This document shows positions 1-64,000 of a stretch of DNA of 64,000 nt, in pieces (position 1 is the stretch's first letter; each line of letters starts with the position of its first letter). The stretch covers positions 1-64,000 of the forward strand of contig JAQTTH010000023.1 in NCBI GenBank assembly GCA_028710895.1. Direction: 5' to 3'. The position numbers and the translations under genes were made by a program. This DNA is from Paludibacter sp. (lineage in GTDB: Bacteria; Bacteroidota; Bacteroidia; Bacteroidales; Paludibacteraceae). The notes beneath the pieces are model-generated. The model ran no database searches and was not told where the DNA came from. It saw only the letters and a program-made list of their open reading frames with translations.

Positions 1-20
1 ATTTTCTCGTACTTTGCTAG

Positions 21-97
21 AAAGTTGTTCATGGTATTTATATGATTGGTAGTCAGATAAATATACGGATTTTATCCGAAATGAACAACTTTTTTTA
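21..97 (+). terminator. Long-loop hairpin followed by T-run
   Basis: AAAGTTGTTCAT (21-32) is exactly complementary to ATGAACAACTTT (81-92), which runs into more T residues. A small hairpin (CGGAT/ATCCG, about 66-78) sits in the loop. This probably ends a gene lying before the window. The 48-nt loop is long for an intrinsic terminator, so the call is modest. Confidence 0.4.
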
Positions 98-180
98 TGC
101 TATTTCTCTAAATGCACTACGGGTTAAATTATTGTACATACTCTTCCATATAGTGAATATGTGCTATAGTTTATAATATT

Positions 181-220
181 TAACATCAATATATGTACAA
201 GTGCACATATATTGGTGTTA
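181..220 (+). repeat. attC-like palindrome 1
   Basis: An 18-nt left arm starting TAACATCAATATATG and an 18-nt right arm ending ATATATTGGTGTTA pair at 16 of 18 positions around a 4-nt loop. The outer ends are TAAC and GTTA, the core of integron R' and R'' boxes. The bases after the right end (GTTATGGGGCA) match those after the second site (GTTAGGGGGCA) at 10 of 11 positions. At 40 nt it is shorter than classical attC sites. That it is a recombination site is inference; it could also be a terminator for an upstream gene. Confidence 0.45.
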
Positions 221-244
221 TGGGGCATTTTAGAAAAAAAAGAA

Positions 245-1129
245 ATGAGAAAAACGACTTTAATATTGACTATTATACTGACAACTTCAAGTTTGTATTG
301 TCAGACAATGTTTTCTGGATTCATTGACAAATACCCTATTGAACTTGTAACTGACACATATTCTGACGGAGATGCTAAAGCTATTTATGCTTATTCCGAC
401 AGAGATGAACCAATTGTAACAACTGGAACGCTGAAGAACAAGGAATTGACACTTTATGAAAAAGACGCAAAGAATATAAACAGTGCAAAACTGACATTCA
501 ATAGATTTGATTTAGCTAATAGCAGACAGGAGGGTATTTGGACTGACTTAAAAACGAATAAAGAATTTAAAATAACACTCGACAAAACTTTTGAGATAAA
601 CTGTGGTGATAGTATTGAATGGGAAAACAGAGAAATACTTCAACCCGTTTCATTAGACAATAAATACTTCAAACTCATTGTGTCGAAAAAGAAAGGAGAA
701 TTTCAAACCACAGTTACGGGAGTGAAAATCTTAGAAAAGAAAACAGATAAACTTCTTCAAAAACTGAATGTTGACTGTCAACTTATGGGTTTAGAGAATA
801 TATCTATCGGAGATTTCAATTTTGACGGAATTTTTGATTTTTCTGTTTTTGAAACTAGTTACGCAGGAGCAAATACTTCTAGTTTATACTTTTTATATGA
901 CACGAAGTCAGAAAAATATATTGAGAGTGGTTTTTCTGGTGTTTCATTAGAATTTGACAGTGAAGCGAAAAGAATTTATGAACGAAATCAATCTTGTGCA
1001 GGAAGTGTAGTCACAACAGCAGAATATAAAGTTGTAAATAACAAGATGGTTCTGATTAAGGAACATTGTTACATTTGGGACGAAACGAAACAAGACATGG
1101 TTGAACGAAAATTGAAGGATTGCGAATAA
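245..1129 (+). CDS. Secreted XAC2610-like hypothetical protein
   Basis: A 294-aa protein with an N-terminal signal peptide (MRKTTLILTIILTTSSLYCQ), so it is exported. The C-terminal half has the layout of XAC2610-related proteins: a GDFNFDGIFDF segment, a tyrosine-rich strand region and a late Cys pair (QSCAG and EHCYIW). Its biochemical role is unknown. The start at 245 is chosen because the signal peptide begins there; an in-frame start at 212 would add 11 non-signal residues. It lies alone between two attC-like palindromes, in the same orientation as the next cassette, which suggests it is a mobile cassette gene. Confidence 0.65.
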   Translation: MRKTTLILTIILTTSSLYCQTMFSGFIDKYPIELVTDTYSDGDAKAIYAYSDRDEPIVTTGTLKNKELTLYEKDAKNINSAKLTFNRFDLANSRQEGIWTDLKTNKEFKITLDKTFEINCGDSIEWENREILQPVSLDNKYFKLIVSKKKGEFQTTVTGVKILEKKTDKLLQKLNVDCQLMGLENISIGDFNFDGIFDFSVFETSYAGANTSSLYFLYDTKSEKYIESGFSGVSLEFDSEAKRIYERNQSCAGSVVTTAEYKVVNNKMVLIKEHCYIWDETKQDMVERKLKDCE

Positions 1130-1140
1130 AAAACAGCAGG

Positions 1141-1270
1141 TAACACACGCCTGTCCATTGGCTGGCTGACGTGCATTCCGCAGGTTTTGCTCCCACATTC
1201 ACTTTGTCGCTTGGGCGACAGTGAAGCTCCCGCAAACCGCAGGATGCCCATAGCCTCGGTCGTTAGGGGG
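1141..1270 (+). repeat. attC-like palindrome 2
   Basis: A region of about 128 nt that begins TAACACACGC and ends CGTTAGGGGGCAG. It folds on itself in several paired blocks: GGCTGACGTGCAT with ATGCCCATAGCC, CCGCAGGTTTTGC with GCAAACCGCAGG, and TTCACTTTGTCGC with GCGACAGTGAAG, leaving unpaired bases between them. Length, imperfect pairing and TAAC/GTTA ends fit integron attC geometry. It is much more GC-rich than the genes beside it. No integrase gene is visible in the window. Confidence 0.5.
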
Positions 1271-1380
1271 CAGCAGAAAAAAAAGAAAATACATAAATCT
1301 AAAAACTAAATTAAAGCAAACTTTGAAAAGACTGTTCTTACAATTGTTATTCGGTAATTTCAAAAATCAGAGACTAATAT

Positions 1381-1680
1381 ATGCAGGTGTTTATCTTAAT
1401 ACTTATTGTTATAGTAGTATTTGTTTTAAAACATTTTGCCTTTGAACACAAGCGTAAGAAAAGACCAGATTATTACAGAAATGAATATTTAAAATCAGAT
1501 GCTTGGCAACGGAAAAGATATGTAGTTTTAAAACGAGATAATTGGCGTTGCATTTATTGTGGTGCGCCCGCCACGCAAGTTCACCACAAACGATATGCAA
1601 AACGAAACATTGGCAAAGAACCGATTGATTGGCTTGTTTCTGTTTGCGACAACTGCCATAATTCATTACACAATCAATAA
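1381..1680 (+). CDS. Membrane-anchored HNH endonuclease domain protein
   Basis: A 99-aa protein. Residues 2-18 form a hydrophobic membrane anchor (VFILILIVIVVFVLK), followed by a basic linker and a compact HNH domain: CIYC zinc knuckle, QVHHK with the HH catalytic pair, and CDNCHNSLH at the end. HNH domains cut or nick nucleic acid. The membrane segment is unusual for a free-standing HNH protein and might place it at the inner membrane. It precedes a secreted protein gene by 23 nt in the same cassette-like segment. No restriction methylase or toxin partner is visible. Confidence 0.75.
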   Translation: MQVFILILIVIVVFVLKHFAFEHKRKKRPDYYRNEYLKSDAWQRKRYVVLKRDNWRCIYCGAPATQVHHKRYAKRNIGKEPIDWLVSVCDNCHNSLHNQ

Positions 1681-1703
1681 CTAACATTCAAAGTATTATC
1701 ATT

Positions 1704-2291
1704 ATGAAAAAGACATTGGTAATTTTAATTTTTGCACTCACTACAACGATTGCATTAGCACAAACAAATTCGTCTGACCACCTCTCATTTAAGGGTGTTC
1801 CCATTGACGGAACTTTGAACGAATATGTCGCAAAATTAAAACAAGACGGTTTTACAATGCTCGGCACAGAGAATGGTGTTGTAATGTTAAATAGCGACTT
1901 TGCGTCTTACAAAGGTTGTATCATTGGAGTTTCAACAATAAAAGGAAAAGATTTAGTTAGCAAAATCACTGTAATTTTTCCTGCATTGGAAAGTTGGTCT
2001 TCACTTGCCTCTAACTACTTTAATCTTAAAGGAATGCTAACTGAAAAATATGGAGAGCCTTCGGAGAGTGTTGAAAAATTTGACGTATATGGAGGAGAAC
2101 CGAAAGACGATGGTACGAAATTTATGTATGTTCAATTAGACAAGTGCAAATATTATTCAATCTTTAAAACAGAAAAAGGGAATATAGAATTACAAATTAA
2201 AGGTAATCATTCAAGTAGTTTTATGATTTTGTCATATTTCGACAAAATCAATAGCGACATTGTCAAACAAAAAGCAATGGACGACTTGTAG
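1704..2291 (+). CDS. Secreted hypothetical protein
   Basis: A 195-aa protein with a clear signal peptide (MKKTLVILIFALTTTIALAQ). The mature part starts with a segment of the form HLSFKGVPIDGTLNEYVAKL, a pattern I associate with small secreted Bacteroidetes proteins of unknown function; it looks like repeated alpha/beta units with one Cys near residue 72 and another near 152. No enzymatic motif is seen. It lies 23 nt after the HNH gene and before a partial attC-like motif, so it probably belongs to the same cassette. Confidence 0.6.
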   Translation: MKKTLVILIFALTTTIALAQTNSSDHLSFKGVPIDGTLNEYVAKLKQDGFTMLGTENGVVMLNSDFASYKGCIIGVSTIKGKDLVSKITVIFPALESWSSLASNYFNLKGMLTEKYGEPSESVEKFDVYGGEPKDDGTKFMYVQLDKCKYYSIFKTEKGNIELQIKGNHSSSFMILSYFDKINSDIVKQKAMDDL

Positions 2292-2341
2292 GACGACAAA
2301 AATTAAAAATAGTAACTCAGGTCACACAACTGCCGACCCCC

Positions 2342-2358
2342 TAACACACGCTCTTAGG
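2342..2358 (+). repeat. Partial attC-like end
   Basis: TAACACACGC at 2342-2351 is identical to the first ten bases of the second attC-like palindrome (1141-1150). Read on the other strand, the flank gives GTGTTAGGGGGTC, close to the right end of that site. No matching second arm is visible, so this is either a truncated site or a chance short match. Confidence 0.3.
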
Positions 2359-2470
2359 TTTGCATATAAATTAGAATTTTGAAAGGCGAGATTGATTTTT
2401 TACCCAGCTGGACTAGATTTAAATAGATTAATATTCAAACGAACCAATTTTATTCATTGAAACAAAACCT

Positions 2471-3199
2471 GTGGATAAATTTCAAAACAAATACCGAATA
2501 TCTTCCGCCCGTGCACAATGGTGGGATTATGGAAATGCCGGGGTATATTTTATTACCATCTGCACCCGTAACCGTGAACATTATTTTGGCGAAATAAAGA
2601 ATGGTGAAATGCAGTTGTCGCATGTAGGATTGCTGGCCGACGTTATGTGGCACGAAATAAAAAACCATGCACAACATGTTGAATTGGGTGAATTTGTTGT
2701 AATGCCCAATCATATTCATGGTATTTTGATTTTGCAGGGGAATGAAAATAATATCGGTGACGGAAACGATAACGGGAATGCAACCGCATCCGTAATCAGG
2801 AACGAAAACGGAAACGAAAACGAAAACGGAAACGAAAACGTAGAGACAAGGCATGCCTTGTCTCTACAATCATCCCAACAATCACCCCAACAATCATCCC
2901 AATCATCCCAATCATCCCAACAATCGCAACAATCACCCGAACCGCCCCAATCCCTACAACCGCCCGGACAAAAACGTTTTCAAAATCAGGGTAAAAATAC
3001 CGTTTCGTCCATCATTGGATCCTATAAATCGGCTGTAACCAAACATGCCCACCGCTTAGGATATGAATTTGGGTGGCAATCGAGGATGTGGGACAACATA
3101 ATATTCAACGATGAATCGTTTGTCCGTATATCAGAATATATTCAAACAAATCCCCTCAACTGGAAGGATGATCAGTTTTATCAGAAAAATCCAACCTGA
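2471..3199 (+). CDS. REP-associated tyrosine transposase (RAYT, Y1_Tnp)
   Basis: A 242-aa single-strand HUH nuclease of the TnpA_REP type, the family thought to mobilise REP palindromes. The core has YFITICTRNR near residue 26, the metal-binding HUH pair H81/H83 in MPNHIHGI, and a likely catalytic Tyr185 in IIGSYKSAVTK, followed by the usual WDNII and ISEYIQTNP segments. Residues about 91-168 are a low-complexity insert (NGNEN, then Ser/Gln/Pro-rich), built from short DNA repeats and containing a perfect palindrome in frame. Translation starts at a GTG. Both catalytic motifs survive, so the protein may be active. Confidence 0.88.
   Translation: MDKFQNKYRISSARAQWWDYGNAGVYFITICTRNREHYFGEIKNGEMQLSHVGLLADVMWHEIKNHAQHVELGEFVVMPNHIHGILILQGNENNIGDGNDNGNATASVIRNENGNENENGNENVETRHALSLQSSQQSPQQSSQSSQSSQQSQQSPEPPQSLQPPGQKRFQNQGKNTVSSIIGSYKSAVTKHAHRLGYEFGWQSRMWDNIIFNDESFVRISEYIQTNPLNWKDDQFYQKNPT
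2802..2966 (+). repeat. In-frame simple repeats inside the RAYT gene
   Basis: Two tracts flank the internal palindrome: a GGAAACGAAAAC-type hexamer/dodecamer tract (about 2802-2839) and a CATCCCAACAAT/CAATCACCC-type tract (about 2868-2966). All units keep the reading frame, giving Asn/Glu/Gly-rich then Ser/Gln/Pro-rich sequence. Such tracts are prone to slipped-strand length change. Confidence 0.75.
2840..2867. repeat. Perfect 28-bp REP-like palindrome
   Basis: GTAGAGACAAGGCA is followed directly by its exact reverse complement. It lies in frame inside the transposase gene and encodes VETRHALSLQ. Size and perfect symmetry match REP-type palindromes that RAYT enzymes recognise. I saw no second copy in this window. 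Confidence 0.7.
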
Positions 3200-3299
3200 C
3201 TTTATACCCTTTTATATTAAGTGGAAGCACGACTTGAAATTGTACTACCACTTTCTTTTTCTTCACCAAATGAAAAAGTACGCGTACAAAAATAAATTT

Positions 3300-3560
3300 G
3301 ACCCGTCATAACGAAAATTGTTCCCTTCTAAAAAGCAATTGGAACCCTCCTGAAATATTTTGTTGCCTTCCAAAATCAGTTTCAAACCCTCCAAACGGAT
3401 TTTGTTGCCTTCTAAAAATATTTTGTTGCCTTAAAAAAAACAATTGGAATCGTCCAAAAATATTTTGTTGCCTTATAAACGAAAATTAGACCCTTCCAAA
3501 AATATTTTGTTGCCGTCCTAACAGTTCTTGTTTCCCTCCAAAAATATTTTGGAAGGCAAT
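3300..3560. repeat. Degenerate intergenic repeat array
   Basis: At least five copies of a word close to CCAAAAATATTTTGTTGCCTT alternate with CAATTGGAA-type and CAAACCCTCC-type words in the long gap between the RAYT and the next gene. Spacing is irregular. The last copy (about 3537-3560) turns into a palindrome, CCAAAAATATTTTGG. No convincing reading frame explains it. This array and the hairpin after it are the main content of the 500-nt gap 3200-3705. Confidence 0.65.
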
Positions 3561-3600
3561 AAACCGTTAAATATCGGCAGAAAAAGCATTTTCTATGACA

Positions 3601-3632
3601 AATGAGTTCAGAATTATAAATCTGAACTCATT
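3601..3632. terminator. 12-bp hairpin before promoter
   Basis: AATGAGTTCAGA (3601-3612) pairs perfectly with TCTGAACTCATT (3621-3632) across an 8-nt AT loop, followed by TTTA. It could terminate transcription from the repeat region or RAYT gene. There is no long T-run. Confidence 0.4.
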
Positions 3633-3645
3633 TTACCCGAAAAAA

Positions 3646-3677
3646 TTTGGACGAAATAAACTGGGCGTCTAAATTTG
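3646..3677 (+). promoter_or_regulatory. Bacteroidetes-type promoter
   Basis: TTTG at 3646-3649 and TAAATTTG at 3670-3677, separated by 20 nt, match the -33/-7 consensus of Bacteroidetes sigma-ABfr. The expected start of transcription is 20-25 nt ahead of the ATG at 3706. This is the best complete promoter I see in the window. Confidence 0.6.
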
Positions 3678-3705
3678 CAGCATGTTAAACCAAAAAAAAT
3701 AAAGT

Positions 3706-4329
3706 ATGAAAACAAACACAGCTGTTTTGCATTTAAAGAACAAAGACCCCCAGAGCGTTTATAACCTTGGTGGTAGAGTAAGTACCAGCATGGTAGCCGC
3801 AAAAGCAACTTTCACTAATCCCGATCCTACTATGGAAGCATTTGGTGCGGAAGTAACAAAATTAGACGGTGCTATTAAGGCGAAAGATGGCAGTAAAATA
3901 AAGGCGCAGGCGGTTATTGATCAAACCGATGTAGTTTACATTATGCTAAAGTCACTTTTGATTTATGTAAACAAGGTGGCTGCCGGCGATATAGCCATTA
4001 TTTTGCTTTCGGGATTCGATTGTAACAATGACCCTATACAGCGCGATGTTCCCGGTAAAGCTGTGATTAAACGATTGGAAGATGGAAGTGTACCTTGCAG
4101 CGTGAAAATTTTCATGGATGCCCTGACCGATGCCGACCGTTATAAAGTGGAAACAACAATTACGCCCGATGATCCTGAAAGTTGGAAAACAGAACTGGAT
4201 TTTGGCAGCCTGAAAAAACTGGAGATCAGAGACCTTACAGCAGCACAAAAAATTTATATCCGCGTGTCGGGAGGAAACACGCATGGTTGGGGTGTGCCGA
4301 GCGAACCCATGGCATTTATTCCACGATAA
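3706..4329 (+). CDS. Hypothetical Bacteroidetes protein
   Basis: A 207-aa protein without signal peptide or clear membrane span. The N-terminal part (to about residue 125) is mostly helical in character, with KLDGAIKAKDGSK and VVYIMLKSLLIYVNKVA segments. The last 80 residues look like a fibronectin-III-like beta domain (LEIRDLTAAQKIYIRVSGG, then a Trp/Pro loop). The family seems restricted to Bacteroidetes and has no known role. It has its own promoter and a terminator-like hairpin after it, so it is probably transcribed alone. Confidence 0.6.
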   Translation: MKTNTAVLHLKNKDPQSVYNLGGRVSTSMVAAKATFTNPDPTMEAFGAEVTKLDGAIKAKDGSKIKAQAVIDQTDVVYIMLKSLLIYVNKVAAGDIAIILLSGFDCNNDPIQRDVPGKAVIKRLEDGSVPCSVKIFMDALTDADRYKVETTITPDDPESWKTELDFGSLKKLEIRDLTAAQKIYIRVSGGNTHGWGVPSEPMAFIPR

Positions 4330-4406
4330 ATATATCTGAAAGAGAGGCTATCTCTATATATCCTAAAGATAGGCTATCTCTATCCAACCAACATATACAA
4401 ACCCCA

Positions 4407-4444
4407 AAAAAAGAGAGTATGCTCCCAAAGCTTACTCTCTTTTT
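4407..4444. terminator. Bidirectional hairpin between convergent genes
   Basis: AAAAGAGAGTA and TTACTCTCTTTT form the stem, with TGCT/AGC adding pairs, and T- or A-runs lie on both sides. It sits between the + strand gene ending at 4329 and the - strand hydrolase ending at 4551, so it could stop both. Two direct copies of AGGCTATCTCTAT (4345-4357 and 4371-4383) lie just before it. Confidence 0.65.
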
Positions 4445-4550
4445 ATAATGTCTAAATAACTGTAATTGGTATTACATCTTATTTGCAATTTCCTCTACTT
4501 CTGTTGCTCTTTTAGCGTATAATTTTGCTTCATGTTGTTGTCAAGAAATT

Positions 4551-5402
4551 TTATTTACAGGCAAATTTGATCAGTTCTGCATTAAACTTCTTTGTTTCTT
4601 CTAAAAATAAACTATGACCGCTTTTTTCGAAAGCAACAAGTTCGGCATTCGGCATTAGTTTGAGCGTTTGCTCTGCTAAATCGAATGAACATATTTTGTC
4701 TTTCTTACCGTGCATGATTAAGGTCGGGATTTCAATCTTTTTCAAATCGCTTCTCAAGTCGGTATCACGCAAGGCCATTAAGCATTTACCTGTGGCATAA
4801 GACGATGCGCTTAGATTAATGTTTGTCAGCCAATTTCCGATTCCTTCGTTCAATGTTGTTTCGGTGGCCGAAAATATCTTAGCAAAATTCGACAATAGCT
4901 TTGGCCGGTCAGTATTATTCAGGGCAATTAAATCGTCTACATCACTTTGAGGGATGTTATAGGGAAAATCTTCCCGCTGTGTCCAACGTGGCGTGGCAGC
5001 ACCTGCTAATACCAATTTCGTAACACGCATGGTGCCATACAACGAAACATACATAGCTGCAATAGCTCCACCCATGGAGAAACCACACAAGGTAGCGTCG
5101 TTGATATCTAACTGGTCTAACACCCGTTTAATATCCAATGCGTGTACATCGTAATCGTATAGTCCGTAAGGTTTGTCGGATTTACCAAAACCCCGCAGGG
5201 TGATACCAATAACCCGGAAATTATGATTTATCAATTCATTGTACTGATATTCGTACATCTCGTCGCTCAGCGGCCAACCGGGTATAAGCACGATGGCTTG
5301 TCCGTCGCCAACATCGGTTACATGAAGCCGAACGTTTGGTTCCACTTCAATATATTCGGGTCTGGCTAATTGCGAACTTGTTTTATCAATATATTTATCC
5401 AT
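4551..5402 (-). CDS. Alpha/beta hydrolase
   Basis: A 283-aa alpha/beta-hydrolase of the non-heme chloroperoxidase/esterase group. The nucleophile elbow is GFSMGG (Ser109), the acid is probably Asp235 in HGKKDKIC and the base His263 in SGHSLF; the oxyanion loop is IPGWPLS near residue 40. No signal peptide, so it is cytoplasmic. It is the last gene of a small - strand operon, 37 nt after the 82-aa protein. Substrate cannot be told from sequence; haloperoxidase names for such proteins are usually not physiological. Confidence 0.85.
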   Translation of the reverse strand: MDKYIDKTSSQLARPEYIEVEPNVRLHVTDVGDGQAIVLIPGWPLSDEMYEYQYNELINHNFRVIGITLRGFGKSDKPYGLYDYDVHALDIKRVLDQLDINDATLCGFSMGGAIAAMYVSLYGTMRVTKLVLAGAATPRWTQREDFPYNIPQSDVDDLIALNNTDRPKLLSNFAKIFSATETTLNEGIGNWLTNINLSASSYATGKCLMALRDTDLRSDLKKIEIPTLIMHGKKDKICSFDLAEQTLKLMPNAELVAFEKSGHSLFLEETKKFNAELIKFACK

Positions 5403-5439
5403 TGTTTGTCGTTTTAAATTGTTTAAATCAGTATAAATT

Positions 5440-5688
5440 TCATGCCTGTTCAGTTATATAGCTGTTCAGTAAAGCATTCAGGGAATCGTAATAGGATTTT
5501 AAATTCTTCAATGTTATTTCCATGTTCTTTTCATCAGGCACTGTCACGGGCATTTCGTCTAGAAATTTTATCAACTCTGGATAATGATCTTTTATTTCCG
5601 TTGTAACCTGCATGATTTTCAGATTCAATTCCCTTTCTATTCCTTCATGCTCTTTGTCTTTCAGTTGTTTATCTGTTAGATTTTCCAT
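5440..5688 (-). CDS. Small hypothetical protein
   Basis: An 82-aa, highly charged, helical protein (MENLTDKQLKDKEHEGIERE...). There is no signal peptide, membrane span or known motif. Its ATG overlaps the stop of the upstream lipoprotein by one base (TAATG), indicating translational coupling, and the hydrolase follows. The role is unknown. Confidence 0.65.
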   Translation of the reverse strand: MENLTDKQLKDKEHEGIERELNLKIMQVTTEIKDHYPELIKFLDEMPVTVPDEKNMEITLKNLKSYYDSLNALLNSYITEQA

Positions 5689-6227
5689 TATTGTACAATT
5701 ATAGTTGAATCCTTTATATCAAATACCTTGCAGGCTTCGCTGTAAGGCATATTTAAAAGCTTAGTTCGGGTATTGTATTTTACCGATACAGTTTTTAAGG
5801 CTGTTGAAGTGCCCGGAATGGCAATAAACCGAAACTTATCACCGGAATTAAAGGGTTGTGTAGACATATCGCAGGTAAATTCCATACTTCCGTATTGGTG
5901 AATTAAGAAACTCCAGTTTGCCCCCAGCACATAAGCCGGTAATGGTCTGACAGTAGTTGAATTGTATACATCGCCTGACAACCATACGTAAGCCAGCACT
6001 ACGCCATGCTCAACAACATCCTGAGTCAAGTCGGGAGCTGAAACACTAAAGTACCAATCTCCGGCGCTACCCGACCACGCTGTTGGACTAAGCCAGTTTG
6101 AATAATATACTGCTGCATTTTGTCCATTGACTCCTGCAGGTCCCTGAGGACCCTGACTAGAACATCCCGGGAAAGAAAGAAATGCAACTACTGAAAATAG
6201 ATATAGAAAAATTTGTTTTGTTTTCAT
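5688..6227 (-). CDS. Lipoprotein with short collagen-like repeat
   Basis: A 179-aa predicted lipoprotein: a hydrophobic leader ends in a lipobox at FPGC, then SSQGPQGPAGVNGQN, a short Gly-X-Y collagen-like stretch used as a spacer in many Bacteroidetes surface lipoproteins. The remaining 140 residues look beta-rich (YWFSVSAPDL-type strands, many Trp/Tyr). It heads a three-gene operon with the 82-aa protein and the hydrolase. Its function is unknown; the location is probably the outer membrane. Confidence 0.75.
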   Translation of the reverse strand: MKTKQIFLYLFSVVAFLSFPGCSSQGPQGPAGVNGQNAAVYYSNWLSPTAWSGSAGDWYFSVSAPDLTQDVVEHGVVLAYVWLSGDVYNSTTVRPLPAYVLGANWSFLIHQYGSMEFTCDMSTQPFNSGDKFRFIAIPGTSTALKTVSVKYNTRTKLLNMPYSEACKVFDIKDSTIIVQ

Positions 6228-6329
6228 GATAAATTTTGTTTTTAAATGGTTTTTGTATTAAATACTAACTAATGTGAGTTCGACATAAGTAAATTACTCA
6301 TAGTAAAATAAAATAGGTTGTTTTTTAAG

Positions 6330-6505
6330 TCCGAAGGACTTTAATGTGAATAACCGCGGGTGAAACCCGTGGTAGTTAATGAAAGTAGACCTGAACCCTG
6401 AAGGGGTTCAATGTGAATAACTGCTATTGAACCCCTTCAGGGTTCAGGCTTTTTTTCTCATTACCCACGGGTATTCACCTTGAATCCTTTCAGGATTCTC
6501 CCATT
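6330..6505. repeat. Nested REP-like inverted repeats
   Basis: Units of the form CYGAAGGRSTTYAATGTGAATAAC occur twice (about 6332-6354 and 6397-6420) with short palindromes between them (GTCCGAAGGAC, ACCCGTGG-type). A perfect 22-bp inverted repeat has arms at 6390-6411 and 6427-6448 (CTGAACCCTGAAGGGG and complement), followed by seven T residues, so it may also act as a terminator. ATGTGAATAACC near 6351 pairs loosely with the GTATTCACCTT side near 6471. It fills the gap between katA and the lipoprotein. Confidence 0.7.
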
Positions 6506-6515
6506 TCTATTCACT

Positions 6516-8021
6516 TCAATTCTTTGTATGTTCCATTGACTTTTCATCAATTGCAATGCCCAACCCTTTTGCTACAGCCATACCCAATTGTATATCGGCA
6601 CGAAAAAAATGACACAATTGGCGGTTCGTGATTTCTGCTTTTTTATCTCCAATAATCCCTTTCATGGAGTTTACGATATTGCTTATCAAATGAATCCGGT
6701 CTTGTTCGTTCATTGCATTGCGATACAATAAGCCGGGTTGTGTAAAATGATCGTCATCGTTTTCGTTCCGGTCGAACCAATCGGCTACGTTCGGTTGTTC
6801 AGTTATTTGATCCAACTGCATGGAAGGTTCCCGGTAATTTTCGTCAGCAACAATATTGTCAAAACTATTGGGGTGGTAATTCGGACTTGCACCACCATTT
6901 TCGCCTGTTTGCATCAATCCGTCGCGTTGATAATTTGTCACTGCATACGGACATTGGTTCACGGGAATTTGTTCGTAGTTAGCTCCCAGGCGATAACGCT
7001 GTGCATCGGGATAGGATAGCAAACGACCTTGAAGCACTTTATCGGGCGAGTAACCAATGCCGTCGACTACATGAGCCGGTGCAAAAGCCGATTGCTCTAC
7101 ATCCCTAAAATAGTTTTCAGGAATTTTATTCAATTCCATAATTCCTACATCTATCAACGGAAAATCTTTGTGTAACCAAACTTTAGTCAGATCAAACGGA
7201 TTCCATCGGAATGTTTTTGCCTGTGCATCCGTCATTACCTGAATCTTCATGGCCCATTTCGGAAATTCTTTTCGGGCGATGGCATCCACCATATCCCGTT
7301 GAGCCTGATCCATGTCGACACCTTTCATATCATTGGCTTCTTTCTCAGTGAAGTTTTTAATTCCCTGTACTGTTTTGAAATGGAATTTCACCCAAACACG
7401 TTCGTTGTTTTTATTGATAAGTGAAAAGGTATGACTTCCAAAACCATCCATGTTACGGTATGAAAATGGTGTTCCACGGTCGCTCATCAATATTAATAGC
7501 TGATGCAGGGTTTCTGGATTCAAACTGTAAAAATCCCACATCATGGTCGGACTTTTACAATTAGTCATGGGGTCACGCTTTTGGGTATGGATAAAATGCG
7601 AGAACTTTTTAGGGTCCTTGATGAAGAAAACAGGTGTGTTATTACCCACCAAATCCCAGTTACCATCTTCGGTATAGAATTTCAGGGCAAAACCACGCGG
7701 GTCTCTTTCGCTGTCGGCTCCGCCTTTCTCACCACCTACTATGGAGAAGCGCGCAAACGTCTTTGTTTGCTTACCAATTTCAGAAAAAATCTTCGCTTTT
7801 GTATAGTGTGTAATATCGTGGGTAACTGTAAAAGTGCCGAAAGCACCTGTTCCTTTGGCATGAACCACTCGTTCGGGAATTCGTTCCCTATTGAAGTGTG
7901 CCATATCTTCGTGCAGAAAATAATCCTGCAAAAGAACGGGCCCGCGGTTGCCCACCGTCATAGAGTTTTCAAACTCGGAATAAGGTCGGCCACTGGCTGT
8001 TGTAAGTTTTTTCTTTTTCAT
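6516..8021 (-). CDS. katA: Catalase (clade 3 heme catalase)
   Basis: A 501-aa small-subunit heme catalase that converts hydrogen peroxide to water and oxygen. Key residues are visible: distal His54 in ERVVHAKGTGAFG, Asn127 in DLVGNNTPVFF, and the proximal heme ligand Tyr336 in GRLLSYPDAQRYRLG. Length and the NADPH-binding-type core fit clade 3. There is no signal peptide, so it is cytoplasmic. The ATG is 3 nt after the stop of the alpha/beta hydrolase, and bacterioferritin lies before that, making an oxidative-stress operon. Confidence 0.97.
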   Translation of the reverse strand: MKKKKLTTASGRPYSEFENSMTVGNRGPVLLQDYFLHEDMAHFNRERIPERVVHAKGTGAFGTFTVTHDITHYTKAKIFSEIGKQTKTFARFSIVGGEKGGADSERDPRGFALKFYTEDGNWDLVGNNTPVFFIKDPKKFSHFIHTQKRDPMTNCKSPTMMWDFYSLNPETLHQLLILMSDRGTPFSYRNMDGFGSHTFSLINKNNERVWVKFHFKTVQGIKNFTEKEANDMKGVDMDQAQRDMVDAIARKEFPKWAMKIQVMTDAQAKTFRWNPFDLTKVWLHKDFPLIDVGIMELNKIPENYFRDVEQSAFAPAHVVDGIGYSPDKVLQGRLLSYPDAQRYRLGANYEQIPVNQCPYAVTNYQRDGLMQTGENGGASPNYHPNSFDNIVADENYREPSMQLDQITEQPNVADWFDRNENDDDHFTQPGLLYRNAMNEQDRIHLISNIVNSMKGIIGDKKAEITNRQLCHFFRADIQLGMAVAKGLGIAIDEKSMEHTKN

Positions 8022-8024
8022 GTA

Positions 8025-8936
8025 TTATATTGAACTGAAAGTTAATAGCATATTCAGTCTTTGCCGTATTTGAGAAAAAACAGAGGTACTTCCGGGCGAA
8101 TGCATATCTTCCGGTTTGTTATAAACCGCTGCAAAGAATGTCTTTAACTGTTCATTAAATTCATCAGGACTTTCCAAATTGCTTAAATGACCGGCATGCG
8201 AAATAATATGCATTGTTGAATTCTTGATTTTTTGCTGCATCACTTCTGCAGCTTTCGGAGGTGTGATTTTATCTTCTTCACCTACAACGAAATGTACAGG
8301 CAGTGTTATTTCGGACAATTTACTGCAGGTTTCTTTGCGCTGTGATAAGGCTAGTAATGTTTTACTGAGCGATAGTTCGGTTGTATTCAGTATCATTTCT
8401 TTTACGTCGGAAATGGCTGGAATATTGCCACTAAATGACTGAGGAGCAAAAAGATTCTCGATGCTATTGTTCACATACCTTTCCACCCCGAATGATTTGA
8501 TTTGTTGGATTGTATCTAAGCGTTTCTGTTTTACCTGTGGTGGATCGGCAATACAATTTGTATCGCACAAAACAAGTGCATCAAAACGTTCGGGATATTT
8601 TTCGATTGCAAGCAAAGCAATGTAACCACCCATGGATAAACCACAAAGTGAGGCTTTCTCAATTTTTAGTTCTTCCATCAGATGCAGTAAATCTGTTACA
8701 AAGAGTTCAATTGAGAAGTCATCGGTTCCTATATCCGATTCGCCATGTCCACGAATATCGTATGAAATTACGCGGTAATCTTCTTTCAATGCATTCACCT
8801 GATTGTCCCACATCGTTTTATTCAGCGGAAAACCGTGAATGAAGATAATTACAGGAGATTGCTCAGATCCATGATCGGTGTAACTTACTACCAGATTATT
8901 TACAAGAAGCTTGATATTGTTTCCAAAATAGCGCAT
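8025..8936 (-). CDS. Alpha/beta hydrolase
   Basis: A 303-aa alpha/beta-hydrolase fold enzyme. The oxyanion segment FIHGFPLNKTMW, the nucleophile elbow GLSMGG, the acid in VGEEDKITPP and the base in SHAGHLSNLE are all present. It resembles the 3-oxoadipate enol-lactonase/RsbQ-like branch, but the real substrate is unknown. The C-terminal 35 residues extend past the fold. It sits between bacterioferritin (43-nt gap) and catalase (3-nt gap), so it is probably co-expressed under oxidative stress. Confidence 0.85.
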   Translation of the reverse strand: MRYFGNNIKLLVNNLVVSYTDHGSEQSPVIIFIHGFPLNKTMWDNQVNALKEDYRVISYDIRGHGESDIGTDDFSIELFVTDLLHLMEELKIEKASLCGLSMGGYIALLAIEKYPERFDALVLCDTNCIADPPQVKQKRLDTIQQIKSFGVERYVNNSIENLFAPQSFSGNIPAISDVKEMILNTTELSLSKTLLALSQRKETCSKLSEITLPVHFVVGEEDKITPPKAAEVMQQKIKNSTMHIISHAGHLSNLESPDEFNEQLKTFFAAVYNKPEDMHSPGSTSVFSQIRQRLNMLLTFSSI

Positions 8937-8979
8937 AGTTTTCTTTTTTATGAATGGCTGACTAAATTCCGAACTTTAA

Positions 8980-9459
8980 TTAGCTGGCAGAACTATCGAT
9001 TTGATTAACAAGGTAATTCTCCAACCCCATTTGTTCAATCTGGGCACGCTGCATTTCTGCCCAGTCTACATGCCCTTCTTCCATTTTGAGTATTTTTGTA
9101 AGCAAATCAACTGTGCCCTGATCGTCAACTTCGCGACCTAGTTTTATTGCGTCGTTATAAGCGCGGACTGCATGAAACTCATCTCCATTGTCGTTTATAA
9201 TCATTTCCTGTACTGTTTTACCAATCTTCATCGGATTAAGTATTGATACTGTTGGTGCACCGTCCAGAAAAAGAATACGCTCAATAAGCCATTCGGCATG
9301 GAACATTTCATCCATTGCCTGTTTACGGATTGCCTGATGAAGCCTGGTATAGCCCCAGTTTGCACACATTTCCGAATGAACCATATATTGGTTAATCGCC
9401 GTTAGTTCATCGGCCAACAGCGCATTCAGCACTGACATTAATTTTTCATTACCTTTCAT
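8980..9459 (-). CDS. bfr: Bacterioferritin
   Basis: A 159-aa heme-containing ferritin that oxidises and stores iron in a 24-subunit shell. Ferroxidase ligands Glu18, Glu51, His54, Glu94, Glu127 and His130 are at canonical positions, and Met52, the inter-subunit heme ligand, is present. The start MKGNEKLMSVLN at 9459 matches the family; an ORF from 9510 would add 17 unlikely residues and overlap the promoter box. It heads the bfr-hydrolase-katA series, coupling iron storage to peroxide removal and so limiting Fenton chemistry. Confidence 0.93.
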   Translation of the reverse strand: MKGNEKLMSVLNALLADELTAINQYMVHSEMCANWGYTRLHQAIRKQAMDEMFHAEWLIERILFLDGAPTVSILNPMKIGKTVQEMIINDNGDEFHAVRAYNDAIKLGREVDDQGTVDLLTKILKMEEGHVDWAEMQRAQIEQMGLENYLVNQIDSSAS

Positions 9460-9507
9460 AATTGTATTTTTTATAATTGAATACCTGTTTCTACTAAATT
9501 TGAAAAG

Positions 9508-9515
9508 CAAAGTTA
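9508..9515 (-). promoter_or_regulatory. -7 promoter box for bfr
   Basis: On the - strand this reads TAACTTTG, matching TAnnTTTG, about 50 nt before the bacterioferritin ATG. No clear -33 TTTG is seen. It overlaps the longer ORF start, supporting the start at 9459. Confidence 0.4.
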
Positions 9516-9724
9516 TAGGACTATGACAATGAAAGTATTACACAATAATGGAGAAAGATTACATGATTCACACATCTATCAATTCTGGGCAGTCACCCTT
9601 ATCAAAAACCACAAAGGCAACTGAAAAGGAGTTTTTAGATTTGAAGACAACTGATTCAACATCATCCTCTGTTCTTAACTCAACTCTTCGGTTGCCTTTT
9701 AAAATTTTCCTGTTACAATCTACT

Positions 9725-10198
9725 CTAATCTCTCTTCTTAGTGGGTACTATAAACATGGGTATGGTGGTTTTACGCAATACTTCTTCGGTAACACTTCCC
9801 ATAAGTACGTTTTCCAACCATTTCTGGCTATGCGTTCCCATTACAATGCAGTCAGCATGTATTTCGGAAGCTGTTTGTAAAATCATTTGAGCTGTATCAC
9901 CTTCTTTATGTACTGTTTTAATTGTTTTGGCACCCAAATGTTTTTTGGCTTTTTCAAGTAAATTACGCGATCCGGTTTTTATAATTTCTATCCCTTCGGT
10001 AGTATCAACCGTATCAATTTGCCATGCTCCCATATTGGCATAAGCCGAGGCATACATAGCCGGACTAACCATAACATGTAATAATGTAACTTCAGCGCCC
10101 ATCGCTTTAGCCATTGCAAAGCCCGATTCAGCTACTTTCTGTGCTGTGGGATCATAATCGAGTGCTATCAGCACTTTTTTCATTTGTTTCGCATTCAT
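9725..10198 (-). CDS. Universal stress protein (UspA family)
   Basis: A 157-aa single-domain Usp. It has the N-terminal strand KKVLIALDYDPTA with the nucleotide-contacting Asp, the VTLLHV strand, and a C-terminal phosphate-loop region MGTHSQKWLENVLMGSVTEEVL. The usual G-2X-G becomes GTHS, so ATP binding is possible but not certain. It is cytoplasmic. It is the last of two tandem usp genes (30-nt gap) at the end of the glycan/stress operon. Usp proteins are generally induced by growth arrest or oxidative stress. Confidence 0.92.
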   Translation of the reverse strand: MNAKQMKKVLIALDYDPTAQKVAESGFAMAKAMGAEVTLLHVMVSPAMYASAYANMGAWQIDTVDTTEGIEIIKTGSRNLLEKAKKHLGAKTIKTVHKEGDTAQMILQTASEIHADCIVMGTHSQKWLENVLMGSVTEEVLRKTTIPMFIVPTKKRD

Positions 10199-10228
10199 GA
10201 TATTTTATTATTAGTTGTAATACAATTT

Positions 10229-10708
10229 TTATTTATCAAGTGTAATAACAGTGCTTTTGGCATCGTACTTACGTGTTGGAACAATGAGTATGTGTACAGT
10301 TGTTTGTTGTAACACCTCATCTGTTACCCTGTCTAAAATCATTTCTTCGAGCCATTTAGTGCTGTGCGATCCCATCACTATTGTATCAATATCCATTTCC
10401 TTGGCTGCTTTAAAAATCGATTCTGCAAAATCTCCCTGTTTTACAACGACCTGAATAGTATCGTCACAGGTTTCTTGTTTTTGTTTTTCAAAGAAACCCA
10501 TTGCAGCAACTTCAAAGTTCTCCAGCGTATCGGGTTTCAATACTTCCATTTTCTTGTAAGTTAGAGAATAATTCACAAGATCCACTTTGACGTGTAATAA
10601 TATCACTGTAGCTTTTATATCTTTAGCCAGCGTGTAGCCAACTTCTATAATTTTTTGTGATGATGGATGCTGGTCCATTACTATCAGTACTTTTTTATTT
10701 TTTTTCAT
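10229..10708 (-). CDS. Universal stress protein (UspA family)
   Basis: A 159-aa Usp paralogue of the next gene, with KKVLIVMDQHPSS at the N-terminus and IVMGSHSTKWLEEMILDRVTDEVL near the C-terminus. The second glycine of the phosphate loop (GS in the paralogue) is replaced by DR, which argues for weaker or no ATP binding. Two Usp proteins encoded side by side often pair as dimers; that is inference here. It follows the acidic 108-aa gene by 33 nt. Confidence 0.9.
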   Translation of the reverse strand: MKKNKKVLIVMDQHPSSQKIIEVGYTLAKDIKATVILLHVKVDLVNYSLTYKKMEVLKPDTLENFEVAAMGFFEKQKQETCDDTIQVVVKQGDFAESIFKAAKEMDIDTIVMGSHSTKWLEEMILDRVTDEVLQQTTVHILIVPTRKYDAKSTVITLDK

Positions 10709-10741
10709 GATGAAAGGTTTTATCCGGGTTATAATGATTCG

Positions 10742-11068
10742 TCAATGCGACGAATCTTCTTCCAGGTTGTCGTGATTATCGCCTCCAAGGCTATAATAAT
10801 TATTTTCTTCGTCTTCACTGCCAATTTCTTCCTGAGCATTGTCCAGTTCCGATCCCGGGATGTCTAATGTATCCTCATTGTTATCCTCTTTGAGTTTCGA
10901 AATCTCTTCCGGGTCAATCTCCATTTCTTGTTTGGCTTGCTCGTAGATATCTTCGCCGGCCGGATAAGTTGGATATCCCGGAAGGATTATTTTTTTGTTA
11001 GCTTCTTGTCTTACAAGCGGGTATTTGTTTTCGCTTAATTTTTCCATTGTGTTTTTATTTATGTTCAT
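10742..11068 (-). CDS. Acidic hypothetical protein
   Basis: A 108-aa, strongly acidic and probably disordered protein. It has a conserved-looking segment PGYPTYPAGEDIYEQAKQEMEIDP, a pattern I recognise from short Bacteroidetes proteins found near stress genes, then an Asp/Glu/Asn-rich tail. No signal peptide or fold is evident. The start at 11068 is 3 nt after the glycosidase stop; an internal Met at 11047 (MEKLSENKYP) is a reasonable alternative. Its role is unknown. Confidence 0.6.
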   Translation of the reverse strand: MNINKNTMEKLSENKYPLVRQEANKKIILPGYPTYPAGEDIYEQAKQEMEIDPEEISKLKEDNNEDTLDIPGSELDNAQEEIGSEDEENNYYSLGGDNHDNLEEDSSH

Positions 11069-11071
11069 TTA

Positions 11072-12283
11072 TTATTCAAAGTCATATAATTTCAACAGCT
11101 TAGAACTAAAAGCGAAACTGCGTATTTCGTCAAAAAACAGTGTGTTTTTGGTTTCCACACATTTAGCTGCATACAGGTAAAGTGCTGCACTCCAGGTTTG
11201 CCAGTCCTGCCCCATGGCATTACCATCCTGGGCTTTAATCCATTCGTTGAAGCCAAACTCTACATTTTGTGTTCTTGATATCTTTATAAAATGGGTCAGT
11301 ACTTTCAACTTTTCCTCTGCCAATGTGTATCTTTTGGCAGCCACTAAGGCCGCAATATAAATTCCGCTGATAAAAGGCCAGATACCACCATTGTGATAGT
11401 CGCCCGGGTTATTGAACTCAGCATATCGCTCGTTCCATTCAGGATCTCCGGGTTTTACATACGGGAAAAAATTGGGCGACAGATCAACCACCAAATCTCC
11501 TTTTGCACGCATTGCTGCTGTTTCTTCTTCAATCCACGCAATCATTTCGTTGGCTCGCGTTGGTGATGCAATACCGGATAAAATGGCCAGACTATTTCCA
11601 AGCAAATCGAACCGTTCGCTGCTAAGTACTTTGTACGACCACATGGCGTAATACGGCTTATGTTTTACTGCCAATCCTTCGTGTACATGATTGTGAATGA
11701 CTCCGCCGGTGATTGTGAAACGACTCATTTCTTTGTGCATCTTATCAGCTCTATCCTGCTGTCCCAAAAGGCGCAGATAGCAATAAACGATCGTATTTAC
11801 AAAAAGTCCGTAACCAAGTACCCATTGTTCGTCGCGCCAGTCGCTTGTGGGTTGTTGTGCCACCATATACCGGTCGGACGGACTTTGATATTCCATCCAA
11901 ACCAATGCCTTATCAACAGCTTCGTGCAGAAAATCTGGTTGTTTTATAAGTAGTCGGTAAATAGCAACTCCCAACAGAAAAAGCGGAGTAGTATCGCTCG
12001 ATCCCCTGTCTTCATTATCGTGAACCAACGAAGGAATATGACCGTGTTCACTTTGATTTTTAGCCAGCGTTTCCAACACATTTCCAATACTATCCAACAA
12101 TATCTTATTTCCAGTAACAGCAATTCCCAAAATGGAAAACATCAAATCGCGCGTGTATGGTTCGGGATATCCCCAACCAGCCGTGCGTGGAAGTCCCTGA
12201 AAAGGTCCCTTTGCATTGTGGAGCAATACTTCCAACGCTGCTTTCTTTGCTTCTTCTATTTCTTTTAAATCAGTTGATTTCAT
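11072..12283 (-). CDS. GH100-like (alpha/alpha)6-barrel glycosidase
   Basis: A 403-aa cytoplasmic protein with six-hairpin glycosidase features like GH100 neutral/alkaline invertases and related GH63/amylo-glucosidase families: YTRDLMFSILG near residue 43, PTSDWRDEQW near 150, LLGNSLAILSG, YHNGGIWPFISG and the C-terminal DWQTWSAALYLYA. The classical GH100 motif around the catalytic Asp is only loosely kept, so sucrose cleavage cannot be assumed; the neighbours argue for a glucan or mannan substrate. It is placed between the 57-aa gene and the acidic protein. Confidence 0.7.
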   Translation of the reverse strand: MKSTDLKEIEEAKKAALEVLLHNAKGPFQGLPRTAGWGYPEPYTRDLMFSILGIAVTGNKILLDSIGNVLETLAKNQSEHGHIPSLVHDNEDRGSSDTTPLFLLGVAIYRLLIKQPDFLHEAVDKALVWMEYQSPSDRYMVAQQPTSDWRDEQWVLGYGLFVNTIVYCYLRLLGQQDRADKMHKEMSRFTITGGVIHNHVHEGLAVKHKPYYAMWSYKVLSSERFDLLGNSLAILSGIASPTRANEMIAWIEEETAAMRAKGDLVVDLSPNFFPYVKPGDPEWNERYAEFNNPGDYHNGGIWPFISGIYIAALVAAKRYTLAEEKLKVLTHFIKISRTQNVEFGFNEWIKAQDGNAMGQDWQTWSAALYLYAAKCVETKNTLFFDEIRSFAFSSKLLKLYDFE

Positions 12284-12293
12284 TTGTTTTTTT

Positions 12294-12357
12294 GGGTTTC
12301 GCGATTTCCAAATCGCGTATTAAATTCTATTCTCGCGATTTGGAAATCGCGAAACCC
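12294..12357. repeat. Inverted repeat of self-palindromic arms
   Basis: Two 24-nt arms, 12294-12317 and 12334-12357, are exact reverse complements, each containing CGCGATTTCCAAATCGCG, itself nearly palindromic. The AT-rich spacer is 16 nt. This is a BIME-like arrangement of REP palindromes between the 57-aa gene and the GH100-like gene; it could also weaken read-through in the operon. Confidence 0.65.
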
Positions 12358-12363
12358 GATAGT

Positions 12364-12537
12364 TTATTTTTTCTTTTTTTGCGCCCTGTTGAAAGCAATT
12401 GCTATAGCTTGCTTCTGTGCTTTCTCGTTCGATTCGGGAGTCGATGTCCCTATCGTTCCGGTTTGGTGGTAACTGTGCATGAGTTCTTCAATGTTCTGAG
12501 AAATCACCTTCTTTGATTTTCCGTTTTTGAATGGCAT
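12364..12537 (-). CDS. Small basic protein, DUF6496-like
   Basis: A 57-aa protein starting MPFKNGKSKKVISQNIEELM and ending with a lysine run. The segment EKAQKQAIAIAFNRAQKKKK resembles the KQAIAIALSEA-type end of DUF6496 proteins, which are small, basic and of unknown role. It lies between the GT4 gene and the GH100-like gene on the same strand. Because it is short the support is its family-like motif and conserved-looking composition, not length. Confidence 0.6.
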   Translation of the reverse strand: MPFKNGKSKKVISQNIEELMHSYHQTGTIGTSTPESNEKAQKQAIAIAFNRAQKKKK

Positions 12538-12539
12538 TT

Positions 12540-12615
12540 TTTTTTGATTTATTGATGTGGTGATGTGTCGATGTGCTGATATTTAATTTCATCATCATAT
12601 TATCACATCAACACA
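12540..12615. repeat. ATGTG/ATCACATC-type word repeat
   Basis: An intergenic tract of words such as GATGTGGTGATGTG and, further on, ATTATCACATCAACACATC. It is close in type to tracts at 34246-34311 and 43995-44050. It is upstream of the 57-aa gene. Confidence 0.5.
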
Positions 12616-12623
12616 TCTTCAAA

Positions 12624-13766
12624 TTAATAAATTCCCAACTTCTCATTCATTATCTGTACAAACTTCTGCGCCACCACACGGTAATCGAAATTAGCCACAA
12701 CCCGTTCACGTCCGGCTTTTCCCATTCTATTACGCAGTTCCTTATCATTCATAAGTTGTTCCATGTAGTTGGCAATATCCGTTACATTGGCTCGATAATC
12801 GACAATACGAGGTGTATTAAACACAACTTTGTGATTTTCTTCAAATCCGGCTGCTGCACCAAGTATAACTTCGTCTACCACTATTTTCTGTGCTACTCCG
12901 GCCAACAAGGCTGTTTCATTGTGTATAAGTGTGTCCAGCATTCCCATAGCATTTATACTCAAAACCGGTTTTCCACAGGCACCCGCTTCTACCTGCGGCA
13001 TTCCGAAACCTTCCAGTCTGGATGGTGCTGCATATATATCACAAGCGCCAATCAAATAGGGCATAAAGTTGCGCGAAATGGTGTTCACGGCATATATTAC
13101 TTTCTCCTCAATACCAAGACTCTTTGCTAATTCCTCATCCGATGCATCCTGAATGCTTGTGCGCTGCTGTGGCCATACCTTGCACACATATTTCCATTTG
13201 GGAACTTTTTTATCAATTATGGATAATGCCCGCATAACTTCCCTGCCACCTTTCGAAGCAGCATCGCCACCAACGGTGAGAATCATCAATTCATCCGGCG
13301 ATATGCCCAATGCCTCGCGAACAGCTATAATTTTTGGATCATTCCACTCAAAAGGTTTAAAGGTATCAGTATCGCAACCAACAGGTAAAACTTCAATTTT
13401 ATCGCCACTAATTCCATCCCGAACATACATTTCTTTTACCCAATTGGATGTTACCAAAATGAGTGGAAGCGCATTCAGCACATTCTGATAATTGGCAATA
13501 TATCCATCGGAAACCAACCATGGAACTGCCAACGCCCCAAACTTTTGCGGATGAAGAACTAAATGTGGTGTGTATCCCCAATAACCAATCCCTACAACAA
13601 CATCGGGTCTGAACCAACGGTAATACCATTCTTTTTCCTGATCCGATTCGAAATGAGCTGCATGTACATCAACTCCAAGTTCCAATAAACCTTTATAGAG
13701 CAAATCTCCCTGAGTGGCAAGTCCGCCAGGAGTTGGAGGATATTCATACAATACGAGTACTTTCAT
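12624..13766 (-). CDS. Glycosyltransferase family 4
   Basis: A 380-aa GT-B fold retaining glycosyltransferase. The N-terminal acceptor domain opens with VLYEYPPTPGGLATQG; the C-terminal donor domain has ILTVGGDAASKGG and the E-x7-E motif SRLEGFGMPQVEAG. There is no membrane span, so it acts in the cytoplasm or at the membrane face. Its ATG overlaps the stop of the 51-aa gene (ATGA). Together with the two-domain GT, PIG-L and GH130 genes it suggests synthesis and turnover of a mannosyl- or glucosyl-glycan. The exact sugar is unknown. Confidence 0.88.
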   Translation of the reverse strand: MKVLVLYEYPPTPGGLATQGDLLYKGLLELGVDVHAAHFESDQEKEWYYRWFRPDVVVGIGYWGYTPHLVLHPQKFGALAVPWLVSDGYIANYQNVLNALPLILVTSNWVKEMYVRDGISGDKIEVLPVGCDTDTFKPFEWNDPKIIAVREALGISPDELMILTVGGDAASKGGREVMRALSIIDKKVPKWKYVCKVWPQQRTSIQDASDEELAKSLGIEEKVIYAVNTISRNFMPYLIGACDIYAAPSRLEGFGMPQVEAGACGKPVLSINAMGMLDTLIHNETALLAGVAQKIVVDEVILGAAAGFEENHKVVFNTPRIVDYRANVTDIANYMEQLMNDKELRNRMGKAGRERVVANFDYRVVAQKFVQIMNEKLGIY

Positions 13767-13918
13767 TTGTTTGTTATTGTTACGTGAGTTTCGTAATATC
13801 CGGATTTCAACTTTTCTATTGTTGATTCCATCAAATAGGTTTTACTTAAGAGATAAAGTGCTTTCAGGGCCTTGATACTTGTTTTTTTGAAGATACTTAG
13901 TTCCGGTTGCGTTTTCAT
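13763..13918 (-). CDS. Small hypothetical protein in glycan operon
   Basis: A 51-aa protein, MKTQPELSIFKKTSIKALK..., ending ...HVTITNK. It begins 1 nt after the PIG-L stop and its TGA overlaps the ATG of the GT4 gene (ATGA), so three genes are translationally coupled through it. That packing is the main evidence that it is real. It is mildly basic, helical, without signal peptide or membrane span. No family is recognised; it might be a partner of one of the adjacent enzymes. Confidence 0.6.
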   Translation of the reverse strand: MKTQPELSIFKKTSIKALKALYLLSKTYLMESTIEKLKSGYYETHVTITNK

Positions 13919-13919
13919 T

Positions 13920-14612
13920 TTAGTTTTTTGTATTATCTAATAATTTATAAATTGATAGTTTGGACATCTTAACATCATCATTCAAATGTGTTTTCGATTG
14001 CATTGCCTGAACCGGATTTCTGAATTGCCAGAAAGCTTCGGTTGTTGGCGTTGTTTCAGCTTCCCAGCTATCCTTATCGAACCCGTAAGTCTTCGTTATA
14101 ATTTTGTATTTCTTTTTCCAGGTTTCTACCGATAATGGTTCAATAATATTAGCATTTTCAACTATCTGTGGAAAATAAGCCTTGTTACCATCTTCATAAG
14201 CAAAGGTCCAAAGCTCCTTGGTCGAAATTTTCTCTTTGTGCCAAAGTGTAGTTACGGCTTCATTTACCTCCACATGACGAAGATGACTAGTGTATTCACC
14301 GGTTGAGTTGTGAGTAAGAATTAAATCGAAATGAGTGGTTGGCAGCAGTCGTAGAATTTCTTTCTCAACGTCTTTTTCAGCCAACGGATGTTGTTCCGGT
14401 CCATCATCCAAGTCACCCATAATACCACCGGCTTTCAGCAGTTTCAACGCTTTATAAAACCGCTTCGACCGCTCTGTATCACTTGCTCTGCAAAGGCATA
14501 CCACAAACCATTTGTTGTACGGATGACTTAGCATTGTTCCACCTGCCCACAATGTTTCATCATCGGGATGTGCCACAATGACAGCTATAGATTTAGATAT
14601 TTTATTGTTCAT
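13920..14612 (-). CDS. PIG-L family deacetylase (LmbE-like)
   Basis: A 230-aa zinc-dependent N-deacetylase of the PIG-L/LmbE family, which removes acetyl from GlcNAc-type sugars. Zinc ligands are in VIVAHPDDETLWAGG and in the HLRHVEV segment. I place the start at the ATG at 14612, overlapping the upstream stop by 11 nt; the longer frame from 14627 begins with TTG. No signal peptide. In this operon it could generate a glucosamine residue in the glycan. A bacillithiol-type BshB role is possible but the adjacent GT4 proteins do not look like BshA. Confidence 0.85.
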   Translation of the reverse strand: MNNKISKSIAVIVAHPDDETLWAGGTMLSHPYNKWFVVCLCRASDTERSKRFYKALKLLKAGGIMGDLDDGPEQHPLAEKDVEKEILRLLPTTHFDLILTHNSTGEYTSHLRHVEVNEAVTTLWHKEKISTKELWTFAYEDGNKAYFPQIVENANIIEPLSVETWKKKYKIITKTYGFDKDSWEAETTPTTEAFWQFRNPVQAMQSKTHLNDDVKMSKLSIYKLLDNTKN

Positions 14613-16944
14613 CTTTGTATTTTTCAACTGTTAGTCGTGCCATCAAATAACTCACTGTTGACTCAGCACCCTGATTCAGATTGACGTGTGTTTCTTCCAT
14701 ACCATCGTAACAACCACCGGTACATGGATTGTACACAATTTGTTGCAATCTGTTATTCCCCAAAAACCAGTTGAAGGCAATATGGAGTTTTTGCAGATAA
14801 TCATCGTCGTGGAATACATCGTAGAATATTCCCAGAGTCATAATGGTATATGCCACATCAATTGGTTGTTCTCCAAAATGGCCGTGTTCCTGACCTTTTT
14901 GAAACCATTTCCGGTTAGAGATAACCTCAATTCCATTGGCATTGAATGTGTGAGAAAGCAGAAAAGCTAGCGATATTTTGGCAATGTCCTTATACGTTGA
15001 GTCGTCGGTCATAAGCCAGGCATATAACATAGCTTCGGGCAAAATGCTGTTGGCATAAGTCAGATATCCTTCGAACCATTCCCAATTCTGACCCGATTCA
15101 TGTTTGTACATTTGCAACATGCGGTTGGCAAAAATTTTTACAAGCGTAATATTCCCTGGTAATTTAGCTACCTTGTGATAATAGAATATTCCTTTGATGG
15201 CAAATGCCATGGCCCGGGTCGATTTCACTTCACTTATCAGGATAAATGCCCGTTGAAGTGTAACTTCAGCTTCCAATGACAGTTCTTTTGGTAATTTATT
15301 TTTCTGCGACAACATGTAGCCCAATGCCCAAACTGCACGTCCATTCGAATCGTCCAGGTTTACTTCTTCGTTTTGACTCGTAAACTGTTTGTCTTTATCC
15401 ACATAGTTCAGAAAATTACCATCAGGTTGTTGACAGAAACGAATGAAATTAAGGTATTTCCGAATATCCGAAATGCATGATTTGTCACCGGTAGTATTCA
15501 GATACATACAGGTTGCGACAAGCGCCCGTGCATTATCGTCGAGCGTATAACCCGATTTTATATCAGGTTGATTGATTCTCGAAAACTGAATCATACCCAT
15601 TTCGGTGGTCATTGCTTTTACATGACTCAGATTAATCACAGGCAAATTAAAGTGTATCTTAATCTTTTCTGGAGCCATTTTCTGAATAAGCATGGCATGA
15701 GCCACAGCGGAATTCTCCCAGGCAGTAGAAACTACCTTTTGAAGGGTATTTGAGATAATATTCTTTCGAAGATCAGGATCGTTCAGCAAACGAATAACCC
15801 CATCGGCCAGTTGGCCTGAATTGCGAAAATCAAAAATGATTCCGGTATCTTCAGTCAGCACTTCTTTGGCATGGGGTATGGGCGTTGAAATAATAGGACA
15901 ACCACAACTCATGGCATACATAAAGGTGCCGCTTACAGCCTGATTAGGATCGTTGGTTGTAAATACATATATATCCGTTAACTGCAGGTATTCAAGTAAA
16001 TCGGGCAAATCAAGGTATTTATTTATAAACTGAACATTGTTTTCCAACCCGAGTTCTTTTACTTTGAGCTCCAAACTGTCTCTGTATTGTTCTTTCTCAT
16101 TTTTCACCACCTCAGGATGTGTTTTCCCAATAATCAGAAACATCACATTGGGAATTTGTTTCACTATGGCTGGCAATGCATCGAGCGTTGTTTCTATGCT
16201 TTTGCCCGAACTAAGTAGCCCGAAAGTAGTAAGTACTTTCTTTCCGGTTAAACCATATTTATCTTTCAGAAATTTCTCACTCAAATGTTGTACAAGGTGT
16301 GTTCCGTGACGAATAATCGATATTTTTTGGCTAGCTACATTGTAATCGCTCATCAAAATATCGGCTGAGGTTTTAGTCATAACGATAATTGATTTACATG
16401 CCGAAGCAATGTTCCGTACCTGATTTTTCAGATGCTCGGTTGGATGTGGAAGTACGGTGTGGAAAACAATTACTACGGGTTTGGATAGTTCGTATAACAT
16501 CTGTAGAAAAGCTTGCTCCTGCTCACGGTAAAAACCAAATTCATGCTGAATCAATACAATCTCAATATGTTGATCATTATTGATTTTCTCAGCCAATGTC
16601 ATAAAAGTTGAGATGTGGCTTGTATCAAGCGTATATTTTACTTCATCAGGATAATTAAAATCCGATTTACCACTTTCAAGAGCACACACTTTGATATTAA
16701 AAGAGTTGCTAAACTTATTATTCAATGCCTTTATCAAATCCTGAGAATAGGTTGCTATGCCACATTCGCGTGGGGGATAAGATGAAATTACAAGTATCTC
16801 AGCCAGATTTGAATGTTGTTTTTCTATTTCGTGAAGCCTGGCTCTTCCGGAAGCTATTTGTGGAAATGCCGTTGTATCGTAATGATAAATGGCTTCGGAA
16901 CTAATGATCTTGTCACTTTTAGAGGAATCTGTTTCATTTTTCAT
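14602..16944 (-). CDS. Two-domain GT4 glycosyltransferase with C-terminal helical barrel
   Basis: A 780-aa protein. Residues about 50-400 are a GT4 glycosyltransferase (SSYPPRECGIATYSQDLI, LIQHEFGFYR, TFGLLSSGKSIET, and a donor site near VSGTFMYAMSCGCPIISTP). Residues about 420-775 form a second all-helical domain with GYTLDDNARALVA, DDSNGRAVWALGYM, NWEWFEGYLTYANS and GCYDGMEETHVN, resembling (alpha/alpha)6 glycan-binding or epimerase/glycosidase barrels. The fusion of a transferase with a barrel domain is typical of this cluster type in several phyla. The gene overlaps GH130 by 11 nt and PIG-L by 11 nt. Confidence 0.85.
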   Translation of the reverse strand: MKNETDSSKSDKIISSEAIYHYDTTAFPQIASGRARLHEIEKQHSNLAEILVISSYPPRECGIATYSQDLIKALNNKFSNSFNIKVCALESGKSDFNYPDEVKYTLDTSHISTFMTLAEKINNDQHIEIVLIQHEFGFYREQEQAFLQMLYELSKPVVIVFHTVLPHPTEHLKNQVRNIASACKSIIVMTKTSADILMSDYNVASQKISIIRHGTHLVQHLSEKFLKDKYGLTGKKVLTTFGLLSSGKSIETTLDALPAIVKQIPNVMFLIIGKTHPEVVKNEKEQYRDSLELKVKELGLENNVQFINKYLDLPDLLEYLQLTDIYVFTTNDPNQAVSGTFMYAMSCGCPIISTPIPHAKEVLTEDTGIIFDFRNSGQLADGVIRLLNDPDLRKNIISNTLQKVVSTAWENSAVAHAMLIQKMAPEKIKIHFNLPVINLSHVKAMTTEMGMIQFSRINQPDIKSGYTLDDNARALVATCMYLNTTGDKSCISDIRKYLNFIRFCQQPDGNFLNYVDKDKQFTSQNEEVNLDDSNGRAVWALGYMLSQKNKLPKELSLEAEVTLQRAFILISEVKSTRAMAFAIKGIFYYHKVAKLPGNITLVKIFANRMLQMYKHESGQNWEWFEGYLTYANSILPEAMLYAWLMTDDSTYKDIAKISLAFLLSHTFNANGIEVISNRKWFQKGQEHGHFGEQPIDVAYTIMTLGIFYDVFHDDDYLQKLHIAFNWFLGNNRLQQIVYNPCTGGCYDGMEETHVNLNQGAESTVSYLMARLTVEKYKDEQ

Positions 16945-17983
16945 GATCAGTTGTTTTTACATAAGTTAATAGTTCGGTTAGCAATGCCGGTAAACTCAAC
17001 GAGGCAGTTGCAATAAGAGAATCGGCAGCACCATAATAGATAAATAAGGTATCGCCAAACAAAGCAGTACCTGTAGGAAAAACCACATTGTTTACTTCAC
17101 CAATCAGTTCCCAATCATATTCGGGAAAAAACAAGGGATAAGGTAATCGAGCCAGTTCTTTTGACGGATCGTTCAAGTCGAGTAATGCTGCACAGGCGGA
17201 ATAAACCAATCCTTTTTCGGTTTGCTCTACACCATGATAAATAAGCACCCAACCTACTTCTGTTTCAATAGGTGGACAACCGCTACCGATGTAACACGAT
17301 TCGTGGGGGAAAATAGGATCTAGAACAATATTGTGTTGTAGATTTTGAAAATACTCTTTCCAGAATTCTTTGGTCAAATCGGCTATTGATTTTACCGACA
17401 CAATTTGAATTCCGGGACGAATACGATGTAGAAAAACCAGATTCCCATCAATCCTGCGAGGGAAGAAGACACAGTTCTTGTCCCACAACATCATCTTTTT
17501 GTCCGGATCCGATTCCTGGTAGTAAAATTTATGATTGTGGTAATAGTTTTCATTTACATTGCCATTTGTTTCGGCCAGAAATACGAATTTAGAGTACGTA
17601 ATTGGCGGAACAATAAGCCCATGCTTTTTAAAATGAATTAAATCTTTTGATGTGGCCAGAGCACCTCGTGCATTAATTCCGTCATAACCTGTATAAGTGA
17701 GATAATATAAATCATCGATCTTTACAATACGGGCATCCTCTACTCCCTGTGATTCGTAATCGAATTCAGGAACAATCATCGGTTTATCCCAACGCTCAAC
17801 AATAGTTAAGGGACCATCCAGTCGGCAATACCCAATTGTAGATTGATTCCCCAACTGCACGGAACGATAAAAAATATGAACACTATCGCCAACACGAATA
17901 ACAGCCGGGTTTAATACACCTTCTTTTTCAAATTCTAAATCGGTACCAGTGAATAATACGCCTTCTTTTTTTACTTCTATCAT
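16934..17983 (-). CDS. Glycoside hydrolase family 130 protein
   Basis: A 349-aa five-bladed beta-propeller enzyme of GH130: beta-mannoside phosphorylases and beta-1,2-mannosidases. The catalytic Asp is probably Asp83 in SQGVEDARI (EDPR in most members, EDAR here); phosphate- and sugar-binding blades follow in GSGCPPIETEVGWVLIYHG and VVFPTGTALFGDTLFIYYGAAD. There is no signal peptide, so it is cytoplasmic, arguing for phosphorolysis or synthesis of an intracellular mannoside rather than external digestion. Members of this type are often mislabelled as Cry7Aa pesticidal proteins. It starts 41 nt after the AI-2E transporter. Confidence 0.88.
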   Translation of the reverse strand: MIEVKKEGVLFTGTDLEFEKEGVLNPAVIRVGDSVHIFYRSVQLGNQSTIGYCRLDGPLTIVERWDKPMIVPEFDYESQGVEDARIVKIDDLYYLTYTGYDGINARGALATSKDLIHFKKHGLIVPPITYSKFVFLAETNGNVNENYYHNHKFYYQESDPDKKMMLWDKNCVFFPRRIDGNLVFLHRIRPGIQIVSVKSIADLTKEFWKEYFQNLQHNIVLDPIFPHESCYIGSGCPPIETEVGWVLIYHGVEQTEKGLVYSACAALLDLNDPSKELARLPYPLFFPEYDWELIGEVNNVVFPTGTALFGDTLFIYYGAADSLIATASLSLPALLTELLTYVKTTDHEK

Positions 17984-18024
17984 TGTGTTTTATTTTAATA
18001 TTTTAACTGTCTCTTTTCAATCAC

Positions 18025-19110
18025 CTACTTCTTACTTCTCAATTTTATCAATGGTGGCATAGTATCGCCCAATAGAAATCCCCAGGGCTTCATGGATTCG
18101 ACGTGATCAAAAATAACTTTAATAATTGCAAGGAGCGGAATGGAAAGAAACATGCCAGGAACTCCCCATAAGGCATTTCCGACAAGTACTACCAATATGG
18201 AGAAGAGTGCATTAATTTTCACTTTTGAAGCAACTATCTTTGGTACAATGAAATCATTATCAATTATCTGAATAAAAGTATGAACACCAAAAACATATAA
18301 TGCAAACCAGGCCGACGATTTTGTAACCAAAGCAACCATCATAAATAATCCAACAGCTATAATTCCACCAATATAAGGAATAAGGTTGAGCACTGCTCCA
18401 AGTACTCCAAGGATAATAGCATATTCAATTCCGAGCAACAAAAGCCCCAGTGCATTGAGTGACCCAACAATAACAGCCTCAATGATTAACCCAACTAGAT
18501 AGCGCTGAATAACAGATTTAGTTTGGGTTACAATGGAGTTGACTTGATTTAGATGAGACTCATCAAAAAGTCGGTGAATAAATTCTATTAAAAGTGGTTG
18601 ATAAAAAAGAATTACAAAGATGTAGACCGGCACAAGCACCAGTGCTGCTAACATGCTCCCAACACTCACTAGCGTTTTCCCAATTAAAGTCCCGTCGATA
18701 GTGATAAGTTCGTGTTGTGTTCTGGTTATCCAGGCATGAATAATGGATTGTCGGATATCGAAATAGCGTGAAGCCGACTTAATGGTTTGATTGAGTAAAT
18801 CAGTAAATTTATCAACGAAAATAGGCCAGGAATCGCTGAAACTTAGTGCCTGACTGTAGATAAGAGCAATGAATCCTGCCATAATTAGAACAGTAAGAAG
18901 CATTGTAATGATGATAGCTACAACTCTGTTTATTTTTAGGCGAACAAAAAAATTGACAACAGGATGAAGCAATATGGCTATAATAAATGAGAAAACTAAT
19001 GGAATAATAATGCCCTGTGCTATATAGAGTATTGCTAACAGGGCAGAAAGACCAACAAAAAAAATGCCGGCCTTTGTGTAAAAGGGTAATATGGATTTAT
19101 TGAAATTCAC
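18025..19110 (-). CDS. AI-2E family transporter
   Basis: A 361-aa polytopic inner-membrane protein with about eight hydrophobic spans, of the AI-2E/PerM/TqsA family. Recognisable segments are IPLVFSFIIAILLHPVVNFF near residue 34, the long extramembrane loop about 80-150, and LIPYIGGIIAVGLFM with IDNDFIVPKIVASKVKINAL near the C-terminal half. Family members export varied small solutes or ions; autoinducer transport should not be assumed. Its ATG overlaps the stop of the 128-aa gene (ATGA). Being next to GH130 suggests shared control. Confidence 0.9.
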   Translation of the reverse strand: MNFNKSILPFYTKAGIFFVGLSALLAILYIAQGIIIPLVFSFIIAILLHPVVNFFVRLKINRVVAIIITMLLTVLIMAGFIALIYSQALSFSDSWPIFVDKFTDLLNQTIKSASRYFDIRQSIIHAWITRTQHELITIDGTLIGKTLVSVGSMLAALVLVPVYIFVILFYQPLLIEFIHRLFDESHLNQVNSIVTQTKSVIQRYLVGLIIEAVIVGSLNALGLLLLGIEYAIILGVLGAVLNLIPYIGGIIAVGLFMMVALVTKSSAWFALYVFGVHTFIQIIDNDFIVPKIVASKVKINALFSILVVLVGNALWGVPGMFLSIPLLAIIKVIFDHVESMKPWGFLLGDTMPPLIKLRSKK

Positions 19111-19493
19111 GGTTTTTCAGTTTTATGAAAGATTTTTTCAATGATCAGCTGACCGAAGTTTTTCAGAATTTCAGGATGTTGAGCCACCAGGTTTGTAACG
19201 CTAAATTGCAGTACAGAACCCATGACTTTTCTAAATACATTATGTGATGCCCCAACGGCAATTTTCTTTGATACATATCCGCTGACTAAACCCGTAATAG
19301 CTCCCAGCATATTCTCAATTAAGTACGGAGAAGATGTGATTTCGCTCAGGGTATTTTTAATCAGGCTAATTGGTTTCAGGCTTTCGAATGCAATAGATAA
19401 TTCGTCCTTCAACAGTTGGCCCTGAATGGCATGTTCGAATTGTTTAGCTTGTATGGCTAGTTTAAGTTCGGTGGCTGAGTTTATATTTTCCAT
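19107..19493 (-). CDS. Hypothetical protein between holin-X-like and AI-2E genes
   Basis: A 128-aa protein. The N-terminal half is helical and charged; residues about 58-85 are a glycine-rich, weakly hydrophobic segment (MLGAITGLVSGYVSKKIAVGA) that may touch the membrane; the C-terminus is amphipathic. It is flanked by a two-span membrane protein (36-nt gap) and, through a stop/start overlap, by the transporter. This arrangement resembles small envelope-stress clusters in Bacteroidetes. The function is unknown. Confidence 0.6.
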   Translation of the reverse strand: MENINSATELKLAIQAKQFEHAIQGQLLKDELSIAFESLKPISLIKNTLSEITSSPYLIENMLGAITGLVSGYVSKKIAVGASHNVFRKVMGSVLQFSVTNLVAQHPEILKNFGQLIIEKIFHKTEKP

Positions 19494-19529
19494 ATCGTTT
19501 TTTTATTATCTCATAAACTAATTATCAAA

Positions 19530-19871
19530 TCAACTAAGCATTTTTCGGATTAAATAATCGTAGAATACTCTTTTCATCCATTTACGCATAAAGAAATGAA
19601 GTATAAAAGCTACAAATCCATAGAAAGTAGCAACAGCAAAGAAACCATAGTAGATGTGCCCAAGCATATCGCCAACCCAAAACGCGATACCCAGATTTAC
19701 GAATAGCATAAAACAGGCAACAATAACTTTTACAATGGTATGAGCCATTAAAGCAGAAACTACATCCGAAGTTTTATCAACCACGTTCAGTTTTACTAAT
19801 TCATAGCTTGTTTTGCTATATTCGGCAATTCTTTCGAACAACGATTCAATTAAATTTATATTCTCTTCCAT
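19530..19871 (-). CDS. Phage holin-X/YqjE-like membrane protein (DUF1469)
   Basis: A 113-aa protein with a helical N-terminal region (NLIESLFERIAEYSKTSYEL) and two adjacent membrane spans around residues 45-95, ending in a basic tail. This is the layout of the holin-X/DUF1469 family, which in proteobacteria (YqjE) lies beside YqjD/ElaB membrane proteins. There is no phage context, so it is a host envelope protein. It heads the long series leading to the AI-2E and glycan genes. Confidence 0.75.
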   Translation of the reverse strand: MEENINLIESLFERIAEYSKTSYELVKLNVVDKTSDVVSALMAHTIVKVIVACFMLFVNLGIAFWVGDMLGHIYYGFFAVATFYGFVAFILHFFMRKWMKRVFYDYLIRKMLS

Positions 19872-20008
19872 AGTTTTTATTCGTATAGGTTTTAAATACC
19901 TGATTTAGTTGTTGAAAAACAGTAAGTCTGCTCCGAAAATAATAAGGCAAGATAATTCAGTTGAAAATTTCTTTCCGGAGCAGACTCAATACAGTTTTAT
20001 TGTATAAA

Positions 20009-20290
20009 CTATTTAACCTTAGAAGCTTTCACTTCTTTTTCTACTGCTTCGGCGCTGTTCATTGCTTCTTCGGCAAAGTCAACTACTTCTTCTTTTACCT
20101 TATCAAATTTGTCGGTAATGCTGTCGATAAATTCATTGAAACTGTGTTTCAAATCGTCGACTTGTCTTTCACCTTTTCGTAAAATTGATCTACGGGTTAC
20201 CGCTCCCCTTGCAGGCGCAAATAAAACGCCTAATAATGCGCCTGTAGCTGCTCCAGCTACTACGCCTAATACCACTTTTGTTTTACTCAT
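20009..20290 (-). CDS. YtxH domain protein
   Basis: A 93-aa protein with a YtxH-type N-terminus: a glycine/alanine-rich membrane segment KVVLGVVAGAATGALLGVLF followed by APARGAVTRR, then a charged coiled-coil region (DLKHSFNEFIDSITDKFDKV). Such proteins are small, abundant, membrane-anchored and stress-induced. The start at 20290 (MSKTKVV) fits the family; a frame from 20326 would add 12 residues and lies close to the promoter box. It is probably transcribed alone, 137 nt ahead of the holin-X-like gene. Confidence 0.82.
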   Translation of the reverse strand: MSKTKVVLGVVAGAATGALLGVLFAPARGAVTRRSILRKGERQVDDLKHSFNEFIDSITDKFDKVKEEVVDFAEEAMNSAEAVEKEVKASKVK

Positions 20291-20331
20291 AATCTTGTTT
20301 TTTAATTTGGATGTATATTCATTCAATAATA

Positions 20332-20339
20332 CAAATGTA
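20332..20339 (-). promoter_or_regulatory. -7 promoter box for YtxH gene
   Basis: On the - strand this reads TACATTTG (TAnnTTTG), 41 nt before the preferred ATG at 20290. No good -33 element is seen. Confidence 0.4.
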
Positions 20340-20393
20340 AGGTGAACCTCGTAGGTAAAAGTTACAGTATTCTGTGAATAAGTTATATAATTC

Positions 20394-20804
20394 TTACTTT
20401 AACTCAGCATGGAATTGAATACGTGAAATTTCTATGCCTGTGGGATATGACACATCAGCCTGATCTTCGGCTGTAATAAAAATTCCGGTAAATGCGAATG
20501 GAGCTAATGTTTCTATTTCTGCCGTTTTTGCATTTTTATTTTTCAACTGACCAATGTTTCTAACTCCATCATTTTCTGATACAATCCATACTATATACAC
20601 GTTTTTCGATGGACTCAACCTTTCAACAGCAGCTAAATTGGTTGCAGTAATTTTAATTTTGGTGTTTCCGTTTTGATCTTTTTGTTTTGAAAGTATAATA
20701 TCGGCGGCAGGAGTCACCGTAGAAACAGGAAACCTGGTTACAGTGGCACACGATGACAATAAAATGACAAGTATTAGTAATATTTTTGTGTTTAGATTTT
20801 TCAT
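20394..20804 (-). CDS. Lipoprotein, hypothetical
   Basis: A 136-aa predicted lipoprotein with leader KILLILVILLSSC and the modified Cys at about residue 19. The mature part is a beta-rich domain (KIKITATNLAAVERL, NVYIVWIVSENDG, GIFITAEDQADVS) resembling an anti-sigma/immunoglobulin-like fold seen in Bacteroidetes stress-associated lipoproteins. No catalytic motif. It sits between the YtxH gene and the 40-aa gene, behind a hairpin. Confidence 0.65.
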   Translation of the reverse strand: MKNLNTKILLILVILLSSCATVTRFPVSTVTPAADIILSKQKDQNGNTKIKITATNLAAVERLSPSKNVYIVWIVSENDGVRNIGQLKNKNAKTAEIETLAPFAFTGIFITAEDQADVSYPTGIEISRIQFHAELK

Positions 20805-20892
20805 TTTGTAATGTATTTGTAAATTTTGTTCCTACTGTTATGGCGTTCGGATTATTCCCCTTTTTTTATGTATGGTCATTTGTTGAAATAAA

Positions 20893-20930
20893 CTACCCTT
20901 TCTCTTGCCGATAGACATAAGAAAGGGTAG
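20893..20930 (-). terminator. 11-bp hairpin
   Basis: CTACCCTTTCT (20893-20903) pairs exactly with AGAAAGGGTAG (20920-20930). On the - strand it is followed by a T-rich stretch (TTTATTTC). It probably ends the 40-aa gene transcript. Confidence 0.55.
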
Positions 20931-20964
20931 CTAAATGAGAATCGTAAGACTATCCAATCCTGAA

Positions 20965-21087
20965 TTAAATTGTAGTTACTGTATTTTTATTTATGCGCTT
21001 CATTGCTTTCTCAGTACGCTTTTCTTTTAAGTTTTTCAAAGGCACTTTTTTATCGGATTTCTCCTTGGCCTCTTTTTCTTTTGACAT
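20965..21087 (-). CDS. Small lysine-rich protein
   Basis: A 40-aa very basic protein, MSKEKEAKEKSDKKVPLK then NLKEKRTEKAMKRINK. Short Lys/Glu-rich proteins of this kind recur in Bacteroidetes near stress genes, but no function is known. Supporting points are the start 12 nt after the outer-membrane protein stop and a hairpin terminator right behind it. At this length a spurious frame cannot be excluded. Confidence 0.5.
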   Translation of the reverse strand: MSKEKEAKEKSDKKVPLKNLKEKRTEKAMKRINKNTVTTI

Positions 21088-21099
21088 ACTACAATTTAT

Positions 21100-21639
21100 T
21101 TAGTGAATAGCAATACCCACGGTCGAAACTCCGGTTGACAAATCAAGGAAAGCTCCGATATGGTTTGTAAAATGGTATTCAGTTCCCAAATGGAAATCAC
21201 CATATAATGGATCTACCGAATGATAATACGTTCTGTCTCCGTTATAATTTGCATCCCAGGTTGTGCTAACTAACGCAACACCTAACGAACCGGCTACATA
21301 AAAATCCCAATGTGGACCCGCATGTAATAGTTGGTCTAAATAAAGCGTTCCTTTTACTCCAATTGGAGTCACTGTTTCTCTGTAGTTTCCATCAGTATAT
21401 GAATACAGGGTAATAAATGGGGCCAATGTAAAGTTCCTTACAACTCCAAATTCGTAATTGACGTTCAATACAGGTAATGTATGTCCGATATATCCGTAAT
21501 ATCCTGAATACCCACCAATTCCCAATCCTAAATTCAATGCTCCACCATATCTTTCATCTGACTGAAAATGTCTTTGAGCTGATAAATTTGCACCTAAACT
21601 AAGTAGGAACAATGCTGCAATAAATGTTACTTTCTTCAT
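21100..21639 (-). CDS. Outer-membrane beta-barrel protein
   Basis: A 179-aa protein with a signal peptide (MKKVTFIAALFLLSLGANLSAQ) and alternating aromatic/hydrophobic strands (VLNVNYEFGVV, FTLAPFITLYSY, WDFYVAGSLGVALV, GDFHLGTEYHFTNHIGAFLDLS), typical of a small eight-strand outer-membrane barrel. The last strand ends VGIAIH rather than with a classical aromatic residue. No ligand can be inferred. The 40-aa gene follows by 12 nt. Confidence 0.75.
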   Translation of the reverse strand: MKKVTFIAALFLLSLGANLSAQRHFQSDERYGGALNLGLGIGGYSGYYGYIGHTLPVLNVNYEFGVVRNFTLAPFITLYSYTDGNYRETVTPIGVKGTLYLDQLLHAGPHWDFYVAGSLGVALVSTTWDANYNGDRTYYHSVDPLYGDFHLGTEYHFTNHIGAFLDLSTGVSTVGIAIH

Positions 21640-21689
21640 TTTGTTTATTTTATTTGTTGTTTTGTGTAATGCTGATTATTATTTGATAT

Positions 21690-22277
21690 TTATTTTCGGT
21701 TTCCGTTACCCTTGCCATTTCCGTTATCGTGGTTATTATTTTTTTCATTGCCACGGTTTTCATTTTTATTGTTACCATGCCCGTTTCCGTTGTTATTTCC
21801 ATGTTCTTGATTCATGTTTCTAACCTGATTACGGTCATCTTTACGTTCAGCATTTCTGTAGGGTTGGTTACTTTGCTGTCTGCCCCTGTTATCATTGCGT
21901 TCACCGTAGTTTCGTTGTTCCGCGCCCCGATAGCCTTTTGCATATTTCATCCGATGTTGTCTGAAGTTAGAATAAGGTGAGTTTCCGTGATAATCATTCA
22001 TTACAACTTTATAACCATGATACAAATCGTAATTCCGATACCTTGATGGTAAATATGTTCTGTGTATCCATCTGTTTCCCGAAATATAAATAAACATAGA
22101 TGTTTGAACATCATAATAAGCTTCTACATCGGGTAGATAGTAATAACGTACGTCATTATAACCGGATGGGCCCCAGGCAGGTGGCGTTCCAATGTGCACA
22201 TTCACTGATAATTGACTATGCGCAGTACCGGCAAACATCAACATCATTCCAAATACTAGTAATTTAAATGTTTTCAT
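21690..22277 (-). CDS. Secreted protein with Asn/Gly-rich tail
   Basis: A 195-aa protein with a signal peptide (KLLVFGMMLMFAGTAHSQ). Residues about 30-85 form a compact Tyr/Trp-rich domain (PPAWGPSGYNDVRYYYLPDV, then MFIYISGNRWIHRTYLP) seen in several Bacteroidetes periplasmic proteins. The last 75 residues are low-complexity (Asn, Gly, Arg, Lys; NGNGHGNNKNENRGNEKNNN), probably disordered. The tail might bind polyanions or cell wall, which is inference. It lies 50 nt before the barrel gene. Confidence 0.7.
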   Translation of the reverse strand: MKTFKLLVFGMMLMFAGTAHSQLSVNVHIGTPPAWGPSGYNDVRYYYLPDVEAYYDVQTSMFIYISGNRWIHRTYLPSRYRNYDLYHGYKVVMNDYHGNSPYSNFRQHRMKYAKGYRGAEQRNYGERNDNRGRQQSNQPYRNAERKDDRNQVRNMNQEHGNNNGNGHGNNKNENRGNEKNNNHDNGNGKGNGNRK

Positions 22278-22485
22278 TTTTAGTTGTTTAAATATGTATT
22301 AATTTCTACTGTACAAAGGTGAGGCCTTTAAAACATGAATGTATTACACAATTAATGTTATATGTTACATCATTCACACTATATCTATAGATGCTTTAAA
22401 GTAGCATTCTAATTATTTTTTTTTGATTTTGAATTACACTTATGCTTTAGAAAAGAGGTGCATAGGGTGGAGTAGGAAAAAAAAA

Positions 22486-22512
22486 ATATAGCACTGATCA
22501 TCAGTGCTATAT
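22486..22512 (-). terminator. Intrinsic terminator of mnmE
   Basis: ATATAGCACTGA and TCAGTGCTATAT form a perfect 12-bp stem around a 3-nt loop, and on the - strand a run of about ten T residues follows. It sits 40 nt past the mnmE stop. The remaining gap to 22277 has nothing else I can identify apart from a near -7 box (CACCTTTG on the - strand, about 22314-22321). Confidence 0.85.
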
Positions 22513-22552
22513 TCGTTATCGTTATTTGCTGTTTTTAATTCTTAGTAGGAAC

Positions 22553-23947
22553 TCATTTTCCGATACAGAATTTACCAAAGATATTTCCCAGTATTTCGTC
22601 ATTGGAAATTTGTCCGGTTATTTCTCCCAGAAAATGCATACACTCCCGGATGTCCTGCGATAGAAAATCGCCGGATATGCCCGATTCAAGTCCGTCAATT
22701 ACACGGGAAATGGCTGTGTAAGCATTTTGAAGTGCTTCGTAGTGGCGAACATTGCTTACTACCACATCGCCGGGATTAATTTCGGGAAGTTGAGCTGCTT
22801 TTACAAGTGCTTTTTCGAGTTCATTCGTGTTCAATCGATTTTTAGCCGAGATATAGATTCTGTCGCCTTCGAATGGTTCAAAGAGTTGGCTGAGCACTTC
22901 GCGTTCTTCAATTTCAATTTTATCAATCTTATTGAAGACGAGAATCACTTTTTTACCCAATGATCGTTTCTCAATACGTTCGGTGAGCCATTCCATGTGT
23001 TCGCTCAATTGGGTGCAATCCAGTATCCAAAGTACAATAGCGGCCTGTTCAATTTTCTGATAGGTGCGCTCAATTCCCATACTTTCAATTTTATCTTTCG
23101 TATCGCGAATTCCCGCTGTATCGATAAAACGGAAGGTAATACCGTCAATGTTGATTAAATCTTCAATCACATCGCGGGTTGTTCCGTGTATATCCGAAAC
23201 AATAGCTCTTTCTTCGTTGAGCAACACATTCAGCAAGGTAGATTTACCTACATTTGTTTCGCCAACCAGCGCCACCGGAATCCCATTTTTAAGTGCATTA
23301 CCAACATTGAACGAGTCCTTGAGTTTGGCTATTAATTGTTGGATAGTTGTTGCAAGGCTTTTGAGTTGAGTGCGGTCGGCAAATTCCACATCCTCTTCGT
23401 TGAAATCCAACTCCAATTCTACCAGCGATACGAAGTTGAGCAGTTGTGTGCGCAGTTTCATCAATTCGCTTGAAAAGCCACCACGCATTTGGTTTAATGC
23501 CATGCGATGTGAGGCTGCGGATGTTGAAGCAATCAAATCGGCTACTGCTTCGGCTTGCGACAAATCCATTTTGCCATTCATAAAAGCACGTTGAGTAAAT
23601 TCACCCGGTTTTGCCAATATACAGCCCTGTTCAATAAGGATTTGTAATATTTGCTGTTGAATAAACACGGAACCATGACATGCAATTTCTACAACATCTT
23701 CGCCCGTAAATGAATGTGGATTGCGAAAAACTGTCAGCAACACTTCGTCGACTGTTTCTCCTTTGCGGTTTACGATACTGCCAAAGCTAACGGTATTTGC
23801 ATCCTGTTGCAGCACGCTGAACGATTTCTTCCTTGGTACAAAGATGGCATTACAATGCTGAATAGCATCGGGTCCCGATACGCGAATGACTGCAATTCCT
23901 CCTATTCCGGGAGCAGTAGATATGGCGGTTATAGTGGTTGAATTCAT
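22553..23947 (-). CDS. mnmE: tRNA modification GTPase MnmE
   Basis: A 464-aa MnmE (TrmE), which with MnmG makes the cmnm5 modification at U34 of certain tRNAs. It has the N-terminal tetrahydrofolate-binding domain (TTITAISTAPGIGGIAVIR, residues 3-21), a helical region, an inserted G domain with P-loop GETNVGKSTL, switch DTAGIRDTKDKIE and NKID, and the essential C-terminal FCIGK with its cysteine. Length is normal. It is 6 nt after the acetyltransferase gene and ends at a strong terminator. Confidence 0.97.
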   Translation of the reverse strand: MNSTTITAISTAPGIGGIAVIRVSGPDAIQHCNAIFVPRKKSFSVLQQDANTVSFGSIVNRKGETVDEVLLTVFRNPHSFTGEDVVEIACHGSVFIQQQILQILIEQGCILAKPGEFTQRAFMNGKMDLSQAEAVADLIASTSAASHRMALNQMRGGFSSELMKLRTQLLNFVSLVELELDFNEEDVEFADRTQLKSLATTIQQLIAKLKDSFNVGNALKNGIPVALVGETNVGKSTLLNVLLNEERAIVSDIHGTTRDVIEDLINIDGITFRFIDTAGIRDTKDKIESMGIERTYQKIEQAAIVLWILDCTQLSEHMEWLTERIEKRSLGKKVILVFNKIDKIEIEEREVLSQLFEPFEGDRIYISAKNRLNTNELEKALVKAAQLPEINPGDVVVSNVRHYEALQNAYTAISRVIDGLESGISGDFLSQDIRECMHFLGEITGQISNDEILGNIFGKFCIGK

Positions 23948-23953
23948 CTTCGT

Positions 23954-24526
23954 CTATTTTATAAATCCTTCGGGATAAATACCATTCTCAATCGAAGTTT
24001 TGGTTGAGATAATTTTGGCCGGAATGCCACCAATAGTAACATTGTCCGGAAAATCAGCATTCACAACTGCATTGGCACCTATTGCCACATTATTTCCGAT
24101 TCTTATTTCGCCAAATAGCTTTGCTCCGGGACCAATATATACGTTGTTTCCAAGTGTTGGAACACCATCATATTCTCCAATTGACGTTGACGGATGTATG
24201 CGGCAGTTTTCACCCACTTTCGCTTGTGGACTTACGACTATTGTACCGTAGTGAACAATGCAAAGACCGGCTGCAAACACATTCTTAGGTATTGAAAAAC
24301 CCAAGCGGGTTGCAAGTCTGTGATTAATTATTTCGAGCAAAATTTGATAAGCACGGCAAAAGATGTTCTTTCGACGTACATTTTCCAGGTATTCTATTTT
24401 TCGCAATCGTCGTTGAAACCGTAGGCTGTCCATCCACAAATAGTTGTAGAGCGATAATTCAGTAAGCCCGTAAGCTTTCAAATCACGCTCCAGATAATAT
24501 TTGTATGTTGCTTTGTTGGTAATCAT
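23954..24526 (-). CDS. Serine acetyltransferase-like hexapeptide transferase
   Basis: A 190-aa left-handed beta-helix acyltransferase of the serine O-acetyltransferase/polysaccharide acetyltransferase group. The helical N-terminus (MITNKATYKYYLERDLKAYG) is shorter than in CysE; the helix coils hold VHYGTIVVSP, GENCRIHPSTSIG, NNVYIGPGAKLFG and NNVAIGANAVV, ending GGIPAKII. Acceptor could be serine or a sugar; lack of the full CysE N-terminal domain favours a sugar. It precedes mnmE by 6 nt. Confidence 0.8.
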   Translation of the reverse strand: MITNKATYKYYLERDLKAYGLTELSLYNYLWMDSLRFQRRLRKIEYLENVRRKNIFCRAYQILLEIINHRLATRLGFSIPKNVFAAGLCIVHYGTIVVSPQAKVGENCRIHPSTSIGEYDGVPTLGNNVYIGPGAKLFGEIRIGNNVAIGANAVVNADFPDNVTIGGIPAKIISTKTSIENGIYPEGFIK

Positions 24527-24586
24527 TGTTGGTTAATTAGCTGAATTGGAAATAGGTTTACTTGTCTTTACTTTTAGTTAAATTAT

Positions 24587-24614
24587 GCATTATGAATTAT
24601 ACATTGTGCATTAT
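24587..24614. repeat. Word repeat upstream of acetyltransferase gene
   Basis: TGCATTATGAATTATACATTG-like words form a short degenerate repeat. On the sense (-) strand it lies 60-90 nt before the ATG at 24526, like other such tracts in this window. Confidence 0.4.
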
Positions 24615-25484
24615 TTAAATTCTATCCAAAACAGTTGTTACAAGCTTTTCGATATATGGTTTATAGTCAGTATTAGCAGCTTCCACACGTCGGTTGGCAA
24701 TGATGCAACAAACGGTCATAGCTTTATGTCCCATTAGCTTGGATAAGCCTGCAATAGCCGAACCTTCCATTTCGTAATTGGTGATTTTATAGTTGTTATA
24801 GCGGAACGATTCAATTTTATCGTTCAATTGCATATCAGCCAAATTGATGCGTAAAACCCGTCCCTGCGGTCCGTAAAAACCGTTGGCTGAAATAGTTACT
24901 CCGCGAAGCATATCGTCTTTCCCAATACGGTTTACTAATTCTGTATCAGCATCAACAACATACGGAGCGGCCAGTTGTGGATTCCAAACCAAATGTTTTT
25001 TCATGGCTTCTTCGAATGCCAAATCGCTTACAGAATCGCGTCCGGCGTAGAAATTCAACATACCATCAAAACCGATTGATTTTTCTGAAATCAAAAAACT
25101 GCCAAGCGGAATTTCGGGTTGCATACCGCCCGATGTTCCTATGCGGATAATCGTCAATTGACGAAAATCAGGTTTCTCGGTGCGTGTTTCAAAGTCGATA
25201 TTGGATAATGCATCCAATTCGTTCATAACGATATCGATATTGTCGGTGCCAATACCTGTTGAAATCACCGAAATACGCTTGCCTTTGTAAGTTCCTGTTA
25301 TTGTGTTGAATTCCCTGCTCGAAACCGAACATTCCTGCGTATCGAAATAAGCTGCAACTAATTCTACACGTCCCGGATCGCCCACCAATATAACATTATC
25401 GGCCAATTGTTCGGGTTTTAGGTGCAGGTGGAAAATACTTCCATCGCTATTTATGATAAGCTCGGATGGTGGGAAATGCTTCAT
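24615..25484 (-). CDS. Nucleoside phosphorylase (uridine phosphorylase-like)
   Basis: A 289-aa enzyme of the PNP/UDP family that cleaves nucleosides with phosphate to base and ribose 1-phosphate. Motifs: LVGDPGRVE near residue 32, VISTGIGTDN, the phosphate loop IRIGTSGGMQPEIPLGS, and the ribose-binding NYEMEGSAIAG. The organisation is nearer to uridine phosphorylase than to purine phosphorylase, but base preference is uncertain. It is cytoplasmic and probably transcribed with the acetyltransferase and mnmE downstream. Confidence 0.88.
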   Translation of the reverse strand: MKHFPPSELIINSDGSIFHLHLKPEQLADNVILVGDPGRVELVAAYFDTQECSVSSREFNTITGTYKGKRISVISTGIGTDNIDIVMNELDALSNIDFETRTEKPDFRQLTIIRIGTSGGMQPEIPLGSFLISEKSIGFDGMLNFYAGRDSVSDLAFEEAMKKHLVWNPQLAAPYVVDADTELVNRIGKDDMLRGVTISANGFYGPQGRVLRINLADMQLNDKIESFRYNNYKITNYEMEGSAIAGLSKLMGHKAMTVCCIIANRRVEAANTDYKPYIEKLVTTVLDRI

Positions 25485-25627
25485 AATAAAGAATGTATAA
25501 ATTGTGTATTCCTATGTGTTGAGTGAACCACAAATATACTTATTTTATATGAATAGTGAAAGGAAAACCGAAAAGTATGTGCTTGGGAGGTTTATTGTAG
25601 CGGGTTCTATGAAAAAAAACTCCGTCA

Positions 25628-25999
25628 TTAGTCCTTTATTTCGTCGATGCATTTTTTTACGAACGGAAAGCGGTTGTAATCTTCGTGAACCAAATACTCG
25701 TTCCAGAATATCAAATCAATATCAATTGGAATTTCTCCTGAAGTTTTACTTTCGCGGGTTCTGCCCATGTCCTTTTCTATTTGCTTGAACATGGCCTTTG
25801 TTCCTTCTGAGGTATCATCGGATAAAATTGCGAGAGCCTCATTCCGGAAGTCACCTTTGTATTTTTTACCCACAGCTTTAGTCGTTAACGTGGAGCTCTC
25901 GGAAACAATCTCGAAGTACTCGGATAGTTTCTCCTTGGCAAGTTCCAGATTAGCATCTGCATTAAAATTGCTTCCAATCATGATTAAAGCTGTATTCAT
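25628..25999 (-). CDS. folK: HPPK-like 2-amino-4-hydroxy-6-hydroxymethyldihydropteridine diphosphokinase
   Basis: A 123-aa protein of the HPPK family, which pyrophosphorylates 6-hydroxymethyl-dihydropterin in folate synthesis. It has ALIMIGSNFNADANLELA at the N-terminus, an Asn in the YKGDFRNEALAI strand, MGRTRESK, and the magnesium-binding IPIDIDLIFW. It is shorter than typical HPPK (about 160 aa), lacking part of loop regions, so activity is likely but a divergent paralogue is possible. It stands alone between the nucleoside phosphorylase and DUF349 genes. Confidence 0.75.
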   Translation of the reverse strand: MNTALIMIGSNFNADANLELAKEKLSEYFEIVSESSTLTTKAVGKKYKGDFRNEALAILSDDTSEGTKAMFKQIEKDMGRTRESKTSGEIPIDIDLIFWNEYLVHEDYNRFPFVKKCIDEIKD

Positions 26000-26101
26000 A
26001 AAGAAAAAGTTTGAACGTTTTTAGTTTATCAAAGGGTTGAATTGCTATTTGAATTGTCGGTGAAAGACAGTGGTGAAAGGTATTCTTTCATTTTTTATAA
26101 C

Positions 26102-26133
26102 AAAAAAGCCGAAGTGTTGTTCTTCGGCTTTTT
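26102..26133. terminator. Intrinsic terminator behind DUF349 gene
   Basis: AAAAAGCCGAAG and CTTCGGCTTTTT form a 12-bp stem around TGTTGTT, with A/T runs on both sides. It is 15 nt past the stop of the - strand DUF349 gene. Confidence 0.85.
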
Positions 26134-26147
26134 GCATATTATTCTAA

Positions 26148-28124
26148 TTAAATATTTTCGTCAATCAAATTGATTTTTTGCTCAATCAGTTTACTTTCCT
26201 CTTTGAGGGCTTCGATTTTGCGTTCCATTTCCTTAATCAGACCACCACCTTTTTTTGAGTTGGATGAGAAGAAACCGATATTGTTCTCATATGTTGCAAT
26301 TTCCGATTTCAAATGCTCAAAAGCACGTACAAGTTTTTCGCGTTCGCGATACAGTTTGTTTTCACCCTTGACGGCCATATCTTTCACATTGCTGCGGAAG
26401 TTATCCATGCGTCGGTTCGAAGAATCTACGTTTAGGGCTTCAAATTGCTTATCAACGGCATCGCGATATTCTTTGTATACTTTATCTTTTTCTTTGAAAG
26501 GCACATGACCAATGGTGCTCCATTCGGCCATCAACGCACGTAAAGCATTGAGCGATTCGCCCGGATTGTCCGTTTTTTCAAATGCAGTAATTTTGGCAAT
26601 CAACTCTTTCTTTTTGGTCAGGTTATCAGCTTCAGCTGTACGTTGACCGGAAGTACTTTTGTTTTTTTGCTCAAAGAAATAATCACAAGCAGCAATAAAG
26701 CGTTTCCAAAGTTCGTCAGAGAATTTTTTTGCTACCGGACCAACTGTTTTCCACTCTTTTTGGAGTTGAATGAGCTTATCGGAAGTTTCTTTCCATTCTG
26801 TACTGTCTTTTAATGCTTCTGCTTTTTCGCACAATGCTTTCTTCTTATCGGCATTTTGAGTCAGAACATTCTTAGTTTCTTTATAGAATTCGCCTTTTGC
26901 CGCAAAAAACGCATCACAGGCTTTGCGATAACGATCGAAAATCTTCTGATTTACTTTACGTGGAGCAAAACCGATTGTACGCCACTCTTCCTGCCATGCT
27001 AATACCGTTTTTGTAGCTTCGTCCCAGGCTTTGTAGTTATTCAGATTGCTGAAATCAAAAGCTTCGATTTTTTCGCACAAAGCATTCTTAGCTTCAAAGT
27101 TCTCATCTTCCAGTTTGCGGATAGAATCGAAGTATGATTGATGTTTTTTATTGATAGCGGTTGAAGCTTCTTTGAAACGTGTCCAGATTTGTTCACGTAT
27201 TTCACGACCCACAGGGCCTAGTTCATGCCATTCTTCGTGCAGTTTTTGCAATTGTTGGAAAGCAGAAATCACATCTTCCACATTGGCCAGTTTTTCGGCT
27301 GCCTCGCAAAGGTATGTTTTCGATTCCAGGTTTTTCTTGAAATCGTATTCCCGTAATTCGTTGTTTATTTTGATTAAATCCCAGAAAGATTCCTGATACA
27401 AGCTATATTGTTTCCAAAGTTCCGTAGACGCTGACTGAGGAACCGTTCCGATTGTTTTCCATTTTTGTTGGAGAGCGCGAAACTCATTTATATGTGTCGA
27501 AACATCATCGTTACTGTCGACCAGCACTTTCATTTGTTCCAGCAAATGTTGTTTTTGAAGCAGATTATTTTCTTTTTCTTTCTCAATCTGAGCCATCAAC
27601 AAAGCTTTTTTACCACGGAATTCGTTTAAAAGCGCTTTCATAGCTTCTTCTAACTCATCTTTCTCGGCAATAAACTCAATTTCTTCACCGCCGGCTTCCA
27701 AAAATGCTTTCTTTTGTTCTTCGATTTCAGCTTTTATCTTTTTGTAAAACAATTGTTTGATTGTTTCCACTTCATCTTTTACGGCATCCACTTCTTTGCT
27801 TACAAGCACTTTAAGCGCATCAATCAATTCCGATTTTGTGCTGGCTGCATAGTCCGTTGTTGTTGATTTTACTTCTGTTGGTTGTGCTTCTGCTACCGGT
27901 TCTACCAGGGTTTCAGGTGTTTCTGCAACTGTTACAGAAGCAATAACTTCAACAACCTCTGTCACTTCGGGTGCAGTTTCGGTAATTTCAACTGTTTCAG
28001 GAGCTACTTCTACAGTTTCAACATTTTCTACAACATCAGTAACCTCCGTTTTGGCAGTGGTTTCGGTAATTTCGCCCGGGGCGATTTCAGGATCCTTGTC
28101 TAAATCAAGTGGGTTCATTTTCAA
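26148..28124 (-). CDS. DUF349 domain-containing protein
   Basis: A 658-aa largely helical protein. The first 100 residues are a Thr/Val/Glu-rich, probably disordered stretch. Five DUF349 repeats follow, each marked by a Trp-Gly signature: QQKWKTIGTVP, HEEWHELGPVG, QEEWRTIGFAP, QKEWKTVGPVA and MAEWSTIGHVP. The C-terminus is a coiled coil. DUF349 proteins are widespread in Bacteroidetes and of unresolved role (an RNA- or ribosome-linked role has been suggested). It is cytoplasmic with a terminator right behind it. Confidence 0.88.
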   Translation of the reverse strand: MKMNPLDLDKDPEIAPGEITETTAKTEVTDVVENVETVEVAPETVEITETAPEVTEVVEVIASVTVAETPETLVEPVAEAQPTEVKSTTTDYAASTKSELIDALKVLVSKEVDAVKDEVETIKQLFYKKIKAEIEEQKKAFLEAGGEEIEFIAEKDELEEAMKALLNEFRGKKALLMAQIEKEKENNLLQKQHLLEQMKVLVDSNDDVSTHINEFRALQQKWKTIGTVPQSASTELWKQYSLYQESFWDLIKINNELREYDFKKNLESKTYLCEAAEKLANVEDVISAFQQLQKLHEEWHELGPVGREIREQIWTRFKEASTAINKKHQSYFDSIRKLEDENFEAKNALCEKIEAFDFSNLNNYKAWDEATKTVLAWQEEWRTIGFAPRKVNQKIFDRYRKACDAFFAAKGEFYKETKNVLTQNADKKKALCEKAEALKDSTEWKETSDKLIQLQKEWKTVGPVAKKFSDELWKRFIAACDYFFEQKNKSTSGQRTAEADNLTKKKELIAKITAFEKTDNPGESLNALRALMAEWSTIGHVPFKEKDKVYKEYRDAVDKQFEALNVDSSNRRMDNFRSNVKDMAVKGENKLYREREKLVRAFEHLKSEIATYENNIGFFSSNSKKGGGLIKEMERKIEALKEESKLIEQKINLIDENI

Positions 28125-28286
28125 TGTTTTTTTAATGAATTCTGTAAAACGAATTTACAAAATGTACAATTTGTGCAAAAGCTTGAATTTCGCAGTCACA
28201 AAAATAGGCTAAATTTTTTAAATAATGTTATTTCAAGTCAAAAAAAATCAATTTGTCAGTAGTCTCTAACAAGCTCCTATTGGTTT

Positions 28287-29039
28287 CTATTTTCGGTGAG
28301 AAATATAGGTGTTAGCTTGTTGAGCCGGGTTTAAATGAATATCATTTATGCTGACATGAGCTGGTCGTGTAACTATAAACTCAACTGTGTCGGCAATATC
28401 TTCAGCATTTAGCGGAGTTAAACCGGCATAAACAGCTTTCGCTTTTTCTTCGTCGCCATGGTAACGTATTATTGAAAATTCTGTTTCAACCATTCCCGGT
28501 GAAATGGAACTTACCTTGATTCCATATTTTACCAGATCAATTCGAAGACCTTTCGTAATTGCGCTTACAGCATGCTTTGAGCCACAATAAACGCTTCCGT
28601 TCGGGTATACTTCGAAGCCTGCAATTGATGAAATATTGATGATGTGCCCTGCTTCCCGAGCAATCATTCCGGGAACTATCAGTTTGGTAATATATAATAA
28701 TCCCTTCACATTTGTATCAATCATTCGCTCAAAATCGGCCAAATCGCATTCGTTGAAAGGCGATGCACCGGCTGCCAGTCCGGCGTTATTTATAAGCAAA
28801 TCAATCTGTTTGAAATTTGCCGGCATTGATTCGATGGCTTTCGTACAGGAGGCATTATCACGCACATCAAAACAAAGTGGCAACACTTCAACTGAATAAT
28901 CGGAGCGTAGTTGTTTTGCCAACTCATCCAACCGTTCTGCACGTCGACCTGTAATAACCACATTGTAGTTTAAAGACGCTAAACGCACGGCTATGGCACG
29001 ACCAAAGCCGGATGTAGCACCTGTTATAAAAGCATTCAT
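28287..29039 (-). CDS. Short-chain dehydrogenase (YdfG-like)
   Basis: A 250-aa classical SDR. The NADP-binding motif is TGATSGFG (residues 7-14) with GRRAERL after the second strand favouring NADP; NNAG is near residue 86; the catalytic Ser is in INISSIAG and the YxxxK pair in VYCGSKHA. It is close to YdfG, which oxidises serine and 3-hydroxy acids, though the substrate is inferred. A word-repeat leader (29090-29170) lies upstream. Confidence 0.9.
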   Translation of the reverse strand: MNAFITGATSGFGRAIAVRLASLNYNVVITGRRAERLDELAKQLRSDYSVEVLPLCFDVRDNASCTKAIESMPANFKQIDLLINNAGLAAGASPFNECDLADFERMIDTNVKGLLYITKLIVPGMIAREAGHIINISSIAGFEVYPNGSVYCGSKHAVSAITKGLRIDLVKYGIKVSSISPGMVETEFSIIRYHGDEEKAKAVYAGLTPLNAEDIADTVEFIVTRPAHVSINDIHLNPAQQANTYISHRK

Positions 29040-29179
29040 TGTTTTGTACTGTTTAGTTGATGATTTGTTTAGATGTTTTGGGGTTAAAAGTTTAGAAACT
29101 TAGATTTTCATTGTTTTCAAGTCCCAATTCTGAACTCTGAACTCAAATCACCTATCTTTCAACTCCCGAAACCAACCAT

Positions 29180-30403
29180 TTATTTTTCTTCTCCTTGTAC
29201 ATATTTCAAATCGTGACCCATACGCGTTTTCTTAGTTTCCATATAAAACGCATTGTGTTGATTTGGAGCAACTTCGATAGGCACATTTTCAATAATAGAT
29301 AAACCGTAAGCTTCCAGACCAATACGTTTTACCGGATTGTTACTCATTAGACGTATTTTTGTAACGCCAACTTCGCGTAAGATCTGGGCACCAACACCAT
29401 AGTCACGTTCATCGGCATTGAACCCAAGATGCAAATTAGCATCAACGGTATCCATACCTTCTTCCTGTAGTTTGTAGGCTTTAATTTTATTCATCAGGCC
29501 AATTCCGCGACCTTCTTGATTCATATAAACAATAACGCCTTTGCCTTCTTTTTCAATCAGTTGCATGGCCTTGTGAAGTTGCTCCCCACATTCGCAACGC
29601 ATAGAGCCAAAAATATCACCTGTAATACAGGACGAATGAACACGTACAAGGATTGGTTCATCCGGTTCCCATTCGCCTTTGATAAGTGCTACATGCTCCA
29701 TACCATTGGATAGTTGGCGGAAAGGAATCAGCTTAAACTGTCCGTATTGGGTTGGCATATTTACCTTCACGCCTTTTTCAACCAATGATTCAGATTTCAG
29801 GCGGTAGGCAATTAAATCTTTAATCGTAATAACTTTCAAATTGAATTTATCCGCAATGTCCATAAGCTCCGGTAAACGGGCCATTGTTCCATCTTCGTTC
29901 ATTATTTCGATTAAGGCACCAGCCGGATTCAAACCGGCTAAACGGGCTAAGTCAACAGCTGCTTCGGTATGACCGGCGCGGCGAAGAACACCTTTTGTAC
30001 GGGCACGAAGCGGGAAAATATGTCCCGGACGACCAAATGTTTCGGGTGTGGAGCTTGGGTCGGCTAATGCCTGAAATGTAGCTGCACGATCGGCAGCAGA
30101 TACACCGGTTGTGCAACCTTCCAGTTTATCAACACTCACTGTAAATGGAGTTGAATGTATAGATGTGTTTTTATCCACCTGATTTTCAAGATCAAGTTCA
30201 TCGCAACGTTCTTCGGTAAGAGGAGCACAAACAACACCGCGGCCGTGTGTAATCATAAAGTTTACCATTTCGGGAGTCATTTTTTCTGCTGCACAGATAA
30301 AATCACCCTCATTTTCGCGATCTTCGTCATCAACTACGATAACAAATTTACCTTCACGGATATCATCTAAAGCTTCCTCAATGGTATTTAATGTTGATTT
30401 CAT
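29180..30403 (-). CDS. ribBA: Bifunctional RibBA, riboflavin synthesis
   Basis: A 407-aa fusion of 3,4-dihydroxy-2-butanone-4-phosphate synthase (about 1-205) and GTP cyclohydrolase II (about 206-407), supplying both precursors of riboflavin. The first half has [18 protein letters not shown] and [10 protein letters not shown] with the [12 protein letters not shown] segment. The second half has the zinc site [26 protein letters not shown] and LMSNNPVKR. Both halves look intact. Fusion is normal for Bacteroidetes. Confidence 0.96.
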
Positions 30404-30437
30404 TTATATGAGTTTTTTTTATTTCAATAATTGCTGT

Positions 30438-31925
30438 TTATTCAGGAATTTCAATGGATTCTCTGTTAATTACCCAGTTTATTTTTTGTTTTATTAAACG
30501 CAGTATCTTATAATATTGTTCCTGATTAAATAAAGTTGCATCTACAACTGCCTTGTATGTTAGGAAAATACCAATTGGCAATAGTACGGCTGAGCTCAAC
30601 CACATACCCTCAACCGATGACCAAATGCCTTCACGCGCCATTTTATAGCCGGTATTATCAATGATATAGTAAAAAATAAACATGATAACAGATATAACCA
30701 CCGGTGCTCCCAATCCACCTTTACGGATGATAGCACCCAACGGAGCGCCAATAAAGAAAAAGATAAGGCAGGCGAATGACAATGTAAATTTGCGATGCCA
30801 TTCAATTTGATGTCGGCGAATGTATTTTACAGGTTCATCCAACATCATTCCATTGAACTGAATTTGATCTTTCACACTTTTAGCACGTTCAATTGCCGTA
30901 TTGTTGGCTCTAATCATTTCATCCTGTGATAACGATTGAAAAAGCGTGTCAGCATTCAGTTTAGCAAATTCCTTTTTTTTGATTTTAAACCTGTTCAATA
31001 TCATTCCGTGAGTTTCTTCCCTGCCCAGAAAGTGTTGATTCACCATTTCTTTGCCTTGCTCAACTCCTCTGGCCGCCGAAATTTTACTCATCGAATCGAT
31101 AGATTGTGTAAGCTGAACTACATTTTTACTTACATGTTGATCTTTTAAAACCGACTCGTCCATACGGTTGAATGTATTATCAAAATCGAATAAAATCTCT
31201 TTTGTCTTAAAAGTTTCACGTCGGTATGGGATGTTATTGTCAGAGTTGCTCAAATGTTGCTTCTGTAAATTTTCGAAACTTTCGCCATCATATAGCGTAA
31301 GCACAAGATACTTATTATCAGCAGTAAACTGTATTCTGCCTGAATCCGAAACCATTACCTGTGCATTGTCAAATCCGGCTGAATAATCATAAATCATCAG
31401 ATCTTTTAATAGGCCATGCTGCTTTTCGCGGACATAGATATTGACGTTACTTCTCATGCCTGAGTAGAACTCACCTACAGGAATGTCAAATTCGGGAGAT
31501 TTGGAGCGTAGGGAGAAAATAAGCGTCCATAATTTGGTTTGAGCGATAGGCATAACATAATTGGAAAAGTAAAATGCCCCTATGCAAACAATTGATATAA
31601 AAACTATTAGGAGTCGCATAATACGGAATAAGGATATTCCGGCAGCTTTCATGGCGGTAAGTTCAAAGTTTTCGCCCAGATTCCCGAAGGTCATGAGCGA
31701 TGCAAGCAAAATGGCGAGTGGAAGTGCCAGTGGTACAAGCGACAACATGGCATAAAAGAAAAATTCGCCTAAAACTGACCAGCTAATACCTTTACCTATA
31801 AGTTCATTTACGTGTTTCCACAAAAACTGCATTAACAAAATGAAAATACAGATAAAAAATGTCATTAAAAACAGCGTAACAAAGCGTTTGAATATATATG
31901 AATCGATTTTTTTTACTCTAAACAT
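30438..31925 (-). CDS. LptF/LptG family permease
   Basis: A 495-aa inner-membrane permease of the YjgP/YjgQ family, which with LptB extracts lipopolysaccharide for transport to the outer membrane. Three N-terminal spans (about 12-120), a large periplasmic jellyroll domain (to about 385) and three C-terminal spans. The start is set at 31925 ([15 protein letters not shown]), the family-like start; a frame from 31949 would overlap a promoter box. Bacteroidetes commonly have two such paralogues and I cannot decide F or G. Confidence 0.9.
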
Positions 31926-31946
31926 GCTTGTTTTTTTTAGGAGCAA

Positions 31947-31954
31947 CAAAATTA
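31947..31954 (-). promoter_or_regulatory. -7 promoter box for LptF/G gene
   Basis: On the - strand this reads TAATTTTG. It lies 21 nt ahead of the ATG at 31925, leaving a short leader, and overlaps the longer alternative start, so it supports the shorter one. Confidence 0.45.
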
Positions 31955-32070
31955 CTGTAAAAAGTTCAATAATCAGCAGTTTGATTTGCGAAATTACTTT
32001 AATGAATTAATAATTAGTTGTTGTGAATGTAAGTTTAATTGTATCAGCGGGTTAGTTCTGTATAATAGAA

Positions 32071-32100
32071 AAACCATCAGGCAGTTAAGCTTGATGGTTT
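32071..32100. terminator. Hairpin behind START-like gene
   Basis: AAACCATCAG and CTTGATGGTTT pair over ten bases around a 9-nt loop. It lies between the START-like gene (stop 32131) and the LptF/G promoter. Confidence 0.55.
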
Positions 32101-32130
32101 AGTCTGTTTTATGTTATTCGCAAATAAACT

Positions 32131-32514
32131 TTAAATTCCAGATTTACGCTTCAGTTCTTCAATTTGTTTGTTCCAGAGTAAAATTAAATCGTCTTTTTCG
32201 CCCGGTTCGGCAAAGTCGGTAATAATCAATGCCGGTTCGCCTGTTACTTCCAGTACTTTAATCTTCAGTTCGAAGTAATAATCGGTATCAACATCTTCAT
32301 CCCACTGGAAACGAACATTGTCGTTTTGCTTTACATGAATCAGAAAGGCTGTTTGATCATATTTCTCCCATGTAAAAGTATATTCGTTGTCTTTTACAGT
32401 CACTCCATCCGAGAACCATTCGGCAAGTCCCAATGGCGTACTGATAGAATTCCACAGTACGTTTACCGAGGCCATTTTGAGTTGATATTCTATTTTAAAC
32501 TTTGTTTTTTTCAT
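32131..32514 (-). CDS. START-like/SRPBCC (AHSA1-type) domain protein
   Basis: A 127-aa single-domain protein with the helix-grip fold pattern of SRPBCC/AHSA1 proteins: an N-terminal strand (KFKIEYQLKM), NVLWNSISTPLGLAEWFSDGV, then strands ending in a long C-terminal helix (LILLWNKQIEELKRKSG). Such domains bind hydrophobic ligands or client proteins. The start at 32514 (MKKTKFKIEY) fits the fold; a frame from 32562 adds 16 non-conserved residues. The role is unknown. Confidence 0.75.
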   Translation of the reverse strand: MKKTKFKIEYQLKMASVNVLWNSISTPLGLAEWFSDGVTVKDNEYTFTWEKYDQTAFLIHVKQNDNVRFQWDEDVDTDYYFELKIKVLEVTGEPALIITDFAEPGEKDDLILLWNKQIEELKRKSGI

Positions 32515-32650
32515 AAAAATGTTTTGGCTTGCTGTTGAATATCTGAAAAAAGGGAGAAACAAATCTTCTTTTTTCTATTCGTTCGCAAGTTAGTCCAATT
32601 TTCTCGTAAATACAAGAAAAACGTTCAAAAACAGGCAGATGTTCACAAGT

Positions 32651-33133
32651 TTATTTATTTAAACTGCTTTTTTCGAAACAAAGTGGTAATAACTGCTTTA
32701 CATTTTCAATAAGGTAAACTTCTTCCGTTCCATAGAGTAAAACCGGTATGTCTTTTCCAAATCGTGATTCTGTTTCCAGCAAAACCTGACGGCATGATCC
32801 ACACGGAGTTACCGGATTTGGCAGAAATTTTCCGCTTGTAAACGCAGCAATGGCTAATGTCTTCACAGCTACATTCGGATAATTGGCATTGGCATAGAAC
32901 ATAGCCACACGCTCTGCGCAAAGTCCCGATGGATAAGCAGCATTTTCCTGGTTGTTTCCCGTGAATATTTCTCCGTTTTCGAGCTCAACGGCAGCTCCAA
33001 CCTGAAATCCGGAATAGGGTGCATATGCTTTGTTTACCTGCTCTTTTGCCTTATTTAGTAAATGCTGATATCCGTTTTCAAGTTCGTCGAAAGTATAGAT
33101 TTTGACTTTTGTCTCTACTGTTTTTTCCTGCAT
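32651..33133 (-). CDS. cdd: Cytidine deaminase
   Basis: A 160-aa zinc enzyme of pyrimidine salvage that converts cytidine to uridine. The zinc and catalytic residues are in LCAERVAMF (Cys and Glu) and PCGSCRQVL (two Cys). AYAPYSGFQVGAAV is the substrate loop. Length is normal for the tetrameric form. A promoter-like box (33212-33219) precedes it, divergent from the glucosaminidase gene. Confidence 0.93.
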   Translation of the reverse strand: MQEKTVETKVKIYTFDELENGYQHLLNKAKEQVNKAYAPYSGFQVGAAVELENGEIFTGNNQENAAYPSGLCAERVAMFYANANYPNVAVKTLAIAAFTSGKFLPNPVTPCGSCRQVLLETESRFGKDIPVLLYGTEEVYLIENVKQLLPLCFEKSSLNK

Positions 33134-33211
33134 GTTGTTCGTTTGTATTATTAATCGGTTAATTCGCTCTACTCATGAGCATTTAATTCTGAAATGAATT
33201 TTTGAATTGCA

Positions 33212-33219
33212 CAAAAATA
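33212..33219 (-). promoter_or_regulatory. -7 promoter box for cdd
   Basis: TATTTTTG on the - strand, about 79 nt before the cdd ATG. No clear -33 element. Confidence 0.35.
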
Positions 33220-33261
33220 TAAAATTATCTATTCATATCCTTTATTTTAATTATTTAGTTT

Positions 33262-33269
33262 TAATTTTG
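33262..33269 (+). promoter_or_regulatory. -7 promoter box for glucosaminidase gene
   Basis: TAATTTTG, 29 nt before the ATG at 33298, spacing typical for a Bacteroidetes -7 box. A TTTA-type -33 is only weakly placed. Confidence 0.4.
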
Positions 33270-33297
33270 TAGCAAAAATACCGACTATTTATAAAAA

Positions 33298-34251
33298 ATG
33301 AAAATCAGATTAAACACAAAAATTCTCTTTATCCTTTTGTTCTTTAGCAGTTTGGCCAATTCCCAAAGTTTGAACAAATCTTATCTGTTGTATATCGAAC
33401 AATATAACCAACTGGCTGCAAAACAGCAGAAAGAGTATGGGATACCAGCTAGTATCACGTTGGCTCAGGGACTTTTGGAGTCGGGTGCAGGAGTAAGTCC
33501 GTTTGCAATGGAATCGAAAAACCATTTCGGAATTAAATGCAATGACTGGGGCGGGGATAAAATATACCACGATGATGATGAAAAGGGAGAGTGTTTTCGA
33601 AAATATAACGAAGTTGTTGAGTCCTACGAAGATCATTCGTTGTTTTTGAAAAACAGAAAACGATACGCGTTTCTTTTTGAGTTGGCGCCAACCGATTATG
33701 AAGGCTGGGCATTCGGCCTTAAAAAGGCCGGATATGCCACCGATCCGGCTTATGGTTACAAACTTATTTCTATCATCGAAAATTATCAGTTGCATAAATA
33801 CGATTTGGGTGAAAGGACAGCTGATGTAACTGTCATGAAAGAGCAAAAAAAAGAGAAACCGGAGAATAATGAAGTCGCAGGTGGATCTATCGGCTCAATT
33901 AATCCAATGATTACACATGTGTTGATGAAAGTAAATCATGTGAAATTCGTAACTGCTTTGTCGGACGACAGCTATAAGTTGATTGCGGATGAGTTTAATA
34001 TGTCGGTAGAAAGATTGCTTTCATACAACGATTTGGTCAGTGAGCCTCACCTGCAAGCCGGAACGCGGGTTTTTGTTGCCGCTAAAAAAAATAAAGCACC
34101 AAAAGAATGCCCGACTCATGTAATTGAGGATGGAGAATCCATGCGAAGCATAGCACAGGATTATGGAGTGAAAGTTGTCAGTCTATACAAATTGAACAAA
34201 ATACCTTTTACCGATAGTGCTAAACCGGGACTGGAGTTGAAGTTGAGATGA
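33298..34251 (+). CDS. Secreted glucosaminidase with LysM domains
   Basis: A 317-aa exported peptidoglycan hydrolase: signal peptide to about residue 22, GH73-type glucosaminidase domain (about 30-160) with ITLAQGLLESGAGVSPFA holding the catalytic Glu, NHFGIKC, and YATDPAYGYKLISIIENY. Two LysM-like segments follow, about 215-262 (YKLIADEFNMSVERLLSYND) and 272-316 (SMRSIAQDYGVKVVSLYKLN). It probably acts in the periplasm in wall turnover or cell separation. Confidence 0.92.
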   Translation: MKIRLNTKILFILLFFSSLANSQSLNKSYLLYIEQYNQLAAKQQKEYGIPASITLAQGLLESGAGVSPFAMESKNHFGIKCNDWGGDKIYHDDDEKGECFRKYNEVVESYEDHSLFLKNRKRYAFLFELAPTDYEGWAFGLKKAGYATDPAYGYKLISIIENYQLHKYDLGERTADVTVMKEQKKEKPENNEVAGGSIGSINPMITHVLMKVNHVKFVTALSDDSYKLIADEFNMSVERLLSYNDLVSEPHLQAGTRVFVAAKKNKAPKECPTHVIEDGESMRSIAQDYGVKVVSLYKLNKIPFTDSAKPGLELKLR

Positions 34252-34311
34252 TGTGATGATGTGATAATGTGATGATGTGATGATGTGATGATGTGATGAT
34301 TGGTTGTTGTG
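34246..34311. repeat. ATGTGATGA tandem repeat
   Basis: About six copies of the 9-mer ATGTGATGA with one GATAATGTG variant lie directly after the glucosaminidase stop. It is similar in wording to tracts near 12580 and 44020. Copy number is likely to vary. Confidence 0.75.
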
Positions 34312-34349
34312 ATGATAGAATGAGAAAATAATGTATAACCGGATGAATC

Positions 34350-34640
34350 ATGCGTAAAAAGAATACGGAATTACTGAGTGACGTTATTCGTCAGGTGCTT
34401 GGCGAGTTACATCTCGACAGGCCTCTGAATGAAAAACGCTTGATGGAAGCCTGGCCTAAAGTGCTTGGTCAAAACATTGTACAATATACATCCGATTTAA
34501 ATATCCGTAACCGTGTACTGTATGTAAGTCTAACCTCGTCTGTATTGCGTCATGATTTGTTTCTTTCAAGGGAGCAAATTAAAAAATCGCTGAACGATCA
34601 GGTAGGAGTGGAGGTTATTGTGGATATTATTTTTAAATAA
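34350..34640 (+). CDS. DUF721/DciA-like protein
   Basis: A 96-aa protein of the DUF721 family, with LSDVIRQVLGELHLDRPLNEKRL, AWPKVLGQNIVQYT and strands ending RVLYVSLTSSVLRHDLF. In other bacteria, DUF721 proteins (DciA) help load the replicative helicase DnaB. Bacteroidetes members are short and consist of the core domain only, as here. It precedes the HEAT-like gene by 55 nt. Confidence 0.8.
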   Translation: MRKKNTELLSDVIRQVLGELHLDRPLNEKRLMEAWPKVLGQNIVQYTSDLNIRNRVLYVSLTSSVLRHDLFLSREQIKKSLNDQVGVEVIVDIIFK

Positions 34641-34661
34641 ACATGATTTTGATAACAAATT

Positions 34662-34695
34662 ATTAACTGTCAATTGTCAACTCTCAACTAGTACT
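34662..34695 (+). repeat. TCAACT word repeat before gene start
   Basis: ACTGTCAATTGTCAACTCTC-like repeats of a NNTCAACT word end directly at the ATG of the next gene (34696). It is one of several sense-strand tracts of this kind in the window. Confidence 0.55.
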
Positions 34696-35217
34696 ATGGA
34701 TTACCGTGAACACCTGCTTCGACCGTTGTCAAAACGATTTGTTGATCATTTGGTAGCGGAGATTTTTATACATCCTACTGATTTTGATATCGTGTATCAA
34801 TTGGTTTTCGACAAGGATATGAATGTGGCCTGGCGTGCTGCCTGGGCTTGTCAGAAAATCAGCGATAAACATCCCGAATGGTTCGGCGAAAATCATTTTT
34901 CTCAACTTGCTGAGCTTTCTATTTCCACTTCACACGGAGGATTGCAACGTGGCTGCCTCTCAGTGCTGAACAACCTACCTATGCCGGCAACTATTCCGGT
35001 TGAACTAATCAATACCTGTTTCGAATGGATGGTTTCGGCAAAGTCATCCATTGCGACTCAGGCCCTTTCGATGAAACTGTTACTTAAAATATGTGCAGTT
35101 GAACCCGATTTCAAAGCAGAGCTGAGAGCCTATTTGGAGAACATTGATTATTATAATTATTCAGCCGGATTCAATTCAACCCGAAGGAATGTGCTTAAGG
35201 CCCTGAATCATACCTGA
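34696..35217 (+). CDS. HEAT-like hypothetical protein
   Basis: A 173-aa all-helical protein (MDYREHLLRPLSKRFVDHLV...) with HEAT-like helix pairs: NVAWRAAWACQKISDKHPEW, GGLQRGCLSVLNNLPMP, SSIATQALSMKLLLKIC and FNSTRRNVLKALNHT. It might be a small scaffold. The start at 34696 is chosen because the longer frame from 34618 translates the upstream word repeat and overlaps the DUF721 gene. The function is unknown. Confidence 0.65.
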   Translation: MDYREHLLRPLSKRFVDHLVAEIFIHPTDFDIVYQLVFDKDMNVAWRAAWACQKISDKHPEWFGENHFSQLAELSISTSHGGLQRGCLSVLNNLPMPATIPVELINTCFEWMVSAKSSIATQALSMKLLLKICAVEPDFKAELRAYLENIDYYNYSAGFNSTRRNVLKALNHT

Positions 35218-35276
35218 TTTGCTTTTCTTAAGTGAAAGTAAATGTATTTAATTGCACATTTTGGCGAAAAAAGTGT

Positions 35277-35284
35277 TACTTTTG
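35277..35284 (+). promoter_or_regulatory. -7 promoter box for acyl-CoA carboxylase gene
   Basis: TACTTTTG, 63 nt ahead of the ATG at 35348. A TTGC-type element at about 35252 lies 21 nt upstream and could be the -33. Confidence 0.4.
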
Positions 35285-35347
35285 CACCCGATATTGAGCA
35301 GATAACTACTGCTTATCCTTTAAGTTTAATTAAAATAAAAAGTTTTT

Positions 35348-36892
35348 ATGACTTTAAAGAAAAACATTCTGGCATTACGACAAAAAAAGGCGATTGTTGA
35401 GAAAGGTGGAGGTGACAAAGCCATTGAGAAACAAGTTGCTATGGGTAAAATGACTGCCCGTGATCGTATTCTTGCATTGTTGGATGTCGATTCATTTCAC
35501 GAGTATGATCTATTCGTTGAACACGAAGAACGCAACTTCGGTATGGATGACAAAGTATTGGCTGGCGACGGTGTAATTACCGGAACAGGAACAATCAAAG
35601 GTGCTCCAATTTGTATTTATGCACAGGACTTTACAGTAATGGGTGGTTCGTTAGGACTAAAACATGCGCGTAAAATCACCAAAATTATGGATCATGCTCT
35701 CCGCATGAAAGTGCCATGTATCGGAATCAATGACTCGGGTGGTGCCCGTATTCAGGAAGGTATCGGAGCTTTAGCCGGTTACGGTGAAATTTTCTACCGT
35801 AATACAATGGCTTCGGGGGTTATTCCTCAGATTTCAGTAATTCTTGGACCATGTGCCGGTGGTGCTGTTTATTCTCCTGCTCTTACCGACTTTGTGTTTG
35901 TAGTTGAAAACATTTCTAAAATGTTTATCACAGGCCCGAATGTAATTGAAACGGTTTTGGGTGAAAAAATATCTCAGGAAGATTTAGGTGGTGCCCGTGT
36001 ACACGCCGAAATCACCGGTAATGCTCACTTCTACGCATTAAGCGAAATGGAATGTTTGGAGCAAATCAAAGAACTTGTTTCGCTTATTCCTCACAGCAAT
36101 CAGGAAAAAGCAGCTAAAATTGAACCAAAGGAACCTAATTTCCCTAAAAATATCGAAAACATTATTCCGGCTGATCCAAAACAACCTTATGATGTACGTG
36201 ACGTTATTCTTGCTCTTTCTGACGATTCTAAATTCTTAGAAGTTCAGGAATTATGGGCTGCCAATATCGTTATTGGTTTTGGTCGTATGAATGGCGAAAC
36301 TGTAGGATTTGTTGCTAACCAACCCATGTATTTGGCAGGTGTATTGGATTGCGATGCTTCCGATAAAGCTGCTCGTTTTATCCGTTACTGCGATGCATTC
36401 AATATTCCAATTATTACACTGGAAGATATGCCGGGTTACCTTCCGGGTGTTGACCAGGAACATGCCGGTGTGATTCGTCACGGTGCAAAAATGTTGTATG
36501 CTTATTCCGAAGCTACAGTTCCAAAAATTACCGTTATTTTGCGTAAGGCTTATGGTGGTGGTTATATCGCCATGAACTCACGTCACCTTGGTGCCGACTT
36601 TATGTTTGCATGGCCGGGTGCCGAAATCGCTGTAATGGGACCAGAGGGAGCTGCTAACATTATTTTCCGCAAAGAAATTATGGAAGCTGAAGATGAAGAT
36701 GCAATGCGTCAACAAAAAGTTCAGGAATATATCGAGAAATTTGCGAATCCATTCGTTGCAGCTTCTAAAGGGTATATCGATGCAGTTATCGAGCCTATGG
36801 AAACCCGCGAATTGTTGTTGCACGCTCTTGAAGTTTCTAAGAACAAAGACGATTATCGTCCTGCAAAAAAACACGGTGTTCCACCATTTTAA
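35348..36892 (+). CDS. Acyl-CoA carboxylase beta subunit (propionyl-CoA carboxylase / methylmalonyl-CoA decarboxylase alpha)
   Basis: A 514-aa carboxyltransferase of the PCC-beta/MmdA family, moving CO2 between biotin and propionyl- or methylmalonyl-CoA. Crotonase-type oxyanion loops are seen in NDSGGARIQEGIGALAGYGE and GPCAGGAVYSPALTDF, and the second half has RKAYGGGYIAMNSRHLGAD. Length is normal. The biotin carrier gene follows, but no biotin carboxylase does. In Bacteroidetes such sets serve the succinate-propionate pathway; direction of the reaction cannot be decided here. Confidence 0.93.
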   Translation: MTLKKNILALRQKKAIVEKGGGDKAIEKQVAMGKMTARDRILALLDVDSFHEYDLFVEHEERNFGMDDKVLAGDGVITGTGTIKGAPICIYAQDFTVMGGSLGLKHARKITKIMDHALRMKVPCIGINDSGGARIQEGIGALAGYGEIFYRNTMASGVIPQISVILGPCAGGAVYSPALTDFVFVVENISKMFITGPNVIETVLGEKISQEDLGGARVHAEITGNAHFYALSEMECLEQIKELVSLIPHSNQEKAAKIEPKEPNFPKNIENIIPADPKQPYDVRDVILALSDDSKFLEVQELWAANIVIGFGRMNGETVGFVANQPMYLAGVLDCDASDKAARFIRYCDAFNIPIITLEDMPGYLPGVDQEHAGVIRHGAKMLYAYSEATVPKITVILRKAYGGGYIAMNSRHLGADFMFAWPGAEIAVMGPEGAANIIFRKEIMEAEDEDAMRQQKVQEYIEKFANPFVAASKGYIDAVIEPMETRELLLHALEVSKNKDDYRPAKKHGVPPF

Positions 36893-36894
36893 TT

Positions 36895-36998
36895 TACGAT
36901 TTAGTCATTTACAATTTACAATTGAATTGAGGACTGTATTGTCTCATACGATTTTAGCTTGTAACTCGTAATTTGTAACTCGTAACTAAAAATTAAAT
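36895..36998 (+). repeat. TTTACAA/GTAACTC word repeats
   Basis: Two repeat styles lie between the carboxylase and biotin carrier genes: TTTACGATTTAGTCATTTACA-type words and, near the end, TAACTCGTAATTTGTAACTC-type words finishing just ahead of the ATG at 37000. Confidence 0.5.
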
Positions 36999-36999
36999 T

Positions 37000-37338
37000 A
37001 TGCAAACAGAAAAACCGGAATATGTTGATTTTGCAGTAACAGCACGCAAATATAAAACACTGCTGACCAAAAAATATCAAAACAGAAAACCCTGGGTAAA
37101 TCCGAGTCCGTATGAGATTCAGTCCATTATCCCCGGAACTATTTTGGAGGTTTTTGTAAAAGAAGGTGATATAGTGAAAGAAGGAGCACCGCTCCTGATT
37201 TTGGAAGCAATGAAAATGCAGAATCGTATTGAAATGCCGTTTACAGCCCGTATCAAAAAAATCAACGTGGAAGTGGGAGTGAGAATTCCTAAAGAATTGT
37301 TGATGATAGAGTTGGAAGCTGTAGATATTGAAGAGTAA
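37000..37338 (+). CDS. Biotin carboxyl carrier protein (biotin/lipoyl-containing)
   Basis: A 112-aa biotinyl domain protein. The biotin acceptor is the Lys in ILEAMKMQN; the domain covers about residues 40-107, with an N-terminal 35-residue basic extension. It should shuttle carboxybiotin for the carboxyltransferase encoded 107 nt upstream. A free-standing carrier fits a multi-subunit decarboxylase or carboxylase. Confidence 0.92.
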   Translation: MQTEKPEYVDFAVTARKYKTLLTKKYQNRKPWVNPSPYEIQSIIPGTILEVFVKEGDIVKEGAPLLILEAMKMQNRIEMPFTARIKKINVEVGVRIPKELLMIELEAVDIEE

Positions 37339-37354
37339 AATAAATCTACTATAT

Positions 37355-37388
37355 AAAAAGGCTGATCAGGTAATGGTCAGCCTTTTTT
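37355..37388. terminator. Bidirectional intrinsic terminator
   Basis: AAAAAGGCTGA and TCAGCCTTTTT form an 11-bp stem around an 11-nt loop, ending in T6. It lies between the biotin carrier gene and the convergent CPBP gene. Confidence 0.85.
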
Positions 37389-37455
37389 GTGCTTTGTATT
37401 GTGGAAATGTATTTTTTGTCACTCTTAAGTATTCTTAGTAGCTTAGTGCTAACTC

Positions 37456-38415
37456 TTAATGCTGTTGATAGAAATGCCAGAATCCCATCACCTCCATGGT
37501 CATGGCAATACAGATATGGACAATGACACCACCCCAGATATGCCGGGTCTGATAAGCCAAAGCACCCAGAATGTAGCCACCGAAGATGGATGATATTGTT
37601 TCACCAAGCGGCTTGCCGAAATGAATAGCTGCATACATGGCAACCATCGGCAATACAGCTTTTTTGTCCATAATACTTACCATACCGATTATTAGCATGC
37701 CCCTGAAGACGAGCTCAGTCTTGAGAAAATCTATGGCATATGTTGTTTCGTAAAGTAAAGTATATAACCAGGTAGGCAACCTGAATATATCATAAAAAAT
37801 CCAGGGTCTGAATTGCGGATAGGCTTTTAAAAAATCGGGAGTGAATGATATGGCAATGAGAAAAGGCAACAACATACAAAACAGTATCAGGTAAGCCCGT
37901 ATATGTTTCGTATTCCCCGACAATCCATACAATCCTTCCACATTTTTATCGAAACCTATTTTCAATAAAAACAACGGTAACAAATAGATAAAGCTTCCTT
38001 TCAGTTGCGAAATGATTTTGATGATGAATTGGTTTTCTTCAGACAATAAGGATGGGAATTTCAGATCGCGATACCCAAAGTAGCCTATGGATACTCCGTA
38101 GAGTACAATGAAGAATATACTTTTCAGGTAGAATGATGTGTTCCGCAGGAGTTTATATTCTTTCTGAAAAAACAATACAGGTATGGCAACTATAAAATAC
38201 ATGCTACCATAAAACACCGGAAAAGTCCATACAGAACTGCCATCCGAATAGGATGTGCGCATTACATCCCGGTAAAAACCGAAGCTATAGTTGAGATATA
38301 TAAAGAGTATGATTAGAAGAAATGTATAACTATAGGATAGTAGATGAAAATCAGCTTTCGAGAAAGTAATAACTTCAGCAAACAAGGATTTTAGTGATTT
38401 TTTTAAAGACGACAT
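37456..38415 (-). CDS. CPBP family intramembrane glutamic protease
   Basis: A 319-aa polytopic membrane protein of the CPBP (Abi/Rce1-like) family, with about eight spans. Motif 1 is KTELVFRGML, where most members have EELxFRG; only one of the two glutamates is kept. Motif 2 has AAIHFGKP and motif 3 VIVHICIAMTMEVMG with a conserved His. Loss of the first Glu may alter activity. It lies 22 nt after the Nudix gene on the same strand. Confidence 0.78.
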   Translation of the reverse strand: MSSLKKSLKSLFAEVITFSKADFHLLSYSYTFLLIILFIYLNYSFGFYRDVMRTSYSDGSSVWTFPVFYGSMYFIVAIPVLFFQKEYKLLRNTSFYLKSIFFIVLYGVSIGYFGYRDLKFPSLLSEENQFIIKIISQLKGSFIYLLPLFLLKIGFDKNVEGLYGLSGNTKHIRAYLILFCMLLPFLIAISFTPDFLKAYPQFRPWIFYDIFRLPTWLYTLLYETTYAIDFLKTELVFRGMLIIGMVSIMDKKAVLPMVAMYAAIHFGKPLGETISSIFGGYILGALAYQTRHIWGGVIVHICIAMTMEVMGFWHFYQQH

Positions 38416-38437
38416 GAAGACAGTTTATAATTCATAA

Positions 38438-38953
38438 TTAGAAATCATTTATCATTATTTTAGAAATTATATTTGTAAACTCCTGCTCGAAATTGGGCGT
38501 AAAAACATCTTTAGTAATTTGATCCCGAATAGCTGTTAGCGACCAAAATTTTCCTTCCGAAATTTCGGATGGGTCGGGGGTTATCACTCCGTCATAAACA
38601 GTTGTATATACATGAACCAGCTCTGCTTCCTGTTTGGAAACAAACTTGTATCGCGTCACAAAAGTTGGTACAAAGTTATCAATGCCAAGTTCTTCACGTA
38701 CTTCTCTGTATAATGCATCGGCTATTTCTTCACCATAATCCACATGTCCGCCAACTGAGGTGTCCCACTTCCCCGGTTGAATATCCTTGTTCATATTCCG
38801 CTTTTGCAGGTATAACTCACCGGCCGAATTGAACACATGTAAATGCACAACGGGATGTAATAAAAAGGAACCGGAGTGACACTCCTGACGGGTTGCTTTG
38901 CCTGTCACTTCTCCATCTTCTGTAACAAGGGGAAAATATTCTGTTGGTTTCAT
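38438..38953 (-). CDS. Nudix hydrolase
   Basis: A 171-aa Nudix enzyme of the Idi-like/YfcD type. The Nudix box is complete: GGHVDYGEEIADALYREVREELGI. It also has GKATRQECHSG and VHLHVFNSAGELYLQKR typical of the isopentenyl-diphosphate isomerase-like clade, but lacks firm evidence of IPP isomerase activity. It probably hydrolyses a nucleotide diphosphate derivative. It has its own promoter box, divergent from the kelch gene. Confidence 0.9.
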   Translation of the reverse strand: MKPTEYFPLVTEDGEVTGKATRQECHSGSFLLHPVVHLHVFNSAGELYLQKRNMNKDIQPGKWDTSVGGHVDYGEEIADALYREVREELGIDNFVPTFVTRYKFVSKQEAELVHVYTTVYDGVITPDPSEISEGKFWSLTAIRDQITKDVFTPNFEQEFTNIISKIMINDF

Positions 38954-38975
38954 GGTGTTTTTTGATTTGTTTTTG

Positions 38976-38983
38976 CAAAGATA
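38976..38983 (-). promoter_or_regulatory. -7 promoter box for Nudix gene
   Basis: TATCTTTG on the - strand, 23 nt before the Nudix ATG, a typical distance. No clear -33. Confidence 0.5.
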
Positions 38984-39035
38984 ATTGATTTATTTTTCAC
39001 AGAGTTTTATAAAATAAACTTTCAATGGTTTATTG

Positions 39036-39043
39036 TATCTTTG
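39036..39043 (+). promoter_or_regulatory. -7 promoter box for kelch lipoprotein
   Basis: TATCTTTG, the most common Bacteroidetes -7 sequence, 53 nt before the ATG at 39097 and divergent from the Nudix promoter. Confidence 0.5.
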
Positions 39044-39096
39044 CATCATAGGAATTTATTCAATTCTACCATACATGTTTATTCTTTTAGTCAGCT

Positions 39097-40101
39097 ATGA
39101 AACATATTCAACTATATCTCTGTAAAATTTTCATAGGTTTATTTGTGTTAAGCTTGTTGATTGGGTGTGATAATGCTGCTGTTTCACCATATTCTGCTAT
39201 TATCTTTCAACCAAAGCATACAATGTCGCTCACAGGACGTTCATCGGCTGTTGGTTTTGCTATCGACGGTAAAGGCTATGTGGCTTTAGGCCGTACAGGG
39301 TTACGCAGCGGAGCTTTGAAAGATTGCTGGGAGTACAATCCCGATAGCGATAAGTGGACCCAAAAAGCAAATTTCCCGGGTGTTGCGCGCGTAAAAGCCA
39401 CGGCTGTTGTTTTAAACGGACTGGCCTTTGTAGGATTGGGATTTGATGTTAATTATGGTTATTACAATGAAAAGGGTCACCCAAAGGATTTCTGGTGCTT
39501 CGATCCAAAAGTGAATACATGGACTCAAAAAGCTGATTTTCAGGGCAAATTTACCGATGCCTGTATTAGTTTTACGTATAAAAATAATATCTATGTAGGA
39601 CTAGGGTTTGATGGTACAAGCTGGACATCTGAATTGTGGAAATATAATCCGGCTCAAAATACATGGTCGAAACTTGAAAACTTTCCGGGTGATGCCCGTG
39701 GAGGAGCTGTGTGCTGTACTAACGGCGAACACGTGTACTTTGGAACTGGTTATGCCACTATAAGTATTGACGATTGGTGGGAATATTTTCCCGATACCGA
39801 TAGATGGAAGCAATTGAATGGAATGCCCGATAAAGGCCGGGAAAATGCAGTATCTTTATGTGTTAATGACCGTTTTTTTGTTTCTACCGGCCGATATTTT
39901 CACGGCATGCTGACAGGCGGTAATGTCAAATCAGATATCCTGGAATACAACCCGGGTCTTAATGTCTGGTACGAAAGAGGAAATATCCCTGACGGTAATC
40001 GCGAAAATGCTGTTTCGTTTACAATCAACGGAAAAGGCTATATTGGATTTGGAGAGAACGATAGCGCTGTGTTGAATGATTTCTGGAGTTTTGAACCCTA
40101 A
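39097..40101 (+). CDS. Kelch-repeat lipoprotein
   Basis: A 334-aa predicted lipoprotein (leader ending LSLLIGC) followed by a six-unit kelch beta-propeller: units repeat G-x-G-Y(V)-x-x-G, then W-E-Y-N-P and W-x-x-x-x-x-F-P-G, as in GKGYVALGR...WEYNPDSDKWTQ. It resembles NanM-type epimerases and galactose-oxidase-like propellers, but catalytic residues cannot be confirmed. It is probably surface or periplasmic and co-transcribed with wzi (16-nt gap). Confidence 0.82.
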   Translation: MKHIQLYLCKIFIGLFVLSLLIGCDNAAVSPYSAIIFQPKHTMSLTGRSSAVGFAIDGKGYVALGRTGLRSGALKDCWEYNPDSDKWTQKANFPGVARVKATAVVLNGLAFVGLGFDVNYGYYNEKGHPKDFWCFDPKVNTWTQKADFQGKFTDACISFTYKNNIYVGLGFDGTSWTSELWKYNPAQNTWSKLENFPGDARGGAVCCTNGEHVYFGTGYATISIDDWWEYFPDTDRWKQLNGMPDKGRENAVSLCVNDRFFVSTGRYFHGMLTGGNVKSDILEYNPGLNVWYERGNIPDGNRENAVSFTINGKGYIGFGENDSAVLNDFWSFEP

Positions 40102-40117
40102 CCTGAATGTACTATTT

Positions 40118-41572
40118 ATGAATTTACAATTTACGATTTATAAAAGCATTGATTTGTCTTTGAAACAGCTGGTTTTAATCATCTTATTGCTTTTTACCGG
40201 AGCCGGTTTTGCCCAATCCGACACAATCCGGTATGATATAACCCTTACGGGCTTAAGTTCCACCGGAAAATATGCTCCATTTTGGTTACAAAACAGGCAA
40301 TACGGAAAAACCTCAACTGAGCCGGCCAGTGGCGGATTACTCGTTGGAGTTTATAAAGACTTTGGTGATAAAAAGCGGATTTTTGACTACGGTTTTAAAG
40401 CGAACGGACTTATCCGTACCGATAGGATCCATACAGATTATTATTTTCAGGAGTACTATGCCAAAGCCCGTTTATTTGTGTTCGACTTTATAGCAGGAGC
40501 CAGAGAAGAGCACTTGGGTAATCAGGATTCAACCCTTTCGGGAGGTGGTCTGCTTTTTTCTCACAATGCGCGTCCAATGCCTAAAGTTACTGTGGGTATT
40601 GAACGCTTTACTCCTGTGCCTTTTACGCGTGGTTACCTCGAAATAAAAGGAGCTTTATCTCACGGTTGGTTTACCGACAATATCTATGCTACCGGCGTTT
40701 TACTGCATCACAAGTACGTGTATTTGCGTGCCGGAGGCAAACTTCCTGTGCATTTGCAATACGGTGTCGATCATGTAGCTCAGTGGGGTGGTAACGTGCC
40801 GGGGGGTGGTATTCAACCAACCGGATGGAAGGATTATGTTGTTGTTTTTATGGGAGGACATGGGGGCACTAATGCTAATCTTGGCGATCAGATAAATGCC
40901 TTGGGGAATCATATTTTTTCGCAGAGCTTGCGCTTGGATGTCGATTTGTTGGATTTTAATCTGGGTGCTTACTGGCAAAATATCTCGGAAGATGGACCCA
41001 TTCGGTTCATCGGAAATACAGTAAAGTCAATGAATGCACCCGATGGATTGTGGGGCATTTCGTTGCGTAATACTCATTTCCCTTTTGTGAAAGGAATTCT
41101 CTACGAATACCTGAACACGACCGATCAGTCGGGTCCGTTTCATGATAAGGATGGGATAGTTTATGGTGGAGCCGATGGCTATTTCTATAATTTTATCTAT
41201 GAATCCGGATGGTCTTATTTTTCAAGAACAATTGGAACTCCTTTTATCACATCTCCTGTTTATAATGCTAATGGCAGTGTACAGACAACAAATAACAGGG
41301 TTCAGGTGCATCATATTGGGTTGGAAGGAGATGTTTGTAAGTATCAATACCGTTTGCTGACATCTTTCAGCAGAAACTATGGATTCAGCGGTACTCCTAT
41401 CGGAGCAATGAAGCCACAAACATCCATTTTGCTGGATATAAACAGAACTTTTCCCAAGTTGGCCAATATCGAATTTGGTTGTGCTTTAGGTGCCGACTTT
41501 GGCCAAATGTACGGAAACTCGGTTGGTGTACAGCTGTCTGTTCGGAAACGGGGCGATTTAATTCAGTTCTGA
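40118..41572 (+). CDS. Capsule assembly Wzi family protein
   Basis: A 484-aa outer-membrane protein of the Wzi family, an 18-strand barrel that anchors capsule. It has a signal peptide (LVLIILLLFTGAGFAQ), then ITLTGLSSTGKYAPFWLQNR and repeated amphipathic strands, ending QLSVRKRGDLIQF with a C-terminal aromatic. The start at 40118 is chosen because it lies outside the kelch gene; the frame from 40076 overlaps it. Its position just before the polysaccharide locus fits a surface-glycan role. Confidence 0.82.
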   Translation: MNLQFTIYKSIDLSLKQLVLIILLLFTGAGFAQSDTIRYDITLTGLSSTGKYAPFWLQNRQYGKTSTEPASGGLLVGVYKDFGDKKRIFDYGFKANGLIRTDRIHTDYYFQEYYAKARLFVFDFIAGAREEHLGNQDSTLSGGGLLFSHNARPMPKVTVGIERFTPVPFTRGYLEIKGALSHGWFTDNIYATGVLLHHKYVYLRAGGKLPVHLQYGVDHVAQWGGNVPGGGIQPTGWKDYVVVFMGGHGGTNANLGDQINALGNHIFSQSLRLDVDLLDFNLGAYWQNISEDGPIRFIGNTVKSMNAPDGLWGISLRNTHFPFVKGILYEYLNTTDQSGPFHDKDGIVYGGADGYFYNFIYESGWSYFSRTIGTPFITSPVYNANGSVQTTNNRVQVHHIGLEGDVCKYQYRLLTSFSRNYGFSGTPIGAMKPQTSILLDINRTFPKLANIEFGCALGADFGQMYGNSVGVQLSVRKRGDLIQF

Positions 41573-41756
41573 GTTCAGAGTCCTGAGTTCACTCAATACT
41601 CTCTCTCTCTCTCTCTATGAGTCCTGAGTTGGTAGTTATGAGTTTCTGGGTCTCCACTCTCCACTCAATACTCCCTACTCTCCACTTTCTATCGGTGCAT
41701 GTCGTATTTTGGTCGATAAGTTATATTAAAAATCAATATTTTAATAGCTTTTTTAG
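41573..41756. repeat. Simple-word repeats upstream of polysaccharide locus
   Basis: The 337-nt gap between wzi and the dehydrogenase holds TCCTGAGTTCA and GAGTTATGAG-type words, a CT dinucleotide tract (about 41597-41617) and ACTCTCCACTC words to about 41690. After it come an AT-rich stretch, the promoter box and the long leader. No gene is seen. Confidence 0.6.
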
Positions 41757-41764
41757 TATCTTTG
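41757..41764 (+). promoter_or_regulatory. -7 promoter box of polysaccharide locus
   Basis: TATCTTTG in an AT-rich context, 145 nt ahead of the first gene (41910). The long untranslated leader fits loci controlled by UpxY-type antiterminators. The -33 is not clear. Confidence 0.5.
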
Positions 41765-41909
41765 CGATTCCTAATTAAAAAGAATTAATTTTTTGTTCAC
41801 CTGATTTATTTGCTGCTGGTTAAATAGTATCTGAACGGAATATAAATGCATATAATACGTTAGGACTGATTTGTAAACTGTGTTGATAAAATTTGTTATC
41901 TATTTTTGA

Positions 41910-43199
41910 ATGAAAGAGCATAAAATTGCCGTTATAGGTCTTGGTTATGTAGGATTGCCGCTAGCCATTGAGTTTGGAAAAAAATACAAAGTACTGGGAT
42001 TTGATATAAATAAAACCCGTGTTGAAGAGTTACAACAGGGAGTAGATCACACGCTGGAAGCCGACCTGGATGGAATGCTGCAGGCTACCAATCTTCGGAA
42101 ATCAAACCCCGAATCGGGACTTGCATTTTCGCACAACGAAGAAGATTTGAAAGACTGTAATGTATATATAGTTACAGTACCAACTCCTATCAACCAGTTT
42201 AATATGCCCGATTTAGGTCCGCTTATCGGAGCATCGCAAATGCTTGGGCGCGTTATCAGTCGGGGCGATATTGCTATTTACGAATCCACAACCTATCCGG
42301 GCTGCACCGAAGAAGATTGTGTGCCGGTGATTGAAAAAATATCCGGATTGCAGTTTAATGTCGATTTCTTTGCCGGATACAGCCCCGAACGTATAAACCC
42401 CGGTGATAAAATCAATACACTCACCAAAATCAAAAAGGTTACTTCAGGGTCTACCCCGGAAATTGCAACGATCGTTGATAATCTTTACGCCTCCATTATA
42501 ACTGCCGGAACACATAAAGCCCCGAGTCTGAAAGTAGCTGAAGCATCCAAAATTATCGAAAATGCCCAACGTGATGTCAATATATCATTCGTAAACGAAC
42601 TGGCATTGATATTCGATAAAGTAGGTATCGATACAAACGATGTAATTGAAGCTGCCGGTACTAAATGGAATTTTTTAAAATACCGTCCCGGATTGGTAGG
42701 GGGTCACTGTATCTCTGTCGATCCCTATTACCTGGCCAGTAAAGCCGAATCGTTGGGATATGTACCCCAGGTTATCCTTTCGGGTCGCCATGTGAACAAC
42801 AGCATTGCTCCTTTTATTGCCAATAAGGTGCTGAAGTTGATGATACATAAAACACACACAATCAAAGGGGCCAATGTACTTATTCTGGGTGTTACATTTA
42901 AGGAAAATTGTCCGGATATACGTAATACAAAGGTAGTTGATATCTATCGCGAACTTTGCGATTTTGGACTCAATGTAGATATCTACGACCCCTGGGCATC
43001 GGCCGAAGAAGTAAAACACGAGTACAATGTGGATATTATTTCTGAGTTGGACAAAACAAAGCAGTATCAGGCTGTGTTATTGGCTGTGGCTCATGATGAA
43101 TTTAAGGAACTGAATTTTGAGAAATACTATAACTCCGGTGCTGTTGTATTCGATGCCAAAGCAGTAGTCGATAGACGCTGGGTGGATGGACGGTTGTAG
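41910..43199 (+). CDS. UDP-N-acetyl-hexosamine 6-dehydrogenase (TviB/WbpA-like)
   Basis: A 429-aa nucleotide-sugar dehydrogenase that oxidises C6 of a UDP-HexNAc to a uronic acid. The N-terminal Rossmann motif is IAVIGLGYVGLPLA, the catalytic Cys267 sits in GGHCISVDPYYL, and GVTFKENCPDIRNTK marks the UDP-binding domain. Similarity is closest to the TviB/VipA and WbpO type (UDP-GalNAc or UDP-GlcNAc), but the exact substrate is uncertain. It heads the locus, suggesting the polymer contains a HexNAcA residue. Confidence 0.9.
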   Translation: MKEHKIAVIGLGYVGLPLAIEFGKKYKVLGFDINKTRVEELQQGVDHTLEADLDGMLQATNLRKSNPESGLAFSHNEEDLKDCNVYIVTVPTPINQFNMPDLGPLIGASQMLGRVISRGDIAIYESTTYPGCTEEDCVPVIEKISGLQFNVDFFAGYSPERINPGDKINTLTKIKKVTSGSTPEIATIVDNLYASIITAGTHKAPSLKVAEASKIIENAQRDVNISFVNELALIFDKVGIDTNDVIEAAGTKWNFLKYRPGLVGGHCISVDPYYLASKAESLGYVPQVILSGRHVNNSIAPFIANKVLKLMIHKTHTIKGANVLILGVTFKENCPDIRNTKVVDIYRELCDFGLNVDIYDPWASAEEVKHEYNVDIISELDKTKQYQAVLLAVAHDEFKELNFEKYYNSGAVVFDAKAVVDRRWVDGRL

Positions 43200-43249
43200 T
43201 AAATGTAAAATGAATAATGGAAAATGGATTTGAAGTAAGGATTTATATT

Positions 43250-43289
43250 AATTGTCCATTATCAACTATCAACTATCAATTATCATTTT
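43250..43289 (+). repeat. ATCAACT word repeat before upxY-like gene
   Basis: TCCATTATCAACTATCAACT-type words run up to the ATG at 43290. Same style as the tract at 34662-34695. Confidence 0.55.
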
Positions 43290-43799
43290 ATGTCTAATCA
43301 GGATGAACTTCGTTGGTATGCTGTTTATACGGCTCCCAGAGCTGAAAAGAAAGTAAGCGAACGATTTGCAGGTTTAGCTATAGAGCACTATCTCCCGCTT
43401 CAAAAAATAAAACGACGTTGGAGCGACAGGATAAAAGAAGTACAGATTCCGATTATATCCGGATATATATTTGTTCGGGTTTCGGAGCGTGAATTTGAAA
43501 AAGTAACAAAGGTGTATGGAGCCCTGAGTTTTATCCGTGAAGGAGGAAATCCTGTAGCTATTCCGGGAGATCAGATAAACGCCTTACAATTGATGATTGA
43601 AAGTGCTGATGAAGAAATAGAATATTCAACAGAAACGATTGAAAAAGGTGAGTCGGTCATTATTGTAAAAGGACCTTTACAGGGTTTAATAGGTGAACTG
43701 ATTGATTCGAAAGGAAATTACAAGGTATTGGTGAGGTTGGAAAAGCTCGGCTGTGCGCTTACAACAGTTCCATTATCGTTTGTGCAAAGATTAGAATAA
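43290..43799 (+). CDS. UpxY family transcription antiterminator (NusG paralogue)
   Basis: A 169-aa NusG-like protein. The NGN domain (RWYAVYTAPRAEKKVSERF, PLQKIKRRWSDR, PIISGYIFVRV) covers residues 8-105, and a KOW domain about 118-165 (GESVIIVKGPLQGLIGELID). UpxY proteins keep RNA polymerase from terminating in the leader of their own capsule operon. Here it is the second gene, after the dehydrogenase rather than first, and its target leader could be 41765-41909 or 43800-44053. Confidence 0.9.
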   Translation: MSNQDELRWYAVYTAPRAEKKVSERFAGLAIEHYLPLQKIKRRWSDRIKEVQIPIISGYIFVRVSEREFEKVTKVYGALSFIREGGNPVAIPGDQINALQLMIESADEEIEYSTETIEKGESVIIVKGPLQGLIGELIDSKGNYKVLVRLEKLGCALTTVPLSFVQRLE

Positions 43800-43984
43800 C
43801 CGGCATACTATACCACTTGAAATAGAAAAGGAATTCAACCTGGGAGTTGTTTCTTAAATTTTTTGTGGTGTTTTTTTGTAAAGAAATTATATTCGTTATT
43901 CCATATTGGGAGTGACGACCATTGTTGCGTAGCAGGAGTAAAGAGTAAGGAGTTCTGAGTAATGAGTAAAAGCATACAACAATA

Positions 43985-44053
43985 GTTATTCAACAAATCA
44001 TCACATCAGAACATTATCATATTATCACATCAACATATTATCACATTAAATAA
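43985..44053 (+). repeat. ATCACATCA word repeat before slbb gene
   Basis: ATCATCACATCAGAACATT and ATTATCACATCAACATATT words run to just ahead of the ATG at 44054. Between 43800 and 43985 I see AGTAAAGAGTAAGGAGT-type words but no gene. Confidence 0.55.
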
Positions 44054-46870
44054 ATGAAATCAATTATGAAAATGAAACCCTTTTTACTTTTAATATTGAT
44101 AGTCTCAGTATTAGCAAGTGGAACAACAAATGTCAGTGCCCAGACTATTTCTCCTGTTATGATGCAGATGGTAAGTGCTGAATTACAAAAAAGAGGTTTG
44201 ACCGAATCTGAAGTTCGTATTCGTTTACTAAAAGAAGGAATTGATCTGGAGTCCGTACCCCCAGCGGAATTACCTTCCTATCAAAGCAGGGTAGTTGCCA
44301 TTTTGGATAAGATGCAGGCAGAGAAAAAAGCAGCCGGACAAATCTCAGGGACTACCGGAACTCAGGCAGTTAATATTAATGTTGGAAGTACTACTGCACC
44401 GGGTGTAACACCAATCAACAGTGCAGCTTCTACAGTTACTATGCCCGATGGTACTATTGTTCCGGCCGGAAATCAACTCAATACTCCAACTCCTGTTGCA
44501 CCGGTAACAACACCCGAAGAAGCTGCTGCCGAGGCCTCTCAGCGGGTGATACAGGCAGCTGCAGCTAAAGATTTGGAAGGTATCAAAATTTATGGCCATT
44601 CACTTTTTATTGATAAATCCCTGGATGTATATCGTACTACCGATGGTGCTCAGGCTCCCGATACCTATGTATTGGGGCAGGGTGATGAAATTCACATTAC
44701 TATTTTTGGGGCTTCGCAAACCGATATACAGCAACGCATAGCTTCTGATGGTTCTATTCAACCTACGGGAGGAGCCAAAATATTTCTGAAAGGACTTACG
44801 CTGGCTCAGGCACGCGAAGTTATTCGTAAAAATCTTTCCACTTCTTACTTATTCCGGGGCGACCAGATTGCTGTAACGATTATTACTGCCCGTACAATCA
44901 TGGTAAACGTATTTGGTGAAGCCAGGATAACAGGGGGATTTAGCATCTCTGCACTCAATTCTGCTTTTAATGCCTTATCGGCTGCAGGTGGGCCTACAGC
45001 CATTGGATCTGTTCGTGCTATCCAATTGATTCGGGGAAATTCACGTAAAACAATCGATTTATACGATTTTATGAACGATCCGGCTGCTCAGTTTAAATTC
45101 GATTTACAAAACAACGATATTATCTTTGTACCGGTCAGACAAAAGCAGGTTTCTATAGAGGGTGCAGTTAAAAGACCTATGGATTATGAAATGCTGGCTA
45201 ACGAAACACTAATAGATTTGATTCAATATGCTGGTGGCTTGACTAAAGATGTGTATCCTGACTTTGTTCAAATACAACGTTTTGAAAATGGGCAAGAAAA
45301 ACTAGCAGAATGGAATCTAGTTGATATAACTAGTGGCAAGATTAAAGTGCCACTATTGCATGGTGATATTGTTCAGATTAAGAAAAATAGAAAACCAATG
45401 GATCAGTATGTGGAAGTAGAAGGAAGTGTATATTATCCGGGACGATTCGATTTAACATCCAATTCAACATTGAGTAAATTAATCGCCAATGCAAAACCGA
45501 CTTATGAGGCAAAGACAGATATTTTATTTATTGAACGTATACGTCCCGATCAAACAGTAGAGCTTCTAACTATACCATTTCCCAATATAAAAATAGGTAT
45601 TTCTGATTTTAAGTTGGAAGCCAGAGATAATGTTCGTATTATGGATCAGGCAAGTTATCGGGATATAGCTAATATTGCAGTCAATGGTCAGGTACGTAAA
45701 CCCTTTGAAAAAGCAATTTCACTGAACGATCACTTAACAGTTAAGCAAGCTATCGAAATGGCTGGAGGATTAAAAACAAGTGTGTATCCTGTTGCCTATA
45801 TTTTTCGTAAAAACCTGTTTAACCCTACTAAAATAACCTATATTCGTATTGAGTTAAGTGAATCGGATAATGTACAATTACAAGCAGGGGATCAGTTGAA
45901 TATCTATGATAATACCACCTATACAAATGTGGGTGAATTGAAAGTGTTTGGAGCAGTAAAAACTCCTAAGAATTTCACCTTTGATGCCTCTATGTCTGTA
46001 CAGGATTTATTGACTAATGCGGGTGGCTTTAATGTAGGTGCAGCCTACAATCGGGTAGAAGTATTCCGTACAGTTTTATCTCCAACTGAAAAAACAAAAC
46101 TGCAGTTAATCACATTAAGTGTTGATTCAAGCTATCAGGTTATTAGTCCAAAGAATTTTAGTCTGCAACCTTTCGATCAGGTTGTTGTACGCTTGGTACC
46201 TGAATTTACATTGGGACGTACAATTGAGTTAAACGGACAAGTAAAATATCCGGGAACTTATGTGTTGGAATCCAAACAAACAAAATTAAGCGATGTAGTC
46301 AAAATGGCTGGTGGATTGCTCAACGATGCTGATCCTTATGGGGCACTCTTATTTCGAACCTACAACAAACGCGGCAATATTAGTATGAATGTACGTGATG
46401 CCATACGTCACCCACGCAGCGAAAGTGCTAATCCAATCTTATTCGAAGGGGACGTGATTAATATAAACCGCCTGGAAAATACAGTATCCATTTTGGAAAC
46501 AGGGACCCGCATGGCGCAATATTCTATAAACCCTGAAGCAAATACTTTGAAAAATGTAGTGTATCAAGGTCGTAAGTCTGCTCGTTGGTATATAAAGAAT
46601 TTTGCAGGAGGTTTCCAGAAACTGGCCGATCGCAATTCGGTAACTGTTACTTTTCCTAATAATCAAATGCAATCAACGAAGCATTTTCTGGGTTTCAGAA
46701 TATATCCTAAGGTTGAATCGGGCTCCATCATTACAATGAAAATGGATACTGAAAAACTAAAATTGGAGGGAGAACCGAAGGAAAAACTGGATTTGGAAAC
46801 AAGCGTAGCCAAAGGACTTTCTATGTTGATGTCAACCTTATCGGTTATATTGTTGTTACAACGACTGTAA
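44054..46870 (+). CDS. SLBB-domain polysaccharide export protein (Wza-like)
   Basis: A 938-aa exported protein. Signal peptide (LLLILIVSVLASGTTNVSAQ), a helical and Ala/Thr/Pro-rich N-terminal region to about 150, a Poly_export domain (about 190-270; LGQGDEIHITIFG), then about six SLBB units each with an N-x-x-G and PGxY-type core (VEGSVYYPGRFDL, NGQVRKPFEKAI, FGAVKTPKNFTF, NGQVKYPGTYVL). It ends in a hydrophobic segment, SMLMSTLSVILLLQ. Such proteins form the outer-membrane polysaccharide channel; this one is much longer than E. coli Wza. Confidence 0.9.
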   Translation: MKSIMKMKPFLLLILIVSVLASGTTNVSAQTISPVMMQMVSAELQKRGLTESEVRIRLLKEGIDLESVPPAELPSYQSRVVAILDKMQAEKKAAGQISGTTGTQAVNINVGSTTAPGVTPINSAASTVTMPDGTIVPAGNQLNTPTPVAPVTTPEEAAAEASQRVIQAAAAKDLEGIKIYGHSLFIDKSLDVYRTTDGAQAPDTYVLGQGDEIHITIFGASQTDIQQRIASDGSIQPTGGAKIFLKGLTLAQAREVIRKNLSTSYLFRGDQIAVTIITARTIMVNVFGEARITGGFSISALNSAFNALSAAGGPTAIGSVRAIQLIRGNSRKTIDLYDFMNDPAAQFKFDLQNNDIIFVPVRQKQVSIEGAVKRPMDYEMLANETLIDLIQYAGGLTKDVYPDFVQIQRFENGQEKLAEWNLVDITSGKIKVPLLHGDIVQIKKNRKPMDQYVEVEGSVYYPGRFDLTSNSTLSKLIANAKPTYEAKTDILFIERIRPDQTVELLTIPFPNIKIGISDFKLEARDNVRIMDQASYRDIANIAVNGQVRKPFEKAISLNDHLTVKQAIEMAGGLKTSVYPVAYIFRKNLFNPTKITYIRIELSESDNVQLQAGDQLNIYDNTTYTNVGELKVFGAVKTPKNFTFDASMSVQDLLTNAGGFNVGAAYNRVEVFRTVLSPTEKTKLQLITLSVDSSYQVISPKNFSLQPFDQVVVRLVPEFTLGRTIELNGQVKYPGTYVLESKQTKLSDVVKMAGGLLNDADPYGALLFRTYNKRGNISMNVRDAIRHPRSESANPILFEGDVININRLENTVSILETGTRMAQYSINPEANTLKNVVYQGRKSARWYIKNFAGGFQKLADRNSVTVTFPNNQMQSTKHFLGFRIYPKVESGSIITMKMDTEKLKLEGEPKEKLDLETSVAKGLSMLMSTLSVILLLQRL

Positions 46871-47067
46871 TTTAGTTTTGAGTGCAGAGTAATAAGTAAG
46901 AAGATCCTCTATAAAACCAGATTTTGTGTAACTGATATTTTTTTCTACTGTGCGTTATGCGATGAAAAATGTTTTCGTGAAGATCTGTGTAATTAGTGGT
47001 TAAGAAGAAAAATTCGTAATATATTTAATTCGTGTAATTAGTATTAATTTGTAAAATCCGTATTTAA

Positions 47068-48189
47068 ATGACTGAACAAGAAAATTACCTGCTTGATGAT
47101 ACAGAAGAAGAGGAAAGCATTGATTTTTTAAAACTGGGCAAAAAACTTTGGGTAGGACGCAAAACTCTCTCTATATATATATCAATTGGTTTGGCATTGG
47201 GTGTTTTTATAGCTTTATTCGCTCCCAATACCTATACTGTTACCACCATTATTGTTCCACAAATGGCAAATAGCAGTTCATCCAAATTAGGGGGATTGAG
47301 TAGTTTGGCAGCATTAGCAGGAATTGATCTAAACACTAGCGCCGGATCTGATATGTCTCCCATTGTATATCCTCAGATTGTAAGCAGTGTTCCCTTTCAA
47401 CTGGAATTGATGAATGCTCCGTTGAATTTCTCCGATGTGGATCATCCGGTTTCCATGTATGATTATTATACAAATTATTATAAACCATCTGTTTTGGGTT
47501 ATGCAAAAAAATATACTATTGGTTTACCCGGTTTACTTATTAAAGCAATAAAAGGAAAAAAAGAAGGGTTGACACTTCCAAAATCAAATGAGAAACAACC
47601 TATTTACGTGACTGATGATCAATACCAAATTAAATTAATTCTGGATGATGCAGTAGTATTGGATGCAGCTCCCAAAGATGGTTATTTATCATTGACGGTC
47701 CAAATGCCTGAAGCATTGGCTGCTGCACAACTGGCTCAAAAAGCAATGGAAATTCTACAGCGCGATATTACCAATTTTAAAATTGAAAAAGCCAAAGCAG
47801 ATCTCGATTTTATTCAGGGACGCTATGAAATAGCTAAAGCGGAAGCGGAGGGTTATCAATTGCATTTGGCACAAAAATCCGATCAGTTTAAAAGCCTGAC
47901 CAGTGCAGTGCCTCAGGTGCAGTCCGACCGTATTCAGACACGTTATAATGTGGCGAATAATGTATATATGGAAATGGCCAAACAATTAGAAATGGCTAAG
48001 ATTCAGGTCAAGAAAGATACGCCAGTTTTTACAGTTGTACAACCAGCAACAATACCATCTGAAAAATCAGGGCCAAATCGACCAATAATTATCATCGTCT
48101 TCATTTTCCTAAGTGGTATTGTAGGGAGTTTTATCGTTTTAGGTAAACCAGTTATAATAAATCTTAGGAAAAGGTGGAATCAAGTATAG
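47068..48189 (+). CDS. Chain-length determinant protein (Wzz/PCP)
   Basis: A 373-aa polysaccharide co-polymerase. A short cytoplasmic N-terminus, first membrane span about residues 35-53, a periplasmic domain with conserved ANTYTVTTIIVP near the start and a coiled coil about 230-320, PxxPSEKSGPNRP before the second span (about 338-358), and a short basic tail. There is no fused tyrosine kinase domain, so it is a Wzz-type rather than Wzc-type protein. It sets polymer length with Wzy and the SLBB exporter. Confidence 0.88.
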   Translation: MTEQENYLLDDTEEEESIDFLKLGKKLWVGRKTLSIYISIGLALGVFIALFAPNTYTVTTIIVPQMANSSSSKLGGLSSLAALAGIDLNTSAGSDMSPIVYPQIVSSVPFQLELMNAPLNFSDVDHPVSMYDYYTNYYKPSVLGYAKKYTIGLPGLLIKAIKGKKEGLTLPKSNEKQPIYVTDDQYQIKLILDDAVVLDAAPKDGYLSLTVQMPEALAAAQLAQKAMEILQRDITNFKIEKAKADLDFIQGRYEIAKAEAEGYQLHLAQKSDQFKSLTSAVPQVQSDRIQTRYNVANNVYMEMAKQLEMAKIQVKKDTPVFTVVQPATIPSEKSGPNRPIIIIVFIFLSGIVGSFIVLGKPVIINLRKRWNQV

Positions 48190-48269
48190 TTAATGTATAT
48201 TACGAGTAAATATAACACTTATTTGTAAATCGAGTAAACTGCTTATTAACTAAATACTGAGCTAATGAA

Positions 48270-49382
48270 ATGAGAATAAGAATCACAACATCTAAAATAC
48301 TATTTTTATTTTTGATTTACAACTGTTTTTTATATGGTAGTAATCCTAGATTAAATATCAGGGATATTCCATATAGAGTGTATAATGAAAATGATACAGA
48401 TACTTATAAGAAAAACTCTTGTAAATTGGATATCTCATATCCTCAACATGGAAATAAATTACCAACAATACTTTTTATTCACGGTGGTGGTTTGACTTCA
48501 GGTGTTAAATTCTTCCCGAATGGAGGACTTGAGAATTTAGATATTATACAGATAGCAGTTACTTATCGCTTATCTCCTAAGGTCTTATGTCCTACTTATA
48601 TTGAAGATGTTGCAGCTGCAATTGCATGGGCCTTTAATAATGTAGGTAAGTTTGGTGGTGATCCAAACAAAATATATTTATCAGGAGTATCGGCTGGTGC
48701 ATATCTGGCCAATATGGTATATTTTGATAAAAGTTATCTGAATGTTTATGGTATAGATCCTGATTCATTGGCAGGTTTATTTTCATATAGTAGTCAAATG
48801 ACTACGCATTATCAAGTTTGTTACGAGGAGTATGGAAATATAGTTAGTAGTGATACCAAAATTGTTGATAAATATGCCCCATTATTTTATGTTAGAAAAA
48901 CTATAAAACCTGTTTTTCTATTTACTGGTGATAGTATATTGGAGATGCCTGGTAGGTATGTACAGAATACTGATATGTTAAGCAAATTGACGCGTTTAGA
49001 TGGTGTTAATGTTTATTACATCCAGATAGAAGGGTATGATCATAATTCATTCTTACCATTTGCGCTTAAGAATACAATTAAGATATTAAACAATGATACT
49101 TTATATCTTGATTCAATCAAAAATAAAATGAATTATTTACTTAAACAACAATCAATTATTACAATAAAACCTGAAGTTTATTATTCGTCTGGTTCTATTA
49201 AGGTTAAATCAGAAGATACTATTGAATATGTTTATATCTACAATATTTTAGGAAAATCAATATTGACTGAAAAAATGGATGATGTTAGTAGAGATATTAA
49301 TGTTAGACATTTAAAACACGGGTTTTACTTAGTTAAAATAGTCACAAAGCATTATAATTTTATGAGAAAAATATATATATAG
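48270..49382 (+). CDS. Secreted alpha/beta hydrolase with T9SS sorting domain
   Basis: A 370-aa protein with a signal sequence to about residue 24. Residues 40-285 are an esterase/carboxylesterase-type alpha/beta hydrolase: HGGG oxyanion motif (71-74), GVSAGAY with Ser141, likely acid Asp221 in FTGDS and base His258 in EGYDHNSF. Residues about 300-370 are a type A T9SS sorting domain (YVYIYNILGKSIL, LKHGFYLVKIV, and a terminal basic KIYI), so it should be secreted by type IX and bound to the cell surface. It may deacylate the polysaccharide made by this locus, which is inference. Confidence 0.8.
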   Translation: MRIRITTSKILFLFLIYNCFLYGSNPRLNIRDIPYRVYNENDTDTYKKNSCKLDISYPQHGNKLPTILFIHGGGLTSGVKFFPNGGLENLDIIQIAVTYRLSPKVLCPTYIEDVAAAIAWAFNNVGKFGGDPNKIYLSGVSAGAYLANMVYFDKSYLNVYGIDPDSLAGLFSYSSQMTTHYQVCYEEYGNIVSSDTKIVDKYAPLFYVRKTIKPVFLFTGDSILEMPGRYVQNTDMLSKLTRLDGVNVYYIQIEGYDHNSFLPFALKNTIKILNNDTLYLDSIKNKMNYLLKQQSIITIKPEVYYSSGSIKVKSEDTIEYVYIYNILGKSILTEKMDDVSRDINVRHLKHGFYLVKIVTKHYNFMRKIYI

Positions 49383-49447
49383 AAATATATAGCGGAAATT
49401 TATATTTCAATTAAAATCTATACAAATAAAATATCAAAATCATATCA

Positions 49448-50929
49448 ATGCAATCGGAAAGCGATAAATCTTCATATAATCAGATTCTAAAAACAACAAG
49501 TGTTTTTGGGGCAGTAAAAATTTTTACTGTTCTGATAAATATGTTCAAATCTAAAATAATTGCTGTATTTCTTGGTCCACAAGGTATGGGTATTTTTGGA
49601 TTATTGAGTTATCCATTGAATCTGGCAGTGCAATTATTTGGCCTTGGTATAAATACTAGTGGAATACCAGAGGTTGCAAAACAAAAGAATGAACAGGATC
49701 GTTCTGAAATATTGTATGTGATTAAATACTGGAATAGAATTGCTGGATTATTGGGAACTATTTTAGTTTTTTTATTTGCGCCAATAATTAGTTTATGGTC
49801 ATTTGGAAATGATTCATATAGTTGGGCTTTTAGAATTCTATCTTCAATAATAATAATTTCATCTATTGGAAATGAATATGAGTTGATTCTTAGAGGATTA
49901 AGGGAGATTAAATTAGTTGCAAAGGCTGGATTTTACAGTTCTTTTGCTGGATTTATTTTATCAATACCATTTTATTATTATTGGGGAATTTATGGAGTAG
50001 TAGCAGTAATATTTGTTAGTGCTCTTTCATTGAGTATAATTAATTATCTATATGTGAAAAAAATTAATATAAGATACAGTCAATTATCATTTAAAGAAGT
50101 ATTCTCCCGGGGCCAAAGTATGGTTAAATTGGGAATATTCGTAGTATTAGGTGATTTAATATTTACTGTAATTATCACTTTGGTCAATACATTTATTCGT
50201 CACAGAGGAGGAATAGAAGACGTTGGATTATTTCAAGCATGTAATCAAATTACAAATTCATCTATTAATATTGTATTAATGGCAATGGCAGCAGATTATT
50301 TTCCAAAACTCTCTGCTTATAAAAATGATTGGCCTAAAATTAAGGAAATAGCCACTCAACAAGTTGAGATTGCTATTTTATTGAGTACCCCCATTATTGT
50401 AGGTATGATAATTTTTGCACCCGCAGTTATAAAGATTCTTTTATCGGATAATTTTTTAAGTATTGCTAATGCAATATCATGGTTTGTATTTGGAACAATA
50501 TTCAGAATATCGAGTTGGGCTATAAATTTCGTAATTCTAGCCAATGGTAATAGTAAGCTTTATACTATAAATGTGATAATTGTCAATTCGCTATTATTGC
50601 CACTATATTGTCTCGGTTATATGTTAAATGGTATAGAGGGGATTGGCATTGCATATGTTATTGTAATGATTTTTTATTCGGTAATTCAATATTTTATAGT
50701 ATATAATAAGTATGCATTTCGATATCAAAAATCATTTTTTAAACTATTCATTTATGGGGTCATTTTATCAACTCTTGCATTGATTGTAAGTATAATGACA
50801 TATAAAAGTACATTAATCCAAATTTCTCAAGCCAGTATTTTGATACTTACATTAATTTTTTCAATTAAGAATATAAATGCTAAGACAGATATATTAAAAA
50901 AAATAACTTCAAAACTAAAGCAAAAATGA
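49448..50929 (+). CDS. O-antigen/polysaccharide flippase (Wzx)
   Basis: A 493-aa polytopic membrane protein with about twelve to fourteen spans, of the MATE/MVF-like Wzx family that flips lipid-linked repeat units across the inner membrane. The N-terminal TTSVFGAVKIFTVLINMFKSK is characteristic, with KIIAVFLGPQGMGIFGLLSY following. The stop overlaps the next start by 4 nt (ATGA). Strongly AT-rich codon use, unlike genes before 48 kb. Confidence 0.92.
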   Translation: MQSESDKSSYNQILKTTSVFGAVKIFTVLINMFKSKIIAVFLGPQGMGIFGLLSYPLNLAVQLFGLGINTSGIPEVAKQKNEQDRSEILYVIKYWNRIAGLLGTILVFLFAPIISLWSFGNDSYSWAFRILSSIIIISSIGNEYELILRGLREIKLVAKAGFYSSFAGFILSIPFYYYWGIYGVVAVIFVSALSLSIINYLYVKKINIRYSQLSFKEVFSRGQSMVKLGIFVVLGDLIFTVIITLVNTFIRHRGGIEDVGLFQACNQITNSSINIVLMAMAADYFPKLSAYKNDWPKIKEIATQQVEIAILLSTPIIVGMIIFAPAVIKILLSDNFLSIANAISWFVFGTIFRISSWAINFVILANGNSKLYTINVIIVNSLLLPLYCLGYMLNGIEGIGIAYVIVMIFYSVIQYFIVYNKYAFRYQKSFFKLFIYGVILSTLALIVSIMTYKSTLIQISQASILILTLIFSIKNINAKTDILKKITSKLKQK

Positions 50930-51696
50930 ATATCTTAAATAATATTTTTGGAAGAGTTGAACACCTAATTTACCAACCTTGGTTTAATCCATTAGCTACC
51001 TTATATGTCAACTTTAGATTGTGTAATTTTCTTGATGCAGTAAAATTTCCAATTTATATTTATGGCTATCCTTATTTTGATTTATTAAATGGCTCGGTGC
51101 AATTTAATTCTAAGGTCACATCGGGTATGGTTAAATTTGGACAAAATATTGGACATTTTTCTTCACCCAAAGGAAAAGCATATTTTTTTATTGAAGAAAA
51201 GTCTATTTTAGTTTTTGATGAAAAATGTACATTTACTTTAGATACATCTTTACGATTGATGAAAAATTGCAAAGTCGTATTTGGAAAAGATGTTGTAATT
51301 GGAGACTCTGTTAAAATACTATGCGAGAACTATATTGAAATAGGGGAGAAAACTAGGATTGCATATGGTAGTCAAATTGTAGACACAAACTTTCATTATA
51401 TAAAAGATATTGAAAACAATATGATTCAAAGAAAGAATTGTCCAATAAAAATTGGATCGTACAATTGGATTGGTAATTATTCAAAAATAATGAAAGGTTG
51501 TGAGACCAGTGATTGGAATATTATAGCCTCAGGAAGTCTAGTCAATAAAAAATTTCAAGAGAATAATATTATTATTGCAGGTTCACCTGCAAAAGTCGTG
51601 GCAAAAAACAAACAAAGAATTTTTTCAACAGAATTAGAATTAGATTTAGATTTGTATTTTAAAAGAAATGAGCTTTGCAATGAATATAGTGAATAG
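50926..51696 (+). CDS. Hexapeptide-repeat acyltransferase
   Basis: A 256-aa protein with a C-terminal left-handed beta-helix (about 85-225): NCKVVFGKDVVIGDSVKI, ENYIEIGEKTRIAYGSQI, PIKIGSYNWIGNYSKIMKG and a closing AGSPAKVVAKN. The first 80 residues have no recognised domain. It is probably an O-acetyltransferase that decorates a sugar of the repeat unit. The stop lies 29 nt inside the next gene. Confidence 0.78.
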   Translation: MNILNNIFGRVEHLIYQPWFNPLATLYVNFRLCNFLDAVKFPIYIYGYPYFDLLNGSVQFNSKVTSGMVKFGQNIGHFSSPKGKAYFFIEEKSILVFDEKCTFTLDTSLRLMKNCKVVFGKDVVIGDSVKILCENYIEIGEKTRIAYGSQIVDTNFHYIKDIENNMIQRKNCPIKIGSYNWIGNYSKIMKGCETSDWNIIASGSLVNKKFQENNIIIAGSPAKVVAKNKQRIFSTELELDLDLYFKRNELCNEYSE

Positions 51697-52285
51697 ATTA
51701 TATTGGGTAAAAAAAGTATTAATTATTTTATACAATTTAAGAGCTAAGTTAATTTTCAATAAATTTGGCAAAAACTCAAAAATATATTGGCCAGGAGAAA
51801 TTCAAAATGGCCAATTTATGTCTATTGGAAATAATTGTTACATCAAAAAATATGCTTGGATACAAGCAATTAAAATTGATAAAGATCCAGAGTTTATACT
51901 AGGTGATTATTCATATATTAATAGATTATGTCAAATTGTTCTCATAGATTCTATTGTTATAGGAAAATATGTGACAATCTCAGATAATGTATTTATTACG
52001 GATTGTACTCATGGTTACAAAGACGTGAATTTATCAGTGATGGAACACTCATTAGTTTCTTTAATGCCTGTATCTATTGGAGATGGTGGATGGATTGGCC
52101 GGAATGCTACAATAATGGGGTGTAAAATAGGAAAGCATTGTGTAATAGGCAATAGTGCCTTTGTGACAAAAGATATACCTGATTATTGTGTTGTAGTTGG
52201 GAATCCTGCTAAAATAATAAAACGCTATAATTTTGAAACCCAGCAATGGGAAAAAACAGATATTGAAGGTAATTTTCTAAACTAA
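51668..52285 (+). CDS. Acyltransferase, WbbJ-like
   Basis: A 205-aa left-handed beta-helix acetyltransferase with a hydrophobic/basic N-terminal helix. Coil motifs are FGKNSKIYWPGEI, IGNNCYIKKYAWI, IGKYVTISDNVFI and the catalytic His region ITDCTHGYKD, then IGDGGWIGRNATIMG and VVGNPAKIIKRY. It is a second sugar O-acetyltransferase candidate, overlapping the previous one by 29 nt, so the repeat unit may be acetylated more than once. Confidence 0.82.
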   Translation: MSFAMNIVNRLYWVKKVLIILYNLRAKLIFNKFGKNSKIYWPGEIQNGQFMSIGNNCYIKKYAWIQAIKIDKDPEFILGDYSYINRLCQIVLIDSIVIGKYVTISDNVFITDCTHGYKDVNLSVMEHSLVSLMPVSIGDGGWIGRNATIMGCKIGKHCVIGNSAFVTKDIPDYCVVVGNPAKIIKRYNFETQQWEKTDIEGNFLN

Positions 52286-52287
52286 AA

Positions 52288-53430
52288 ATGATGAAGCAAA
52301 TTTTAATTACTGGTGGTGCTGGGTTTATTGGATCCAATTTGTCTTTAAAGCTTATAAACAAAGGATATAAAGTAAAAATATTAGATAATTTATCTGAGCA
52401 AATACATGGAATAAATCCTGACTTAACCTCACCCCTCTATAATTCTATAAAAGGTAAGGTCGAATTTATAAATGGTTCAGTCACAGATAGATTGGATTGG
52501 TTGAATGCAATAAAGGATGTAGAATGTGTTGTACATTTAGCAGCAGAGACTGGTACTGGACAATCGATGTATAACATTTATAACTATGTAAATGTTAATA
52601 TATGTGGAACAGCTTTATTGCTTGATATTCTCACCAATGAAAAGCATAATGTAAAAAGAGTTGTAGTTGCAGAGTCTCGAGCAATTTATGGAGAAGGTAG
52701 ATATTTTAGCGATGAGTTAGATAATTATGTATATCCTGATGAACGGACTGAAGAATTTATGTCTAAAGGTGATTTTGATGTAAAATATATGGATTGTAAA
52801 TTACCATTAAAACTTGTCAGTACAACTGAAGATTCTCAAATTCATCCTACTTCGGTATACGGAATAACGAAGCAAGTTCAAGGTCAGTTAATCCATTTGG
52901 TTTGCCCAAAAATTGGAATTGATGCTGTTTCTTTTAGGTATCAAAATGTTTATGGACCTGGGCAATCATTATCTAACCCATATACGGGGATTTTATCTAT
53001 TTTTTCAACACGAATAAAGAATGGAAATGGACTAAACATATTTGAAGATGGTAAAGAAACTCGTGATTTTGTTTACATCGATGATGTAGTGGATGCCACA
53101 ATCCTTGGAATTGAAGTGAATGAAGCTGCAGGTAATGCTTTTAATATAGGTACTGGTGTAGCAACTGATGTTTTGACTATAGCAAATACATTGATAGACA
53201 AATATAATATATCTGTTCCAATTGTGATGTCTGGAAATTATCGGTTAGGTGATATCCGTCATAATTTTGCTGATATTTCATTGGCTAAAAATATTCTAGG
53301 ATATGAACCCAAGTGGTCATTTAGTGATGGAATAGGGGAGTTTGCTAGATGGGTGAACGAACAAGAAGTTCAGGAAGATAGGTACGAAATTTCGATTGAA
53401 GAAATGAAGTTAAAAGGATTATATAAATAA
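52288..53430 (+). CDS. NAD-dependent sugar epimerase/dehydratase
   Basis: A 380-aa extended SDR. The NAD motif is ITGGAGFIGSNL (7-18), the segment AAETGTGQSMYNI is typical of dTDP-L-rhamnose 4-epimerase/WbiB-like members, and the catalytic YxxxK is VYGITKQ. NVYGPGQSLSNPYTGILSIF is the substrate region. It probably converts a nucleotide-activated deoxyhexose; calling it a rhamnose 4-epimerase is inference, since no rml genes are visible in the window. Starts 2 nt after the acyltransferase stop. Confidence 0.82.
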   Translation: MMKQILITGGAGFIGSNLSLKLINKGYKVKILDNLSEQIHGINPDLTSPLYNSIKGKVEFINGSVTDRLDWLNAIKDVECVVHLAAETGTGQSMYNIYNYVNVNICGTALLLDILTNEKHNVKRVVVAESRAIYGEGRYFSDELDNYVYPDERTEEFMSKGDFDVKYMDCKLPLKLVSTTEDSQIHPTSVYGITKQVQGQLIHLVCPKIGIDAVSFRYQNVYGPGQSLSNPYTGILSIFSTRIKNGNGLNIFEDGKETRDFVYIDDVVDATILGIEVNEAAGNAFNIGTGVATDVLTIANTLIDKYNISVPIVMSGNYRLGDIRHNFADISLAKNILGYEPKWSFSDGIGEFARWVNEQEVQEDRYEISIEEMKLKGLYK

Positions 53431-53432
53431 AT

Positions 53433-54326
53433 ATGTCGAAAATTGGAATTGTAACTGTTTTATTTAATAGTGCCTCTGTACTTGATGATTACTTCAAGTC
53501 ATTGTCTGAGCAAACGTTTAATGATTTCACTTTATACGTTGTCGACAATTTATCACCTGACGAATCGTTAAATAAAACAAATTTACTTGCAGAAAATTAT
53601 AAGAATTCATTTAATACAGTTGTAATAGAGAATGACTTCAACACAGGTGTTGCCAGAGGTAATAATATTGGTCTTAAAATGGCAATAGCTGACGGTTGTA
53701 AATATGTATTACTTTCAAACAATGATGTTGTTTTCAAAAAAGACACAATTGATTTGTTGATAAATAAGTTAGAGTTTGAGAAAATTGATATGATTGTACC
53801 TAAATTATATTTTTTCGATGAACCATTACTTTGGTATGCAGGTGGAAAATTTAAATATTTTGCAGGTACAACTGTTCAATATGGTTATTTACGTAAAGAA
53901 GAGAAAAAAGATAATGTGTATAAATTGACAGAGTATGCCCCAACTTGTTTTATGTTGATTAAGAGTGAAATTTTTGATGATATTGGAATTTTTGATGAAA
54001 ATTATTTTGTTTATTACGATGATACCGACTGGATTTACAGATGTAAAAAACACAAAAAGAAAATAGGTTACTTTCCAAATGCTATGGTCTGGCATAAAGA
54101 GAGTACAAGTACAGGGGGAATGAAAAGTGATTTCTATATTAAATTCAATTATAGAAATCAAGTATATTTTTGTAGAAAGAACTTTTCTAAATTGCATTTT
54201 ATTGTAGTTTTGTTGGCTAATTTCCTCCATTATTTCATACGGAAGTATTGGAAATATGACAAACACCAAAGAAGTTTATTGATAAATGCATATAAAGATG
54301 GATTCAAAATGAAACTGTCGTCTTAA
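53433..54326 (+). CDS. Glycosyltransferase family 2
   Basis: A 297-aa GT-A inverting glycosyltransferase of the rhamnosyltransferase-like group. It begins KIGIVTVLFNSASVLDDYF; YVVDNLSPDESL and the DxD-type LSNNDVVFKK lie near residues 35 and 95; the acceptor part has FDENYFVYYDDTDWIYRC and a WHKESTSTG segment. A hydrophobic C-terminal stretch near 250 may contact the membrane. It starts 2 nt after the epimerase, suggesting it transfers that enzyme's product. Confidence 0.88.
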   Translation: MSKIGIVTVLFNSASVLDDYFKSLSEQTFNDFTLYVVDNLSPDESLNKTNLLAENYKNSFNTVVIENDFNTGVARGNNIGLKMAIADGCKYVLLSNNDVVFKKDTIDLLINKLEFEKIDMIVPKLYFFDEPLLWYAGGKFKYFAGTTVQYGYLRKEEKKDNVYKLTEYAPTCFMLIKSEIFDDIGIFDENYFVYYDDTDWIYRCKKHKKKIGYFPNAMVWHKESTSTGGMKSDFYIKFNYRNQVYFCRKNFSKLHFIVVLLANFLHYFIRKYWKYDKHQRSLLINAYKDGFKMKLSS

Positions 54327-54587
54327 TATTCGGAAATTAATCCTCTACTAAATCGGTAAATGTACAGAGTGAAATTAATTAATGGGTTTGAAGTTTAATG
54401 TATAGTCAATAGGAAAAGATTTTTGTTATTCGTTGTTTAGCTACTACTTATATAAAAATAAATGTATATAAATTTAAACTTAACATATCACAACATATTG
54501 TGAAGGAATAATATTTGGTGCAATAGAAATTATTATTAATAATATATGTATTATGACAATTTAGTTTAAAAGAAATGTTTTAAGATA

Positions 54588-55886
54588 ATGTCAAGTCAGG
54601 AAAATACACACAATGTACTATTGCAAAAGAATTACTCGATGCTTAATGAAATCGGATTTGCATTAATGCTTATAGGTCTTCCATTTGGAACAGCAATTAG
54701 AAATGTTTATCCAAAGCTAGAGTTGGTTCAATTAATTTTTGCATTAAGTTTTTTATTTATTGTAAATTATCGGAATCTCTTCAGATTCATATTTCCATCA
54801 TACAATAAGTATTTTACATACATATTTTTGTTCAATTTTATTTCATTTTTATATCTGCTTTTATTTCCATCACATTACCAAAGTCTTAATAAACAGATAA
54901 TTGTAATGCAATTGTATATATTTGCTGTAATAATTGCTTTGTCAACTCTGAATAGAAATTTAAATTTAATAAATTTAGATAGGTACCTTTTCTATATTTC
55001 AGGTTTTATTACTCTTGTTATACTTTATCAGGTAACACGCGGTTTTACGGGTATTTATCTCGAAAATGTTTTTGCAGATTCAACGCTTAAAACAAATAGA
55101 ATGGAACATGGAGGTGATAAAACGACTATGGGTCGTGCTCTTTTTCTTTGTTTTATTACAGCAATAGTGTATAAAAGTAAGAACAATATCGAGACACTAA
55201 TTAAACCGATTCTGATTGTTTCGGTTTTTCTTGGATTATATATGTTTAATACAAGGGCATCAATTGTAGTATGTCTTTTAAGTCTACTGATTTATTTTTG
55301 GAAAAAACATCAAATAGGTATTGGAATATTTCATAAAAGAAATTCAATAATTATTTACACTTTTGTTGCCATAATATTAATTTTTTTTTCTGTCTATCTG
55401 TACCAATCAAATATATACTTTTATACAATGATTAATGTCATGATTGAAAATATATTTAATGGACTTTCTTCATTTTTTGGTAGTAGTAAAACAGACGAAT
55501 CTGCATTAATAAGAAAAGGTAATATGATTTATTTTCAAAATGCAATGAATGATTTGAATCCATTTCAACTTTTGTTTGGTCGAGGTTTTATTGTTCGATT
55601 TATTGATGTTCCTTTCATGCAAGCATTTCTAGATTTAGGCTTGTTCGGTTTTTTCTTTTATACAATTTCATTAATATATTTGCCATTAAAATTTATTTTT
55701 GTCAAGTTGACAAGTATTTCGCATATTATTATTATTCAATTATTTGCATTTCATTATTTAGTTGATCAATTATATGCTGGAATGCCCTATTGGTCACTAC
55801 AATTTATGCCAATTATACTGTTGGTTTTTCTATATTCAAATAATAGAAAACAATATATTAAAATTAAAAAAACTTCAAAAAAATGA
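54588..55886 (+). CDS. O-antigen polymerase-like protein (Wzy)
   Basis: A 432-aa membrane protein with about eleven to twelve spans and a large periplasmic loop about residues 270-330 (SSFFGSSKTDESALIRKGNM), the layout of Wzy polymerases that link repeat units in the periplasm. Sequence identity among Wzy proteins is low, so topology and place next to Wzx and Wzz carry the call. A 261-nt AT-rich gap without recognisable features precedes it. Confidence 0.8.
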   Translation: MSSQENTHNVLLQKNYSMLNEIGFALMLIGLPFGTAIRNVYPKLELVQLIFALSFLFIVNYRNLFRFIFPSYNKYFTYIFLFNFISFLYLLLFPSHYQSLNKQIIVMQLYIFAVIIALSTLNRNLNLINLDRYLFYISGFITLVILYQVTRGFTGIYLENVFADSTLKTNRMEHGGDKTTMGRALFLCFITAIVYKSKNNIETLIKPILIVSVFLGLYMFNTRASIVVCLLSLLIYFWKKHQIGIGIFHKRNSIIIYTFVAIILIFFSVYLYQSNIYFYTMINVMIENIFNGLSSFFGSSKTDESALIRKGNMIYFQNAMNDLNPFQLLFGRGFIVRFIDVPFMQAFLDLGLFGFFFYTISLIYLPLKFIFVKLTSISHIIIIQLFAFHYLVDQLYAGMPYWSLQFMPIILLVFLYSNNRKQYIKIKKTSKK

Positions 55887-55957
55887 AGTTTAATTTGACC
55901 ACCTAAAACTATTAATAGTTTGTTTTAAGACTAATTATATTTAACAATATATTCTCT

Positions 55958-56968
55958 ATGAATTTATATTTATTTCCAGCCCCTGCTAATTTAGAAGGAG
56001 GTTATAATTTTGGTGTGCATTTTGCTTATAATAAACTAAAACCTCAAAGTGAAGATATAGTTGTTTGGTGTGCAAATACATCAAATATTCCATATATCAA
56101 AAGTAATGATGTTTTTGTAAAACTTCCACAACTTTATTCCTTCGAATCATTAAAAAAGATTTTGCAAAATCGCTTTCATCACGAGATTGATTATGATACC
56201 TTAAAATCTTTAAATAAATTAGAATTTGATTCTATTCATTGTGATGAGGTTACATTTTATCGAGCGATAAGAAAACTTTATCCAAATAAACAAATTAATT
56301 TAAGATTTCATAATTGTTTTGCCCGTATTAAAGAACGTGAAAGAATATTAGGAGTAAAGCAGGATTGGAGATTTGAAAAAAAAATGGATACATTGGCTAA
56401 ATTGGAATTCGAAATTTTTAATGATAAAAATGTATTTAAAATATTTATTTCAGATGAAGATCGAAATTATTATACTTCTATGACTGGAAGTATATCTGAT
56501 TCGGAAGTATGGTATTATGAACCTGAAATACCAACGAAACAAGATATTCTGAATATTTTAGATAAAAAACTCGTTTGGTATGGAGGAGTAGAAGGGCATA
56601 AAACATCTTCGGTTATGTGGTTTATAAAGTATGTATTACCAAAGGTTAAGCAAGTAATCCCGGATATTGAGTTTCACCTATGGGGTAGTCAGACATCCCA
56701 GTTTAATAATCCAGAAAATAATATATTTGGTCATGGTAGGTACAATGGAGATGATTTGCCCTTAAAGGGCAAAGCACTATATGTGAATCCTGATGTGATA
56801 GGAGGAGGAATTAAAATTAAACTGATGACATACTTTAAAGAAGGTGTTCCATTTATTTCAACTCCATTTGGTTTTGAGGGATATAAAAATGATTTAATCG
56901 ATAATAGTTATTGCCATGTAGTGGAGATGGATGATTGGGCAAATAAGATAGTTGAAATCCTTGGGTAA
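55958..56968 (+). CDS. Glycosyltransferase (GT4-like)
   Basis: A 336-aa protein without membrane spans. The C-terminal half looks like a GT-B donor domain (KLVWYGGVEGHKTSSVMWF, PDIEFHLWGSQ, LYVNPDVIGGGIKIKLMTYF, GVPFISTPFGFEG), with a Lys in GIKIK and no clear E-x7-E pair, as in the Glyco_trans_1_4 group. The N-terminal domain is poorly conserved. The sugar is unknown. Confidence 0.72.
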   Translation: MNLYLFPAPANLEGGYNFGVHFAYNKLKPQSEDIVVWCANTSNIPYIKSNDVFVKLPQLYSFESLKKILQNRFHHEIDYDTLKSLNKLEFDSIHCDEVTFYRAIRKLYPNKQINLRFHNCFARIKERERILGVKQDWRFEKKMDTLAKLEFEIFNDKNVFKIFISDEDRNYYTSMTGSISDSEVWYYEPEIPTKQDILNILDKKLVWYGGVEGHKTSSVMWFIKYVLPKVKQVIPDIEFHLWGSQTSQFNNPENNIFGHGRYNGDDLPLKGKALYVNPDVIGGGIKIKLMTYFKEGVPFISTPFGFEGYKNDLIDNSYCHVVEMDDWANKIVEILG

Positions 56969-57045
56969 TAAATAAAATATATTTATAAATATCAATGATG
57001 TTTCTGTCTATATAAGTGTTATTGTTAAATTTAATTTCTAAATTC

Positions 57046-57603
57046 ATGTCCGAAAAAATAATTGATCTCTCTAAATTTGACTCAAGAGGATATAATAAAG
57101 GTGCAGGTACAATAAAAATTCTTTTATGGTACTTTGTTAACACTTTGTTTGTTCGACCTGCTTGGAATCCAATAATGTGTTCCAAATTTTTTTTATTACG
57201 CATTTTTGGAGCTAAATTAGGGAAAAATATATGTTTAAAACCTGGCGTGATTATAAAATCACCATGGTATCTTGTAGTTGGTGACAACTCTTGGATTGGA
57301 GAAAATGTTTGGATTGACAATTTGGATAGAGTCACTATAGGCAGTAATGTATGTATCTCTCAAGGTGCAATGTTGCTTACAGGTAATCATGATTATACAG
57401 ATAGATTTATGCCATATCGTAATGCGCCAATTATATTAGAAGATGGTGTTTGGATTGGTGCTCAGGCAGTCGTTACTTCTGGTGTTACAGCATTTTCATG
57501 TTCAATTCTTACTGTTGGTTCAATTGCTACAAAGGATATGCAGGCAAATGAGATTTATCAAGGTAATCCAGCTATCAAAATTAGAGAAAGAATTTTAAAA
57601 TGA
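57046..57603 (+). CDS. WcaF-like acetyltransferase
   Basis: A 185-aa acetyltransferase very close in pattern to WcaF of colanic acid synthesis: LSKFDSRGYNKGAG at the start, WYFVNTLFVRPAWNP, RIFGAKLGKNICLKPGVII, SWIGENVWIDNL, CISQGAMLLTGNHDY with the catalytic His, DGVWIGAQAVVTSGV, and IYQGNPAIKIRERI. The start at 57046 (MSEKIIDLSKFD) fits the family; a GTG-initiated frame from 57016 adds 10 residues. Its stop overlaps the next start (ATGA). It is the third acetyltransferase of the locus. Confidence 0.88.
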   Translation: MSEKIIDLSKFDSRGYNKGAGTIKILLWYFVNTLFVRPAWNPIMCSKFFLLRIFGAKLGKNICLKPGVIIKSPWYLVVGDNSWIGENVWIDNLDRVTIGSNVCISQGAMLLTGNHDYTDRFMPYRNAPIILEDGVWIGAQAVVTSGVTAFSCSILTVGSIATKDMQANEIYQGNPAIKIRERILK

Positions 57604-58361
57604 AAGTGTCAATAATAACAATAGTATTTAACAATAAGGTTTGTATTGCAGATTGCATTAAATCAATATTAAACCAGACTTATTTAAACATCGAATATAT
57701 ACTTATTGATGGTGGATCAACTGATGGAACACAGGAAGAAATATTACCTTATATTGATAAGCTAGCCTATTATATATCTGAAAAAGATAATGGACTATAT
57801 GATGCATTAAACAAAGGAATTGAGCAAGCAACAGGTGATATTATAGGTATATTACATTCTGATGATATATTATATTGTAATAATACGATTCAAACAGTTG
57901 TGGATGCCTTTATAAAGTATGATACTGATATTGTATATGGAAATGGACAATACGTTGATAAAAATGATATTAATCAAGTAAAAAGAATTTATCCATCTAA
58001 AGCGTACAAGAAAATGTATTTACCTTTTGGATGGATACCTTTGCATACTACAATTTACGTACGAAAAGAATTATTTAAACTATACGGTTTATATGATACA
58101 CAATATTCAATATGTAGTGATTATGAAATATCATTACGTTGGTTTAGTCAAACGAATATTAAAACATATTTTATAGATACTTGGGTTGTAAAAATGCGAT
58201 TAGGTGGAAAAAGTACTACTCCGAGTTTACAGAAGAAAAAATCTACTGAAGACTATGCAATTATAAGAAGGTACAAATTGTGGGGTTTATTTACACTTGG
58301 ATGTAAGATTGGGCGGAAAATTCCACAGTACATTTTGCCTAGAATAATAAAATATAAATGA
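57600..58361 (+). CDS. Glycosyltransferase family 2 (WcaA-like)
   Basis: A 253-aa GT-A glycosyltransferase with VSIITIVFNNKVCIADCIKS at the N-terminus, YILIDGGSTDGTQEEI, ISEKDNGLYDALNKGIEQATGD and the metal-binding LHSDDILY. The pattern is that of WcaA-type enzymes of exopolysaccharide loci. It overlaps the WcaF-like gene by 4 nt, so they are translationally coupled. Confidence 0.9.
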   Translation: MKVSIITIVFNNKVCIADCIKSILNQTYLNIEYILIDGGSTDGTQEEILPYIDKLAYYISEKDNGLYDALNKGIEQATGDIIGILHSDDILYCNNTIQTVVDAFIKYDTDIVYGNGQYVDKNDINQVKRIYPSKAYKKMYLPFGWIPLHTTIYVRKELFKLYGLYDTQYSICSDYEISLRWFSQTNIKTYFIDTWVVKMRLGGKSTTPSLQKKKSTEDYAIIRRYKLWGLFTLGCKIGRKIPQYILPRIIKYK

Positions 58362-58486
58362 TTTAAACCCAATGCACAGACTTTAAGTACTTTACTTTTA
58401 ATAACAATATATTGTAAGAATATAGCTCAGTTAAAAAAAGTATACGAAACTTTTCTGTATAAAATTAATGTATAAAAGAGACATTT

Positions 58487-59080
58487 ATGAATAATTTAAT
58501 AAAAAAACAAATCCAATCATCTATTAATGTAAAGGAGTTAATCATTAATAATCAGATTTTACTTAATACAATTGAAAGTGCAGCAAATATGATTATTTCT
58601 GCATATGAAGAAAAGAAAAAAACCTTATTAGCTGGTAATGGGGGTAGTGCAGCTGATGCGCAACATATAGCTGGTGAATTTGTTAGTCGATTTTATTTTG
58701 ATCGGCCAGGGCTTCCGTCACTCGCATTAACAACCGATACTTCGATATTGACAGCAATTGGCAATGATTATGGTTACGAGAAGCTCTTTGCTCGTCAGAT
58801 ACAAGCGCAAGGTAATGTAGGTGATGTATTTATCGGTATTTCAACTTCGGGTAATTCTTTGAATGTGATTGAAGCATTAAAAGCATGTAAAGAAATTGGT
58901 GTCAAAACAATTGGTTTTACTGGCGATACGGGGGGTGAAATGGCTGATTTATGTGATATATGTATTAAAGTGCCTTCAGATGAAACACCCAGAATACAAG
59001 AGTGTCATATTTTAATTGGTCACATACTCTGCTTTCTAGTAGAAGATAAGATATTTAATCACTTAAAACCAGAAGTATAA
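58487..59080 (+). CDS. gmhA: Phosphoheptose isomerase (sedoheptulose 7-phosphate isomerase)
   Basis: A 197-aa SIS-domain isomerase that turns sedoheptulose 7-phosphate into D-glycero-D-manno-heptose 7-phosphate, the first step of heptose activation. Motifs: [53 protein letters not shown] and a C-terminal zinc-site [13 protein letters not shown]. Length fits GmhA. It leads a four-gene heptose set and abuts hddC with no gap. Confidence 0.94.
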
Positions 59081-59773
59081 ATGGAAGCAATAGTGTTAGC
59101 TGGTGGCTTAGGGACTCGTTTAAGAAGTGTTGTTGCTGTGCTTCCTAAATGTATGGCACCAGTAGCTGATCAGCCATTTTTATTTTACATTTTCAAGTAT
59201 CTCGAAAAAAATAATTTCACACATGTAATATTAGCTTTGGGTTACAAAAATGAAGTTATTGAGGATTGGGTATCGCAAAATAATTGGTCGTTCAAGATTT
59301 CTGTCGCCCTTGAAAGTGAACCTTTAGGAACGGGAGGTGCAATTAAGTTGGCTTTAGAACAAGCCAATGAAGAACAGGTTTTGATTTTGAATGGAGATAC
59401 TTTCTTTGAAGTAGATATAGCCAGAATGTATGAATTTCATTATTCGAAAAATGCTGAAATTAGTATCGCATTAAAGTCTATGGAGCATTTTAATCGATAT
59501 GGAAAAGTAAGTGTTGATGAGAATAATAGAATAATAGCTTTTCATGAGAAACAGGCTTGTGATGTAGGTCAAGTTAATGGGGGAACATATTTACTTAATC
59601 ATCAATCGAACTTATTAAAGCAAGAGAATGAAAAGTTTTCATTTGAAACTGATATTTTACAAAAACACGTAGGAAAATCAGCAATTTATGGGTTTAATAG
59701 CAATGGCTATTTTATCGATATTGGTATACCGGAAGATTATGCTAAAGCTCAAGTTGATTTCAAAAAAACATAA
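59081..59773 (+). CDS. hddC: D-glycero-alpha-D-manno-heptose 1-phosphate guanylyltransferase
   Basis: A 230-aa sugar nucleotidyltransferase. The NTP-binding signature is IVLAGGLGTRLRSVV with Lys in LPKCMAPVADQPF, and LNGDTFFEVD is the metal site. Nucleotidyltransferases of this type next to gmhA, gmhB and a heptose kinase are HddC, forming GDP-D-glycero-alpha-D-manno-heptose. Sequence alone cannot separate GTP from other NTPs, so the neighbours decide. Confidence 0.88.
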   Translation: MEAIVLAGGLGTRLRSVVAVLPKCMAPVADQPFLFYIFKYLEKNNFTHVILALGYKNEVIEDWVSQNNWSFKISVALESEPLGTGGAIKLALEQANEEQVLILNGDTFFEVDIARMYEFHYSKNAEISIALKSMEHFNRYGKVSVDENNRIIAFHEKQACDVGQVNGGTYLLNHQSNLLKQENEKFSFETDILQKHVGKSAIYGFNSNGYFIDIGIPEDYAKAQVDFKKT

Positions 59774-59798
59774 TTTAGAATAAGTTGTAAATTTAAAT

Positions 59799-60308
59799 AT
59801 GGAAACTTCAGAAAAATATGAAACAGTTTTCTTAGATAGGGATGGAGTAATAAATAAGCATCTAAAGAATGATTACGTGAAGTGTTGGGATGAATTTGAA
59901 TTTTTGCCTGGCGTTTTAGACGCACTTTCAATATTAGCTAAATACTTTAAACATATTTTTATAGTTACTAATCAGCGTGGTGTATGTAAAGGTTTGATGA
60001 CAGAAGATACATTAAAGGATATTCATTCAAAAATGCAAACTGAAATTGAGAATTGCGGAGGTAGAATAGATCAAATTTATTACTGTACAGATTTAAGTAA
60101 TGAAAGTCAGAACCGGAAACCAAATTCAGGAATGGCTTTTCAAGCAAAGAATGATTTCCCTAATATTGAATTCCAAAACTCTATAATGATTGGTGATAGT
60201 TTATCTGATATGGAATTCGGTAATAGATTAGGTATGAAGACAGTTTTTATTAATAAAGAAAATGAATCAGAAAGTCTGATTAATTTTGCATTATCTCTTA
60301 TAAAATAA
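59799..60308 (+). CDS. gmhB: D-glycero-D-manno-heptose 1,7-bisphosphate 7-phosphatase
   Basis: A 169-aa HAD phosphatase that removes the 7-phosphate. The nucleophile and acid Asp pair is in VFLDRDGVINKH, TNQRGVCKGL is motif 2, and MIGDSLSDMEFGNRLGM motif 4. RKPNSGM supplies the motif 3 Lys. The usual zinc-binding Cys/His loop of GmhB is only partly visible (YYCTD). It lies 25 nt after hddC and 6 nt before hddA. Confidence 0.9.
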   Translation: METSEKYETVFLDRDGVINKHLKNDYVKCWDEFEFLPGVLDALSILAKYFKHIFIVTNQRGVCKGLMTEDTLKDIHSKMQTEIENCGGRIDQIYYCTDLSNESQNRKPNSGMAFQAKNDFPNIEFQNSIMIGDSLSDMEFGNRLGMKTVFINKENESESLINFALSLIK

Positions 60309-60314
60309 CAAAAT

Positions 60315-61340
60315 ATGATAATCAGATCTAAAGCACCTTTGCGTTTAGGATTAGCCGGTGGTGGAAGTGATGTTTCTCCTTACAGTGATCAATTTGGAGG
60401 TTCAATTTTAAATGCAACGATTAATTTGTATTCTTATTGTACTATTGTTGAACAAGATGACAATTTAATAAAATTAAATGCCCCAGATATCGACTGTAGT
60501 GTAGAATATGTATTATCTTCTGTTCTACCAATTAATGGAATATTAGATCTACACAAAGGAGTTTACAATAGAATAATTAAGGATTACAATTTAGATGCAC
60601 TATCATTCTCTATAACTACTTATTCTGATGCTCCTCCTGGTAGTGGTTTAGGCTCGTCATCTACTATGGTAGTTTCTATCGTAAAGGCTTTTGTAGAATG
60701 GTTAAATTTACCGCTGGGTGAATATGAAATTGCTAGACTAGCTTATGAGATTGAAAGGTTCGACTTACGATTAAGTGGTGGTAAACAGGATCAATATGCA
60801 GCTGCATTTGGTGGTTTTAATTTTATGGAATTCAAAAAAGATGAGCAAGTAATTGTAAATCCATTAAGGGTGAAACGTTGGATTATTGATGAATTAGAAG
60901 CATCTATGATTCTTTACTATACAGGTGCTTCACGTTCGTCAGCGATGATAATTGATGAACAAAAGAAAAACACGATATCAGGTAATATAATTGCTATTGA
61001 AGCCATGCATCGTATAAAGCAAAGTTCAATAGATATGAAAGATGCAATATTGAAAGGCGATATTTCTAAGTTTGGAAAGATACTTGGAAGTGGATGGGAG
61101 GATAAAAAGAAGATGGCTACATCAATATCAAATTCACATATTGATTCAATATTCGATGTTGCTTTGAGTGCTGGAGCATTGACAGGAAAAGTTTCTGGTG
61201 CCGGTGGTGGTGGATTCATAATGTTTGTTGTAAATCCAATAGATAAAGTAAAAGTTGTAAAGAAATTAAATTGTCTTGATGGTAAAGTTGTTGATTTTCA
61301 ATTTAGTGAAGGTGGGTGTCACGGCTGGAAAATATTTTGA
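60315..61340 (+). CDS. hddA: D-glycero-alpha-D-manno-heptose 7-phosphate kinase
   Basis: A 341-aa GHMP kinase that phosphorylates C1 of D-glycero-D-manno-heptose 7-phosphate, giving the 1,7-bisphosphate. It has [22 protein letters not shown] at the start, the ATP loop [14 protein letters not shown], and [14 protein letters not shown] at the third motif. Length and pattern match HddA rather than galactokinase. It completes the GDP-heptose route in this locus. Confidence 0.92.
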
Positions 61341-61377
61341 TATTTTTCACGTAAATTGATTATGAAAATTTAAAAGA

Positions 61378-62502
61378 ATGAGAATTATTATTATTGGTCC
61401 GGCGTTTCCTTATCGTGGAGGTTTAGCAGCTTTTAATGAACAATTAGCACGTGAATATATTAAACAAGGTAATGACGTTGAGATAATTACTTATACTGTG
61501 CAATATCCAGGTTTCTTGTTCCCTGGTAAAACTCAATATTCTACTGAAACTGCACCTTCAGATTTGACAATTACAAGAAAAATAAATGCGCTTAATCCAC
61601 TAAATTGGTTTTCTGTTGGACAGTTTTTAAAAAGTAAATCTGCAGACAAAATAATATTCTGTTATTGGATGGCCTTTATGTCACCTTGTTTAGGTACAAT
61701 TAGTCGTCTAGCGAAATCATCAAAGACTCAGGTGATTGCAATAATTCATAATATGATTCCACATGAGCGAACAATCCTAGACATTATTTTACCTCGATAC
61801 TTTATTAAGTCAATAGATGGTTTCGTAGCAATGTCGGAATCAGTTATAGTTGATATAAATAAATTTGATTCAGAAAATAAACCAAAAGTGATGACACCAC
61901 ATCCTATATATGATCATTATGGTTCTATATTAGATAAAAAAAAATCAGCCTATAAACTAGGATTAAAAAGCGATTTTTCGTATATTTTATTTTTTGGCTT
62001 TATAAGATATTATAAAGGATTGGATTTACTTTTAGAAGCCTTCTCCGATTCTCGTTTAAGAAAACTTCCAATTCGATTAATCATAGCTGGTGAATTCTAT
62101 GAAGATCGTAAGTTATATCTTGATATAATTGCTCGATTAGGACTTGAAGATTATATCGAACTTCGTACTGAATTCATACCCGACAACGAGGTGAAAAATT
62201 ATTTTAGTTTAGCAGATTTGATTGCTCAACCATATCGTTCAGCGACACAGAGTGGTGTAAGTCAAATTGCTTATCATTTTGAAAAACCGATGTTAGTTAC
62301 TAACGTTGGTGGTCTTGCCGAAATTGTCCCTAATGGTAAAGTAGGATATGTTGTAGCTCCAGATCCAATTCAGATAGCTGATGCTTTAGTTGATTTTTTT
62401 GTAAATAGTCGATCTGAAAAAATGATAGAAAATTTGAAAATTGAAAAACTTAAATTTTCGTGGTCACGTATGATTGAAGCAATTGATAATTTAGAAAAAT
62501 AA
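61378..62502 (+). CDS. Glycosyltransferase family 4
   Basis: A 374-aa GT-B glycosyltransferase. The N-terminal domain starts IIIIGPAFPYRGGLAAFNEQLA; the donor domain has YILFFGFIRYYKGLDLLLEA and the C-terminal QPYRSATQSGVSQIAY, in place of the usual E-x7-E pair. No membrane span. It follows hddA by 37 nt and is a candidate heptosyltransferase, which is inference from position. Confidence 0.88.
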   Translation: MRIIIIGPAFPYRGGLAAFNEQLAREYIKQGNDVEIITYTVQYPGFLFPGKTQYSTETAPSDLTITRKINALNPLNWFSVGQFLKSKSADKIIFCYWMAFMSPCLGTISRLAKSSKTQVIAIIHNMIPHERTILDIILPRYFIKSIDGFVAMSESVIVDINKFDSENKPKVMTPHPIYDHYGSILDKKKSAYKLGLKSDFSYILFFGFIRYYKGLDLLLEAFSDSRLRKLPIRLIIAGEFYEDRKLYLDIIARLGLEDYIELRTEFIPDNEVKNYFSLADLIAQPYRSATQSGVSQIAYHFEKPMLVTNVGGLAEIVPNGKVGYVVAPDPIQIADALVDFFVNSRSEKMIENLKIEKLKFSWSRMIEAIDNLEK

Positions 62503-62621
62503 AAATTGAAGATAAAATTATTTTATTAGATATGTAAACATATATAATTTTTTTTGATACAAATAGAACATAATTTTATGCTGATTATGAAATATCAATA
62601 AATTGATTTAAAGATATAACA

Positions 62622-63824
62622 ATGAAGTTAACTTCCGAAGATCTTCTTATTTTGTCAAGTATAAAAATAAATCCAACTATTATAGAAATTGAAAAGATAA
62701 ATACATTAATTTCTAAAGTCAATAATTGGGATTATTTCACAACAACTATTATTGATCGTGGTATTGGTCCATTATTTTATAAGAAAATACCTTTATTATC
62801 TAATCGTAATCTTATTCCTCAGTCAGTATATGTCAATCTTCAACAAGCATACTTTAAGACTTTTACACGTGGTGTTGTATTATATGAACATTTTCGGGTA
62901 TTAGGAGAGGCTTTATCCCTACAAGAAATTCCAATAATTGTCTTAAAGGGTATATACTTGTCGGAATGGCTATATCAGGATATTGGTTTACGACAATTTA
63001 GTGACATAGATTTATTGGTTAATGAGAAAGATGGATTGACAATTTTATCTTTATTACGAGATTTAGGTTATAGTCCAGTTTCAACAGAGTCAAATATATC
63101 TCAATTTGTTGAAAGTCAGTCAGAAATTGTTCATTATTCTCCAATGGTTCAAAATGGTGTTTCTATAGAAATACATATAAGATTACATCAAAGTGCAGAG
63201 AAATACAATCTGAATATCGATGAATTATGGAAAAATGCTATAAGCGTTAAAATAAACAACATTCATGTTTTAGCATTAAATACTACAGATTTACTTATTC
63301 ATCTTTGTGTACATTTAGACAAACATTTTCGAACTGGTCATGTCCAATTCACATGTTTCAATGATATCGTAAATGTTTTAGAAAATTGTTCAACAAAAAT
63401 TGATTGGAATGTATTAATTGAAATAAGCAAGAAATATAATTGTGAAAAAAATGTTTTCTTGTATATTTTATTGGTTAATAGATTTATGAATGCAAAAGTT
63501 CCGAATCATATAGTCCAAAACTATTCTATTTTGTTGAAAAAAAATGATATTCAACTTTTTTATAAATATTTAAATGGTTACAAGTCGATTGTATATGCTA
63601 ACCAAATCCCAGCGCACACTTTTAATATAAAAAAACTACCAAAACTTTCTCAAAAGCAAAAATATATATTTGATATTATATTTCCCTCTAAGGATTTTAT
63701 GCTTCAAAAGTATCATATAAAAAATTCATCTCTTTTCTTATTTTATTATCCTTACCGTTATTGGATAGGAGTGAAAGGAATTTTCAAATTGATTTTAAAT
63801 AGGAAAAATCAAATAAATAGCTAA
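62622..63824 (+). CDS. Nucleotidyltransferase family protein (NTP_transf_5)
   Basis: A 400-aa protein with the NTP_transf_5 pattern: IPIIVLKGIYLSEWLYQDIG, then RQFSDIDLLVNEKD with the Asp-x-Asp metal site, followed by LHQSAEKYNL and HLCVHLDKHF. NTP_transf_5 proteins occur in exopolysaccharide and peptide-modification loci; the substrate is unknown. It is the last gene of the locus, 119 nt after the GT4 gene, ahead of a strong terminator. Confidence 0.82.
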   Translation: MKLTSEDLLILSSIKINPTIIEIEKINTLISKVNNWDYFTTTIIDRGIGPLFYKKIPLLSNRNLIPQSVYVNLQQAYFKTFTRGVVLYEHFRVLGEALSLQEIPIIVLKGIYLSEWLYQDIGLRQFSDIDLLVNEKDGLTILSLLRDLGYSPVSTESNISQFVESQSEIVHYSPMVQNGVSIEIHIRLHQSAEKYNLNIDELWKNAISVKINNIHVLALNTTDLLIHLCVHLDKHFRTGHVQFTCFNDIVNVLENCSTKIDWNVLIEISKKYNCEKNVFLYILLVNRFMNAKVPNHIVQNYSILLKKNDIQLFYKYLNGYKSIVYANQIPAHTFNIKKLPKLSQKQKYIFDIIFPSKDFMLQKYHIKNSSLFLFYYPYRYWIGVKGIFKLILNRKNQINS

Positions 63825-63852
63825 GTGTTGGTAATTTCTGTATTATCAAGGA

Positions 63853-63892
63853 AACTGCCCCAATTTTGTTTACTTACAAAATTGGGGCAGTT
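63853..63892 (+). terminator. Terminator of the polysaccharide locus
   Basis: AACTGCCCCAATTTTGT pairs perfectly over 17 bp with ACAAAATTGGGGCAGTT around a TTACTT loop. It lies 28 nt past the last gene. The T-run after it is short but the stem is very stable. Confidence 0.8.
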
Positions 63893-63970
63893 CTTGTATT
63901 TGCTGAATTGTAGGTAAAACAAATGAGTAATGTTTGAAACCTAAATGTACAAGTTTGTAGATATATTGGA

Positions 63971-64000
63971 TATTCCGGTGATACTGACCATCCATTCCGG
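63971..64000. mobile_element. Possible IS21-family terminus (cut by window end)
   Basis: ATTCCGG occurs at 63972-63978 and again at 63994-64000, 22 nt apart, with GTGATACTGACCATCC between. Repeated short words of this kind form the ends of IS21-family elements (istA/istB) in Bacteroidetes. No transposase is visible because the window stops here. Confidence 0.35.

Follow-up and report, generated by a model that had tools for sequence, protein, structure and literature searches.

In the window, a stretch of 64,000 nucleotides from Paludibacter sp., we identified a block of stress-related and glycan-related genes which all lie on the minus strand. ORFs and profile matches confirmed the gene families and the single strand described in an earlier sequence-only reading. 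The catalase KatA (6516..8021; PF00199, 620.9 bits) lies just outside the border given by that reading (8025) and is adjoined by an alpha/beta hydrolase (8025..8936; PF00561, 118.4 bits) and bacterioferritin (Bfr, 8980..9456; TIGR00754, 153.3 bits, cut-off 125.55). Next along the block are Usp1 (9725..10198; PF00582, 106.8 bits), Usp2 (10229..10708; PF00582, 79.6 bits), a small acidic protein without family (sm10742, 10742..11047; 9 of 47 related loci), a GH100/GDE-like glycosidase (11072..12283), a DUF6496-like protein of 57 amino acids (12364..12537; 18.1 bits, below the cut-off of 24), a short GT4 transferase (GT4s, 12624..13766), a 51-amino-acid small ORF in the interval between PIG-L and GT4s (sORF51, 13763..13918; 2 of 47 related loci) and a PIG-L deacetylase-like protein (13920..14609; PF02585, 37.3 bits). 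These are joined by a large GT4 protein (GT4L, 14602..16944), a GH130 protein (16934..17983), an AI-2E family membrane protein (AI2E, 18025..19110; PF01594, 169.9 bits), whose label is a family name and no evidence of signalling, and a small protein without a family above cut-off (sm19107, 19107..19493). The holin-X/DUF1469 label of the next membrane protein (holinX, 19530..19871) corresponds to a sub-threshold match (PF07332, 24.4 bits against a cut-off of 28.4). YtxH (20009..20290; PF12732, 54.5 bits, above cut-off) is separated from holinX by a gap (19872..20008) with a strong hairpin (fold z-score -4.77), possibly an attenuator or mRNA stabiliser. The block ends with a lipoprotein-like protein (20394..20804; RskA_C match below cut-off; 6 of 47 related loci), a small lysine-rich ORF of 40 amino acids (20966..21087; 4 of 47), the probably exported omp21100 (21100..21639; ORF without family; 8 of 47) and the exported low-complexity protein rep21690 (21690..22277; ORF without Pfam family; 7 of 47). 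From sm19107 through AI2E, GH130, GT4L, PIG-L and sORF51 to GT4s, neighbouring genes overlap or are separated by no more than 41 bp, while the gaps in Bfr-hydrolase-KatA are 43 and 3 bp; this tight spacing suggests that both strings are operons.

The GH130 gene overlaps the GT4L gene and encodes a beta-1,2-mannoside phosphorylase-like protein (PF04041, 165.6 bits against a cut-off of 26). Among solved structures its best matches are beta-1,2-mannan phosphorylases, and the order of its profile scores would favour phosphorylases, which are marked by three basic phosphate-binding residues, over hydrolases. According to PMC4599007, beta-1,2-specific GH130 enzymes have a Glu beside the catalytic Asp and a Lys equivalent to Lys199 of BT3780. 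E82, D83, R85 and K169 are invariant among nine sequences; the putative equivalence of K169 to Lys199 derives from alignment to beta-1,2 phosphorylases, not to BT3780 itself. The closest solved relatives are Teth514_1788/1789 and Lin0857, and the Teth514 genes likewise occur with a GT4 gene, as described in PMC4264767. The window protein differs from them in scoring below the equivalog cut-offs (185.2 against 450 for the beta-1,2-mannobiose phosphorylase equivalog NF052550), in a stretch of about 40 residues (126-168) which does not align to solved relatives, and in its overlap with a GT4-helical fusion. This fusion, GT4L, has an N-terminal GT-B domain (Glycos_transf_1, 83.1 bits, above cut-off), which together with its fold places it in GT4, and a helical C-terminal domain that matches 7tem. 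The model (pLDDT 82.9) matches the folds of MshA, BshA and PimB', and no hydrophobic N-terminus was seen on inspection of the sequence.

GT4s also belongs to GT4 (Glycos_transf_1, PF00534, 80.1 bits; 86% mean column identity, n = 13 sequences). The designation GH100-like stands in so far as PF12899 scores above cut-off (41.9 bits); the match is confined to the C-terminal third of that family's profile and the structure model is weak (pLDDT 56). D97 and E347, which may be the catalytic Asp/Glu pair, are invariant among 13 sequences. GT4s and PIG-L might make a deacetylated GlcNAc conjugate on a mycothiol- or bacillithiol-like thiol route and no glycan at all, since a GT4 enzyme and a PIG-L protein form the first half of both routes and GT4s has MshA/BshA-like matches. 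We regard this as very improbable: the matches to MshA, BshA and BshB2 are far below their cut-offs, BshC was not found in the organism's own genome (E 1e-3), and no thiol-route ligase was seen in the block.

GH130 and GT4L are the conserved core of the block. Of 47 related loci, 41 have GH130 near GT4L; among class-wide GT4L regions the count is 51 of 57, compared to none of 40 control regions drawn from 33 of the same genomes. The gene-neighbourhood comparison upheld the proposed linkage of glycan and stress genes in part. YtxH, holinX, sm19107 and AI2E recur in 23, 21, 21 and 29 of the 47 related loci, but near only 7, 4, 5 and 6 of the 57 class-wide GT4L genes. Genes for YtxH, CsbD-like proteins and lipoproteins are found repeatedly in part of the loci. 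Catalase (1/47) and bacterioferritin (2/47) are rare partners, and GT4s, PIG-L and GH100, present in 15, 18 and 13 related loci, were found in 1, 0 and 0 class-wide regions. The variation of catalase, bacterioferritin and Usp among relatives is what a chance cluster of unrelated housekeeping and stress genes would show, but the conserved linkage and the shared operator described below, both measured against controls, already disfavour this reading, and we give it hardly any credence.

The operator pairs two AATNNTGTAA half-sites at an exact spacing of 21 bp, written GTGTGAATNNTGTAAC ... AAATTNTGTAAC, and its end lies 26 bases before the TTTG of a -7 box. Three copies, all on the minus strand, are present in the window. 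Operator 1 (22344..22374; AATGATGTAA-N11-AATTGTGTAA, 21-bp period, no mismatches) precedes rep21690-omp21100, with the TTTG 26 bases on and a similar layout in the five relatives listed alongside. Operator 2 (20362..20392; one mismatch) precedes YtxH and the gene string continuing to GH130-GT4L; a TACATTTG box is present in 7 of 9 listed upstream sequences, including the window, and absent from L009 and L011. Operator 3 (9538..9568; one mismatch) precedes bacterioferritin-hydrolase-catalase. The geometry is fixed: in related loci a spacing of 21 bp gave 106 sites and every other spacing from 16 to 26 gave 0-2, and TTTG starts exactly 26 bases on at 74 of the 106 sites and 25 bases on at 5 more. 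Only 2 of 126 sites fall within long ORFs, and 107 of 126 are followed by an ORF at a distance of about 350 bp or less. The operator is also confined. With at most one mismatch, 106 sites were found in 805 kb of the 47 related loci (36 loci with sites), 20 in 1.08 Mb of the 57 class-wide regions (12 regions with sites) and none in 800 kb of control regions; with two mismatches the controls hold 3 sites too. The extended signal was detected in 79 of 395 Bacteroidia genomes (277 sites), and its reversed control gave none. In the organism's own genome 17 of 22 sites (at most one mismatch) fall in two islands, with 14 on contig C23, 3 on contig C39, which holds the window island, and 5 elsewhere.

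The expectation that control does not run through RpoS is supported: the best RpoS-family match in the genome (266 bits) lies below the cut-off of 378.7, and the tandem operator marks the two islands. General stress regulons of RpoS and sigma-B, as commonly described, resemble this gene set in catalase, bacterioferritin, Usp, CsbD-like and YtxH proteins and in the DnaJ-, DJ-1/PfpI- and OmpA-family proteins of the C23 island; they differ in that a Bacteroidota-type -7 box with a tandem operator occurs here instead of a sigma-specific promoter. The Bacteroides primary sigma promoter has TAnnTTTG at -7 and TTTG near -33, according to PMC7366714 and PMC12632263. The -7 element ending in TTTG is shared, but TTG stands at the -33-like place in only 3 of 74 sites. 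PMC7366714 also records no -33 motif for Flavobacterium johnsoniae, so its lack alone is a weak distinction. The same source ties motif 2 of B. thetaiotaomicron to oxidative stress and stationary phase. Motif 2 is likewise a second promoter class of stress genes; by its description it is near-palindromic and located at -10 and -30, whereas the operator is a direct repeat farther upstream.

The C23 island also encodes a hybrid PAS kinase, a single-domain receiver and an AraC-family protein of 186 amino acids (HTH_18, 61.3 bits against a cut-off of 33.6), for which the profile search returned HTH families only and no sugar-binding domain. Genes adjacent to operators on C23 encode an MlaE/F/D-type lipid transporter, OmpA-like, DUF6600 and ice-binding-like proteins and the AraC protein itself. 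A tandem operator 26 bases before TTTG is the layout expected of an AraC-type activator recruiting RNA polymerase. The arabinose regulon of AraC similarly has direct repeats one 21-bp step apart beside the core promoter; it differs in that the putative binder here is HTH-only and encoded beside the hybrid kinase and receiver. The AraC gene could instead be a mere member of a real regulon whose operator is bound by another protein, such as an unlinked regulator. The operator 5' of the AraC gene in L158 would fit this, as would G220 (99% complete, 18 sites), G273 (98%, 11 sites) and G168 (94%, 5 sites), which lack an AraC match at E 1e-8. However, 64 of the 79 genomes with sites have the gene, compared to 115 of the 316 without (Fisher 5e-13), and in 7 genomes it lies no more than 300 bp from an exact site (11 of 110 exact sites, in 10 genomes, have it within 2 kb). 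AraC is the sole DNA-binding family seen by eye among recurrent families, and AraC-type proteins fit a tandem direct repeat of 21 bp. We consider another binder rather unlikely. When eight site-bearing genomes were searched again, weak AraC matches appeared in G209 and G183 only. The island contig of G220 ends about 10 bases before a sensor-kinase gene, so sequence is missing there and an AraC gene beyond is a possibility only; G273 and G168 are exceptions to the association, and the 115 genomes that have AraC but no sites also speak against it.

In 33 of the 47 related loci GT4L has an operator (at most 2 mismatches) upstream on its own strand; of the 14 others, 10 have less than 3.3 kb of upstream sequence. 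In the class sample, 11 of 57 regions have one within 4 kb upstream of GT4L, compared to 3 of 315 control anchors (p 1e-7); the 46 remaining regions imply that the pair is not always a member. GH130-GT4L could be a conserved sugar module that has a role of its own, in salvage or surface mannose chemistry, located by coincidence among stress genes in some Bacteroidales only. The linkage reaches GT4L homologues at 30-35% identity, with hardly any stress genes and only one operator nearby, and Thermoanaerobacter GH130 genes next to GT4 and mannose-1-phosphate guanylyltransferase genes were read as GDP-mannose salvage (PMC4264767). Against this, the operator stands immediately before AI2E-GH130-GT4L in L027 and L016 (with a short GH130 ORF in L016) and before GH130 in L053, and with 1-2 mismatches some 90-400 bp before GH130 in L041, L043 and L047; moreover, no SusC/D-like or sugar importer gene was seen among ORFs and Pfam matches at 4.5-25 kb of the window. 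An independent module is the less favoured reading, although a serious one.

We consider it probable that the window block belongs, together with one other island, to a stress regulon that depends on AraC, lacks RpoS and includes a GH130-GT4L mannose glycan. The regulon itself, as predicted from sequence, is well supported; the binder, the inducing signal, continued transcription into the glycan genes and the structure and role of the glycan are what we infer beyond it. Island promoters have a -7 box but in most cases lack a -33 box, in whose stead stands the tandem operator, probably bound by the 186-amino-acid AraC-family protein, which the hybrid PAS kinase and receiver probably gate. In the window the regulon would comprise YtxH and bacterioferritin/catalase, and GH130-GT4L only if transcription continues from YtxH, as the strong YtxH-holinX hairpin means that readthrough is not assured. 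GT4L probably builds a mannose-containing glycan in the cytoplasm, from which GH130 would phosphorolyse beta-linked mannose to mannose-1-phosphate, or which it would extend. The glycan may serve as a growth-arrest reserve or protectant; its identity, cellular location and induction at growth arrest, all proposed by the sequence-only reading, are likewise what we infer. The mannogen cycle of Leishmania with its GT108 enzymes (PMC8950772) shares the idea that a GH130-fold enzyme makes and recycles beta-mannan inside the cell. It differs in that no GT108 structure, 6Q50 included, is among the 18 solved relatives of GH130 at E 1e-3, and the window product is putative.

In the open-licence literature covered, mainly as search listings, no account of the operator or of GH130-GT4L within stress loci was seen. 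More speculatively, and with considerable doubt, in Bacteroidia without RpoS or sigma-B a two-component-gated AraC protein at the 21-bp tandem operator could run the general stress response, with one or two superloci collecting its genes. One of its core outputs would be a bacterial mannogen counterpart, a beta-mannose reserve of the cytoplasm which GT4L makes and GH130 makes or mobilises. A genome-searchable promoter signal tied to a candidate activator makes it directly testable how Bacteroidota achieve stationary-phase and stress expression without these sigma factors, and supplies a member list that includes a candidate stress glycan. The operator, through which the genes of the block appear to be switched on together, is repeated before like genes in many relatives and suggests how stress genes could be controlled in a group without the usual switch.

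The gene list of the sequence-only reading was borne out by ORF calls and family scans, which place the genes on the minus strand, from 6.5 to 22.3 kb of the window, itself contig C39 of a 4.9-Mb genome in 41 contigs. The genes from sm19107, a small protein, through the short GT4 transferase (GT4s) overlap or lie at most 41 bp apart. DUF6496, the GH100/GDE-like glycosidase (GH100), the small protein sm10742, Usp2 and Usp1 come next, with gaps of 24-86 bp, and bacterioferritin, hydrolase and catalase form a tight string preceded by a 268-bp gap. A long inverted repeat (GGGTTTCGCGATTTCCAAATCGCG...) is located between DUF6496 and GH100 (about 12290-12365). At about 48000-64000, G+C drops from about 0.39 to 0.26-0.32 and the genes are mostly on the plus strand; this stretch is possibly an acquired region. 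Standard sigma-70 (60 sites versus 51.8 in shuffles) and terminator scans (13 versus 11.6) were uninformative.

A single similarity scan with the long GT4 transferase that carries a C-terminal helical domain (GT4L) yielded 47 related loci (L003-L049), mostly from MAGs, the closest being MAGs named Bacteroidales or Paludibacter. GH130 is present in 41 of these loci, the AI-2E family membrane protein (AI2E) in 29, YtxH in 23, the Holin-X/DUF1469-like protein (holinX) and sm19107 in 21 each, the PIG-L deacetylase-like protein (PIGL) in 18, GT4s in 15, Usp1, GH100 and an AraC-family protein (AraC) in 13 each, bacterioferritin in two and catalase in one, absences being uncertain because the loci were chosen by GT4L similarity and many of them break off near the gene. 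A less biased view came from the whole class, where GT4L was found at E 1e-30 in 58 of 395 Bacteroidia genomes. Fifty-seven GT4L regions from 56 genomes (the Paludibacter genome itself and G126 excluded, G221 represented twice) were compared with 40 control regions from 33 of these genomes, all located over 70 kb away from GT4L. One or other of two GH130 types occurs in 51/57 GT4L regions and 0/40 controls. The corresponding counts are 18 and 0 for AraC, 9 and 0 for a protein labelled CsbD-like on a sub-threshold match (18.4 versus 40 bits), 9 and 0 for lipoprotein F14, 7 and 0 for YtxH, 6 and 1 for AI2E, 5 and 0 for sm19107 and 4 and 0 for holinX. GT4s was found in one of the 57 regions, PIGL and GH100 in none, and GH100-like proteins (E 1e-20) in three of the 395 genomes, the Paludibacter genome counted. 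These linkage counts indicate that GH130 and GT4L are an old pair, that stress genes are linked to GT4L in a subset, and that the GT4s-PIGL-GH100 part is a narrowly distributed addition.

Other families were observed near GT4L. The second GH130 type (L012, L013, L017, L018, L019, L022, L023, L028, L033, L046, L048) is about 490-530 aa long where complete, has an N-terminal extension and shows near 30% identity to the window GH130. A phosphoketolase gene (family F31) recurs in the blocks of L011, L013, L029 and L044, with XFP domains confirmed in the L013 copy. A further GT4 family (N7; L102_04 and nine other regions) and a small, apparently cupin-like protein (N5; L060_12 and ten other regions) occur in 10/57 and 11/57 GT4L regions, respectively, each against 0/40 controls.

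Comparison of upstream regions among relatives revealed a tandem repeat before YtxH, bacterioferritin and the exported low-complexity protein rep21690, which was modelled as an operator of two AATNNTGTAA halves. With at most one mismatch it occurs at three places in the window (mean of 0.05 in random sequence) and recurs within 20 kb of a second contig, C23. Looser matches in the window (at most three mismatches, spacing 20-22) are at random level (9 versus 10.95), so only sites with at most one mismatch are claimed there. At this stringency there are 106 sites in 805 kb of the 47 related loci, and 20 in 1.08 Mb of the 57 class-wide regions versus none in 800 kb of the 40 controls, which contain three when two mismatches are allowed. 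In the related loci all 106 sites have a half-site spacing of 21 bp; every other spacing from 16 to 26 gave 0-2 there. The TTTG of a -7 box begins 26 bases after the site in 74/106, three of which also have a -33-like TTG; the -7/-33 consensus was checked against PMC7366714 and PMC12632263. By placement (n=126), two sites fall inside a long ORF, and 107 are followed closely by an ORF, which belongs to no recurrent family in 23 cases, is CsbD-like in 15, YtxH in 9, F18 in 7, rep21690 and F24 in 6 each, and OmpA-like F28, AraC and F14 in 5 each, with the others at 1-3 each.

GT4L has an operator (at most two mismatches) upstream on the same strand in 33 of the 47 related loci, at distances from 0.4 to 7 kb, and in 32 of these no long antisense ORF intervenes. 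In ten of the remaining 14 loci the upstream sequence is shorter than 3.3 kb, the others being L004, L010, L040 and L049. The operator directly precedes the AI2E-GH130-GT4L string in L027 and L016, and in L053 it precedes GH130. In the class sample it lies within 4 kb of GT4L in 11/57 regions versus 3/315 control anchors (p 1e-7), and by hand count with 10/34 closer versus 1/23 more distant GT4L homologues. The path from YtxH to GT4L in the window crosses a 137-bp gap with a strong hairpin, which readthrough from YtxH would have to pass to reach GH130-GT4L there.

The Paludibacter genome contains 22 sites with at most one mismatch: 14 on C23 (2.6-52.3 kb), three in the window island and five elsewhere. 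Allowing two mismatches gives 52 sites, compared with 20 for the reversed control, and chance may therefore account for many of the less stringent ones. The C23 island encodes, at 30553-31113 of the contig, an AraC protein that shares 77% identity with its L023 counterpart and has an operator before it (L158:9410-9440, L158 being a stretch of C23). A receiver and a hybrid PAS kinase are also encoded there, as are proteins of the MlaE, MlaD, ABC, OmpA, ice-binding-like, DUF6600, DJ-1/PfpI, DnaJ, flavin-oxidoreductase and BrkB/YihY families. The PAS domains of the hybrid kinase (L158:10148-13066) are separated by consecutive repeats of about 20 residues (EKEKRAAELIIANKELAFQN-like), a repeat type shared by the L019 relative. 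At least one C23-island gene (at least 40% identity) lies in the same locus as GT4L in 29/47 related loci, and AraC-kinase-receiver directly follows GT4L in L016, L020, L021, L031, L034 and L040.

AraC is the candidate binder of the operator. It was found (E 1e-35) in 179/395 genomes, and the extended signal (two mismatches allowed) in 79/395 (277 sites; reversed control in none). AraC is present in 64/79 signal-bearing versus 115/316 other genomes (Fisher 5e-13) and close copies in 26/79 versus 6/316, in both cases among genomes that are not independent. The short exact pattern has chance hits, with 110 sites class-wide against 21, summed by hand, for the reversed pattern. In G124 a tandem DNA repeat with a 21-bp unit accounts for six of the 110, and 11, in 10 genomes, have an AraC gene within 2 kb. 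A protein other than AraC may nevertheless bind the operator, because G220 (18 sites), G273 (11) and G168 (5) carry sites without an AraC match at E 1e-8. The G273 sites precede YtxH-holinX-sm19107, YceI-family and BrkB/YihY-family genes. In G220 the contig stops about 10 bases short of a sensor-kinase gene of the island, so the assembly could lack an AraC gene, which is only a possibility since the kinase that most resembles the usual partner lies at another place in that island.

GT4L has a predicted GT-B transferase fold (matches to MshA, HepE, BshA, PimB' and glycogen synthase); its helical domain resembles YPO2471 (7tem), the nearest solved relative, which gave no function. Because GT4 enzymes retain anomeric configuration, the linkage formed by GT4L is probably alpha, which would leave the beta-mannosyl part to GH130. 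For GT4s, the resemblance to sucrose-phosphate-synthase-, MshA- and methylmannose-polysaccharide-type GT4s is no more than generic, and the GH100 structure model (pLDDT 56) is too weak for fold conclusions. A bacillithiol/mycothiol-like route was rejected (no BshC, low family scores). The best solved relatives of GH130 are beta-1,2-oligomannan (E 6e-44) and beta-1,2-mannobiose (E 7e-43) phosphorylases; it scores below the mannobiose phosphorylase model cut-off (185 versus 450 bits) and 102 bits against the mannosidase BT3780 model. The Glu before its catalytic Asp and K169, invariant in nine sequences, would match the Glu and Lys described for beta-1,2 GH130 enzymes in PMC4599007. By analogy, the putative GH130-GT4L glycan may be compared with mannogen (PMC8950772).

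The proposal of a single controlled stress-plus-glycan unit thus held in part, for YtxH, holin, AI2E, GH130 and GT4L in Bacteroidales relatives. Its expectation of control other than by RpoS was upheld: RpoS, not present above cut-off, was rejected, and the tandem operator is a concrete signal. Literature searches, screened on titles and the opening lines of abstracts, brought up no work of apparent relevance. The glycan of the island and its trigger are what we infer. As a whole we favour, with moderate confidence slightly lowered by the possibility of another binder, a stress regulon in which a putative AraC activator would act at the tandem operator and which would include a GH130-GT4L glycan.
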